Shown one piece after another: positions 1 to 35,815 of a DNA stretch of 35,815 bases. A program made the translations under genes and the position numbers. Numbering within the stretch: position 1 is the stretch's first letter; each line of letters opens with the position of its first letter. This stretch comes from a virus. The DNA lies in the IMG/VR virus record IMGVR_UViG_3300027917_000102, positions 1-35,815 of that record. One strand, written 5' to 3'. The notes below the pieces were generated by a model, which was given only the letters and a program-made list of their open reading frames with translations, was not told where the DNA came from and searched no databases.

Positions 1-1084
1 CAAAAGAACCCTGCCATTCAGGACCATAAACTGTATACTTCCTCAATCCAGCATAAGTTGCGCCCTCAATCATCATGCCAATCGTAGCTCCAGAGGTCAT
101 CTTAGTAAAATCATAAAGTTTACCAATGCCAACAATCCTATGACAGTAATCAACAAATTCTTTTATTGTTGCGTCTGTATTATATAAGTTTTTGGGTTTA
201 GTAAATCCACCCCATTGTCCAAAGTCTTTTGCTGTAGATCCTTCTTTATGAGATGCCCAACAAACTTCTACCAACTTACCACCTTGAACTGCAACAAATG
301 CTAAGTCTGCTTTTCCAGTACCAGCAACTTTGTTTACGCCAATCACATTATCATATTTTTTCCCTCCAAGGTAAATATCTAAACCACGACCACCATTAGC
401 GTCAGCAACCTGTTCCAATTGCTCATTAAAGTCAGAAATAAAATCAGCTTCACCTTTCTCAGTTACTGTGGGTTCGTTGAGTGTATATGATGTATCAATA
501 TTATTTGCCACCCAACCAAGTTTACCCCAGTTCATTGCTACTCCAGTAGCTTGAGATCTAGTAGCACCACCTATACCATGGCGAGAAGGAGAATATATTT
601 TACCATCTTTTAATAACCAAGAAGAACTAATAGTTTGTCTTGGAGCACTGCCAGCGGGTGTCATAAATTGAATCCCAAACACAGCATCAGCAGGAAAGCG
701 TCCCTTTCCTTCTCCAGTATACCTAGTTTGATTAAAATCAACTCCAGTTTTGACCAATATTTCTTTCAAAAAACTTTGATATCCTGACGTAAATTTTTTC
801 GGATAAAAAGCGTTGTGGCCGCCGATGGTCTTATCAGCATCAGTTATTTTCCACTTACCATTTACTTTTGAAGGCGTCCAGATAACTACTCTATTAAAAT
901 AAATGTAAATTCCATCCTCAGACTCTCTATGTTTTCCTAATAAAACAAATGGTTTATCGTTGCTAATTCTATACCAAACTTCATGAAAAAAATCCTTCGG
1001 TCTTTTTTTAATTTGTCCCCACGACAAACCAACACTACCAACGCTGTTATGTTCTTCGGCACTAACTGTTAGATTTCTATTCAT
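1..1084 (-). CDS. Partial phage protein, possible PD-(D/E)XK-like nuclease fold
   Basis: Reading from the ATG at 1084 gives 361 uninterrupted codons that run off the left edge, so the C-terminus is missing. I do not recognise a named family. Residues 255-293 are the most motif-like part: a GKAD segment (D260), a beta strand with E273, then SHK ending in K280, and DFGQWGG. This layout of D, a strand with E or S, then K recalls degenerate PD-(D/E)XK nuclease cores, but the exact ExK triad is not present, so a nuclease role is only an inference. A TAAATA late-promoter-like box lies 26 bases upstream and tRNA-Ser lies just beyond it, so the gene probably belongs to a late transcription unit separate from the replication genes. 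The start lacks a close Shine-Dalgarno; GGGAG is about 14 bases away. Confidence 0.75.
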   Translation of the reverse strand, partial: MNRNLTVSAEEHNSVGSVGLSWGQIKKRPKDFFHEVWYRISNDKPFVLLGKHRESEDGIYIYFNRVVIWTPSKVNGKWKITDADKTIGGHNAFYPKKFTSGYQSFLKEILVKTGVDFNQTRYTGEGKGRFPADAVFGIQFMTPAGSAPRQTISSSWLLKDGKIYSPSRHGIGGATRSQATGVAMNWGKLGWVANNIDTSYTLNEPTVTEKGEADFISDFNEQLEQVADANGGRGLDIYLGGKKYDNVIGVNKVAGTGKADLAFVAVQGGKLVEVCWASHKEGSTAKDFGQWGGFTKPKNLYNTDATIKEFVDYCHRIVGIGKLYDFTKMTSGATIGMMIEGATYAGLRKYTVYGPEWQGSF

Positions 1085-1109
1085 TACTATAAAAAATTCT
1101 CCCGTCTAA

Positions 1110-1117
1110 CTATTTAG
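1110..1117 (-). promoter_or_regulatory. Late promoter-like box CTAAATAG
   Basis: On the minus strand CTAAATAG lies between the tRNA and the partial gene starting at 1084. It resembles the T4 late consensus TATAAATA that is read by gp55-RNA polymerase. The same core precedes many structural genes to the right. Confidence 0.5.
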
Positions 1118-1128
1118 GGAAGGTAACA

Positions 1129-1215
1129 CGGAGGGAGGGGGAGTCGAACCCCCAAGGGCTTTAACACCTCAACTGTTTTCAAGACAGGTTCCGTCGCCAA
1201 TCGGATTGCCCCTCC
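1129..1215 (-). tRNA. tRNA-Ser (anticodon UGA)
   Basis: On the minus strand an 87-base cloverleaf can be drawn. The acceptor arm GGAGGGG pairs with TCCCTCC, with one G-U pair, and the discriminator base is G. The anticodon loop CTTGAAA carries TGA, which reads UCA codons. A long variable arm follows, as expected for class II tRNA-Ser. The T arm is GGGGG, TTCGACT, CCCCC. CCA is not encoded, so it would be added by the host enzyme. The gene follows the 79-residue membrane protein by a few bases and may be processed from its transcript. Confidence 0.93.
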
Positions 1216-1221
1216 AATAAA

Positions 1222-1461
1222 TCAACGACGACTACACCAGTAGGCATCGTTGGGTTTGTCGGCACAAATCCAAACGTTTGTGCCTGTGTTGTTCCAGTGG
1301 CGGATTACTCCTGCAACAATGAAACAGTTAGTGACAAGATAAGTGAGAAGTATAACAGTCCGTAGACCAGATATAATATTGGCTTCTTTGTCATTTCTTC
1401 CTTCCTTTCTGCCAAGAGCATAACTCCACAACCGCCACGACTTTCGTAGCAGTGGTTTCAT
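1222..1461 (-). CDS. Small membrane protein, conserved hypothetical
   Basis: This is a 79-residue protein with a basic N-terminal third (residues 1-24, rich in Arg, Lys and Trp), one predicted membrane segment around residues 34-52 (TVILLTYLVTNCFIVAGVI), and a short polar C-terminal tail with two cysteines. The ATG overlaps the mazG stop codon by four bases (ATGA), and GAGG sits about seven bases upstream, so translation is probably coupled to mazG. The pattern matches my recollection of a small single-pass protein common in cyanomyoviruses, but no function is known to me. A shorter out-of-frame membrane-like reading frame is nested inside it (1305-1394) and is reported separately. Confidence 0.7.
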   Translation of the reverse strand: MKPLLRKSWRLWSYALGRKEGRNDKEANIISGLRTVILLTYLVTNCFIVAGVIRHWNNTGTNVWICADKPNDAYWCSRR

Positions 1462-1862
1462 CGATCATCCTCTGCCCGATTCTCACTGTAGTAAGCATCA
1501 AAAGCTCCAGCAGGATAACGCTTACCCAGTTTGGTGATGTTGGTGTCAAGAACTTCTTCCATAGACACACCCAATGCTTGAGTTGCTTGGGCAACATACC
1601 ACATCAGATCACCGAGTTCAATGATCAAATGCTCACGGTTGTCTTCATTCCACGGTTTACCTTGGAAGACCATCTTCTTAATGATCTCCAGGAACTCACC
1701 GCCTTCGGCATTGATGCCAACGCCAGCAGTAAGAAGCCGCTCAATGTTAGCGCCCTTGCCATCGAGTTCTACCATACGATCAGACAGGGCAACAAAATCT
1801 CTTGAAGCATCAGACGTTACGGTGTCAACGAACTTTTCATACTTAGAAAATTCAATAGTCAT
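1458..1862 (-). CDS. mazG: MazG-type nucleotide pyrophosphohydrolase
   Basis: This all-alpha NTP pyrophosphohydrolase would hydrolyse (d)NTPs to monophosphates plus pyrophosphate. The protein is 134 residues from the ATG at 1862, two bases after the gp41 stop; a start four codons earlier would overlap gp41. The metal-binding signature of the MazG superfamily is visible as EGGE near residues 53-56 and, after a helix and loop, ELGD about 28 residues later (ExxE...ExxD). The fragment KKMVFQGKPWNEDNREHL between them is typical of phage MazG. It sits at the end of the gp43-uvsX-gp41 run, which fits a role in nucleotide pools during phage DNA synthesis. Published work on cyanophage MazG supports pyrophosphohydrolase activity but not ppGpp cleavage. 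Confidence 0.88.
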   Translation of the reverse strand: MTIEFSKYEKFVDTVTSDASRDFVALSDRMVELDGKGANIERLLTAGVGINAEGGEFLEIIKKMVFQGKPWNEDNREHLIIELGDLMWYVAQATQALGVSMEEVLDTNITKLGKRYPAGAFDAYYSENRAEDDR

Positions 1863-1864
1863 AA

Positions 1865-3250
1865 TTAAGTCCAATCAGAAAATTTATTCAAACGGTTTTG
1901 TTTAGCGGCAGTCTCAAACTGCTCATAGGTATCTTCTTCAGCAGCATCGAGGATAGACTCAGTTGCTTCAGAATCGTCAACATTATAGAGCTTCATCTTC
2001 GCTCTGTCAATACCAACAGTAAATCTCTTGTAGAAGGAGAGATCATTATATCTGTTCTTGAGTTGCTTGACCATGATCCTACCAGATTGTTCAAGTTCCT
2101 CAGTAGAGATAAGAGCAAGCATAAGGTCAGCAGTAGCGGGAAGCCCAAAAGACTCACTGGTGTCGGTAAGATCAATATCACTATTGCCATACCCACTCCT
2201 AGTAGTTTGAGTAGCAGAAACAACTGGAACGTCGTGCTCAACAGCAAGACCACGAAGTTCCTCTGCAATTGCTTTAACATAAGTGTATGAGTTGACAATG
2301 TGTCCCTTATAACGAGACGAGGCACATATATTTAAGTAGTCAATAAAGATAATATCAGGTTTGAAATATTTCTTTAGACTCAACTCATTTAGTAATGCTT
2401 TGAAGTGTCCGGCATGTGCTGCAGCAGTAGGATATTCTTTGATAATCAGTCTGCCTTGAGACTTCTTAGCAAGTTCATTAACTCTGCTGGTGAAGATTGC
2501 TTCTGGGATTGAGGAGATATCCTTGATATTTACATCCAGAAGATTGGCATCAATACGTTCAGCAATCTTCTCCTCCGCCATCTCACAGGTGATGTATAAA
2601 ACATTGTATCCCTGTGACAAACAAGAGGCAGCATGGTCACACATAGCAAGAGACTTACCAACACCAGTTCCTGCTAAGATAATGTTAAGTGTCTTCTTAG
2701 GAATACCACCCTTTGTGATAGTATTTAACTTATCAATGTGGAAAGGAATCTTATCTTCTTCTAGATGATAGAAATCATATCGTTCATTAGCATTCTCGAA
2801 GTAGTCATGACCTACATGTTCGTCGAACGATACTGCCAAGGCCTCTTGGAGTATGCTGGGGATCGCATCCTTTGATACTTTCTCTTCACCTCCATCCGCA
2901 ATCTTGATGGATTCGAGTAAAGCGAGATAGATTGCTCTGTCTTTACACCACTTTTCAGTGGAGTCAAGGAGCCATCCATACTCAACAGGATCATCCGTGA
3001 ACGCCTTGATGGTCTTAACAGAATCTTGATAAGTTTGTTCGTCAAGGTCTTTCCTACCCTGAAGGTTGATAACAACAACCTCTGCAGTAGGCGGCATGTT
3101 GTATTTACTAGCGAAATCCCACACCTCCTCATAGATAATTTTTTCATGGTTTGATTCGAAATAGTCTGGTTTTACAAACGGGACTACTTTTCTGTAGTAA
3201 TCTTCATTACAAAACAGATTCCTCAGAATAGTAGTCTCAATTCTCTCCAT
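1865..3250 (-). CDS. 41: Replicative DNA helicase (primase-helicase subunit gp41)
   Basis: DnaB-like hexameric helicase that unwinds the fork 5' to 3' on the lagging strand and works with the primase. It is 461 residues, against about 475 in T4. Walker A is AGTGVGKS at residues 193-200 and Walker B is IIFIDYL at about 300-306, inside a RecA-like C-terminal domain; the N-terminal 170 residues are the helical domain. I chose the ATG at 3250 over the TTG one codon upstream because AGGAGG lies nine bases before it. The start is embedded in the last codons of uvsX, a 14-base overlap. The order gp43-uvsX-gp41 is the conserved cyanomyovirus replication block. Confidence 0.95.
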   Translation of the reverse strand: MERIETTILRNLFCNEDYYRKVVPFVKPDYFESNHEKIIYEEVWDFASKYNMPPTAEVVVINLQGRKDLDEQTYQDSVKTIKAFTDDPVEYGWLLDSTEKWCKDRAIYLALLESIKIADGGEEKVSKDAIPSILQEALAVSFDEHVGHDYFENANERYDFYHLEEDKIPFHIDKLNTITKGGIPKKTLNIILAGTGVGKSLAMCDHAASCLSQGYNVLYITCEMAEEKIAERIDANLLDVNIKDISSIPEAIFTSRVNELAKKSQGRLIIKEYPTAAAHAGHFKALLNELSLKKYFKPDIIFIDYLNICASSRYKGHIVNSYTYVKAIAEELRGLAVEHDVPVVSATQTTRSGYGNSDIDLTDTSESFGLPATADLMLALISTEELEQSGRIMVKQLKNRYNDLSFYKRFTVGIDRAKMKLYNVDDSEATESILDAAEEDTYEQFETAAKQNRLNKFSDWT

Positions 3251-4280
3251 CAATAGTTTCCTCCTCTCCAGTGCCGTACAACATTTCTTGCTTTACTATT
3301 TCATCGATAGCTTCTAAAACCTCTTGGGTAAAGAACTGTTCTGGTTCTTGTAAGATTGTCTTACCATAATACTTTTTGCCATCGATTTCAAAACGTGTAC
3401 CAGACTTGCCCCACACGCCTGCTCTCACGGCATACTCTTCAAGACCATAATACTTATCCAGTCCACGATTGTCGAAGAACAGGCGAGTTTCTACCTGAGA
3501 GTTCTCTCTTGTCAGACGAGACTTCTTAGCCTTGCAGCGGATAATGTTTCCGACTTGATCCGTTCCATCTTTTTCCTTTCTCTTTCCGAGAAATATGACT
3601 GTGCTAGCAGAATACTTGAGTCCACTGCCTCCTCCCATTTCCTCTTCAGGATACATAGCACCGATTTTGTCATAGGTATGATTGGTAAAGATCATTGGTA
3701 CATTAGCCTTGCCACACTTGAGTGTCAAGACCCGGAAAGCTCCTTTGATGAGCTGAGTCTTGGTCATGTCACGTTTCTCAACGCCTGCTGCCATGTCAGT
3801 CATCTCTTTAGTTGTGGAGAGCATCCCCAAAGAGTCTAGCACAAACAGCATGGGTTTACGATCTTCTTTAGGAACATCTAAGTATTTGTCTAGGATCCTG
3901 ACCGCCTCTGTCCTGAACTCTTCAATAGTAGCGACAGGGAAGATAATCATACGGCGAGAGTCAATACCACGACTCTCAATCATATCCCTAGAAATAGCAG
4001 ACTCAGATTCAAAGTAAACCACACCAGCTTCAGGATCAGTATCAAGGAAATTACGTACCACACTGAGAGCATAAAAAGTTTTACCGGTGCCAGAGGGTCC
4101 CGCAAGAGCGGTGATTTTATTGGAAGGAAGACCTCCAAAAATCGAACCACTAACCACGGCATTAAAGAGGTAAGAGCCCGTATCAATATAACCTGAGACA
4201 TCACCAGCAGCAACACCTTCGCTAACAAAACCAGCGTATTCATTTTTGCTGTCCTTGATTACTTGTGAAAGAAAATCCAT
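3237..4280 (-). CDS. uvsX: RecA-like recombinase UvsX
   Basis: This protein forms filaments on single-stranded DNA and carries out strand exchange for recombination-dependent replication, loaded by UvsY (encoded at 22413). With the ATG at 4280 it has 347 residues, against about 390 in T4. Walker A is GPSGTGKT at residues 61-68, and Walker B is the hydrophobic run LFVLDSL. A longer frame opens at 4328 but would overlap the gp43 C-terminus by 47 bases. The ATG at 4280 follows the gp43 stop after one base (TAA T ATG), so I prefer it. The acidic C-terminus ends in GEETIDGEN, like the acidic tails of RecA-family proteins. Confidence 0.95.
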   Translation of the reverse strand: MDFLSQVIKDSKNEYAGFVSEGVAAGDVSGYIDTGSYLFNAVVSGSIFGGLPSNKITALAGPSGTGKTFYALSVVRNFLDTDPEAGVVYFESESAISRDMIESRGIDSRRMIIFPVATIEEFRTEAVRILDKYLDVPKEDRKPMLFVLDSLGMLSTTKEMTDMAAGVEKRDMTKTQLIKGAFRVLTLKCGKANVPMIFTNHTYDKIGAMYPEEEMGGGSGLKYSASTVIFLGKRKEKDGTDQVGNIIRCKAKKSRLTRENSQVETRLFFDNRGLDKYYGLEEYAVRAGVWGKSGTRFEIDGKKYYGKTILQEPEQFFTQEVLEAIDEIVKQEMLYGTGEEETIDGEN

Positions 4281-4281
4281 A

Positions 4282-6789
4282 TTAAAAGAATGAGTTAAGT
4301 GATACTTTACGTTCTGTCTGCCACCCAATAGCGTCTAGAACTTTACGAAGTGGTTCAAGAAAAGACTTCTCGAACTGGGTCTTGTAGTCAACATACTTCT
4401 CAAGATTTAATTCTTTTGGAATCTCTTGGAAGAAAGCAATGACATTCTCCTTGATTGGGTTAGGAGTTTTAAGATAGATAAACTTGATCTTCTCGCCCTC
4501 TTGGATGAGCTGATACTTATTATCTAATTTGTTTTTCTTAATGTAGTGATTGTAAAGCAGGGCTCCTCTCACTTGGATAGGAACAGAAGCTTCTTTAGTG
4601 TATATTGTATGATGGTTTCCGTACTTTGTCAATCCGTTACACCCACGAGGGAAAGCAACGTTAGTATATTCTTGCTCTGTGGTTTCTTTCTTCACCTTCT
4701 TAATAAACGAGAAGATAGCATCGTTATCTTGAGTCAAGATAATGTCAAAGGCATCCTTAAGTTTATTACGGAAGAACTGAGGAGTGGATGAACGTTGGGT
4801 GTCCATACCACAGATCTTCATCTTTGGTTTATTGTAACGGACGCCTTCACTATCCCATACGTTGAGAACATAACGCTTCTTCGCTTTCCAGAATCCACGT
4901 TCAGCAATGTTCTCTCGCTTCATCTTCATCTTCTGGTCATACGCCGATACATAATCAGCAAGCTTCTGGTAACTGTTCTCGATAAACGGTTCCAACTTCT
5001 CCTGAGAGATCGTATCCAGAATGTTAACAATCTTGATCTTATCACCAGCAAGATGACTATAAAATTTATCAACAAGAGGTCCCAAATTAAGATAGATTGA
5101 ATCGGTGTCAGCGGCGATAACATAATCGACTTCCTCCGTTTGCAATATCTTATTTAGATATTGGTTAATATCATTTGCCACCCACTGGATAGAGAGTTGA
5201 CCGCCCAAGGTAATTGCCTCAGCAATGTCCAGGCGATAGTAACGGAAGTGTTCGTTACCGATAGCACCATAAGCAGAGTTTAGCTGAATCTTACGTGCCA
5301 TCTGAATGTTATTACATCGAGCAATCTCTTTCTTCAAAGCAGGGGTAGGAGTCTTCTCATACTGCTGCTTCGCTTCCAGCATCTTCTTTTTATAGATGGT
5401 CCGTTCGTTGTAGATCTTCTCCATCAGTTCGGGCAGGAACCCCCTGAAGGTAGTGTCATAGAACGTGCCGTTAGCACACACTGTCTGCCCCCGTAGGTCG
5501 CTCAGATCCAGTTCCTTGGACAGAAGACGGTCTACGTTAGCGGACGGGTGCTTGTGGGGCATAAGAGTCTCTGGCGAGATGTTGTACTGCATGATCAGGT
5601 GAGGGTACAGACTATTCAAGTCAAAATTCACCACCCAGTCATATAGACCAGGAACAGGTTCCTTCACATAGGCACCAGCATACTTCTCACTCTTAACAGC
5701 ACTTTCTTTCTTAGGAGGAATGACAATGTTCTGCTTAGAGAGGTAAACATAGATGATGTTATCCCACATACGAACCTGAGAATACACATCCTCAAAGTTG
5801 ACCTTGGCATCGTATGCCATGCTGACAGCAAGCTCTAGCAACTTCATCTTGTCATCCAACTGATCAACCAGTCGAACGTCATGGATGTTGTACTCGATAA
5901 ACTTCTGCCAGTTGTTGGTATAGAACTCCTTAAAAGTGTCATACTCACTGTGATCTAGTTTGTTGGCACCCAGTTCTACCTCACAGATATAGTCCAGACG
6001 ATAAGATGCCTGGTTGGTGTAGGTAAACTTCTTGTACAGTTCTAGGTAATCAAGCGTGGCAATACCAGAAATATCATAAGCAATCTCTTTCTTACCTTTA
6101 ATATAGATTTCACGACGGAGCACAGCTTTCCAGGGAGACAACATCCGTGCTTCTTTCTCCCCAAGGATACGTTCGATCCGATGAAGAATGTATGGCATAT
6201 CAAACAACTGGACGTTCCACCCAGTGATGATGTCAGGATAATCAGATGCCCACCAGTTAATGAAAGCTTTCAGCAATCCAACCTCGGTGTCAAAGTGCAT
6301 GTAAGTAACCCTAGGATCATCATTGTCAAATGGTTTGGCACCAAAAACAATGATGTTCCCAGAGGAACTATCTTTAATACTGATAGCAAGTATTTCCTGA
6401 TCAGCAGACTGAATATCAGGAAACCCATTCTCAGCAGCAGTCTCGATATCAATGTTGAACACACGGATATCTTTCATGTCATAGTCAATATAATCTTCAG
6501 AATACTCTCGGAGAATATATTGATTGATGAACCTAGTCTGTCCATATACAGGGAAGTCTTCTAGTTCCTTGTACTTGTCAATAAAATCCTTGGCATCACG
6601 AATACTTCCCATGGGGACAGAGCGTACAGGTTTACCATCCAGAGTCTTAGCTTCTACAGAAGCATTACCCGTGTCACCAACATACAAAACGGGGTTGAAC
6701 TTCACCTTGTCCGTAAACCTTTTACCGTGCTCTACACCCCGGACGAGGATGCTGTTGCCGGACTGTTGGACACTGGTGTAGAACTTCAT
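4282..6789 (-). CDS. 43: DNA polymerase, family B (gp43)
   Basis: Replicative polymerase with 3'-5' proofreading, 835 residues against 898 in T4. The exonuclease motifs are intact: Exo I has D114 and E116 in FNIDIET, Exo II has N192 and D197 in WNVQLFD, and Exo III has Y300 and D304 in YNIHD. The polymerase motifs are also intact: motif A DLNSLYP at 390-396, motif B KIQLNSAYG starting near 500, and motif C DTDS at 561-564. The C-terminus ends in SLNSFF, a hydrophobic tip consistent with a clamp-binding peptide that would dock on gp45. The ATG overlaps the stop of the upstream Sm-like gene by four bases, implying coupled translation. I see no intron or split. Confidence 0.97.
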   Translation of the reverse strand: MKFYTSVQQSGNSILVRGVEHGKRFTDKVKFNPVLYVGDTGNASVEAKTLDGKPVRSVPMGSIRDAKDFIDKYKELEDFPVYGQTRFINQYILREYSEDYIDYDMKDIRVFNIDIETAAENGFPDIQSADQEILAISIKDSSSGNIIVFGAKPFDNDDPRVTYMHFDTEVGLLKAFINWWASDYPDIITGWNVQLFDMPYILHRIERILGEKEARMLSPWKAVLRREIYIKGKKEIAYDISGIATLDYLELYKKFTYTNQASYRLDYICEVELGANKLDHSEYDTFKEFYTNNWQKFIEYNIHDVRLVDQLDDKMKLLELAVSMAYDAKVNFEDVYSQVRMWDNIIYVYLSKQNIVIPPKKESAVKSEKYAGAYVKEPVPGLYDWVVNFDLNSLYPHLIMQYNISPETLMPHKHPSANVDRLLSKELDLSDLRGQTVCANGTFYDTTFRGFLPELMEKIYNERTIYKKKMLEAKQQYEKTPTPALKKEIARCNNIQMARKIQLNSAYGAIGNEHFRYYRLDIAEAITLGGQLSIQWVANDINQYLNKILQTEEVDYVIAADTDSIYLNLGPLVDKFYSHLAGDKIKIVNILDTISQEKLEPFIENSYQKLADYVSAYDQKMKMKRENIAERGFWKAKKRYVLNVWDSEGVRYNKPKMKICGMDTQRSSTPQFFRNKLKDAFDIILTQDNDAIFSFIKKVKKETTEQEYTNVAFPRGCNGLTKYGNHHTIYTKEASVPIQVRGALLYNHYIKKNKLDNKYQLIQEGEKIKFIYLKTPNPIKENVIAFFQEIPKELNLEKYVDYKTQFEKSFLEPLRKVLDAIGWQTERKVSLNSFF
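4604..4632 (-). promoter_or_regulatory. Possible internal sigma70 promoter within gene 43
   Basis: On the minus strand TTGACA (4627-4632) is followed after exactly 17 bases by TACAAT (4604-4609), reading toward uvsX, gp41 and mazG. It lies inside gp43 coding sequence (residues GLTKYGNHHTIY), so chance or codon constraint cannot be excluded. Confidence 0.35.
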
Positions 6790-7058
6790 TCTGTTTCTTT
6801 CTTTCGGTTGGAGTGGTAAAGGGAAGCTAGAGCATCATCAACATCAGAAGTGATACTAACATCCGAAGAACGAATGTAGATCTCTCTGTTCCCAGAGAAG
6901 GGAGGGAATACGGAAAGAACTGTACCTTTTCCGGCGCCCAACTGCTCAAGCGAGTACGGATATTTTAGCACACAATCGGGATCACCCCACTCGGATTCTG
7001 GAATTGTTTCAATTTCAGAAACAACCCAGAACCCATCAAGTCTAAAGATTTGAATCAT
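6786..7058 (-). CDS. Sm-like small protein, third of a coupled trio before gp43
   Basis: This is a 90-residue protein, the most divergent of five related small proteins in the window. It follows the shared template: an opening strand (IQIFRLDGFWVVSEI), a hydrophobic strand ending in a Pro-aromatic pair (VLKYPY, near residue 35), a strand with FPPF, and a last strand with a short helix (SSDVSITSDVDDALASLYH). The template suggests an Sm/LSm-type beta barrel, and I recall a solved crystal structure of a Sm-like protein of putative cyanophage origin. The ATG overlaps the stop of the preceding gene by four bases, and its own stop overlaps the gp43 ATG by four bases. Function is unknown; RNA binding or ring assembly is inference from the fold. 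Confidence 0.75.
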   Translation of the reverse strand: MIQIFRLDGFWVVSEIETIPESEWGDPDCVLKYPYSLEQLGAGKGTVLSVFPPFSGNREIYIRSSDVSITSDVDDALASLYHSNRKKETE

Positions 7059-7447
7059 CCCATTGTTACTCCAGCTACAGAAACATCCGAAGCCCAGATA
7101 CTCTTAGTCTCTGGTTTTGGATTCTTAGCTTCTTCGATTCTCTTTTCCGCTGCCTCTACCTTAGCTTCATACGCTTTTCTAAGACTCTCTTCTGGTTCAC
7201 CAATGGTTAGAACAGAATCATACGGAATCTTATACTGATACTCAGAAGAGAAAGGCATCCACCTAGTAAACTGGACTTGTACTTCTTTAGATGGTTCATC
7301 AGTTGGTTTTGAAACCAGATCAAGTTTAAAAGGATGTGCCATCATTAGACAAACACCACGCTTGTCTTCGCCCTCTCCTTTAAAAACCTCTTGGAGATTA
7401 GTAACTACTGTTTCTCCAGTCATCAACATAACTACACTTGGTTTCAT
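7055..7447 (-). CDS. Sm-like small protein, second of a coupled trio before gp43
   Basis: This 130-residue protein carries the clearest family signature. It opens with SVVMLMTGETVVTNL, has an HPF pair in the next strand (near residue 38), WMPF in the third strand, and a last strand VLTIGEP leading into a charged helix (residues 86-107). A C-terminal tail of about 40 residues, rich in Lys and Glu and then Ser and Val, is absent from the shorter paralogues. GGAG lies eight bases before the ATG, which overlaps the stop of the upstream gene (ATGA). The Sm-like assignment rests on the shared strand pattern with the proteins at 10666, 20560, 7444 and 6786. No function is established from sequence alone. 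Confidence 0.8.
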   Translation of the reverse strand: MKPSVVMLMTGETVVTNLQEVFKGEGEDKRGVCLMMAHPFKLDLVSKPTDEPSKEVQVQFTRWMPFSSEYQYKIPYDSVLTIGEPEESLRKAYEAKVEAAEKRIEEAKNPKPETKSIWASDVSVAGVTMG

Positions 7448-7788
7448 TCTTCAATCTCCTGTTGTTCTTGATTCATAGAAGCTGTTGCTCTCTCTGCCCA
7501 CACGGGATCAAAGGGGCTAACTACTTCAATATATTTTTCTTTGATGAAGTTCTTTGGTTCGGCAATATGCCTACATCCTCCAAATCCCAGACGGATTTCA
7601 TTATCCTGAATATAAGGATTGTACGCAGAGAATCTAATATTTGTCTTACCCTCTTCGTCAACTTGATTTTCCAGGAGGAAAGGATAAGACATCAGGAAAC
7701 AAAGAGACTCTCCATCAGGTGACTTTAGTTCGCTTAGTCTAGTAATGATACTAGTATTGTCAGTCAAAACAACAACTTTAATGTCCAT
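7444..7788 (-). CDS. Sm-like small protein, first of a coupled trio before gp43
   Basis: This 114-residue protein starts at the ATG at 7788; a GTG three codons upstream is possible but less likely. It follows the family layout: first strand IKVVVLTDNTSIITRL, second strand CFLMSYPFLL with the Pro-Phe pair, third strand FSAYNPYI, and a last strand CRHIAEP followed by a helix ending in KYIEVV. The TGE of the paralogues is replaced by TDN, so the turn after strand one has diverged. The stop overlaps the start of the next gene (ATGA). It is the first gene after the hsp20 terminator and would be the promoter-proximal gene of the trio-gp43-uvsX-gp41-mazG unit. Confidence 0.8.
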   Translation of the reverse strand: MDIKVVVLTDNTSIITRLSELKSPDGESLCFLMSYPFLLENQVDEEGKTNIRFSAYNPYIQDNEIRLGFGGCRHIAEPKNFIKEKYIEVVSPFDPVWAERATASMNQEQQEIEE

Positions 7789-7810
7789 AGTTATCACAAA
7801 GAATAATTAG

Positions 7811-7839
7811 AGTATACCATAAAAATACGAAGGGGGCAA
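7811..7839 (-). promoter_or_regulatory. Possible sigma70 promoter for the Sm-like/gp43 unit
   Basis: On the minus strand TTGCCC (7834-7839) is followed after 17 bases by TATACT (7811-7816), 23 bases before the ATG at 7788. The -35 box lies in the stem of the hsp20 terminator hairpin. The -10 matches five of six consensus bases and the -35 four of six. Confidence 0.45.
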
Positions 7840-7848
7840 GTGCCCCCT
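7818..7848 (-). terminator. Intrinsic terminator after hsp20
   Basis: GGGGGCA (7832-7838) pairs with TGCCCCC (7841-7847) around a two-base loop. Read on the minus strand, the hairpin is followed after TTCGTA by a short T run (7821-7825). It starts nine bases beyond the hsp20 stop codon and would separate hsp20 from the gp43 unit. Confidence 0.8.
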
Positions 7849-7855
7849 GTATAAT

Positions 7856-8293
7856 TTATTCTGTTAAGAGTTGGGGTGACGAACCACCAATTTCGTAAAC
7901 GGTTTTCTTTTGGTGTTCCGGAATAATTTTTTCCAGAGAAATTAGAAGTAGACCGTCCTCAAAACTTACGTCTTGGATTCTTACGTCATCTGCTAACTGC
8001 CACGAATGATTAAAGGATCGTTTAGATAATCCTTTGTGGAGATACTGGACTTCAGAATCTCGGTCTTGAACTTTGGAGGTAACTTTGAGAATGTTTGATT
8101 CAGAAGAAACTTCAATCTCCTCTGCTTTAAAGCCCGCCAAAGCGATTTCAATTTCATAATTGGAATTGTCTCTCTTTAGAATATTATACGGAGGATAATT
8201 GGTAGTTTTTGTACTCAATGTATCCAAAGCGGAAAGCATTGAGTCGATACCAATTCCGTAAGGATACAATGTATCCCAGCTGTATTTATTCAT
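7856..8293 (-). CDS. hsp20: Small heat-shock protein Hsp20
   Basis: Alpha-crystallin-type chaperone that would hold unfolding proteins in large oligomers; it is common in T4-like cyanophages. It is 145 residues from the ATG at 8293, chosen because AAGGAG lies six bases upstream; a longer frame from 8362 has no ribosome site. The alpha-crystallin domain runs from about residue 33 (YPPYNILKRD) to 130. It contains the characteristic AGF turn followed by KAEEIEVSSESNILKVTSK and ends with a GLLLISL strand, the equivalent of the A-x-x-x-G-V-L signature. After it comes a short hydrophilic tail. The gene lies between regA and a strong terminator and forms a short unit. Confidence 0.95.
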   Translation of the reverse strand: MNKYSWDTLYPYGIGIDSMLSALDTLSTKTTNYPPYNILKRDNSNYEIEIALAGFKAEEIEVSSESNILKVTSKVQDRDSEVQYLHKGLSKRSFNHSWQLADDVRIQDVSFEDGLLLISLEKIIPEHQKKTVYEIGGSSPQLLTE

Positions 8294-8348
8294 GGTTGTC
8301 TCCTTGTATAAGCGAGTAACTTTGTATGGACCCCGAAGGCATCCAATA

Positions 8349-8356
8349 CTATTTAA
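8349..8356 (-). promoter_or_regulatory. Weak late promoter-like box ahead of hsp20
   Basis: The minus strand reads TTAAATAG, 56 bases upstream of the hsp20 ATG in the 105-base gap before it. It matches the TAAATA core seen ahead of virion genes but is farther from its gene than the others. Confidence 0.3.
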
Positions 8357-8398
8357 ACGCAATTACAAAATAGAGACTAGTGAGAAGACCGAACTTTT

Positions 8399-8524
8399 TT
8401 ATACGGACATCAGTATAGTATAACCCATTCTCCTCACCCAATCTAAGTGTGCCTTACCCCAAGGTACGGTCATCCACTCAGTCTTGTTATCTTTAAGGAG
8501 CATGAGTTTTACTGTTCGATTCAT
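8399..8524 (-). CDS. Small hypothetical protein after regA
   Basis: This is a 41-codon frame beginning six bases after the regA stop codon. The protein starts MNRTVKLMLLKDNKTEWM and continues TVPWGKAHLDWVRRMGY; it is amphipathic with several Trp residues. There is no clear Shine-Dalgarno, but the closeness to the regA stop would allow re-initiation. It is in line with the dense minus-strand coding and fills an otherwise empty stretch. I do not recognise the family. Confidence 0.55.
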   Translation of the reverse strand: MNRTVKLMLLKDNKTEWMTVPWGKAHLDWVRRMGYTILMSV

Positions 8525-8529
8525 AACGT

Positions 8530-8943
8530 CTATTTTTTTCTACCGATATTGTACTTACTTTCTAACGTCCACTTATCTTTATCTTTAAAAGATAACACTT
8601 TGATCTGCGTTAGAGGAGCAATGTCTACAATTTTTTCAGGATAGATAACTGAAATGAGTCCCCAGTCAGACAACAGCTGAATGATCCTATTTCTACGTTG
8701 AATGTCATTCAAAGAAAAATTTGTTGCCTTACCATCAAGAGCAAACAGTTCTTTAAAATGTACAATATAATAACGTCCTTGCTTGTGGAGAATGTGGCAA
8801 GACTGATAGATTTTTTTCTCTCTACGTGATGCCACCCCAATACGGGTTAGTGTTTCTCTTACTTTAAGGAAATCATCTGGTTGATTCAAAGAGATCTCAA
8901 CCATATCTGATTGCTGCCACTGGATATCAATGTCAGTTGTCAT
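8530..8943 (-). CDS. regA: Translational repressor RegA
   Basis: RNA-binding repressor that occludes ribosome sites of early mRNAs, including clamp-loader and its own transcripts in T4. It is 137 residues, against 122 in T4. Family hallmarks are the N-terminal MVEISLNQPDDFLKVRETLTRIG, the core CHILHKQGRYYIVHFKELFALDGK (residues about 49-72) and the conserved stretch ending RRNRIIQLLSDWGL. The ATG overlaps the gp62 stop (ATGA), reproducing the gene 62-regA adjacency of T4. The C-terminus is basic (KYNIGRKK). In T4 RegA targets are AU-rich start regions; most starts in this window have weak ribosome sites, which would suit it. Confidence 0.95.
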   Translation of the reverse strand: MTTDIDIQWQQSDMVEISLNQPDDFLKVRETLTRIGVASRREKKIYQSCHILHKQGRYYIVHFKELFALDGKATNFSLNDIQRRNRIIQLLSDWGLISVIYPEKIVDIAPLTQIKVLSFKDKDKWTLESKYNIGRKK

Positions 8944-9335
8944 AACATTCCGCCTTTATTCAATGCTTTTCTTATACTTTCTAGTTGCTCGTTAGTTAAA
9001 ATATCTAGAGCTTTCAAAGCTTTATCATGGTTATAACCATAATATTCTTTAACTAGATCAAGATGATCCAGTGTTTGCTTTTTAACCCACGGAGTAAATC
9101 TTTTCCGTGGCTTCAAAGTATTTATAAGAAAATCATATTGAAGACGTTTATCTAAATGAGAGTTCTTATTCATCTCGTTGGCAAATAGGATAGCGTCCTT
9201 GTGCCCAGACAAACATTTATTTACAATGAAAGGAGGATAACTCTTCTCTGTAGAAGGATCATCCTCAATAATATTCTCTTTAGACTGGTTGATAGATTTC
9301 ATCCAGTCATTAAGTTCTACTCGTTTTTTCTCCAT
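8940..9335 (-). CDS. 62: Clamp-loader small subunit gp62
   Basis: It partners gp44 in the ATP-driven loader that opens gp45 rings onto primed DNA. The protein is 131 residues, shorter than the 187 of T4 but usual for cyanophages. The diagnostic core is YPPFIVNKCLSGHKDAILF (from about residue 34), followed by LDKRLQYDFLINTLKPRKRF. The C-terminal part is helical and ends in a helix of the form LDILTNEQLESIRKAL. Its stop overlaps the regA ATG. Unlike in T4, gp62 is not next to gp44: five genes including a DNA methylase intervene, so the strict gp44-gp62 translational coupling of T4 cannot operate here. Confidence 0.94.
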   Translation of the reverse strand: MEKKRVELNDWMKSINQSKENIIEDDPSTEKSYPPFIVNKCLSGHKDAILFANEMNKNSHLDKRLQYDFLINTLKPRKRFTPWVKKQTLDHLDLVKEYYGYNHDKALKALDILTNEQLESIRKALNKGGML

Positions 9336-9345
9336 TCTTTTCCCA

Positions 9346-9486
9346 TTAGAAGACGGCAGTCACAGAAACAACTTTAGCGTGAGGGTTACGAGCAAGGGCA
9401 GTCTCCCTTGCCTCTTCGTAGTTACGAGCGTGGACAATCTCTTCAAAGATTTTGCCAGCAACGTAGAGTTTAACTTGAACTTTCAT
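9346..9486 (-). CDS. Small conserved hypothetical between dam and gene 62
   Basis: This 46-residue protein starts MKVQVKLYVAGKIFEEIVH and continues ARNYEEARETALARNPHAK, ending in a beta strand VVSVTAVF. The beta-alpha-beta layout, with an N-Y-E-E-A-R helix start, looks like a small folded domain rather than random sequence. I recall similar small proteins in cyanomyoviruses but no function. The start overlaps the end of the methylase gene by 17 bases, and the stop lies 10 bases before the gene 62 start, so it is likely part of the same transcript. Confidence 0.75.
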   Translation of the reverse strand: MKVQVKLYVAGKIFEEIVHARNYEEARETALARNPHAKVVSVTAVF

Positions 9487-10330
9487 TTGTCTGATAGTTG
9501 GTTAGGACGAGTTCTGTTCGACTCGCTTGATCTATATTATAAGTCCCCACGGACCTCATGGTGTAAGTATGTGCAAATTCTCCAACTGTCCACCCCTCGA
9601 ACCGATCTAGAATCATTTGCGACGAGTTGTAAGATATAAGTTGAGGACCGACAAAACGATCACAGTCGCCAGCAAAGGAGTCGTGATCAAATCCTTTGTG
9701 CATACTTCCCCTTCTACCATAAAGATTAGATCCGATGTCGTAGGGGGGATCGAGATAAGTGAAGACGGATCTATCGTCGGTGAGGAGCTCTTCATAAGAT
9801 AAATTAGTAATTTTCCAATTAACAATTAGTTTTTGGTACTCGGGCAGTCGGTCGATTCCTGCCATTGAGAAGTTGCTGTCGCTTGCTTGCTTGGAGAAAG
9901 AACTGGATTCTGTAAGACCAGAGAAAGAACACTTATTAACCACATAGAAGGAAACAGCACGGTGGAAATCTTTAGTGTCTTCCACAGGTCGCTCCAGATA
10001 TTCTTTTGCACTATCAAACAAAGTTCGCGCAGATCCAGGATCGATATGTCTTTGTTTGAGTTGGACGAGTTCATCTCTAAGTGCTTGTCCATGGTCCTGA
10101 AGTTCTCGCCAGAAGTTATAAAGAGGTTCGTAAAGATCGTTGACCCAGATATTCAAATGAGGATACCGCTTGGAGATCTCCAAGGCAACGCTACCGCCCC
10201 CTAGGAAGGGTTCCCGGTACTCCTTATACCCCTTCAAGTCCGGGACGTACTGGAGGAGTTTTGAGAGTGCTCTGGACTTGCCGCCTGGGTAGCGAAGCGG
10301 GGTCTTCAGGGATTTGATAGTCTGGGGCAT
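9470..10330 (-). CDS. dam: DNA adenine N6-methyltransferase, Dam (D12) class
   Basis: Transfers methyl from S-adenosylmethionine to adenine N6 in DNA. It is 286 residues. SAM-binding RYPGGK is at residues 13-18, motif I FLGGGS at 42-47 and the catalytic DPPY at 194-197, the order of the alpha (D12) class; CSFSGLTESSSFS near 134-146 is also typical. The target sequence is probably GATC by family but is not shown by the sequence. No companion endonuclease is visible, so self-protection from host restriction or a regulatory role is more likely than restriction-modification. The only start that keeps RYPGGK is the ATG at 10330, which overlaps the upstream gene by 107 bases. The gene sits between clamp-loader genes, an unusual place that suggests acquisition. 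Confidence 0.93.
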   Translation of the reverse strand: MPQTIKSLKTPLRYPGGKSRALSKLLQYVPDLKGYKEYREPFLGGGSVALEISKRYPHLNIWVNDLYEPLYNFWRELQDHGQALRDELVQLKQRHIDPGSARTLFDSAKEYLERPVEDTKDFHRAVSFYVVNKCSFSGLTESSSFSKQASDSNFSMAGIDRLPEYQKLIVNWKITNLSYEELLTDDRSVFTYLDPPYDIGSNLYGRRGSMHKGFDHDSFAGDCDRFVGPQLISYNSSQMILDRFEGWTVGEFAHTYTMRSVGTYNIDQASRTELVLTNYQTNESSS

Positions 10331-10478
10331 TGTACTTCAGGTATTCACGAAAGATATGTTTCATCTCCCTCTCTGTCATACCACAATGAGCGGCAGCATT
10401 AGGAAGGTTCATTGTAGCATGAAAGAGAGCTTCGTTTGCTTCTTTAACATTCTCTGGCGTAGTTTTAACTTTACTCAT
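10224..10478 (-). CDS. Conserved hypothetical, helix-turn-helix-like
   Basis: This is an 84-residue protein. Residues 8-52 are helical, with the pattern ANEALFHATMNLPNAAAHCG then MTEREMKHIFREYLKYN, which has the spacing of a helix-turn-helix of the type that recognises DNA, though I cannot assign a family. The remaining 30 residues (after DYQIPEDPA) are Pro- and Arg-rich and are read from DNA that also encodes the methylase N-terminus in another frame. That tail may therefore be an extension gained when the methylase gene was inserted. The ATG overlaps the upstream stop by four bases. I recall similar N-terminal segments in cyanomyoviruses, of unknown function. Confidence 0.72.
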   Translation of the reverse strand: MSKVKTTPENVKEANEALFHATMNLPNAAAHCGMTEREMKHIFREYLKYNAPDYQIPEDPASLPRRQVQSTLKTPPVRPGLEGV

Positions 10479-10669
10479 ACTTCACCAGCATATTCAAAAT
10501 CTTCAATAGAAGATACAGGAACTTCATGTTCATTTGCAATAAGATACCAATGCTCACCATCTCGTTCTCCAAGATACTTCATTTGGTCTTCATCAAAAAC
10601 ATGCTCACGCATTGCTGCTTGGATCTTAAGGTGGATAAGATCTGATTTAGAGGGAACAGATAAGGTCAT
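10475..10669 (-). CDS. Small conserved hypothetical
   Basis: This 64-residue acidic protein has an N-terminal helix (SDLIHLKIQAAMREHVFDED), a central YLGERDGEHWYLIANE strand pair and an acidic end (SSIEDFEYAGEV). It carries ATGA overlaps at both ends, with the Sm-like gene upstream and the helix-turn-helix-like gene downstream, so it is translated as part of the clamp-loader transcript. I do not recognise the family and suggest no function. Confidence 0.72.
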   Translation of the reverse strand: MTLSVPSKSDLIHLKIQAAMREHVFDEDQMKYLGERDGEHWYLIANEHEVPVSSIEDFEYAGEV

Positions 10670-10953
10670 ACGATTAACTTCTTAGAGGGGGATTTAATAA
10701 TAGAAAACATTTCAGTATATTGTTCTTCAATTTCTGGTTGAGTCTCGGCAATATAAACTACATATCCTTTAGCTACATTAATGTCTTCGTTCTTTCCTTT
10801 GAACAAAGGAGACCAAGGAGCAAACCCAATGTTACCTTGTCCTGTAGGAACACCAACAATAGGATTTTGAATGGTTATCACATCAGTGCCATCCTCAATA
10901 AGGTCGGCAATAACATCTTCACCAGACCACATACGAATTAGTTTAACGTTCAT
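10666..10953 (-). CDS. Sm-like small protein next to clamp loader gp44
   Basis: This 95-residue protein is close to the minimal form of the Sm-like family found five times in this window. It has the opening strand VKLIRMWSGEDVIADL, then VITIQNPIVG, then IGFAPWSPLF, and a last strand YVVYIAETQPEIEEQY that turns into a helix. The S/T-G-E motif after the first strand and N/H-P in the second are shared with the proteins at 7055 and 20560. The ATG overlaps the gp44 stop by four bases, and its own stop overlaps the next gene. The placement inside the clamp-loader transcript argues for a role tied to replication or to the mRNAs of replication genes, but this is inference. Confidence 0.82.
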   Translation of the reverse strand: MNVKLIRMWSGEDVIADLIEDGTDVITIQNPIVGVPTGQGNIGFAPWSPLFKGKNEDINVAKGYVVYIAETQPEIEEQYTEMFSIIKSPSKKLIV

Positions 10954-11903
10954 TTGAATTCACAACTCATCATAATTTCAATAAGACATGCCAAAAGATT
11001 GATTTCCTGGTCAGGAACAACCTCAATGTCCCTACTGTATTTGGCAATACAAAGAACAAGCTCAGGAATAGAGCTCTTCTTCATGACAGACTCCTGTGCC
11101 AGAGAATCATAGATCCTACGGAAGACAAGAGAAATATCATTGTTCACGTTTTCCACAACCCAGCGGCGAACAGTGGTAAACTCTCGGTTCTTCAAAGCTG
11201 TAGAAAGAGAACCAATATTAAGGTCACCTACCTCAGCAAGAACAGAAGTGTCCAACGTACCAGAGGAACTGTAACGCTGCACTTCATTGATCAAACGACG
11301 CCAGTCTGGATAATACCTCTGTACCACCTTAACCAGAACCTTCTGATCAAACTCCACTCCCTTCTCTTTCAGGATATCCTGAAGGCGATTAAAGAACTGA
11401 AACTGTAGCTGTTGGACTTCTTCTTTCCTAATGCTGAAGTCAACTACGGTACAACGGGAATGGATAGGTTCCATAATCCTGTTAGGGAAGTTACATGTAA
11501 GAATGAACCTACAGTTACCACTAAACTTCTCCATGGCATGACGAAGAGACATCTGTACAGTCTCAGATGTATTGTCTGCCTCATCAATGATGACGACCTT
11601 ATGCTTAGCAGTATCAGATAGTCCGACAGTTGTAGCAAACTGAGAGATCTTAGTACGAAGAGTATCGATCAAACGACCTTCATCAGAACCATTGATCTCC
11701 ATAACAGTTGCTCCTAGTTCCTCACACAAAGCACGAGCAACGGTTGTTTTACCAACTCCTGCAGAACCACAGAGCATAAGGTGAGGAATCTCACCCTGCT
11801 CAAGGAACGACTGAAAATGTGTTTTGCTGGATTGAGGTAAAATACAATCGCTAACCTGTTGAGGACGATACTCTTCTACCCACAAAAAATTCTTCTTCTT
11901 CAT
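10950..11903 (-). CDS. 44: Clamp-loader large subunit gp44 (AAA+ ATPase)
   Basis: AAA+ ATPase that, with gp62, loads the gp45 clamp. It is 317 residues, almost the same as the 319 of T4. Walker A is CGSAGVGKT at residues 45-53, Walker B is VVIIDEAD with DEAD at 107-110, sensor 1 is in FILTCNFPN (about 133-141), and the SRC arginine-finger motif is at 149-151. The C-terminal collar domain follows. The start overlaps the gp45 stop (ATGA), and the stop overlaps the Sm-like gene. Confidence 0.96.
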   Translation of the reverse strand: MKKKNFLWVEEYRPQQVSDCILPQSSKTHFQSFLEQGEIPHLMLCGSAGVGKTTVARALCEELGATVMEINGSDEGRLIDTLRTKISQFATTVGLSDTAKHKVVIIDEADNTSETVQMSLRHAMEKFSGNCRFILTCNFPNRIMEPIHSRCTVVDFSIRKEEVQQLQFQFFNRLQDILKEKGVEFDQKVLVKVVQRYYPDWRRLINEVQRYSSSGTLDTSVLAEVGDLNIGSLSTALKNREFTTVRRWVVENVNNDISLVFRRIYDSLAQESVMKKSSIPELVLCIAKYSRDIEVVPDQEINLLACLIEIMMSCEFK

Positions 11904-12589
11904 TCGTTATCAGGTTCAACAGCAATATAGTATACAAGGTCAAGAGTAGTGTGCTTCCAGCGAGTAATCACACCGTCAGTAATTGAAACATCATAGTCAC
12001 CAGGCATAGGACGAATGTTTTCAATTGCCATATTCACACTGGTCTTTGCCGACGAAGATCCAGAAAGACTGAGACTGTAAGTATTGTTAGTCTCATTCTC
12101 AGGATCAAATGCCGTAAGAATTATTCCCTCATCATCAGACTCAATCCGGAGATTAGTCAGCTGATAGATACCAGATGCTTTGTAGATAGAAGAAAGATCA
12201 GAAGAAGTAATCCGGAATTCCATCACAACATCTTCTTCAGGAAAACGAACACGTTGACCAGGGGAAGCTTCTTCTACGATAGCAGGATCCGAGAAGAAAT
12301 ACTTAGCGCTACGCTTACCAGTTTGACTACGAATCTTTACAAACTCATCGTTAGCAAACTCCAAGGTAGGTGCTTTCTCGAATAACATCAGTCCATTGAG
12401 AAACTGAGACAGCTCATAGACAGCAAAGGTACGAGGGAATTTTTCTTCACACTCATACTCAGCAATAATGTTTTGCCCAATGCTTCGGCTGTTGAGAAGG
12501 TTACCCTTCCGAACCATGATAGATTTGTTGACGTTTTCGAAGTTCTTAAGAACCTCAATTGTTTGAGTAGTTACGTTCACAGTGCTCAT
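11900..12589 (-). CDS. 45: Sliding clamp gp45
   Basis: Trimeric PCNA-like ring that tethers gp43 to DNA and, in T4, activates late transcription by contacting gp55 and gp33. It is 229 residues (228 in T4). It has no catalytic motif; the call rests on length, the position directly before gp44, and recognisable segments such as the N-terminal TIEVLKNFENVNKSIMVRKG, the region around FEKAPTLEF near residue 75, and the C-terminal YDVSITDGVITRWKH. ATGA overlaps link it to genes on both sides, so clamp and loader are made from one message. Confidence 0.93.
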   Translation of the reverse strand: MSTVNVTTQTIEVLKNFENVNKSIMVRKGNLLNSRSIGQNIIAEYECEEKFPRTFAVYELSQFLNGLMLFEKAPTLEFANDEFVKIRSQTGKRSAKYFFSDPAIVEEASPGQRVRFPEEDVVMEFRITSSDLSSIYKASGIYQLTNLRIESDDEGIILTAFDPENETNNTYSLSLSGSSSAKTSVNMAIENIRPMPGDYDVSITDGVITRWKHTTLDLVYYIAVEPDNE

Positions 12590-12897
12590 TGATTATAGGT
12601 ATCAAAGTTAGAGGATTTGTAGTGTCCATCGAAATGGAGTAGAAGCATAGCATAGTGGATAACCTTTAGCAAGTCACGTTTGTTCTTGCCATCCTTATCG
12701 CCGTAGCGACTGCCATACTTCAAGATGTTTGCTTGGCAGAAACCAGAAGCTAAATCTTTTGCTGCCATCAAATCAATAGTTTGTACACCCTTAAACTCAT
12801 GCTCATCAGATGCATAGTGACCACGATAAGTGCCGCTCACATATTCACGAATGTCTTTGAGGATTTCTTCCTCGTCATATTTCCACTGGTGTTCCAT
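12586..12897 (-). CDS. DUF3310-like protein
   Basis: This 103-residue protein's C-terminal half matches the pattern of DUF3310 (also described in some phages as nucleotide kinase-like). It has a helix with LASGFCQANILKYGSRYG, then a short basic loop (DKDGKNK) and a helix RDLLKVIHYAMLLL. The N-terminal 50 residues are acidic and not part of the domain I recognise. The biochemical role is not established. GGAGG lies four bases before the ATG at 12897, which overlaps the upstream stop (TGATG). Its position just before the clamp gene places it in the replication transcript. Confidence 0.75.
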   Translation of the reverse strand: MEHQWKYDEEEILKDIREYVSGTYRGHYASDEHEFKGVQTIDLMAAKDLASGFCQANILKYGSRYGDKDGKNKRDLLKVIHYAMLLLHFDGHYKSSNFDTYNQ

Positions 12898-13088
12898 CAA
12901 GCCTCCATAATCATAACTAGATCATCATGATAGCACTCTTTGATAGTGCCGTCAAGATCTTGTACAAACAAAGTGAACTTATGTCCCCCTTTAATCTTCA
13001 CGATTTCACCGGACTTAAGACGTGCCAGAGCTCCCACCCATCCATGAAACTCTTCACGAAGGTTGGATTGGGTATCTGTATGTGCCAT
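12897..13088 (-). CDS. Small beta-rich conserved hypothetical
   Basis: From the ATG at 13088 this is a 63-residue protein, MAHTDTQSNLREEFHGWVG followed by a predicted five-strand segment: ALARLKSGEIVKIKGGHKF, TLFVQDLDG, IKECYHDDLVMI. The short alternating strands and LKSGE/KIKGG turns suggest a small SH3- or KOW-like barrel, a guess from pattern only. The frame is open up to an ATG at 13133 (78 residues), but that extension is Ser/Thr-rich and would overlap the upstream small gene by 80 bases instead of 35. Neither start has a clear Shine-Dalgarno. Confidence 0.65.
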   Translation of the reverse strand: MAHTDTQSNLREEFHGWVGALARLKSGEIVKIKGGHKFTLFVQDLDGTIKECYHDDLVMIMEA

Positions 13089-13230
13089 AGTTGCCAATGT
13101 AGTAAAGGAACTTGTTGATGTTTGGTTCTTCATTTAAAAGAGATCGGATACATTCTTGGTAGCTCTCCCAGTCTTCTTGAACGTCGTGTCCAAGAGTAAT
13201 GGACACGACGGTTGGTTGTCTTTCAGTCAT
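13054..13230 (-). CDS. Small hypothetical coupled to cobS-like gene
   Basis: This is a 58-codon frame that starts inside the last codons of the cobS-like gene (GTGAATGACTGA: ATG, then the TGA stop eight bases in). The protein begins MTERQPTVVSITLGHDVQED, continues WESYQECIRSLLNEEPNINK and ends FLYYIGNYGTYRYPIQPS. It has a strand-helix-helix appearance and an aromatic C-terminus rich in Tyr. Without it a gap of about 90 to 130 bases would separate cobS from the next gene in an otherwise overlapping run. I do not recognise the family. Confidence 0.62.
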   Translation of the reverse strand: MTERQPTVVSITLGHDVQEDWESYQECIRSLLNEEPNINKFLYYIGNYGTYRYPIQPS

Positions 13231-14308
13231 TCACCACCTCAGGAAAGTTCTCGTTACGAATCTCTTGGATAACATCAACATCCAGTTTGGTGTAAAGATC
13301 CCAGAACACTTCCTTCACCTCATCATCGAAACGATTAATACAGGACTTGATTGCTTTCTCTTTCTTACCAAAGATGCTGAAAGCACGGATGATATGGACA
13401 AGGCGACGAGTAGAAATTACTTCATCAATGCCACCATCCTTGAAAGTCTTACGGATAATGTCTGCCCAATCAACCAAAGACTTACAGAACTCACGATCTT
13501 CGATGCCAAGATCCAGAGCGATACCCTCAACAATCTTTAGTTCAGTAGAAGCAGTAGGATAGTCTTGCTCGATAGTGAGAGCAAAGCGCTCAAGGAAAGC
13601 TTCGTTGAGAACATTGGTGCCGATGAAGCGTCCGTCATCAGAACCCTTGCCCTTAGTGTTGGCAGTAGCGATCACATTGAAACCAGCAGCAGGTTGGATA
13701 TACTGACCGGTCTTCTTTAGGAAGATTCCTTTACCTTCAAGGATGGACTGGAGACAAAGAATCTTATTAGATGCAAGGTCCACTTCATCCAGAAGCAGGA
13801 TTGCCCCACGGCGGAGGGCTTCGATGACAGGACCGTCATGCCATGCCGTCTCGCCATTAACAAGGCGGAACCCACCAATAAGGTCGTCTTCATCGGTTTC
13901 AATGGTAATGTTTACACGAATGAGTTCACGGTTGAGAGCAGCACAAGCTTGCTCAACACCGAAGGTCTTACCATTACCAGACATACCAGTAATGAAGGTA
14001 GGATAAAAAATACGTGATTGAATGATCTTCTTGAGATCAGTATAGTTACCAAAAGGAACAAAGGTCTGATCTTTCTCAGGAACCAGAGAACGAGTGATAG
14101 AAGCGAACGATTGTTCCATTTGTTCCCGTGCTTCGGAAACAGTCAAGTTCCACTTACCACGACTAGTCTTGTATTGCTCAAGTTTCTTGGTCACGGTCTG
14201 ATAGCTGGTGTTGTTCATAGCACACCAACCCTTGACATCAGCAGAGGAAATGTCAGTGCCGTAGAGTTCGGTTAGGGAGGTCAGAATGTAGTTAGCAGAG
14301 AGTGCCAT
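13223..14308 (-). CDS. cobS: CobS-like AAA+ ATPase (MoxR class)
   Basis: This is a 361-residue protein usually annotated in cyanophages as the cobaltochelatase subunit CobS. Residues 1-85 are a helical N-terminal region. The AAA+ core follows with Walker A GMSGNGKT at 108-115, Walker B LLLDEVD at 171-177, sensor 1 in VIATANT (212-218) and LERF (from about residue 236) at the arginine-finger position. AAA+ proteins of this class act with a VWA-domain partner, and the gene directly upstream encodes one. No CobN-like large chelatase subunit is in the window, so cobalt insertion into a corrin is not supported here; a remodelling ATPase paired with the VWA/metallopeptidase is the simpler reading. 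Confidence 0.88.
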   Translation of the reverse strand: MALSANYILTSLTELYGTDISSADVKGWCAMNNTSYQTVTKKLEQYKTSRGKWNLTVSEAREQMEQSFASITRSLVPEKDQTFVPFGNYTDLKKIIQSRIFYPTFITGMSGNGKTFGVEQACAALNRELIRVNITIETDEDDLIGGFRLVNGETAWHDGPVIEALRRGAILLLDEVDLASNKILCLQSILEGKGIFLKKTGQYIQPAAGFNVIATANTKGKGSDDGRFIGTNVLNEAFLERFALTIEQDYPTASTELKIVEGIALDLGIEDREFCKSLVDWADIIRKTFKDGGIDEVISTRRLVHIIRAFSIFGKKEKAIKSCINRFDDEVKEVFWDLYTKLDVDVIQEIRNENFPEVVND

Positions 14309-14347
14309 GGGTGTTTGTTGTTGATGTAGTTAGTATAGGGCAGGATG

Positions 14348-14364
14348 ATCGGATTTTTTCCGAT
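14348..14364 (-). other. Hairpin between peptidase/VWA and cobS-like genes
   Basis: ATCGGA (14348-14353) and TCCGAT (14359-14364) can pair around a five-base homopolymer loop. It lies in the 70-base gap between the two genes. There is no T run, so it is unlikely to be a full terminator; it may tune the ratio of the two proteins. Confidence 0.4.
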
Positions 14365-14378
14365 GATGGTCCAGTTTT

Positions 14379-16502
14379 TCAGCTGACCACCGAAGCAAAG
14401 GAAGACAAGATTTTTTTGTTCGTTGTCTTAGATTTTAGCATAGTTTTAAATGCTCTAGTAATTTGTGCTTTGGAAGCCTCACTTTCCACCTCAAAGTCAT
14501 TATTAGAAGAGAGACTACTGTTAGCCATGTAATAGATGGAATCATAACCAACGTTGTTGAACTCCCATGATTTTTCTTTCCTCCACTTCTTCATGATGTT
14601 ATCAGGAACATATTGACCAGATGTAGCATAGCGACGGAAGGCAGAAGTAAAATCACCAGTGGTGCCAATACGGAATCCAACCAAGTTAACTTCAGGAAAA
14701 TTGTCTTTGAGGTTTTGAATTAGTGCTTGAGTAGCACCGAAGTAGTTATCCGAGATAGCGTAAGTTTTACCAAGTTTACGATCACGTAGTTGATTGCCAT
14801 CATCAAGAGTTCGAACACCAAAGTATTCGCTATTAGTACGCTCAACTTTCACACTATACTGACAACCAGCAGATTCACCATCAGTCAAGATGCATACTGT
14901 AGTTTTCTGAGAACCGGTCTTCTTATTGAAATAAGGAATAATTTCATGAAGAGTGAGAATAGCATCGTTCAAAGGAGTACCACTCAGATCACAACCGACA
15001 GGTATAGTGTACTTGTCATAGAAATATCTACGACCAAAGTAGTAAGCAAAACGGTAGAGATTAAGAATAGCTTTCTCAAAATCTTTGGGGTTAGCAGAAG
15101 AAGAAACAAAGTTGAGCAGACTGGTTCGCTGGTGAATACCAAGTTTCAAGTGCTCACGAACACTTTTTTCTTTAGTGTATTCATACTCAGGATTAATCAA
15201 ACAGTTATTCCACTCATAGGTAAAGGCATACAGTTCAAAAGGAATCTGAACCTTACGGCAGAACCACATAAGATTAATCAGCTGCTTAACGGTAGATTCA
15301 ATAATCTGAGTCATAGAACCAGACCAGTCAAGAATAAAAATCATACCGTGGTTCTTACCGTCAGGCAGAACAGTCACTTTCTTGAACAGGTCATCATTGT
15401 ACTTATAAGTATGTAGCTTCGAAGTATCAAGAACACCAGTCTTAGATGTTGCTGCCCTTGCATAAGCATCAGCAGACTTCTTACACTCAAACTCTTTTAC
15501 CAAATAGTTTACTTCCTTCTGAGCATTTGATTTAAACTGACGGAACTCTTCATCAGCATTTTGGAAGATGTCATCTCCACGACATTCTACATTCTGTTTC
15601 CAGCAGGATTCAATATAGTTGTGTAAGTCATTGAAAGAAACAATGATCTCATCAATATTATTTTTCCCACGTTCTACATACTCAGAACCATTAGACCAAG
15701 AAGTTTTATTATTGAGTCTCTCAGCATTTTGATCAAATGCTTTCTGAGTTTCAGAACGTTCTTCACCAGGACCAGAAGCACTTCCACCCCCTTGCCGAGA
15801 TTGATTGCCAACGGGAGCATCTTCATTGGCATTACTTTCCTCGTTGGCATTTCCGTTGGCATTCTCACCTTGTTCCTGAGAGGGAACATTCTGGGTTGTG
15901 TCACCACCGCTGCCAGTGGATTGTTCCTGAGCGGGAGCATCATCAACCTTCTCTTCTTTCTTCCGTTTGATGAAATCATCCAGCAAACGAACAATAACAG
16001 TAACGTCAGCAAAAGTTTCTGCTTCTTCGATCATAAAGAGAAAGTGCTTCTCGTCATCTTGAAAAGGAACGAGAGCAAAAGCACCAATCTTAAAGTGAAG
16101 GTTAAGACGGTCAAGCAAACTCATCTCTCTAATATCCTTGTCTTTAATATCAAAGAAATCTACTTCATTAAGCTCAGTATATCCTTTGAAGAAATCCCGA
16201 GCAAGACCAGGATAACGACGCTTGATCATCTTCTCAATTCGAGCATCCTCAACCACGTTGTAGTAATCCATGGGGATACTACTGTCCCACTGATCACGGT
16301 CTGCTGGAGTGTAGAGAGCGTGACCGACTTCATGTCCTACCAACAGATCGTAGACGGTCTCACTTGCTTTATCCCACAGAGGCAGAGTGAGTACCCGAGT
16401 GTCTACGTTAAAAGAAGCTGTGCTGACCTTACGGTTCTCAACCACAAGGTTCTCGGTGGCAAGCAGGCGGGCGAGGTTGCCCTTGATCTCTTGGTTATAC
16501 AT
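14379..16502 (-). CDS. Metallopeptidase/VWA-domain protein, CobT-like partner of CobS
   Basis: This is a 707-residue protein in three parts. The N-terminal domain has HEVGH at residues 57-61 and NVVEDARIE at 82-90, the arrangement of a zinc metallopeptidase whose third ligand is the downstream Glu. A disordered acidic linker (about 184-253) is rich in Asn, Glu, Gly and Gln. The C-terminal von Willebrand A domain has a complete MIDAS: DWSGS at 392-396, T509 in LSGTPLND and D541 in ILTDGES. This architecture is like CobT and other VWA partners of MoxR-type AAA+ ATPases, here followed by that ATPase. The substrate is unknown. The intact HExxH suggests protease activity, which the annotation peptidase in related phages reflects. 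Confidence 0.85.
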   Translation of the reverse strand: MYNQEIKGNLARLLATENLVVENRKVSTASFNVDTRVLTLPLWDKASETVYDLLVGHEVGHALYTPADRDQWDSSIPMDYYNVVEDARIEKMIKRRYPGLARDFFKGYTELNEVDFFDIKDKDIREMSLLDRLNLHFKIGAFALVPFQDDEKHFLFMIEEAETFADVTVIVRLLDDFIKRKKEEKVDDAPAQEQSTGSGGDTTQNVPSQEQGENANGNANEESNANEDAPVGNQSRQGGGSASGPGEERSETQKAFDQNAERLNNKTSWSNGSEYVERGKNNIDEIIVSFNDLHNYIESCWKQNVECRGDDIFQNADEEFRQFKSNAQKEVNYLVKEFECKKSADAYARAATSKTGVLDTSKLHTYKYNDDLFKKVTVLPDGKNHGMIFILDWSGSMTQIIESTVKQLINLMWFCRKVQIPFELYAFTYEWNNCLINPEYEYTKEKSVREHLKLGIHQRTSLLNFVSSSANPKDFEKAILNLYRFAYYFGRRYFYDKYTIPVGCDLSGTPLNDAILTLHEIIPYFNKKTGSQKTTVCILTDGESAGCQYSVKVERTNSEYFGVRTLDDGNQLRDRKLGKTYAISDNYFGATQALIQNLKDNFPEVNLVGFRIGTTGDFTSAFRRYATSGQYVPDNIMKKWRKEKSWEFNNVGYDSIYYMANSSLSSNNDFEVESEASKAQITRAFKTMLKSKTTNKKILSSFASVVS

Positions 16503-16671
16503 GGGTTGTTTCGCTGATGTAGATACTATAAGACCCCCGACGCTTGCCGGAGGTCTTAAGGTGACAGTTCTTCAAGTGTCTGAGGGCTTGCTTCCTTGCT
16601 TTGAGTCTCCCCTTACAAGTGCCCTTACCGTTCTTGTCTTTACCAGAGTTGTGTTGCCAGTTGGGTGTCAT
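16495..16671 (-). CDS. Small basic hypothetical protein
   Basis: From the ATG at 16671 this is a 58-residue, strongly basic protein: MTPNWQHNSGKDKNGKGTCK, then GRLKARKQALRHLKNCHLK. Two Cys and several His could bind a metal, and the charge suggests nucleic-acid contact, but I do not recognise a family. A GTG start at 16704 would lengthen it, but lies upstream of the predicted transcription start. The 3' end overlaps the peptidase gene by eight bases and contains an inverted repeat, so the C-terminal 15 or so residues may be shaped by that structure rather than by protein function. Real coding status is uncertain. Confidence 0.5.
   Translation of the reverse strand: MTPNWQHNSGKDKNGKGTCKGRLKARKQALRHLKNCHLKTSGKRRGSYSIYISETTHV
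16530..16557 (-). repeat. Inverted repeat upstream of the peptidase gene
   Basis: AAGACC (16530-16535) pairs with GGTCTT (16552-16557), and after one mismatch CCG (16537-16539) pairs with CGG (16548-16550), with an eight-base loop. It lacks a T run on either strand. It shares the AAGACC...GGTCTT arms with the strong terminator after gene 23, so it may be an attenuated relative of that terminator. Confidence 0.5.
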
Positions 16672-16675
16672 TGTC

Positions 16676-16692
16676 CTGTGTATGCTACACAG
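16676..16692. promoter_or_regulatory. Perfect palindrome at a predicted transcription start
   Basis: CTGTGTA (16676-16682) and TACACAG (16686-16692) are perfect inverted repeats around TGC. The site lies just downstream of a predicted -10 box, so it could be an operator or form a 5' hairpin on the transcript. Confidence 0.5.
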
Positions 16693-16694
16693 TA

Positions 16695-16723
16695 TGTATA
16701 CCACAAAATCAGGTCTCTGTCAA
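16695..16723 (-). promoter_or_regulatory. Sigma70-type promoter for the peptidase/cobS/clamp unit
   Basis: On the minus strand TTGACA (16718-16723) is followed after 17 bases by TATACA (16695-16700). The -35 is perfect and the -10 matches four of six. It overlaps the last codons of gene 46 and points into the small basic gene, the VWA peptidase and beyond. Confidence 0.55.
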
Positions 16724-18424
16724 CACACTGTAGTTCTTTACTTTCTCAAACGTATATGTCTTATCAAACTTATCGTTCATAGACTCACGGTGACTGATAA
16801 CAAAGACGTTAGTTTTATCGTCAAAGTTTCTCAGAATCCAACCGAGTTCACTACCACCTTGCTGGTCAAGAGACCCATCAAAGATTTCATCTAAGATAAG
16901 GAGATTAGTATCCACGCTATTCTTGAGCTTAGCAACAGAGCGCCAAGTAAGCAGAAGAGCGATATCGATACGAGCTTTCTCTCCTTCGCTGAAGGATTCG
17001 TAAGAAAAGACATCCCTGAATCTTGATTTGATGGTTTCTTCAAAGTTCTCGTCCAAACTAAAGTCAACATAGAAGTCCATGTTCTGAAGATATTGAGCAA
17101 TAAGTTTGTTCATCACAGGCAAATACTTCTTGATGATACGTGATTTAATACCACTATCTTTAAGAAGCTGTGATGCTGTGAGTAAACAATCCATCTCTTC
17201 TTTAGAACTGACATACTCTTTCTCCATATTCTGGAGTTGAGAGTTGAAGTAGTTTAGCGTCTCAGATGCCTCATTTGTCTCCGTCTTAAGATTTCTTAAA
17301 GATTTCAGTTCGGATTCAATCTGAGTGATCTCTGCCTTATTGTGATCTTCAGACTTATGATTAACAGCAAGATCTGTAGTGAGTTCACTTATCTTGTCCG
17401 TGAGAGCAAACATATGTTTCTCTCTTTCTTCATATCGTAATACTTCTTTCTGGACTTCAATCATCTCTGCCTTAAGATCATTGACAGAAGAAATAATACT
17501 AGAGAGTTTTTCCTTCTTAATATTCTCAGATATTTCCTGGGAACATGTAGGACATGAAGTATTGTCAGTAAAGAAGTTATGTTGATCCTTATACTGAGAA
17601 ACTTTTAGTTCAATGTTTCCCTTCTGCTTGAGAACTTTTACTCTCTCATTTTTATCCTTAGAATACACAGCAATACTTTTGTTAACATCTTCAAGATTCA
17701 TTAACAGAGCAGCTGTTTTGTTCTTGAGATCAATCTTTTCTTTTTCTAGAAAGTCAAGCTTCTCTTCTTTGCCTTTGATATCAGTCTCGTTTCTACGTTC
17801 AATATCGTTGATATACTTTTCTTGTAGATCTTTCTTCTCTTTCAAGATGTCGATCTGATAATCTAGATTACGAATCTCACTGTTACCGATCTTGATTTTT
17901 TCCTTGAGGTTTTGATTCATCACAGAAAAGATCTGGATGTCAAGGATGTCTTCGATGATCTCACGACGAGATGCAACAGGCAACCTCATAAAAGGAACAA
18001 AGGTACTGCTGCCCAGCACAACAATCTGAGTGAAAGATTTATAGTTCATTTTGAGCACGTTCTGCTCAAAATTCTTCTGCTGATCTACAACCGTAGACTC
18101 TTGATTCCAAAGGTTACCGTTGTGATAGATCTCAAACTTAGCTGGTTTGATACCCCTAACCACTTTGTACTGATCTTTACCAATACAAAATTCAATCTCC
18201 ACAAGACAATCTTTTTCATTGATACTATTAACAAGCATAGGCTTGTTAATTTTACGAAAAGGTTTTCCGAACAACGAAAAGGTAAGAGCATCCAGAATAG
18301 TGCTTTTACCAGCTCCGTTCTTACCCACAATAAGATTGGTCTTATCATTATTTAGAGAAACCTCTGTAAAAACATTTCCCGTAGAAAGAAAGTTCTTCCA
18401 GCGAATCTTTTCAAATATGATCAT
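16709..18424 (-). CDS. 46: Recombination endonuclease subunit gp46 (Rad50-like)
   Basis: SMC-type ATPase that with gp47 resects DNA ends for recombination-dependent replication and, in T4, host DNA degradation. It is 571 residues (560 in T4). Walker A is GKNGAGKST at residues 34-42. Coiled-coil arms flank a zinc-hook CPTC at 291-294, which dimerises Rad50-type proteins. The C-terminal lobe has the ABC signature region FSEGEKARIDIALL and Walker B LLILDEIFDGSLD. The ATG overlaps the upstream DUF3110-like stop by four bases. The last codons (NYSVLTET) contain a -35 box for the next unit. Confidence 0.96.
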   Translation of the reverse strand: MIIFEKIRWKNFLSTGNVFTEVSLNNDKTNLIVGKNGAGKSTILDALTFSLFGKPFRKINKPMLVNSINEKDCLVEIEFCIGKDQYKVVRGIKPAKFEIYHNGNLWNQESTVVDQQKNFEQNVLKMNYKSFTQIVVLGSSTFVPFMRLPVASRREIIEDILDIQIFSVMNQNLKEKIKIGNSEIRNLDYQIDILKEKKDLQEKYINDIERRNETDIKGKEEKLDFLEKEKIDLKNKTAALLMNLEDVNKSIAVYSKDKNERVKVLKQKGNIELKVSQYKDQHNFFTDNTSCPTCSQEISENIKKEKLSSIISSVNDLKAEMIEVQKEVLRYEEREKHMFALTDKISELTTDLAVNHKSEDHNKAEITQIESELKSLRNLKTETNEASETLNYFNSQLQNMEKEYVSSKEEMDCLLTASQLLKDSGIKSRIIKKYLPVMNKLIAQYLQNMDFYVDFSLDENFEETIKSRFRDVFSYESFSEGEKARIDIALLLTWRSVAKLKNSVDTNLLILDEIFDGSLDQQGGSELGWILRNFDDKTNVFVISHRESMNDKFDKTYTFEKVKNYSVLTET

Positions 18425-18684
18425 GTTAAATCTTCCGGTGGTATCAACAGGGTATCACCCGTTATTATAGCATACTTCTGATCTCTGTCTTCACAGGCAC
18501 CCAGAATGACATCAGCCTCAATCTCATAGACCTGCATCTCAGGGTAGTCTGGAATATCTTCAATCATCAAATAATATCTCTCAGCATCATCTTCGTTCTC
18601 AAACAGAGGAATGATGTGATCCCCAAAATCATCTAGGACGGAGAACACACCTTCTGGTTTATCTTTGAGAGTGAGGATATACAT
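18421..18684 (-). CDS. DUF3110-like small protein between gp47 and gp46
   Basis: This is an 87-residue acidic protein. The segment FENEDDAERYYLMIEDIPDY (about 28-47) followed by QVYEIEADVILGACE and a C-terminal LLIPPED matches the pattern I know from DUF3110, a family of cyanobacteria and chloroplast-bearing organisms with a characteristic F-E-x-E-D-D-A-x-R-Y helix. If correct, it is a host-type gene carried by the phage. It is fused tightly to both neighbours: its ATG overlaps the gp47 stop by one base and its stop overlaps the gp46 ATG. That location hints at a link to the gp46/47 nuclease, but no biochemical role is known to me. Confidence 0.78.
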   Translation of the reverse strand: MYILTLKDKPEGVFSVLDDFGDHIIPLFENEDDAERYYLMIEDIPDYPEMQVYEIEADVILGACEDRDQKYAIITGDTLLIPPEDLT

Positions 18685-19718
18685 TAGATAACTTCACAGC
18701 TTTCAATATATAGGGTGTTTAATAAGTTTTTTAATTTTTGTTTGTCTACTGTTAGCTCGACTTCATCAACGTATTCACTGAGAAGTGTCATAGTATCTTT
18801 AATCTCAATGTCATCATCAACACCTTCATCTGATCCGACAAGACTTTCAATGATCTTAATTTCATGAACACCAGTGTCATACAGTTTGTCAATTACTTTT
18901 TCAAACTGTAGGTAGTCTTTTTTCTCTTCTACAATGACTTTGACAAAACAGTCTTTGTATAGATCGTAATCGATTTCTTGATGCTCTGTATCGTTGTAGT
19001 AAAGCTTCTGGAAAATCTCATATGGATTGTTGATAGGAGTGAGACGATTGGTCTCAGTATCGTAGATATGAAAACCACGAGTATCCTTGTAATCATTCCA
19101 GAACATTTGATATGGGTTACCAAGATACTGGATGTTACCTTTCTTAGAACGATGATGGAAATGACCCGACCATACACGATCAAATTTTTTGAATGGTGCT
19201 GGATCCATACCATGATCCATTCTCATCCCAGGTGTCACCTCAAATCCCGTGAGTTCAAGATGTCCACATACAATGTCTGCGTCACTGTCTTCAATCGTTC
19301 GAAGAATTTCCTCTTTATTCTCGCTATTGATCCAAGGGAGCATGAGGAATTGTTTGCTTCCAAGTCTGATGTGTTCTGGTCTGGAGTAGATTCTGATGTT
19401 TTCATATTGCTCTAACAGTAACTCGGGTGAATTAATCCTATTAGTATTTTTATAATAAGTACAATGATTACCGATAAGCATATGCACTTTGTAATCTTTT
19501 AGCTTATCAAAGTAGTTTACCTTGGCACGTTGGAACGTATTGAAATCCATTGACTTACGATTGTCAAAGGTATCTCCTAAATCAATAATAGTTTCTACTC
19601 CATGTTTTTTTAGAGTAGGAAAGAACACGTTGTCATAAAACTTCTGCCAGAAATTCCAGAAGGCAAGAGATCCTTTCCTACCGTCAAGATGCTGATCTGT
19701 GATTAAAGCGATCTTCAT
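18684..19718 (-). CDS. 47: Recombination endonuclease subunit gp47 (Mre11-like)
   Basis: Metallophosphoesterase nuclease subunit of the gp46/47 complex. It is 344 residues (339 in T4). The five phosphoesterase motifs are visible: D8 and H10 in ITDQH, GDTFD at 48-52, GNH at 83-85, GHLE in the middle region, and GHFHH further on. The remaining C-terminal third is the gp46-binding and capping region, acidic around ESLVGSDEGVDDDIE. The gene overlaps the upstream 76-residue frame by four bases. Confidence 0.95.
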   Translation of the reverse strand: MKIALITDQHLDGRKGSLAFWNFWQKFYDNVFFPTLKKHGVETIIDLGDTFDNRKSMDFNTFQRAKVNYFDKLKDYKVHMLIGNHCTYYKNTNRINSPELLLEQYENIRIYSRPEHIRLGSKQFLMLPWINSENKEEILRTIEDSDADIVCGHLELTGFEVTPGMRMDHGMDPAPFKKFDRVWSGHFHHRSKKGNIQYLGNPYQMFWNDYKDTRGFHIYDTETNRLTPINNPYEIFQKLYYNDTEHQEIDYDLYKDCFVKVIVEEKKDYLQFEKVIDKLYDTGVHEIKIIESLVGSDEGVDDDIEIKDTMTLLSEYVDEVELTVDKQKLKNLLNTLYIESCEVI

Positions 19719-19945
19719 AGTTTACCTCCAACAAATCCATCGTTAAGAACACGGCTTTCTTCCCATCCTTCCTGTAATCCTTTTAGATAAAATCTAGTCA
19801 TACGAATACATACATCTTTTGATAGTGCCGTGACTAACTCTTTACCTTCTTTGTTAGCACTGTGCCAAATCTTGAATCTAGTTTCATAAACATGAAAGGC
19901 ATCATCAATCCAATCTACTTCAGCAATTTCTGGATGTTCATTCAT
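19715..19945 (-). CDS. Conserved hypothetical between gp55 and gp47
   Basis: This 76-residue protein has an acidic N-terminus (EHPEIAEVDWIDDAFHVYET), a helix around KIWHSANKEGKELVTALSK and a second helix DVCIRMTRFYLKGLQEGW, ending in a glycine-rich tail. It has ATGA overlaps with gp55 upstream and gp47 downstream, so it is translated as part of the gp55 unit. I recall a small gene at this position in cyanomyoviruses without an assigned function. Confidence 0.75.
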   Translation of the reverse strand: MNEHPEIAEVDWIDDAFHVYETRFKIWHSANKEGKELVTALSKDVCIRMTRFYLKGLQEGWEESRVLNDGFVGGKL

Positions 19946-20433
19946 CGGTTCATCTTCGTCTCAATGTTTTCTTTAATGCTACCCATCTCAGAATAAGAAG
20001 CATTCATGCCTGCCATATCACCATCGTATGTATCTGTATGCATAACGTGTTCGTATCCAGAACGCTCAAGAACTTTGTTCTTAATTTCTTGCTGTTTGTT
20101 TTCTTTTTGAATACGGCGAAGAAAAGCGTAGTAAATAATTTGAGTGAAGTAAGCAAACGGGTTCTTTGATTTCTCGGGATTAAAGTTATTGATATACTGT
20201 ACACAGTTTTCAATACCGTCCGAGATCATGTCATCTCGATAAGTATAGTTTACAAAATTTGGTTTAAAGGATAACCTATTTGCAATTTTTAAAAAACACT
20301 CACCGATGTAGCGAGGAATGACAGGACGAGTTTTACCCTCTGCTTCTGCTTTCTCACACTTTTTCTTGTATACAATAAGAGCTTCTAAAAAGTCCTGATT
20401 ATTTACATAGTGTTCTGGATTTTTCTTGGTCAT
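19942..20433 (-). CDS. 55: Late-transcription sigma factor gp55
   Basis: Sigma70-family subunit that redirects host RNA polymerase to TATAAATA-type late promoters. It is 163 residues (185 in T4). Region 2 is recognisable: YTYRDDMISDGIENCVQYI followed by NNFNPEKSKNPFAYFTQIIYYAFLRRIQKE (about 65-115), the conserved core that binds polymerase and the -10 box. Region 4 is absent, as in T4 gp55, and the C-terminal tail is short. The gene has its own consensus sigma70 promoter 30 bases upstream, which fits its early or middle expression by unmodified host polymerase. It overlaps the 76-residue gene by four bases. Confidence 0.95.
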   Translation of the reverse strand: MTKKNPEHYVNNQDFLEALIVYKKKCEKAEAEGKTRPVIPRYIGECFLKIANRLSFKPNFVNYTYRDDMISDGIENCVQYINNFNPEKSKNPFAYFTQIIYYAFLRRIQKENKQQEIKNKVLERSGYEHVMHTDTYDGDMAGMNASYSEMGSIKENIETKMNR

Positions 20434-20462
20434 ACATACGGTGTTTGCTTATCATGACAAAC

Positions 20463-20491
20463 ATTATACATCTGTATCACGCTGTTGTCAA
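20463..20491 (-). promoter_or_regulatory. Consensus sigma70 promoter of gene 55
   Basis: On the minus strand TTGACA (20486-20491) is followed after exactly 17 bases by TATAAT (20463-20468): both boxes are perfect. It lies 30 bases upstream of the gp55 ATG. Confidence 0.85.
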
Positions 20492-20503
20492 GAGGGCTTG
20501 ACA
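20486..20503. repeat. Palindrome joining two divergent -35 boxes
   Basis: TGTCAAG (20486-20492) and CTTGACA (20497-20503) are perfect inverted repeats around AGGG. The arms hold the -35 boxes of the minus-strand and plus-strand promoters, so one dimeric protein bound here could block both. Confidence 0.65.
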
Positions 20504-20526
20504 GAACCTCAGAAACTAAGTACAAT
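20498..20526 (+). promoter_or_regulatory. Divergent plus-strand sigma70 promoter (antisense)
   Basis: TTGACA (20498-20503) is followed after 17 bases by TACAAT (20521-20526) on the plus strand. It points against all genes, into the 3' end of the Sm-like gene at 20560 and of uvsW. No coding frame of note lies downstream, so any product would be an antisense RNA. Confidence 0.6.
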
Positions 20527-20559
20527 GACTCTGTTAAGGGTTGAAAGACATATAGGCTC

Positions 20560-20952
20560 TTAGCTTTTCTTATAGATATTCTCTAAGAAGTTCTTTGCTT
20601 CTTTTACAGAACCTAAGTATCCCATTCTCTTGGAGAACTTTTCTGGTTTGATATCAATAGTTTCAGGATCTTCATTCAAACCATTCACGTAAAAGTTTTT
20701 GATCTCATCATCTAGTTCGGACATTGTAATGATCTGTTCCCTAGGGATAACAAACATGTCATCGTATGTAGATGTAATCCATTCTTTTAAGATGAACCCA
20801 GAAACTTGTTTGCCTTTCTTTTTCTGTACCATCTTCTCTACTAGCATAGGATTATGCAATAGTACAGAATCTTCTTCTGGCAAGAAACATACTTTAGCTA
20901 CTAATTCTTCACCCGACGTTAATTTAATAGTTGAATAAAATTCTTCTTCCAT
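20560..20952 (-). CDS. Sm-like small protein after uvsW
   Basis: This 130-residue protein begins with the family strand YSTIKLTSGEELVAKV, then VLLHNPMLVEKM with the N-P pair, a third strand after a basic loop (QKKKGKQVSGFILKEWI) and a last strand FVIPREQIITMSELDDEIKNFY that turns into a helix. A C-terminal helical extension of about 45 residues (ending VKEAKNFLENIYKKS) is specific to this member. Its ATG follows the uvsW stop directly, so it is read with uvsY and uvsW. It is the last gene before the promoter pair that starts the gp55 unit. The Sm-like fold is inferred from the pattern shared with four other proteins in this window. Confidence 0.8.
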   Translation of the reverse strand: MEEEFYSTIKLTSGEELVAKVCFLPEEDSVLLHNPMLVEKMVQKKKGKQVSGFILKEWITSTYDDMFVIPREQIITMSELDDEIKNFYVNGLNEDPETIDIKPEKFSKRMGYLGSVKEAKNFLENIYKKS

Positions 20953-22413
20953 TTACCTTAGATCTACTTTAATTATTTCATATTTAAAGTTCTCTTCTTT
21001 GTAGATTTCTGTTCTCTTTTTAAGATGAAGTAGAGTGTAATTTTTTCTATGCTCAGAAGAGATGTCATCAGCGATATCATAAAGTGTAGCAATATCTTTA
21101 CCTTCTCCTTTTCTCAGCACTCTGCCGATGGACTGTAAGTTTCTAATTCTAGATTTAGAGGGAGAAGCAAAAATAATATTATGAAGTCTTTTGATGTTAA
21201 TACCTGTAGAGAACGTTCCGTATGAAGCGACAATAACAGCGTTATCTTCCTGCTCTGTCAGCTGTCTAACAATTTCTCTTTCCTCAATATCAGTAGAACC
21301 GCTAACAAAAAATACTTTACGGTTCTGACCTACAGAGTTATTTATTAATTCGTAAAGTGGTTGCCCATGTTTCTCTACAAAGTTAAACAACACAAGAGTG
21401 TTGCCATCTAAATCACTAACTAAATTTTTAATCAGGTTATTTCTTTTCTTGTGTTGTACAATGTATTCCATCTCTTCATGGTAGTCTTCAAATGGAATGT
21501 GATCATGTTTACACAACAACACTTTGATACGCAGATTAGATAAGTAACCTTTCTTGATAAGGTCATCTGTTTTAGTTACTTTCTCACAGGCACCAAACAA
21601 TCCTTCTAGTACCCACTTATGTGTCTTGGTTCCGTCTAAAGTTCCTGTAAATCCAAACCTATAGGTAGCATTGTGACACTTCTCCATGATACCAGTCAAT
21701 GACTTAGACTTGAACAAGTGAGCTTCGTCACCAATCACAACATCAAAGTCATCAAAATATCTTTTAGGAAATTTATAAACAGACTGCCACGTAGAAACAA
21801 TCACAGACTTGTTACTGTTCTTATCTTGTCCACCATAGATCTTGTGGATGTCATCTGTGTCCCATCCATAATCATGGAAGTCTTTTACAATTTGTTCCAC
21901 TAGAGATGTAGTTGGAACAACAATAAAGATCTTTTTATTCTGAGCGTGGTAGTATCTGACAAGAGAATAAATCATCAAAGACTTACCAGATCCAGTAGGT
22001 GACAGAAACAATCCACGGTTGTACTTCAAAGCTCTGTAGACAGTGTAATACTGATAGTCTCTTGCTTTTATATTAGAAATTTTATCTACAAAATCTTTAA
22101 CTCCCTGAGGTGACACAAAATCATTGGTGTCGTCTGGTTGTCCATACCACTTGTTCTCTACAATTTCAACACGGTTTCCCTTTTGATCACACCACTCTTT
22201 TAGTTGATTCCACAGACCTACATAGAGCGCTCCAGTTGCAGGAGAGTAGAGACGAATCGTGCCGTCCCAGTATCTGTACCTAGGATTCTTTTTTAAGAAT
22301 TTTGCTTCTGGTACTTCAAAAGTAAAGTAGTCAGATAACTCTTGGTGGACATGAGGTTCTGCCTGAATAGTCAAGAACACTTCATTCTTTTTTTGTACAA
22401 CCAGTCTATCCAT
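20953..22413 (-). CDS. uvsW: Helicase UvsW (RecG-like superfamily 2)
   Basis: ATP-driven helicase that branch-migrates and unwinds R-loops and stalled forks, switching T4 from origin to recombination-dependent replication. It is 486 residues. Walker A is PTGSGKS at 139-145, DEAH at 229-232, motif III FGFTGTLDGT follows, and motif VI is QSIGRVLRKGEGK near the C-terminus. The N-terminal 110 residues form the substrate-binding domain. It starts on the uvsY stop (one-base overlap), so recombination mediator and helicase are coupled. Confidence 0.95.
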   Translation of the reverse strand: MDRLVVQKKNEVFLTIQAEPHVHQELSDYFTFEVPEAKFLKKNPRYRYWDGTIRLYSPATGALYVGLWNQLKEWCDQKGNRVEIVENKWYGQPDDTNDFVSPQGVKDFVDKISNIKARDYQYYTVYRALKYNRGLFLSPTGSGKSLMIYSLVRYYHAQNKKIFIVVPTTSLVEQIVKDFHDYGWDTDDIHKIYGGQDKNSNKSVIVSTWQSVYKFPKRYFDDFDVVIGDEAHLFKSKSLTGIMEKCHNATYRFGFTGTLDGTKTHKWVLEGLFGACEKVTKTDDLIKKGYLSNLRIKVLLCKHDHIPFEDYHEEMEYIVQHKKRNNLIKNLVSDLDGNTLVLFNFVEKHGQPLYELINNSVGQNRKVFFVSGSTDIEEREIVRQLTEQEDNAVIVASYGTFSTGINIKRLHNIIFASPSKSRIRNLQSIGRVLRKGEGKDIATLYDIADDISSEHRKNYTLLHLKKRTEIYKEENFKYEIIKVDLR

Positions 22414-22889
22414 TAGGTTACACCATTAATAAATTTCTCCCAGTCAATAGCAGATTTAATTTGAAATCCTCTATTGCTAATTTGTTTCATTACACTATCG
22501 ACATAGTATAAAACTTGATCGACATATGCTATCTTTGCTTCTAGATCGATGATGTCCTTATCTGACTCTAGATAAGCTTTCATCTTCTCTGCTGTTTTGA
22601 TGCTAGTGCCAAAAGGTTTCTCGGCATACACTTTAGCGTCTGCTTCTCCCCCGTAGTATTCTCTCTTATCTCTAAGCAACTGTCTAAGTTGAAACTGAAA
22701 AGCAGTTTTTGCTTGTGATAGATCGGAGTAGTAATTTAAATACTTATTGTGTTGATACGGAATCTCTAGAGCTATCCTTCCTAGATCTTCTGTATACTCT
22801 TTGTTTTTAAATTGAAAATCAATGTGTGAATCTTTTTTCCACTCTTCTTTAATTGTCTCAAATAGCGTAATAATGTGGGATAGGTTCAT
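22413..22889 (-). CDS. uvsY: Recombination mediator UvsY
   Basis: Single-stranded DNA-binding protein that loads UvsX onto gp32-coated DNA. It is 158 residues (137 in T4). The recognisable core is the basic helix KTAFQFQLRQLLRDKREYYG, then the GGEADAK loop (T4 has a similar YYSGRGDG) and the C-terminal SNRGFQIKSAIDWEKFI, like the GFAIK region of T4 UvsY. The ATG overlaps the gp3 stop by four bases. It links the virion block to the recombination block. Confidence 0.9.
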   Translation of the reverse strand: MNLSHIITLFETIKEEWKKDSHIDFQFKNKEYTEDLGRIALEIPYQHNKYLNYYSDLSQAKTAFQFQLRQLLRDKREYYGGEADAKVYAEKPFGTSIKTAEKMKAYLESDKDIIDLEAKIAYVDQVLYYVDSVMKQISNRGFQIKSAIDWEKFINGVT

Positions 22890-23401
22890 TCTTTAAAGTT
22901 CTTGTCTCTAATAGTATAACGTGTAAATTTAAAAGAAGCTTCTGCTATAAAGTATTCTTGTGATTGACTGCTTCCGTCAAATCTAATCGGTGTCAATGAG
23001 TAAGGAAATAAATTTTCAAAATCAATAATGTGGTTAGTATTAAAGTTTGATGTTAATATGAATAGTCTACCACCAGAGTATCTAGGGTACTCATCTGTTG
23101 TAGTCATGTTCTCGGCATTGCCGTTATCAATAATCCACTGATGAATAGATTTATAGTTAATCATATCTTCATCAATGATGAACTGAACAGACAGATCACC
23201 AAACGTAACTCCTCCGCCAGGAACAACAGGATAAGTTCTAAACCTTGTAGGAACTTCTGTTACCGGCATTTGGATTTCCGGTAAGTTTGCTGCCTGACAG
23301 AAAAAATCCACGCCTCGGAACAATTCTAGTTCCAACTGAAATCCAGTTGGTAATAGATAATTTCTATTCTCTAATTGTTCTGTAAACCAAGCGGCAGGCA
23401 T
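22886..23401 (-). CDS. 3: Tail completion and sheath stabiliser gp3
   Basis: This protein caps the tail tube after sheath assembly. It is 171 residues (176 in T4). Its N-terminal half is alignable by eye with the gp19 tube protein in this window: a strand, then CQAANLPE against CKSAALPA, then TEVPTRFRTY against IEVPFRGRTI, then a tyrosine-containing stretch before a W (about 85-90). This fits the shared tube-domain fold of gp3, gp19 and gp54. GGAAG lies five bases before the ATG, after a late promoter-like box and a terminator. Its stop overlaps the uvsY start. The standard placement after gp23 in cyanophages supports the name. Confidence 0.85.
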   Translation of the reverse strand: MPAAWFTEQLENRNYLLPTGFQLELELFRGVDFFCQAANLPEIQMPVTEVPTRFRTYPVVPGGGVTFGDLSVQFIIDEDMINYKSIHQWIIDNGNAENMTTTDEYPRYSGGRLFILTSNFNTNHIIDFENLFPYSLTPIRFDGSSQSQEYFIAEASFKFTRYTIRDKNFKE

Positions 23402-23422
23402 GTCAACTTCCCAAGCTACTAT

Positions 23423-23430
23423 TATTTATC
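23423..23430 (-). promoter_or_regulatory. Late promoter-like box GATAAATA ahead of gp3
   Basis: On the minus strand GATAAATA lies 22 bases before the gp3 ATG and a few bases after the terminator of gene 23. The TAAATA core matches the T4-type late motif. Confidence 0.55.
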
Positions 23431-23433
23431 TGC

Positions 23434-23460
23434 ATAAAAAAAGACCCCCGAAGGGGTCTT
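23434..23460 (-). terminator. Strong intrinsic terminator after gene 23
   Basis: AAGACCCC (23441-23448) and GGGGTCTT (23453-23460) form a perfect eight-base stem. The loop reads TTCG on the minus strand, a very stable tetraloop. It is followed on that strand by a run of seven T (23436-23442, partly in the stem). It starts 14 bases after the gp23 stop codon and would cap the major capsid message. Confidence 0.92.
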
Positions 23461-23474
23461 GATGTAAACAGATA

Positions 23475-24914
23475 TCACATGAGGTTAGTAACACGAACCT
23501 TTCTGTAATACTGGTTATTGTTAGCAGTGAGCTGCTCAGCATCAGGAGCCGAACCAGGATTAGTAGCATCGACACGAACGAATGGGTTGGATACCATGCC
23601 GTAACGAGTCTTGAATCCAATCTTAGGTTGGAAGGTGTTAGGATCAATGCTTCTGAGCATCTGGAGGGGAACGTATGGGCAGTAGAAGAGACCAGCATCA
23701 TAGGGGCTGGAACCCTTATAACCCATGACGTAGTAGTGGGTGTCGCTTAGGTTAGCAGAGTAAGGATCGACGAAGACCTTGATACGACCGTTGATAGTAC
23801 CAACAGCGAGGTTACCAGTGTCATCGACTTCACCGATGGAAGGACCACCAGCACCGGTTAGACCGGAGGAGTAGTCAAGTACGCCTGCCATGGCGAGAGC
23901 AGAAGCAACGTCAGCAGAGCAGATGATGAAGTTGCCCTTACCTCTACGGGTCTTCTGAGCAATAGCGTTAGCATCACGCTCGATCTGGAATAGAAGTCCT
24001 TTGAACTTCTCAACCGACCAACGACCGTTGGAGTCAACGTCAAGGTCGAAAGTACCAGCAGTTGCTACGTTGTTCTGAGCACCAACTTCAGCAACGGTGT
24101 AGACTCTACGAACAACCTCACGGTTAATCTCAGCAAGGATCTCGCTCGAAAGGATGTTGGCGAGTTCTTGCTCAGCATCAAGACCATGAACTGCCTTGAG
24201 GTCCTGAGCGAGTTCCAAGGTGTACTCGGAACGGAGTGCTCTGGTTCTAGCAGTAACAGCAGTCTTCTCAATGCTGAAGCTCATCTCGTTGAAAAGATTT
24301 TCAGCAGTTCCGAGAGTCTCAGCTTTATCACGATCGATGCCTCTTGAACCAGCACCGTAACCACCAGAGAATGGATCGGTTCCAGCACCATCGTAGGCAT
24401 CGCCTAGTGGGTTGTTACCATCAGCAGCCTGAGTGTAGTCAGGATTACCAACACTGCCGATATCTTGAGTAGCAGAGAAGTTGGTATCAGGCTCAGTAAG
24501 TCCGAGAGCCTCAGGACCGCCACGGAGGGTAGAACCAGTTGTTTCTTGATAGTGTGACTTCATGGCGAAGATTAGTCCAGTAGGACCGCTCATGGGCTGA
24601 ACGCCACAGATGTCATATGCCATTAGGTTGGGCATAGCACGGCGAACAAGGCTGATCATGATAGGATCAAAACCAGCAAGGTTGCCGGTGTCGGTGTTTA
24701 GACCATTACCTGAAAGGTTGTTAGGACCAATGGCACCTACAGTGTTAGGAGCCTCAGAAAGCATAGTGGCACCGCCACTCTCTCTCATTGCTCTTTCTTG
24801 GTTTTCTAGGATGACAGCGGTAACAGCCTTCTTGTAATTATCCTTGATGCTAGGAGCATCAGCATGATTCAAGACGGGTGCCCACTTCTCCTGAAGTTGG
24901 GATGCGTTGAACAT
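23475..24914 (-). CDS. 23: Major capsid protein gp23
   Basis: HK97-fold head protein, 479 residues (521 in T4). Recognition rests on the block RRAMPNLMAYDICGVQPMSG and the nearby GPTGLIFAMKSHY, which are hallmarks of T4-type gp23, and on position after gp22. A prohead protease site of the (L/I)xE type, LSE/A, lies at residues 52-54; cleavage there would remove the N-terminal Delta domain, as in T4. The gene has GAGG six bases before the ATG, a late promoter-like box 36 bases upstream and a strong terminator downstream, so it can be made as a very abundant message of its own. A Gly- and Asp-rich stretch near 150-195 may be a surface loop. Confidence 0.97.
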   Translation of the reverse strand: MFNASQLQEKWAPVLNHADAPSIKDNYKKAVTAVILENQERAMRESGGATMLSEAPNTVGAIGPNNLSGNGLNTDTGNLAGFDPIMISLVRRAMPNLMAYDICGVQPMSGPTGLIFAMKSHYQETTGSTLRGGPEALGLTEPDTNFSATQDIGSVGNPDYTQAADGNNPLGDAYDGAGTDPFSGGYGAGSRGIDRDKAETLGTAENLFNEMSFSIEKTAVTARTRALRSEYTLELAQDLKAVHGLDAEQELANILSSEILAEINREVVRRVYTVAEVGAQNNVATAGTFDLDVDSNGRWSVEKFKGLLFQIERDANAIAQKTRRGKGNFIICSADVASALAMAGVLDYSSGLTGAGGPSIGEVDDTGNLAVGTINGRIKVFVDPYSANLSDTHYYVMGYKGSSPYDAGLFYCPYVPLQMLRSIDPNTFQPKIGFKTRYGMVSNPFVRVDATNPGSAPDAEQLTANNNQYYRKVRVTNLM

Positions 24915-24949
24915 TTTTAACCTCTAATTGTTTGTTATTGGTGTAAGAT

Positions 24950-24957
24950 TATTTAGT
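24950..24957 (-). promoter_or_regulatory. Late promoter-like box ahead of gene 23
   Basis: The minus strand reads ACTAAATA, 36 bases before the gp23 ATG and just after the gp22 gene. It is one of the TAAATA boxes preceding virion genes. Confidence 0.6.
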
Positions 24958-24965
24958 ATAATATA

Positions 24966-26123
24966 TCACTTACCGAACATGGAGATGCCCTTTACATAGG
25001 CTTCCATGACTGGAGATAAACCACTTACTTCGGCAGCGTCTTCGCTAGATTCTTCTCTAATCTGAGGAGCAGGATCGGCAGGGAAATATGACTCACGGAG
25101 AGTCTTAACTGCTTCAGTGTACTTCTCTACAGACTCAAAGGTAATACCTTTTGCTAGAGATGCTAGCTTATCTTTTTGGGTGTCAGCTAGTCCTTCAGAC
25201 AACTTGAGTAAAGCAAGTTCTCTGTGGAGTTCGTTGATTGCCTCTACAGATTTCACATTACGCTCAATTTGCTCATTGAGACGGGTTTCCATTTCACGAT
25301 TTGTTTCAGCGAGGTCTTCTACGATATCCTCTTTATCTTCGGGGATATTGATGTAGTGCTCTTGGAAGAGATTCTTGAGACCAGCAATGAAGTCGGAGGT
25401 GATTTCGTTTCTTACACCACGATCAACTGCTAGTTGGTTCTCTTCTAACCATTGAGATACGGCATACTTAACAGTGCCGTTGACTTCCTCAGCAAGTTCA
25501 GCTTTAGCTTTCTCAACTTCCTCAGCAAGTGCTTTCTTGTGCTGCTCTTCTAGTTTTGCCCACTCTTCTTCAAGTTTGGACTTAACAGCAGCTTCGAAAA
25601 TTGTTTTTGCCTTAGCAGCAAAATCTTCAGATAGTTCGGTGCCTTCAGTGAGAGCAGCGACATCAGAAGATAGATCAAGTTCTTCGAAAGAAGGCTTGAT
25701 AGGATATGTTACAGCAGGACCAGTTGTGGTTCCGTAAGCAACATCAGTACCGATAGAGTAGCGTGGAGTGCCAGGATCTTTCGTGGGAGCCTGCTGGGGA
25801 TCACCAGAAATCTGGGATACAGGAGCAGCTGCCTTAGCACCGGGGTTCTCTTCTCCATCTTCATCGTTGCTATGAAGAGGAGCAGAAGTTGAACCACCAA
25901 GATCGGTAGGAGCAGACTGTCCAATAGCAACAGTAGGTGGTACGCTTGGTTGTGGATCAGCACCACCAGCACCCGAATTCTGGACATCCGAAATCTTCGA
26001 AGGTTCAGACCCAGTGCCTGGGATTACGGAAGCTGTAACTGTTGGCATAGGATCACCCTCACTAAGGGTAATACTTTGCTCTTTAACAAGCTCCTCAAAC
26101 TTTTCCTTTAACATATCTGACAT
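24966..26123 (-). CDS. 22: Prohead core scaffold protein gp22
   Basis: Main scaffold of the capsid core, degraded by gp21 during maturation. It is 385 residues, longer than the 269 of T4. Residues from about 25 to 135 are a Pro-, Ser-, Gly- and Ala-rich disordered region. From about 160 to 315 the protein is a long coiled coil (heptad-rich runs such as KLEEEWAKLEEQHKKALAEE), typical of scaffolds. Several (L/I)xE sites, for example LSE/G near residue 22, could be protease targets. GAGG lies nine bases before the ATG. The assignment rests on position, coiled coil and composition rather than catalytic motifs. Confidence 0.88.
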   Translation of the reverse strand: MSDMLKEKFEELVKEQSITLSEGDPMPTVTASVIPGTGSEPSKISDVQNSGAGGADPQPSVPPTVAIGQSAPTDLGGSTSAPLHSNDEDGEENPGAKAAAPVSQISGDPQQAPTKDPGTPRYSIGTDVAYGTTTGPAVTYPIKPSFEELDLSSDVAALTEGTELSEDFAAKAKTIFEAAVKSKLEEEWAKLEEQHKKALAEEVEKAKAELAEEVNGTVKYAVSQWLEENQLAVDRGVRNEITSDFIAGLKNLFQEHYINIPEDKEDIVEDLAETNREMETRLNEQIERNVKSVEAINELHRELALLKLSEGLADTQKDKLASLAKGITFESVEKYTEAVKTLRESYFPADPAPQIREESSEDAAEVSGLSPVMEAYVKGISMFGK

Positions 26124-26168
26124 TTGAGTGTTCCTCTATCGGTTAAACTGTAGTTTATTCTTATGAAT

Positions 26169-26176
26169 TATTTATC
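26169..26176 (-). promoter_or_regulatory. Late promoter-like box ahead of gp22
   Basis: The minus strand reads GATAAATA in the 56-base gap after gp21, 46 bases before the gp22 ATG. Confidence 0.5.
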
Positions 26177-26179
26177 AAA

Positions 26180-26836
26180 TTAAGACTTTGAAAATCTGCC
26201 CAGGAGCGCGGAAAACGCTTCTAGGGTTCTTTCTTCCAACTGTTGCCTATTGGCAGCATTAGAAATGTGTTGTTGGTATTTAGCAACCTCTTTTTCTTTT
26301 AGGAGACCATTGTCCCAAACCCATTCTTTACCTTCCATGATGCCATTAACAAATGCATCTGGAGCAGAAGGGTCGGCAACAATGTCAGCAGCGGTTGCTA
26401 ACATAAAGTCATCACGAACATAGTTCGCTCCGTTTCTTTCTTCTAGTGAACCCATGCCTCTAGAAGAAACTCCTAGTTGAATACCCTCATCCAATAAAGA
26501 CTTAGCAATCTGTCCCATTGGAGTATCTAGGATTCTTGCCTTGCCATAAAAGTTATTATCCTCGGCGCGGAGCTCCATGATACGATGAGAAACTCTATCA
26601 AGGTTTACTGTAGGACCATCGGGGTGACCAAGTTCACCGAGAGCACGTCCTTTTGAGATATACTCTTCGTTGTATCTTTCTACCTCACGGTTGAGAACAT
26701 CGAACGGGTAAACACGTCCATTACGATTTTTGATTTCGGACTGTAAAAATACACCCTCAATATAAAGATGTTTCTTACCTTCCGTTTCTTCAATCAAAAC
26801 ATTTACTGTTTCGATGTTTTCTGTGATAAGTTTCAT
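26180..26836 (-). CDS. 21: Prohead maturation protease gp21
   Basis: Serine protease (herpesvirus assemblin-like fold) that cleaves scaffold and capsid proteins after (L/I)xE. It is 218 residues (212 in T4). Expected catalytic positions are visible: GELGHPD with H71 and D73, and GVSSRGMGS with the serines at 124-125, between which lies AEDNNFYGKARIL. The end (EAFSALLGRFSKS) is short and basic. Its ATG overlaps the stop of the 59-residue core gene by four bases. This protein would also be the processing enzyme for the capsid-targeting-like leader on the protein at 34833. Confidence 0.94.
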   Translation of the reverse strand: MKLITENIETVNVLIEETEGKKHLYIEGVFLQSEIKNRNGRVYPFDVLNREVERYNEEYISKGRALGELGHPDGPTVNLDRVSHRIMELRAEDNNFYGKARILDTPMGQIAKSLLDEGIQLGVSSRGMGSLEERNGANYVRDDFMLATAADIVADPSAPDAFVNGIMEGKEWVWDNGLLKEKEVAKYQQHISNAANRQQLEERTLEAFSALLGRFSKS

Positions 26837-27012
26837 TGTTCCGTTTCGATTGGTTCTACTGGTTCATCAAAAAAACTATTTGCTACAACTTTTTTGTAGT
26901 CATTGATTGCTTCTGAAGCAGCAGAATCCATCATGTCGGAAACTAGATCTAGAGCAGCTGCTCTATTCTTATTCCTAATGTGATTTACAACTTCAATTGA
27001 AGGATCTTCCAT
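26833..27012 (-). CDS. Small putative prohead core protein (gp67/gp68 position)
   Basis: This is a 59-codon frame between portal gp20 and protease gp21, where T4 has genes 67 and 68. The protein starts MEDPSIEVVNHIRNKNRAAA, continues with helix LDLVSDMMDSAASEAINDY, and ends acidic (DEPVEPIETEQ). It is helical, charged and small, as T4 core proteins are. The homology to gp67 or gp68 is by position and character, not motif. The stop overlaps the gp21 ATG, and a late promoter-like box lies 25 bases before its start. No Shine-Dalgarno is clear. Confidence 0.72.
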   Translation of the reverse strand: MEDPSIEVVNHIRNKNRAAALDLVSDMMDSAASEAINDYKKVVANSFFDEPVEPIETEQ

Positions 27013-27036
27013 AATAAAATATTATTGAACTGTTAA

Positions 27037-27044
27037 CTATTTAG
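27037..27044 (-). promoter_or_regulatory. Late promoter-like box overlapping the gp20 stop
   Basis: The minus strand reads CTAAATAG; AAA TAG is the last sense codon and stop of gp20. The next gene starts 25 bases downstream. Confidence 0.5.
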
Positions 27045-28719
27045 CAGTGTTAGACTTTGGAGCAGCAGGTGGTTTAGGTGCTGCTTTCATTTTTTCAATT
27101 TCTCTGTCGTTTGCTGCGTCTGCTTCTAGGGAATCAATCTCTGGTTGGAAAGCAGTGTTCTCTCTTTCCATAGCATCAAACTGATTCATCATGGCAGGAT
27201 CTAAAGCAAGACCGGACTTAATATCTTTCTTGATCTGTTTCTCAATCTCTTTGTATTCAGTATCATTCTGCTTGAGAATTTGCTTACGAACATATTCCGT
27301 AGAGAAATACTTACCAACAAAAGGATCCATCTGAGTGACAGTCATCATTCTCTGGTTCATCATCTCAATCTCTTTGAGTTCGTTGAAATGATTGTCGAAG
27401 AGGTAGTCATACTGAATATGCTCCTCCATATCTTCCCAGTCTTCTGGGGTGATAATACCTTTGAGGATTAATTGTGTCTTGAGAATGTCGTGAAAGACAT
27501 TAGAAAAACGCTTACGTAGTCTTCCAATAAACTTAGTGAACTTCAGTTCATCCCGTAGAACCTCTGTGGTCTTACCAAGATTAAACCCTTTGTTGTCATC
27601 CGTAAGGCGGGAAGGTGGTAAGTTGAGTGAGTTGTAAAGTTTCTTTCTGAAATACTCAACATCCTTGAGTTCACCAAGGTTCTGACCGCCTGGGAGTGTA
27701 GTGATTTCAGTTCCTCTACCACCCTCACGACGAGGGAGCCAGAAGTCTTCAAGCATCGACATATGTTTTTTATCATCTCGGATCTCACCAGTTTGACTAT
27801 CATAAACAAGCTTGTTACGGTAACGTGCCATCACGTCACGAAGATATTGTTCCGCTTTAACCTTTGGTAGATTACCTACATCAATGTAGAAAATTCTACG
27901 TTCGGGAGCACGAGACAATCTGTAAATAACCAGAGAGTCTTCAATCATACGAAGTTGATTGAGTGCCTTAATAGATTTGTGTAAGAAACTCAACGTCATC
28001 TTTTTGTTGAGATCCTTTAGTCCAGAATCTGATGTAGCAATAGCATCAGCTGAAATTTTAATTCCATTATTGCCAGCGTATTCTTGTGCTCCTTGCCAAG
28101 ATGGTCCGCCGTTTACCCATCCCTTTGGATTGTAAATGTAGTAGTCAATATAGTCTCCCCAATCAAACTCCAGAGCTGATCCCTTCTCAGATAGTTTTTG
28201 ATCCGTGTTCTTTGTAATTTTGTGACGAATCTTTTTTAATTTAATAGGATCAATGTAGCGTAACTCTGTAATTCCTTTCTTGGGATTGTCGAGATCAATT
28301 ACTTTATGATAGAAGATACGACCATCTACATACCAATTTCTAATAATTTGATGAGCGTTCTTATCAAAATTTAAAAGTTTTTTGATGTAATTAAATTCTT
28401 TACGAATTTTTGATTTAATACTATCACTAATATCTAAGTTAGTGAGATCTAATTCTACTGGAGAATCACTGGCATCGCTAACAACAAACTCGTTAACAAT
28501 TTCATCCACTGCCGAATCACATTCTGGATGCAGAACCATATTACGATAACGTTGAAGGAGCTCATACTCATTACGAGTAGCTCCCTCAACGTCTACGTAA
28601 GTACCAAAATAACCACCAGCTACGGTGGTTAAACTGCCATCGTCTTGGTTAGGGGGGACCGGAGATTGTCCCTTTGGTCCCCCATCATCATTAATTTTAA
28701 AACCAAATAGTTGACTCAT
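27037..28719 (-). CDS. 20: Portal vertex protein gp20
   Basis: Dodecameric portal through which DNA enters and leaves the head. It is 560 residues (524 in T4). Recognisable parts are the early ECDSAVDEIVNEFVV near residues 67-81, the central wing and stem with RRIFYIDVGNLPK and QYLRDVMARYRNKLVYD, the region DFWLPRREGGRGTEI, and the DDNKGFNLGKTTEV that marks cyanophage gp20 and has been used as an ecological marker. The C-terminal tail is charged and Pro/Ala-rich (KAAPKPPAAP). Neighbours gp19 and the core/protease genes match the T4 order. Confidence 0.96.
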   Translation of the reverse strand: MSQLFGFKINDDGGPKGQSPVPPNQDDGSLTTVAGGYFGTYVDVEGATRNEYELLQRYRNMVLHPECDSAVDEIVNEFVVSDASDSPVELDLTNLDISDSIKSKIRKEFNYIKKLLNFDKNAHQIIRNWYVDGRIFYHKVIDLDNPKKGITELRYIDPIKLKKIRHKITKNTDQKLSEKGSALEFDWGDYIDYYIYNPKGWVNGGPSWQGAQEYAGNNGIKISADAIATSDSGLKDLNKKMTLSFLHKSIKALNQLRMIEDSLVIYRLSRAPERRIFYIDVGNLPKVKAEQYLRDVMARYRNKLVYDSQTGEIRDDKKHMSMLEDFWLPRREGGRGTEITTLPGGQNLGELKDVEYFRKKLYNSLNLPPSRLTDDNKGFNLGKTTEVLRDELKFTKFIGRLRKRFSNVFHDILKTQLILKGIITPEDWEDMEEHIQYDYLFDNHFNELKEIEMMNQRMMTVTQMDPFVGKYFSTEYVRKQILKQNDTEYKEIEKQIKKDIKSGLALDPAMMNQFDAMERENTAFQPEIDSLEADAANDREIEKMKAAPKPPAAPKSNTAK

Positions 28720-28751
28720 AGCGATGAAAGAAATTTAACCAGTGTCACTAC

Positions 28752-28759
28752 TATTTATT
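28752..28759 (-). promoter_or_regulatory. Late promoter-like box ahead of gp20
   Basis: The minus strand reads AATAAATA starting within the gp19 stop codon (TAATAAATAG), 33 bases before the gp20 ATG. Confidence 0.55.
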
Positions 28760-29339
28760 AGGATGTAATATCCTGTCCAGCAGCAGCGTCACCGCCAGTT
28801 GCCTTAGTAGCAGACCACCAAGCATACTGGAACTCTACCGAGAACTCTTCAATTTGATCGTTAGCATCATATGCTAGATCAATCTGAGATACGCTAGTTG
28901 GGAAAGCGTAGTAGAGTGTGTATGTTCTTAGAGCTGTACCATCAGCACTAGTATCTTTCTGTAACTGAGTTACCTTAATTGACTTGGCATAACCAGTGTT
29001 TTCATTAAGGGTAAACAATGGAGCAGTGTTTCCATCGTGGGTGTTCATCTGTTCCAACCACTTCTCGAAGTACGAACGGGTAACCATACCCTTATCGTTG
29101 AAGAAGGTAGCAGTCCATGTATCGAAGGTTCTGTCACCAGCGATCTTAATTGTTCTACCACGGAAAGGAACTTCAATAACACCTAACTGAGCAGCAGGCA
29201 AAGCAGCTGACTTACAGAGAAGATCGGTGTTGATGGCGGGAGCTCCCACCCCGTCTGGGAATGGGATCTCCACCGAGAACATATTAGGCTTAACGCCTTG
29301 TGCAATTTCTGTAATAAAATTACTAATCTTAGTTGCCAT
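28758..29339 (-). CDS. 19: Tail tube protein gp19
   Basis: Forms the inner tube of the contractile tail. It is 193 residues (163 in T4). The tube-domain pattern is clear: VKPNMFSVEIPFPDG, LLCKSAALPAAQLGVIEVPF, RGRTIKIAGDRTFDTWTATFF and, before the C-terminus, IEEFSVEFQYAWW. GAGG lies 11 bases before the ATG. A Gly- and Ala-rich tail (ATGGDAAAGQDITS) extends past the conserved domain. It lies between sheath and portal genes as in T4. Confidence 0.95.
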   Translation of the reverse strand: MATKISNFITEIAQGVKPNMFSVEIPFPDGVGAPAINTDLLCKSAALPAAQLGVIEVPFRGRTIKIAGDRTFDTWTATFFNDKGMVTRSYFEKWLEQMNTHDGNTAPLFTLNENTGYAKSIKVTQLQKDTSADGTALRTYTLYYAFPTSVSQIDLAYDANDQIEEFSVEFQYAWWSATKATGGDAAAGQDITS

Positions 29340-29360
29340 TTTCTTTTATACCTCGTTAAG

Positions 29361-29368
29361 TTATTTGT
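29361..29368 (-). promoter_or_regulatory. Weak late promoter-like box ahead of gp19
   Basis: The minus strand reads ACAAATAA, 22 bases before the gp19 ATG. It lacks the T before AAATA that the other boxes have, so it is the least certain of the series. Confidence 0.25.
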
Positions 29369-29378
29369 TTACTAAAGA

Positions 29379-31673
29379 TTATCGACCAACTACTTCACTG
29401 AAAGCAACACCAGTCTTGGTAGCAGTGAAGGTAATGCTGATGAAGTTAATAGAACGAGTTGCCTTGAGAAGAATCTCAGCGACAAATTCATTTCTGTCAA
29501 TAACATCAGGAGTATTATTGGTGTCATCACAAACAACGAGGAAATCTGTAATACCTCTACGTGCCTGAATCTCAGACAAGTAGGAGTTAACAGCACTAGA
29601 GAAGGAGCTTCTGGTTAGAACATCGTTCTGCTCAAAGAGAACTCCGGAAGCAAGTCTTTCAACTCTCTTCTCAATATTGAGGAAGAGTCTACGGACGTTG
29701 ATTCTATCAAATGCACTTGTGGATGCCAAAGCGGTTTTATCTCCGAAGAGAGTAATACCAGTACCAGGAAGTGTGGTAATTGGGTTGATTCTGTTAGAAT
29801 AGAGAAGATCTCTATCTGCCTGGGATGGGTTGTATGCTAGTTTGATAGCGTTCTTGAGACCGCCTCTAGCAACACCAGCAGGTGAGTACCAGTCACCTAG
29901 GACTTGAGATGTAGCTACACATAGTCCAGCAACATCTCCGTTACATGGAACGTAACGATATCTGTCGTTGAATCTGTCATAAAGATACTTATAACCAGAA
30001 TCAAATACAGCATAGGATGTAGAAGGTAACGAACGGAAGAAGTTAATCGTGTTCGTTCTTTGATCAACAGAGGATAGTGAGACACCACCTGTTCCGATTT
30101 GGTTTGACCTATGTGGGGAAACGAAAGCGACACAATCTTTTCTGGCATCAGCAATTGCTACGACTTTAGCAGCTTTTGACTTTGTGCCATCTTCGGTTGC
30201 CATTGATCCACCCATTAGGATGAAGTCAATCTCTGTTTCGTCAGCGGTAGCAAAGACATCATAAGCATTTCCAATCTCACCAGCGCTGTAATCATAGTCA
30301 TCAGCACCAGCTGTCAGGGTGTATGCTTGAGCACCAGCAACTTCGAAAGTTCTGTTATTACCAGCGTCAACGATAGTTGTTGAATCCTGAGACCAAGCAA
30401 TATAGCGAGAGTCTCCGGTAGCAGCCGCGTCTAGAACTGTAGTGATGGCGTTGGTGCCAGCAAAGAGATAGTTTGATTGCTCAGTAATAATATCTCTATA
30501 GTATACAGCACCGTTCTCAGCAGAGCGCCCGTCTGTTAGTTTAGAAAGACCAGTAACTCTTTCTAAAACGTTTCCGACAGTTCCTGATAATCTACCATCA
30601 AGATCTACGGTAGCAATGATAAGTTCGTCACCTACAATTCCTCTCGCCGCGGCGTATCCCGAAGTGCCAGGACGTGCCCCGAAAGATACTAGAGGTAAAG
30701 ATAGTTCGCCAACAGTAACGCTGGTGTTTGTGTACCAGTCATATACAGCTGAGATAGCGGTGTCGTTAACTGTTGTGGTTACGGTAACGGTGATATCAGT
30801 GCCGCCACCAGTAGCAGCACCAAGAAGTGTTAGTTCTTCATTATCGGAGTATCCATCACCAGCAGCTACTAGAGATACGGTAACTGATCCGCCGAGTCCA
30901 TTAGCAGCACCACCACCCTCTACGCCAGCATCAGCAACAACTACATCGAAGGTAGCACCCTTGGTGTCTCCATCAGCAGTTAAACCAGGATAAGTACCAG
31001 GAGTTCTGCCTGCTTCTGTAACAGCATTATCGGCAATTGAACCGATTGGATCTAGATTGTCATCCTGGAGGAAGTCTGTGGTAGTGGGTTCGTCACCAGA
31101 TGTGATAACAATAGCAGCTTTCCAGAGCGACTCTGCCATGGAAGCTTCGTAGGATAGAACGTATCCAGTAGCACCATTGCTGAATGTTACCGAGTCGCCA
31201 ACAGCTAGTGGATTTTGTGAAGCATCTGCAGGAGCAGTTGTAAACTCAACATAAACGTCAGCACCACTGTCGATGACAACTACGCCAGCTGAGTTACCCC
31301 ACTTACCAGGAGATCTAGCAGCAAACTCGGCAGTGTAGCTGTTACCAATCCAATCAAGGTCATCCTTAACTAGAAGATCAGTACCACCAACATTAGCAGT
31401 TTTGAGTCCATCTGTTTCTGCTCTAACTACAGCGAGTCTTCCGCCATAGGTTAGAAATTCCGAAGCAACAAAATAGTCTTCTGCGTTTGCTTCGACGGGT
31501 AGACCGAAAATATCGATCAAAGATCTTTGTGAATCAATCTCAGTGATTCTACCTACAGGTCCTTTAGTAAAGGAAGATGCAAAGGCAGCGGTTAGTGCCT
31601 GTGCTCCTGTAATTGTCGCCGTTGTTACGTCACGTTCTCTTAATAAAATACCAGGCGAGATTTGACTTGCCAT
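29379..31673 (-). CDS. 18: Tail sheath protein gp18
   Basis: Contractile sheath subunit. It is 764 residues against 659 in T4. The N-terminus (QISPGILLRERDVTT) and the C-terminal third (IAWSQDS region, FRSLPSTSYAVFDSGYKYLY, YVPCNGDVAGLCV, WYSPAG, and the final EIQARRGITDFLVVCD) are typical of T4-type sheaths and hold the tube-contacting core. A Gly/Thr/Val-rich segment at about 217-302 (30768-31025) looks like an inserted beta domain. GAGG lies eight bases before the ATG, with a late promoter-like box 37 bases upstream. Confidence 0.96.
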   Translation of the reverse strand: MASQISPGILLRERDVTTATITGAQALTAAFASSFTKGPVGRITEIDSQRSLIDIFGLPVEANAEDYFVASEFLTYGGRLAVVRAETDGLKTANVGGTDLLVKDDLDWIGNSYTAEFAARSPGKWGNSAGVVVIDSGADVYVEFTTAPADASQNPLAVGDSVTFSNGATGYVLSYEASMAESLWKAAIVITSGDEPTTTDFLQDDNLDPIGSIADNAVTEAGRTPGTYPGLTADGDTKGATFDVVVADAGVEGGGAANGLGGSVTVSLVAAGDGYSDNEELTLLGAATGGGTDITVTVTTTVNDTAISAVYDWYTNTSVTVGELSLPLVSFGARPGTSGYAAARGIVGDELIIATVDLDGRLSGTVGNVLERVTGLSKLTDGRSAENGAVYYRDIITEQSNYLFAGTNAITTVLDAAATGDSRYIAWSQDSTTIVDAGNNRTFEVAGAQAYTLTAGADDYDYSAGEIGNAYDVFATADETEIDFILMGGSMATEDGTKSKAAKVVAIADARKDCVAFVSPHRSNQIGTGGVSLSSVDQRTNTINFFRSLPSTSYAVFDSGYKYLYDRFNDRYRYVPCNGDVAGLCVATSQVLGDWYSPAGVARGGLKNAIKLAYNPSQADRDLLYSNRINPITTLPGTGITLFGDKTALASTSAFDRINVRRLFLNIEKRVERLASGVLFEQNDVLTRSSFSSAVNSYLSEIQARRGITDFLVVCDDTNNTPDVIDRNEFVAEILLKATRSINFISITFTATKTGVAFSEVVGR

Positions 31674-31709
31674 GTTGTGTTCCTCTGGGTATCCATTTGA
31701 ATCTGAAAT

Positions 31710-31717
31710 TATTTATT
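31710..31717 (-). promoter_or_regulatory. Late promoter-like box ahead of gp18
   Basis: The minus strand reads AATAAATA in the 80-base gap before gp18, 37 bases from its ATG. Confidence 0.6.
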
Positions 31718-31753
31718 ATTTCGGACTATTTGACTGGGGAAACATGACGTGAA

Positions 31754-31978
31754 CTACCAGTCTGGATACTCCCACTTTACAGACTCGGCTTTTCTGGCAT
31801 TGGATACTCTGCAAATACAGCATTGTTTACATTCATAGGAGTAAGCTGCTGCTACTGTTCCTCTGTCTTTACGTGTGAGATAGAAGTCATCCATCAGACT
31901 CTTTGTTTCTCCACAAACTCTACAAACACGTTCCTGGAAAATTAAGTGGTCTAATGAAAACTTATCTTCTAAATCCAT
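31754..31978 (-). CDS. Small zinc-binding protein after terminase
   Basis: This 74-residue protein starts at the ATG at 31978, overlapping the gp17 stop by one base (TAATG). Two cysteine pairs stand about 30 residues apart: CRVC near residues 19-22 and CKQC near 53-56, the second followed by a further CIC. The spacer has F and R/K residues, as in treble-clef zinc fingers of the endonuclease VII and HNH type, but the catalytic His and Asn of those nucleases are not evident. Binding of one zinc ion is likely. The function is unknown, and its position next to terminase suggests packaging or DNA processing. Confidence 0.75.
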   Translation of the reverse strand: MDLEDKFSLDHLIFQERVCRVCGETKSLMDDFYLTRKDRGTVAAAYSYECKQCCICRVSNARKAESVKWEYPDW

Positions 31979-33630
31979 TATCGATAATCCCACATATAAG
32001 AAACATCTTCCTGTACATCTCCATACCACACAGACCCATCGGATACAAATCCATCGTCACCTTCTAGACCAGTGGTGATAAAACCAAATGGTGCCATGTC
32101 TTGCTCAATCTGATTTTTTTGCTCGTCATAGATACGTTGACGAACATCATTGTCAGTCATCTCTTTGAAGTAGTCTTGCTGAACTAACCAGGCAAAGATA
32201 ACCAGACACATTACAAGGTCGTCATGGAATCCTTCGTCAGCTTCAAACGATTGTTTCTTCTGGATGAAAGTAGTTAGTTCGTTAATAATCTCATAGTCTC
32301 GGAACAATAACTTATCATCCTCTACAATCTGCTTCAGGTTAGCACATCCAACTTTCTTCACAGTGATACTCATCTTGACACCTAACTGTGTTTTGTTGCC
32401 AGAGAATCCCTGACCTACAATCTGACCAGCACGTCCTCTCATAGCACACATGAGAACGTTAGGATACTCAAGATCAAAGTTTAAAATAGATGCTACAGAG
32501 TCTCCTACATCGTTGACCTCACATAACACCCAAGCATTGTTATACGCTCTCGCTACATCATTAATGATGTTTGGAAAGAGCATAGGTTTTATCTCGTTAT
32601 TCCTATACTTTGCCACGATCTTATAAGGAACAGTGGTAATATCAAACACAACAAAAGCAGAATAGTCTCCACCGATGCCCCTGCTAACGTCAGCTGTGAT
32701 AATGTACTCTGCTTTGTCGTTTGGTTTTTCGTAAATATCTAACCCTTGATTAGTACTAATTGGTGTATCAAATACTAATGATCTAAGTTTTGAGGCGGAT
32801 ATCAATGTGTCAACTGATCCTAAGAACTCACACTCAAATTCTTGAGTGAACTGTCTTTCGGAAGTGTTCTTAATTGTCTGTGCTTTCCATTCTTCATCTC
32901 TCCCTGGAACCTGTGACCAGTGAACTTCGGACCACACATATTCATTACGTTCGTTCTGTGCATCCATCCACATCTTATAGAAGTGGTTCATACCGTAAGG
33001 CGTAGAGATAATGATAATCTTTGTCGTCTTACCAGATGAAATTGTAGGATATACAGAGGAGAAGAAATCATCCGCAACGTGATTTGGAACGAAAGCAAAT
33101 TCGTCCAAGAAAATAATATTGAAAGACATACCCCGAACAGCAGATGCTGAGGTTGAAGCAGCAAGGATCTTGGATCCGTTTTCTAATTCAATGTTACCTT
33201 TGTTCCAAACTACAACACCTTGCTGTAACCATTTGGGTAAGTTTTCATACGCCGTACATAATCTACCTAGCAAGTCTCTAGATGTAGATGCTTTGTTTGC
33301 TAGAATACCAACGTTAACATTATCATTAAACAAAATAAAATGCAACAAGTAAGATACCACGGTGGTAGACTTTCCAGTCTGACGTGGTAGCTTAGCAATG
33401 TTAAATCTGTTCTTGTGAAATTTTTCAATCAGTTCTTCCTGGAAGTCCCACATTTTAAATGGCACAAGACCTTCGTCAACGTTAACGATCTTAACGTAAT
33501 TTTTTGTAAAGTATACAGGATCTTCTCTACACTTAATAAATTCTCGAACTTGTTCTTTTGTAAATTCTTGCTGGACCCCTGCTTTTTTCAGCAGCGGATT
33601 ACCAAGATAAATTTCGTCAGAAGCACCCAT
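31978..33630 (-). CDS. 17: Large terminase subunit gp17
   Basis: DNA-packaging ATPase and headful nuclease. It is 550 residues (610 in T4). Walker A is LPRQTGKST at 81-89, Walker B FLDEF is within 171-180, and the coupling motif IIISTPYG is at about 206-213. The RNase H-like nuclease domain has D314 in ITADVSRG, E371 in CEVND and the HDDL motif near residue 480. The small terminase gp16 was not found nearby. The gene's stop codon overlaps the start of the small zinc protein. Confidence 0.97.
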   Translation of the reverse strand: MGASDEIYLGNPLLKKAGVQQEFTKEQVREFIKCREDPVYFTKNYVKIVNVDEGLVPFKMWDFQEELIEKFHKNRFNIAKLPRQTGKSTTVVSYLLHFILFNDNVNVGILANKASTSRDLLGRLCTAYENLPKWLQQGVVVWNKGNIELENGSKILAASTSASAVRGMSFNIIFLDEFAFVPNHVADDFFSSVYPTISSGKTTKIIIISTPYGMNHFYKMWMDAQNERNEYVWSEVHWSQVPGRDEEWKAQTIKNTSERQFTQEFECEFLGSVDTLISASKLRSLVFDTPISTNQGLDIYEKPNDKAEYIITADVSRGIGGDYSAFVVFDITTVPYKIVAKYRNNEIKPMLFPNIINDVARAYNNAWVLCEVNDVGDSVASILNFDLEYPNVLMCAMRGRAGQIVGQGFSGNKTQLGVKMSITVKKVGCANLKQIVEDDKLLFRDYEIINELTTFIQKKQSFEADEGFHDDLVMCLVIFAWLVQQDYFKEMTDNDVRQRIYDEQKNQIEQDMAPFGFITTGLEGDDGFVSDGSVWYGDVQEDVSYMWDYR

Positions 33631-33649
33631 TACATATTATTCGCCTGAT

Positions 33650-33657
33650 CTATTTAG
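33650..33657 (-). promoter_or_regulatory. Late promoter-like box overlapping the oxygenase stop
   Basis: The minus strand reads CTAAATAG, where AAA TAG ends the oxygenase frame; the gp17 ATG is 20 bases downstream. Confidence 0.5.
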
Positions 33658-34273
33658 TTTCTAATCTAATCTGATGAATACCACTGCTAAACTCTTGGGG
33701 CATTAGATTAAACGAGATGCTAATTCTATCTCCAACATGTTCTTCCGGATACCCATGTGGTAAATGACTATTCCATAGATAAAGATCTCCTTGGTTGGGG
33801 TGCATCGAGAAAGCTGGTTGAGAATAGTCTGTTATATTACTGTAGTCTTTTTGTATCTGTAAATATGGAAAAGGCATACAGTCTAATGTAAACTGTTTTT
33901 GAAATGTAATCGGGGAATTACCTGGAACAAACTTGACGTAATATGTTCCTGAGATAACAGAGTTTGAATGATTGTGTCTATACTGAAACCCTCCCTCTTC
34001 ACATAGGTTGATCCAAGAGTCCAGTACAATATAGTTTTGATGTTTATGTGAAACAACTTCTTTTGCAAAACAATTAGCAGACTCCACGATAAAATCATGG
34101 AGAGCTTCAAAACTTTTTTGTTTGAGAACATCATTCATCCACCAAAGTCTACCATCTTGCTGTCCGCTTGGAGGGTTTAGACGAATAATGTCTCTAACTT
34201 TTTCTAGAACAGATTTATTTTCTTTATAGTGGAATACACTAACTGGTTCTGGAAAAATAGAATAGGTTTGCAT
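33650..34273 (-). CDS. 2OG-Fe(II) oxygenase-like protein upstream of terminase
   Basis: This 207-residue protein matches the pattern of the putative 2OG-Fe(II) oxygenase family common in marine T4-like phages (PF13759-type). It has WINLCEEGGFQYRHNHSNS followed by VISGTYYVKFVPGNSPITF, and later NQGDLYLWNSHLPHG then DRISISFNLMP. The expected iron ligands would be the His in RHNHSN and the His in SHLPHG, with Arg in DRIS as the 2-oxoglutarate anchor; an Asp ligand is not obvious, so activity cannot be assumed. The substrate is unknown. A late promoter-like box precedes it, and its own stop lies in the box for gp17. Confidence 0.82.
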   Translation of the reverse strand: MQTYSIFPEPVSVFHYKENKSVLEKVRDIIRLNPPSGQQDGRLWWMNDVLKQKSFEALHDFIVESANCFAKEVVSHKHQNYIVLDSWINLCEEGGFQYRHNHSNSVISGTYYVKFVPGNSPITFQKQFTLDCMPFPYLQIQKDYSNITDYSQPAFSMHPNQGDLYLWNSHLPHGYPEEHVGDRISISFNLMPQEFSSGIHQIRLETK

Positions 34274-34293
34274 GATGTAGCATTCACTTAATG

Positions 34294-34551
34294 CTATTTA
34301 TTGTTCATCTCGGGTCCATTCTCTTCTAAATCTTCGAGACGTTTTGCCCAAGTGTCTCCACCATCAGCACCACGCTTAGGGTTAATACATTGGAAGTTAC
34401 CTAATTTATTACATACTAATCCAGCGAGGTCTAATTCATTTCCTATCTTGCCTGTGCCAGACCAGTAGTGCTGTCCGTTAATCCACAATGCCCCACACTT
34501 GGGACACTCAGCTCTAGTGACCGATAAATCGGACATCTCTTTGCCTGACAT
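34294..34551 (-). CDS. Small cysteine-rich protein, zinc ribbon-like
   Basis: This 85-residue protein starts at the ATG at 34551, chosen because CGGAG lies six bases before it. It has CPKCG at residues 16-20 and two more Cys about 30 and 37 residues later (LVCNK and FQCINPK), so a zinc ribbon is plausible. Between them lies ALWINGQHYWSGTGKIG. The C-terminal part is charged (WAKRLEDLEENGPE). It is a pattern I recall upstream of terminase in cyanophages, with no proven role. Its stop (AAA TAG) is part of the next late promoter-like box. Confidence 0.75.
   Translation of the reverse strand: MSGKEMSDLSVTRAECPKCGALWINGQHYWSGTGKIGNELDLAGLVCNKLGNFQCINPKRGADGGDTWAKRLEDLEENGPEMNNK
34295..34302 (-). 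promoter_or_regulatory. Late promoter-like box ahead of the oxygenase
   Basis: The minus strand reads AATAAATA, overlapping the stop codon of the zinc ribbon-like gene; the oxygenase ATG is 22 bases downstream. Confidence 0.5.
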
Positions 34552-34572
34552 AAGCAACTCCGTGTGATTATA

Positions 34573-34580
34573 TATTTAGA
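34573..34580 (-). promoter_or_regulatory. Late promoter-like box ahead of the zinc ribbon-like gene
   Basis: The minus strand reads TCTAAATA, 22 bases before the ATG at 34551, in the gap after the 49-codon gene. Confidence 0.5.
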
Positions 34581-34642
34581 AAGAATGTATCAATATGTTA
34601 CAATTCTTACTTAAGATATGTATAGCAAATATAAATTAAAGA

Positions 34643-34792
34643 TTAAGAGTCTTCATTATGCCAGAAGTCTTCCCAATCATCTGTGCTATTTGACACATCT
34701 TCCCACCCCGGTTCATAAAGAGAACAAGGTTCTTCCATAAGGAGATCTGCTTTCATACGCTTAACACGTTCGTACAGCTTTTTAAGATCCAT
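34643..34792 (-). CDS. Small acidic hypothetical protein
   Basis: This 49-codon frame starts MDLKKLYERVKRMKADLLME, then turns acidic and aromatic (EPCSLYEPGWEDV, then DDWEDFWHNEDS). An amphipathic basic helix joined to an acidic Trp-rich tail is seen in small adaptor-like phage proteins, but I do not recognise it. A TATAAAATA box lies 23 bases before the ATG, which supports a real late gene. There is no clear Shine-Dalgarno. Confidence 0.6.
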   Translation of the reverse strand: MDLKKLYERVKRMKADLLMEEPCSLYEPGWEDVSNSTDDWEDFWHNEDS

Positions 34793-34814
34793 TTTACCAG
34801 TTACGGGTTACAAG

Positions 34815-34823
34815 TATTTTATA
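34815..34823 (-). promoter_or_regulatory. Late promoter-like box ahead of the small acidic gene
   Basis: The minus strand reads TATAAAATA, 23 bases before the ATG at 34792; it is the T4 late consensus with one extra A. Confidence 0.45.
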
Positions 34824-34832
34824 CGGTAATCC

Positions 34833-35114
34833 TTAGCAGTTCCACGCTCTTAATGATTTATTAATCCTGCTGTCAGGATCCCGTGACGTTTTCTTACTGG
34901 TAAGCTTCTTTTTCATTCCTTTCATTCGAGCGCAGAAGGATGCCCTCCTGGGATTTCCAACCTTCTTGCTTGGTGCTTTGAGGTCAGATCCTGGATTTTC
35001 CTTTTCATAAGATCTTCGTCCTTTTTCGTTAAGTCCTCCAGACTTTTTTTGTCCTTCTTTTCTGGTCCAGGCTGATTCGTTGAGCTCATTCCTGAATTGC
35101 TTAAACGACTTCAT
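34833..35114 (-). CDS. Basic DUF6321-like protein with capsid-targeting-like leader
   Basis: This is a 93-residue protein, strongly basic through most of its length. Residues 1-13, MKSFKQFRNELNE, resemble the capsid-targeting leader of T4 internal proteins (MKTYQEFIAE), including a possible (L/I)xE cleavage site LNE/S. The remainder (WTRKEGQKKSGGLNEKGR, then RRASFCARMKGM and SLRAWNC at the end) matches a conserved phage pattern I know as DUF6321. It could be carried inside the head with DNA. GAGG lies seven bases before the ATG, which overlaps a TATAAATA sequence. The function remains unproven. Confidence 0.78.
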   Translation of the reverse strand: MKSFKQFRNELNESAWTRKEGQKKSGGLNEKGRRSYEKENPGSDLKAPSKKVGNPRRASFCARMKGMKKKLTSKKTSRDPDSRINKSLRAWNC

Positions 35115-35116
35115 AT

Positions 35117-35815
35117 TTATACCTCGTTATCTACTAGGATTAAATCGAATACAGCTCCAGCACCTAATGCTCCACTAGAACTTGATTGAATTTCAATGTC
35201 TGTTTTTTCTTCAAACTTCAGTGGAACTGGATAATCATATGTAATGTAGTTACCAGCAGCAGTTCCAAACTGACCCTTGACATTGAATGCTCCACCAAAA
35301 GGTCTTGCCATCAATCTAAAAATGGCTTCAGCATTTTGCTTATCAATCGAAGCTTGTAGTTTCATTAGATATCCAGTTTTACCAGCGGGGATAGTATATA
35401 CTGCCATCAGTGTTTGTCCTGCTTCCGCTAAAATAAATGCTCTAGCAGAACCATCAACTGTAACAGTAATCAGTCCATCATTTGTTGTTTGTCCTGCTGC
35501 TGGTGTCTTTACAAGTGCTCTAAACACACGAATAAAAGTGACACCACCTGCTGGTCCACCAACAGTAATGTCTTCCGAAGCAGGATTATAGTCTTGGTCC
35601 AATCCAGATACTGTGATTACAGCACCAGCATCATTACCACCCCCCGTTACTACAGCTCCCCCAGCAGTTCCAATATATGGATATGCTGTAGTTCCGTCCC
35701 AGATAGCTTGATAATCACCATCAAGGGCATCTCTATATCCAAACTTATTGATGTGAGAATATCCTGCTAAATCTCCAGCAGCAATAGGAATGTTAGCAGC
35801 AGATCCATAACTATT
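35117..35815 (-). CDS. Partial virion structural protein
   Basis: The frame is open to the right edge, giving 232 residues of a C-terminal part; the true start lies outside the window. The visible N-terminal segment includes GYSHINKFGYRDALDGDYQA and IWDGTTAYPYIG, a pattern seen in virion surface proteins of marine phages. The C-terminal 160 residues are beta-rich with Gly, Ala and Thr (for example GPAGGVTFIRVFRA and GQTLMAVYTIPAGKTG), like a receptor or decoration domain. No catalytic motif is seen. Its stop lies three bases before the next gene's start. Confidence 0.75.
   Translation of the reverse strand, partial: NSYGSAANIPIAAGDLAGYSHINKFGYRDALDGDYQAIWDGTTAYPYIGTAGGAVVTGGGNDAGAVITVSGLDQDYNPASEDITVGGPAGGVTFIRVFRALVKTPAAGQTTNDGLITVTVDGSARAFILAEAGQTLMAVYTIPAGKTGYLMKLQASIDKQNAEAIFRLMARPFGGAFNVKGQFGTAAGNYITYDYPVPLKFEEKTDIEIQSSSSGALGAGAVFDLILVDNEV

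Follow-up and report, generated by a model that had tools for sequence, protein, structure and literature searches.

Why does a virus of marine cyanobacteria carry five small Sm-like proteins among the genes of its replication and recombination machinery, and are the five truly of one kind? The question arises from a 35,815-nucleotide stretch of viral DNA (IMG/VR record IMGVR_UViG_3300027917_000102; hereafter the window), in which an earlier note had pointed to five such open reading frames (ORFs). All five are present on the minus strand at the coordinates below, where they are numbered P1 to P5 and listed with the neighbors relevant to the argument.

4282..6789, minus strand: gp43 DNA polymerase, immediately downstream of P1
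6786..7058, minus strand: P1, gp43-proximal Sm-like protein, 90 aa; DUF6561 (PF20198), PHROG 483; 4-nt overlap with gp43
7055..7447, minus strand: P2, middle Sm-like protein of a tandem trio, 130 aa; PHROG 431
7444..7797, minus strand: P3, first Sm-like protein of the trio, 117 aa, GTG start; DUF6561, PHROG 431
7831..7848, minus strand: terminator-like stem between Hsp20 and P3 (pattern only)
8940..9335, minus strand: gp62 clamp-loader small subunit, whose N-terminus has a short motif in common with the P5 tail
10666..10953, minus strand: P4, gp44-linked Sm-like protein, 95 aa; PHROG 527
10950..11903, minus strand: gp44 clamp-loader large subunit, immediately upstream of P4
19942..20433, minus strand: gp55 late sigma factor, past P5 and behind its own promoter-like site
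20463..20491, minus strand: promoter-like site TTGACA-17-TATAAT in the P5-gp55 gap (12/12 matches; pattern only)
20560..20952, minus strand: P5, UvsW-linked Sm-like protein, 130 aa; Pfam Sm_like (PF16243), PHROG 471; conserved C-terminal tail at residues about 109-130
20953..22413, minus strand: UvsW helicase, immediately upstream of P5

One family of paralogues

The five proteins are almost certainly paralogues of a single phage-specific Sm-fold family, the one to which the crystal structure PDB 3BY7 belongs. PHROG models cross-match all five, and iterated searches end at the same 398-401 of 7,971 ORFs whichever protein serves as the seed; of the window ORFs, this set takes in the remaining four and no others. 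In pairwise profile comparison (hhalign), the alignments span 58-96 columns, and nine of the ten pairs outscore every one of 50 control pairs with neighboring families. The exception is P1 with P5, which is not significant by hhalign alone and is connected solely by way of P2/P3 and PHROG 483. The common ancestry and paralogue expansion that had been proposed for this replication and recombination cluster are thus borne out by the iterated searches and the PHROG cross-matches.

Could the five instead be unrelated small β-barrels, alike in composition only? Such a reading draws on the low pairwise identity of the subfamilies, exemplified by P2 with 13-18% to each of the other four, and on the insignificant P1-P5 comparison. 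It is nonetheless scarcely credible, since the PHROG models and iterated profiles supply transitive, independent links, the subfamilies share one top PDB match, and two fold models agree.

Within the family, P2 is the sister group of P3, and position-specific clades are recovered in the tree for P1 (support 0.96), P4 (0.99), P2 (0.99) and, more weakly, P3; a core P5 clade has 0.99, and the wider UvsW clade 0.65. At the Pfam cut-offs, P5 passes Sm_like (E 5e-9) while P1 and P3 pass DUF6561. All 31 members of the P3 family match DUF6561, six of them Sm_like as well, and P4 of the window matches neither. Conservation at the level of individual residues is sparse: across 43 members, no more than three positions are at least 90% conserved, namely Gly in strand 1, Pro in strand 3 and Tyr in the helix. 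The sequence template described earlier therefore needs trimming. Its strand-3 Pro (YPY, HPF, YPF, NP, NP) and helix Tyr occur in all five proteins, but the [S/T]-G-E ending of strand 1 is found only in P2, P4 and P5, and the W/F/Y-x-P motif in P1-P4 but not in P5, which reads WIT.

Sampling differed among the subfamilies. Because pattern searches of IMG/VR for P1-P3 returned one near-identical contig only, relatives of these three were collected from the region upstream of gp43. To look for a cellular origin, contigs of bacterial and archaeal genomes were scanned once with the P4 alignment, using only two short patterns; nothing was found, a result that leaves room for distant relatives.

Fold and probable ring form

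The top PDB match of all five subfamily profiles is either 3BY7 or the TIP60 cage, which contains the same LSm pentamer. The E values are 5e-11 for P4 (to 3by7), 1e-8 for P3, 5e-5 for both P1 and P2 (the latter to TIP60) and 0.02 for P5, such that sequence similarity to 3BY7 is significant for P1-P4 and weak for P5. AlphaFold models were examined for P1 and P3, the two least certain members, and the fold of P2, P4 and P5 is deduced from sequence. The P1 model (AF2 pLDDT 89.5) has 3by7 as its top Foldseek match with an E value of 2.7e-4; the P3 model (pLDDT 92.7) does likewise with an E value of 1.5e-5 and a TM score of 0.83-0.92 to the target. In both, a strand comes first and a C-terminal helix last around a Sm-like barrel, and LSm proteins are the next matches after 3BY7. 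The Sm-like fold put forward from the letters alone is thereby upheld, and the crystal structure of putative cyanophage origin mentioned alongside it is 3BY7 itself. The 3by7 entry has five chains, and PMC10374429 describes the LSm portion of TIP60 as a pentamer; TIP60 is a designed cage, and its engineered use of this phage family's pentamer implies no biological function.

The family resembles canonical Sm/LSm proteins (PF01423) and Hfq in its Sm-type barrel, in the structural neighbors that follow 3BY7, and in the Sm1 Gly between strands 1 and 2, which is invariant in the P1, P2, P4 and P5 alignments and present in 22 of 31 P3 members. It differs in topology, as the canonical helix precedes strand 1, whereas the P1 and P3 models have no helix there and bear theirs at the C-terminus. 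The sequence signatures diverge as well. Pfam LSM (PF01423) has zero matches in the window or among the five proteins, and the Sm2 Arg-Gly of the RNA-binding loop occurs in none of the five families, the site being assigned by eye. At this same eye-assigned site, P1 has Arg in 35 of 35 sequences, followed by Ser; P2 and P3 have mostly Pro, P4 has Thr/Ser with a conserved Lys beside the site, and P5 has a mixture of Lys, Pro and Arg. All five families are acidic, with a median pI of 4.2-5.0 per family. Charge by itself cannot exclude RNA binding, because acidic examples exist among canonical LSm proteins as well; in combination with the missing Sm2 motif, it argues weakly against RNA binding of the Hfq type.

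Fixed positions in a conserved cluster

Seven complete cyanophage genomes contain 25 family members in total, and every one lies at one of three sites, namely after UvsW, after gp44, and between Hsp20 and gp43, and each site is occupied by its own clade. The window genes had been called dispersed; a better description is that a single conserved cluster holds them at three fixed sites. The order UvsW-Sm-gp55 recurs in HTVC008M, DLP6 and phiM12, phages of the unrelated hosts Pelagibacter, Stenotrophomonas and Sinorhizobium, respectively. T4 and KVP40 gave no family member, and a weak partial match in P-SSM2, inside a 310-aa frame (195896-196033), was left out of the family count. Among T4-like phages that fall outside the T4 family proper, the cluster of replication, recombination and late-transcription genes thus has a set place for each subfamily; the copy beside UvsW is probably the most ancient.

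Complete relatives carry three to four copies, compared with five in the window, and several lack the gp44-linked member. A heteromeric ring had been among the suggested assemblies. As an obligate ring built from five different subunits it is unlikely, because relatives make do with three or four, several of them without P4, and that candidate was rejected.

The window junctions are tight: -4 nt for P1/gp43, P2/P1, P3/P2 and gp44/P4, and 0 for UvsW/P5. The earlier count of four genes abutting or overlapping gp43, gp44 or UvsW was too low, as all five do so directly or through the coupled trio. Across loci, the P1-gp43 junction falls between -12 and +3 nt in 67 of 69, and that of UvsW and P5 is tight in 78 of 81. 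Abutment was nevertheless rejected as functional evidence: of the 16 junctions in the window cluster that involve no Sm-like gene, 10 are equally tight, and, as the whole cluster is conserved, adjacency counts as weak evidence. The promoter-like site at 20463..20491 suggests that P5 may end a UvsY-UvsW-P5 unit, and the terminator-like stem at 7831..7848 suggests that P3-P2-P1-gp43 may form a separate one. The RegA gene also lies near the coupled gp43, gp44 and UvsW genes.

Possible functions

Taken as a whole, the observations are best explained by the Sm-fold paralogues acting as ring-shaped adaptors on neighboring machines, an account to which we give an even chance; the mechanism as such is somewhat more tentative. 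By analogy with 3BY7, each protein would assemble into a small ring, probably a homopentamer, and would act as an adaptor for the machine whose genes adjoin its own: P5 for UvsW, P4 for the gp44/gp62 clamp loader, and P1-P3 for gp43. Docking would proceed through the C-terminal helices and tails peculiar to each subfamily. Contact with RNA or single-stranded DNA, should it occur, would be confined to a ring face devoid of the classical Sm signature. Docking is favored over plain RNA binding because the proteins are acidic, lack the Sm2 Arg-Gly and have strongly conserved subfamily tails, and because the P5 tail resembles the gp62 N-terminus. This last resemblance is a short motif, absent in two of five sequence sets under a 22-column profile. 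A second apparent twin of the P5 tail, the gp55 C-terminus ("MGSIKE" vs. "LGSVKE"), was discarded, as the likeness vanishes in divergent phages and gp62 scores higher; it is put down to chance or to a helix cap.

The same rings might instead be RNA chaperones or translational regulators that bind phage mRNAs or small RNAs in the manner of Hfq, perhaps tuning the gp43, gp44 and UvsW messages alongside RegA. The Sm fold itself, with LSm proteins as next-best structural neighbors, speaks for such a role, as do the invariant Arg of P1 at the Sm2 position, the adjoining Lys of P4, and the tight coupling to the gp43 start. Hfq is moreover missing from most Prochlorococcus strains (PMC2518516), which would leave a gap open to a phage protein. 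Against this stand the acidity of all five families, the lack of an Sm2 Arg-Gly or Pfam LSM match, and the lack of any known RNA family near the Sm-like genes in the window. Sinorhizobium has an Hfq of its own, yet one of its phages carries a family member, and a simple replacement of Hfq is accordingly not favored. Overall, RNA regulation seems unlikely, if a serious contender.

An acidic Sm fold devoid of an RNA-binding signature could also be directed at the host, inhibiting or redirecting a nucleic-acid enzyme much as the Sm-like Rof inhibits the host Rho ring (PMC11018626). This is quite improbable, given that the genes keep a fixed place among those for replication and not in regions of host takeover, and that their retention in phages of very different hosts makes a single host target unlikely. 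To our knowledge, cyanobacteria also lack Rho. Less probable still is a structural role in the virion, in which phage Sm rings would stand in for the host Hfq hexamer that transiently gates the genome within the T4 neck (PMC12270204): the genes sit among replication genes and not neck genes, 3BY7 is pentameric while the neck has six- and twelve-fold symmetry, and one plug needs no five paralogues. The adaptor account, by comparison, has a bolder extension, which we regard as doubtful: in many T4-like phages outside the T4 family, Sm-fold rings of their own would be standing replication and recombination parts, and the UvsW-linked ring and gp62 would have one short docking peptide in common, sharing or competing for one partner.

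Known relatives and significance

The fold family is already known. PDB 3BY7 (GOS protein JCVI_PEP_1096686650277, of putative cyanophage origin) shares both fold and family with the window proteins, P4 being the nearest clade, and a gene for a 3BY7 homologue was reported on GOS phage contigs in 2008 (PMC2530865). That structure is of a single protein, whereas the present set comprises paralogues at fixed positions, also beyond cyanophages. No description of the paralogue set, its fixed positions or its occurrence beyond cyanophages was found in the open-licence full-text literature, nor any functional study of the family; the fixed-position set thus appears undescribed in the searchable literature. 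Sm_like (PF16243) and DUF6561 (PF20198), separate in Pfam and one of them of unknown function, are here joined as one family. PHROGs 431, 471, 483 and 527 correspond to the four subfamilies, and three are labeled "unknown function." The fourth, PHROG 471, which holds the P5 relatives, is labeled "methylamine utilization"; no evidence for this was found, and P5 matches no methylamine pathway protein in Pfam or NCBIfam.

The Sm fold is most familiar from RNA splicing, and its rings are nearly always treated as RNA machines. In this phage lineage, three to five copies are maintained at set positions next to the genes for the polymerase, clamp loader and R-loop helicase, with the helicase-linked copy conserved across phages of cyanobacteria, Pelagibacter, Stenotrophomonas and Sinorhizobium. 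This raises the question of whether phage Sm rings directly serve replication and recombination, or regulate the messages for the proteins that do. Many "hypothetical" or misnamed ("methylamine utilization") proteins of abundant marine phages could be renamed as a result.

Gene cluster and the five Sm-like genes

The window, a virus record of 35.8 kb, carries a T4-like cyanophage replication, recombination and late-transcription cluster, whose gene order matches that annotated in S-PM2, Syn9 and S-CAM3:

Minus strand, start: UvsY, UvsW, P5, gp55, 76-aa protein, gp47, DUF3110 protein, gp46, peptidase, CobS
Minus strand, continued: two small proteins, gp45, gp44, P4, two small proteins, Dam, gp62
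Minus strand, end: RegA, Hsp20, P3, P2, P1, gp43

The five ORFs described as Sm-like in the earlier note are real, with homologues across many phage records, nearly all of them cyanophage (records at E ≤0.01 in brackets):

6786-7058, minus strand, P1 (34)
7055-7447, minus strand, P2 (73)
7444-7797, minus strand, P3 (29)
10666-10953, minus strand, P4 (355)
20560-20952, minus strand, P5 (419)

Elsewhere in the cluster, the strongly acidic DUF3110 protein (window 18421-18684; pI 4.05) overlaps both gp46 and gp47, and its gene follows gp47 tightly in 63 of the 67 loci, another unstudied small protein locked into recombination genes. The tRNA-Ser at window 1128-1216 (TGA anticodon, ARAGORN), labeled tRNA-Sec by Rfam, is most probably a normal serine tRNA whose variable arm is long.

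One family, one fold

Pfam assigns P5 to Sm_like (E 5e-9) and P1 and P3 to DUF6561 (E 9e-13 and 3e-6, respectively), places P2 slightly short of the cut-off for both, and returns no match for P4. Common PHROG models tie the five together: 471, 483, 527 and 431 match P5; 527, 431 and 471 match P4; 431, 471, 527 and 483 match P2; 431 and 483 match P3; and 483 matches P1. Iterated profile searches, one seeded per protein and run over 247 sequences (7,971 ORFs), converge on an essentially identical set of 398-401 ORFs. The strongest profile-profile pairs are P2-P3 (E 4e-26), P3-P4 (3e-10) and P1-P3 (4e-9); the weakest, P1-P5 (E 0.08), is on its own indistinguishable from control pairs. Together, these models, searches and scores bear out the proposal of a single paralogue family. 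"Methylamine utilization", a widespread annotation of cyanophage P5 homologues (e.g., 6007-6405 of the relative sequence L001) and also the name of PHROG 471, finds no support in any family search.

The Sm-like fold likewise stands. For all five subfamily profiles, the best PDB match is 3BY7 or TIP60, a designed cage built on it. Structures predicted for P1 (pLDDT 89.5) and P3 (pLDDT 92.7), chosen as the least certain members, show an Sm-like barrel followed by a helix at the C-terminus. Foldseek ranks 3by7 first for both (P1, E 2.7e-4, TM-score to target about 0.75-0.85; P3, E 1.5e-5, 0.83-0.92), followed by LSm and Sm proteins. When compared with a viral structure library, the P3 model has further matches among uncharacterised proteins from phages of Burkholderia, Ralstonia, Stenotrophomonas and Agrobacterium. 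The fold family has been known since 3BY7, whose structure report is said to have put forward a cyanophage origin and a pentameric assembly.

Fixed positions and spread

Across seven cyanophages, whole-genome profile searches of complete phages, combined with annotation, located 25 members: S-PM2, P-SSM2 and S-CRM01 have three apiece, and Syn9, S-CAM3, P-HM1 and ACG-2014f have four. Of the 25, seven come after UvsW and three after gp44; the other 15 lie between Hsp20 and gp43. In P-HM1 (L260:907-2386), uvsW is annotated in two pieces, with the Sm-like gene next, as usual. The same searches gave no family match in T4, KVP40 or Ma-LMM01. The UvsW-Sm-gp55 order recurs in HTVC008M (Pelagibacter), DLP6 (Stenotrophomonas), where another copy lies a few genes upstream of gp45, and phiM12 (Sinorhizobium), whose member is assigned from a single profile match (E 6e-4) and position.

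A 99-sequence tree clusters copies by position, not by phage; P2 and P3 are sister groups, and 3BY7 falls beside the gp44 clade (support 0.82). The UvsW-linked copies of DLP6 and HTVC008M fall inside the P3 group and near the gp44 group, respectively, both with low support, so that this 80-residue domain does not resolve deep branching. Breadth of occurrence, rather than the tree, suggests that the UvsW position is the oldest.

A homologue of the 3BY7 gene was shown on marine phage contigs in 2008 (PMC2530865), and a comparison of 26 genomes lists 16 hypothetical genes in the cyanophage core, its main text not mentioning Sm-like proteins (PMC3037559). A literature search, with most subscription journals outside its scope, turned up no description of the set of five paralogues, of their fixed positions or of their occurrence in phages infecting other hosts.

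Probable expression units

A 4-nt overlap links P1 and gp43 in 62 of 69 loci. P5 comes straight after UvsW in 78 of 81, while the P5-gp55 junction is never tight in the loci surveyed. The P5-gp55 gap holds a promoter-like site (window 20463-20491; perfect 12/12 sigma-70 pattern match) just upstream of gp55, the late sigma factor, and pattern matching places a terminator-like stem in the Hsp20-P3 interval of the window. Because of these junction counts and signals, the Sm genes probably belong to units UvsY-UvsW-P5, gp45-gp44-P4 and P3-P2-P1-gp43. An opposite-strand promoter-like site (11/12 sigma-70 pattern match) lies at window 20498-20526.

Possible partners and ring composition

The tail of P5 (RMGYLGSVKEAKNFLENIYKKS) is similar to the N-terminus of gp62 (ELNDWMKSINQSKENIIED), with a common short motif, [YWF][LMIV].S[IVL]..[ST][KR]..[LIVM]:

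20563-20628, minus strand, P5 tail
9276-9335, minus strand, gp62 N-terminus

A 12-residue pattern, derived post hoc after comparing the two, matches 115 of 126 gp62 and 49 of 84 P5 sequences and nothing else among 7,971 ORFs. Since it was post hoc, the search was rerun over whole genomes with an unselected 22-column profile of the P5 tail. With it, gp62 came second in both S-PM2 (of 1,306 ORFs) and Syn9 (of 1,423) and sixth in S-CAM3, but 37th in P-HM1 and 33rd in the window. Of 60 column-permuted profiles, run as a null on a 300-ORF sample, none brought gp62 into the top 0.5% for three of the five sets. The motif is widespread in gp62, HTVC008M included, whereas in P5 only some of the cyanophages show it clearly. 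Given low absolute scores and related genomes, the likeness is a lead, not a finding.

All subfamilies are acidic (median pI 4.25, 4.42, 4.67, 4.82 and 5.03 for P1 to P5). The Sm1 glycine is retained and the Sm2 Arg-Gly is absent; at the Sm2 site, located by eye using the order of strands, a conserved Arg occurs only in P1, where the next residue is Ser. Conservation concentrates in traits particular to single subfamilies, for example the PSKKLI end of P4 and the tail of P5. The heteromeric ring raised in the earlier note fails as an obligate partnership: because copy number varies, P1-P5 subunits cannot be obligate partners of one ring. Acidity, the missing Sm2 Arg-Gly, variable copy number and subfamily-specific conservation fit putative rings that would each dock on a partner of their own better than a single general-purpose RNA chaperone.

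Follow-up and report, generated by a model that had tools for sequence, protein, structure and literature searches.

A conserved antisense promoter with a start-site palindrome, predicted beside the late sigma factor gene of Kyanoviridae phages

Why would a phage keep a near-consensus promoter that has no apparent gene to serve, and keep it next to, and facing away from, the promoter that drives its late sigma factor gene? The question is raised by a window of 35,815 nucleotides, by which we mean the whole stretch of viral DNA analysed here. Judged by its relatives, the window is part (35.8 kb) of the genome of a marine T4-like phage in the Kyanoviridae. Combining the window with related loci and complete genomes provided a tentative answer, in which the orphan promoter would be a regulated one.

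The promoter pair and its conservation

The late sigma factor gene, gp55 (19942-20433, minus strand), is served by a promoter at 20463-20491 on the minus strand (-35 TTGACA at 20491-20486, 17-bp spacer, -10 TATAAT at 20468-20463). It matches the consensus at 12 of 12 positions, and 29 bp separate the end of its -10 box from the gp55 start codon. A second promoter, predicted at 20498-20526 on the plus strand (-35 TTGACA at 20498-20503, 17-bp spacer, -10 TACAAT at 20521-20526), matches at 11 of 12 positions and is of the host sigma-70 type, in which a spacer of 16-18 bp separates a TTGACA box from a TATAAT-like one. Its transcript is expected to start at about 20533, 7 nt past the -10 box. The first-pass annotation of this DNA had described the two as facing away from each other, and both were found as it placed them. 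The entire window contains four TTGACA-17-TAYAAT sites. Near-perfect sites of this form on the minus strand at 1982-2010 and 4604-4632 lack the palindrome that follows the plus promoter. In 3000 first-order Markov simulations of the window, the mean number of sites per window was 0.37 for at least 11 matches of 12 and 0.015 for 12 of 12, and a divergent pair this good, with a gap of -20 to +30, appeared in one simulated window. Together with the conservation in relatives described below, the simulation rules out a pair arisen by chance.

No plus-strand gene was apparent to the right of the plus promoter among the window's open reading frames. Since the recognisable genes around the pair all lie on the minus strand, with long plus-strand reading frames sitting opposite minus-strand ones, the plus promoter appears to serve no gene. 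The first gene opposite its predicted transcript is an Sm-like gene (20560-20952, minus strand; PF16243; phrog_471, annotated 'methylamine utilization'), followed, if the transcript reaches that far, by the uvsW helicase gene (20953-22413, minus strand). Next in the opposed operon is a probable uvsY (22413-22889, minus strand), an open reading frame identified by comparing gene order and length with Syn9. The earlier proposals of a rightward promoter without a gene and of an RNA antisense to the Sm-like gene and uvsW are thus borne out, the latter for the predicted RNA and by gene orientation. The Sm-like protein beside gp55 is one member of a family that is represented by several paralogues in each of 11 complete Kyanoviridae genomes.

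The plus promoter is nearly invariant among relatives. A first set of loci was gathered by searching with gp55 and the Sm-like protein, without use of the promoter, and gave 126 distinct upstream regions. In 125 of them (the exception is L045) TTGACA followed by TANNNT stands at the antisense position, with a spacer of 17 bp that is 16 bp once. A wider collection, found partly by searching with the element itself, comprised 177 distinct loci, many of them metagenome fragments; there the plus -35 box is TTGACA in 174 loci and the spacer 17 bp in 176. The gp55 promoter is looser, its -35 box being TTGACA in 93, TTTACA in 38 and TTGTCA in 29 of 171 loci. The first-pass annotation had named a plus-strand -10 box not kept in close relatives as part of what would refute its reading, and the box is kept. 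This near invariance of both boxes and their spacing supports selection on the plus promoter. By sequence comparison, nearly all Kyanoviridae ocean phages have a predicted antisense promoter back to back with the gp55 promoter. In two loci (L109 and L113) the whole element is repeated in tandem about 95 bp downstream of the gp55 antisense promoter.

HTVC008M, a Pelagibacter (SAR11) phage classed in the Kyanoviridae, also has the element: a single exact match to the pattern occurs in its genome, and it sits at the antisense position beside gp55. Outside the family, the element was not found at this position in RB51, where the best match is 8 of 12, or in the Sinorhizobium phage phiM7 (L302), where only a poor match with TTTACG is present. 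phiM7 keeps helicase, small gene, gp55 and gp47 in this order, with an extra small minus-strand gene in between.

The -35 boxes of the window form a palindrome of their own, TGTCAAG-AGGG-CTTGACA (20486-20503), which the first-pass annotation regarded as a possible repressor target. The sequence is present as described; as a conserved unit it does not hold. The gap between the -35 boxes ranges from -16 to +24 across 171 loci, with a mode of 5-7 bp (94 loci); it is -7, with overlapping boxes, in 27 loci and -16 in four, so that in some clades the boxes overlap or interleave. Because the gap varies, the -35/-35 palindrome is best seen as an incidental by-product of facing TTGACA boxes, and we rejected it as the operator. 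Promoters this close hinder each other. With footprint size taken from general knowledge, the two promoter footprints overlap at nearly all cyanophage loci. Mutual exclusion would not be universal, since about 57 bp lie between the two promoters in HTVC008M.

A palindrome over the predicted start site

Directly behind the plus promoter, an imperfect palindrome, GACTCTGTTAAGGGTT (20527-20542, plus strand), covers the predicted start and may be the operator of a phage-encoded factor. Its layout is conserved: AACnnTGT directly follows the plus -10 box, then come 1-3 bases and an arm with a GTT end. Given a start 7 nt past the -10 box, its centre lies near +1. The arms covary, with the pairs AACAG/CTGTT, AACTG/CAGTT, AACCG/CGGTT, AACCT/AGGTT, AACTT/AAGTT, AACTC/GAGTT and ATGAG/CTCAT among relatives and AGGC-ATGT-GCCT in HTVC008M. 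The commonest arm form, AACTC/GGGTT, is imperfect, and at least four of five arm positions pair in 62 of 84 distinct elements. Arm complementarity exceeded the permutation expectation (p ~0.001, the limit of the test; p 0.013 with a cruder parse); relatedness among the sequences inflates the significance of permutation tests. On this comparison, the conserved unit is the start-site palindrome at 20527-20542, and not the -35/-35 palindrome. Its phage-specific sequence, along with a conservation stricter than that of the gp55 promoter, makes the plus promoter look like a control point.

Scans of 11 complete Kyanoviridae genomes revealed one to four copies of the element per genome well above noise. 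All 11 have the gp55 copy, and the scans of P-SSM2 and Sf-CH1b revealed no other. Extra copies precede a gene of about 70 amino acids (phrog_718; gp88 in Syn9) in six genomes and lie upstream of CpeT in S-PM2, S-H25, S-RIM2 and S-RIM12. Copies in one genome tend to have the same arm: AACAC three times in S-H25, AACCA three times in S-RIM2, AACAA twice in ACG-2014d and AGCCT twice in S-CAM7. Among 17 extra copies, 13 have exactly the arm of the gp55 copy, where 2.4 would be expected (p <= 1e-5); one copy in S-RIM12 and the copy at gp55 in ACG-2014f depart from this, differing in arm from their sibling copies. All four ACG-2014f copies (KJ019098; 40794, 152641 and 211497 on the plus strand, 110652 on the minus strand) have TTGCCA instead of TTGACA as the -35 box. 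Plain duplication does not explain the arm match, because the spacers are unlike between copies of one genome and because S-RIM2, S-RIM12 and S-H25 carry different arms at the same extra sites. Since the arms differ from phage to phage yet remain complementary and reappear at sibling copies, a phage-encoded trans-acting factor is likely, and such a factor reading the palindrome is probably the simplest cause of the match. The earlier suggestion of a regulator target at this locus therefore stands in part: a phage-specific regulator of the plus promoter is likely from the arm sharing, but its target would not be the palindrome between the -35 boxes. The genome scans revealed no convincing palindrome sites away from promoters.

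A lead to this factor is an AbrB/MazE-like protein (PF04014) of about 55-65 amino acids, which is encoded in all 11 complete genomes (for example S-H25 49395-49568, P-SSM2 69222-69413 and, in Syn9, gp92). In each of the six genomes that have the phrog_718 copy, its gene sits in the operon behind that copy, 0.7-1.3 kb away and on the same strand; in the other five of the 11, it is not behind an element. Two other candidates were set aside. The phrog_718 protein is missing from several genomes; an HTH-like family was not found in DSL-LC02, and ACG-2014a and S-RIM12 have its HTH segment in common but differ in palindrome arm. Syn9 (NC_008296) also has a TTGACA-17-TATAAT promoter at 18628-18656 on the plus strand, whose spacer holds the perfect palindrome CACCCTG-GA-CAGGGTG; this promoter sits before gp21 and the Phd-like antitoxin gene gp22.

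Alternative roles for the antisense promoter

Could the plus promoter be without function, arising from the symmetry of promoter DNA? Two TTGACA boxes that face each other already make a palindrome, and functionless divergent firing is known in bacteria. Near invariance throughout the family, the SAR11 phage included, that exceeds that of the gp55 promoter while the distance between the two promoters varies makes this very improbable. A rather unlikely reading is that the palindrome binds an activator, or a phage protein attached to host polymerase, the whole being an early promoter element like, or identical to, that of Syn9. The gp55 copy would then be an early antisense promoter with no repressible switch. 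The Syn9 transcriptome reportedly revealed a novel early-gene regulatory element along with host-like middle promoters; other copies of the present element do precede small genes, and in Syn9 a copy lies inside a cluster of short open reading frames. The copies are nevertheless few for a general early promoter (two in Syn9, one in P-SSM2), others precede CpeT and structural-gene neighbourhoods, and near-consensus boxes should need no activator.

The surroundings of the promoter invite comparison with replication origins. A gene-less promoter, present at least once per genome and adjoining uvsW and uvsY, could act as the R-loop origin oriF (ori(uvsY)) does in T4, its transcript priming DNA synthesis and UvsW later removing the R-loop. 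In T4, both oriF and oriG require an AT-rich unwinding element in addition to a middle promoter (PMC3016281). The present locus resembles them in having a promoter near uvsY and uvsW that may act without coding; it differs in that the T4 origins depend on MotA and on the unwinding element, whereas neither skew nor AT content gives support here. No extremum of cumulative skew falls at the gp55 locus (some T4 origins lie at one, not all), and the downstream sequence is only mildly AT-rich (47th-95th genome percentile, median near the 69th, in 11 genomes). As the extra copies moreover precede coding genes, we give an origin a small probability. A small structured RNA with the palindrome as its 5' hairpin seems similarly improbable. 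The loop length varies by 1-2 bases, and T-G arm mismatches would pair as U-G in a plus-strand RNA, both as expected of a hairpin; the wobble count gives no decision, because A-G is the commonest mismatch. The expected start, however, lies inside the palindrome, so the 5' arm would stay untranscribed. In addition, no Rfam family matched and the sequence past the element is poorly conserved.

A possible switch in lytic phages

The best explanation, to which we give slightly less than an even chance, is that the plus unit is a regulated sigma-70/SigA promoter with a palindromic operator, mutually exclusive with the gp55 promoter and antisense to the Sm-like gene, uvsW and uvsY. A near-consensus promoter is usable by unmodified host polymerase, and a palindrome over +1 suits a repressor. 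In this proposed mechanism, selection would keep the plus promoter, with its operator palindrome over the start site, throughout the Kyanoviridae. A phage-encoded DNA-binding factor, its specificity drifting from phage to phage, would read the palindrome here and at the sibling copies. Early in infection the factor-free plus promoter would be occupied by host RNA polymerase. In most phages both promoters lie within one polymerase footprint, and this occupancy would keep polymerase off the gp55 promoter while antisense transcription is sent into the Sm-like gene, uvsW and uvsY. As the factor accumulates and binds, the plus promoter would be shut and gp55 relieved. We infer from the DNA the firing of the plus promoter, its early timing, repression rather than activation, and the effect on gp55 and uvsW.

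Overlapping divergent promoters form the switches of temperate phages, as lambda PR/PRM and P2/186 Pe/Pc. The present locus would share with them opposed, mutually exclusive promoters and a phage-specific operator, the exclusion being proposed here. The temperate switches have genes to drive on either side and decide on lysogeny, whereas here one side is gene-less and the phages are lytic T4 relatives. The early element of Syn9 is likewise Kyanoviridae regulatory DNA read by host polymerase and may be the same element; that the 2016 Syn9 transcriptome already described ours is possible, though we lean against it. The antisense RNA CfrI of cyanophage S-PM2 maps to psbA and a gene for a homing endonuclease (PMC2984593, PMC5931967). 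Antisense transcription in a cyanomyovirus, which for CfrI has no assigned function, would be common to both; the transcript at gp55 and uvsW is predicted only. A literature search, outside whose scope Doron et al. 2016 (ISME J 10:1437-1455) lay, found no published report of an antisense start at gp55.

In marine T4-like phages, which have neither MotA nor AsiA, how the early and middle stages are controlled has been called unclear (PMC2984593, PMC5780444). A gene-less promoter conserved more strictly than the late sigma promoter, with a co-evolving palindrome and one to four sites in each genome, offers a concrete candidate for what exerts this control, and the arms common to the copies offer a way to find the regulator. 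It is a doubtful prospect that the family has a lytic switch, in which a fast-evolving regulator would act on a gene-less promoter that blocks the late sigma promoter and runs antisense to the recombination operon, and would so time the passage into late infection without MotA and AsiA.
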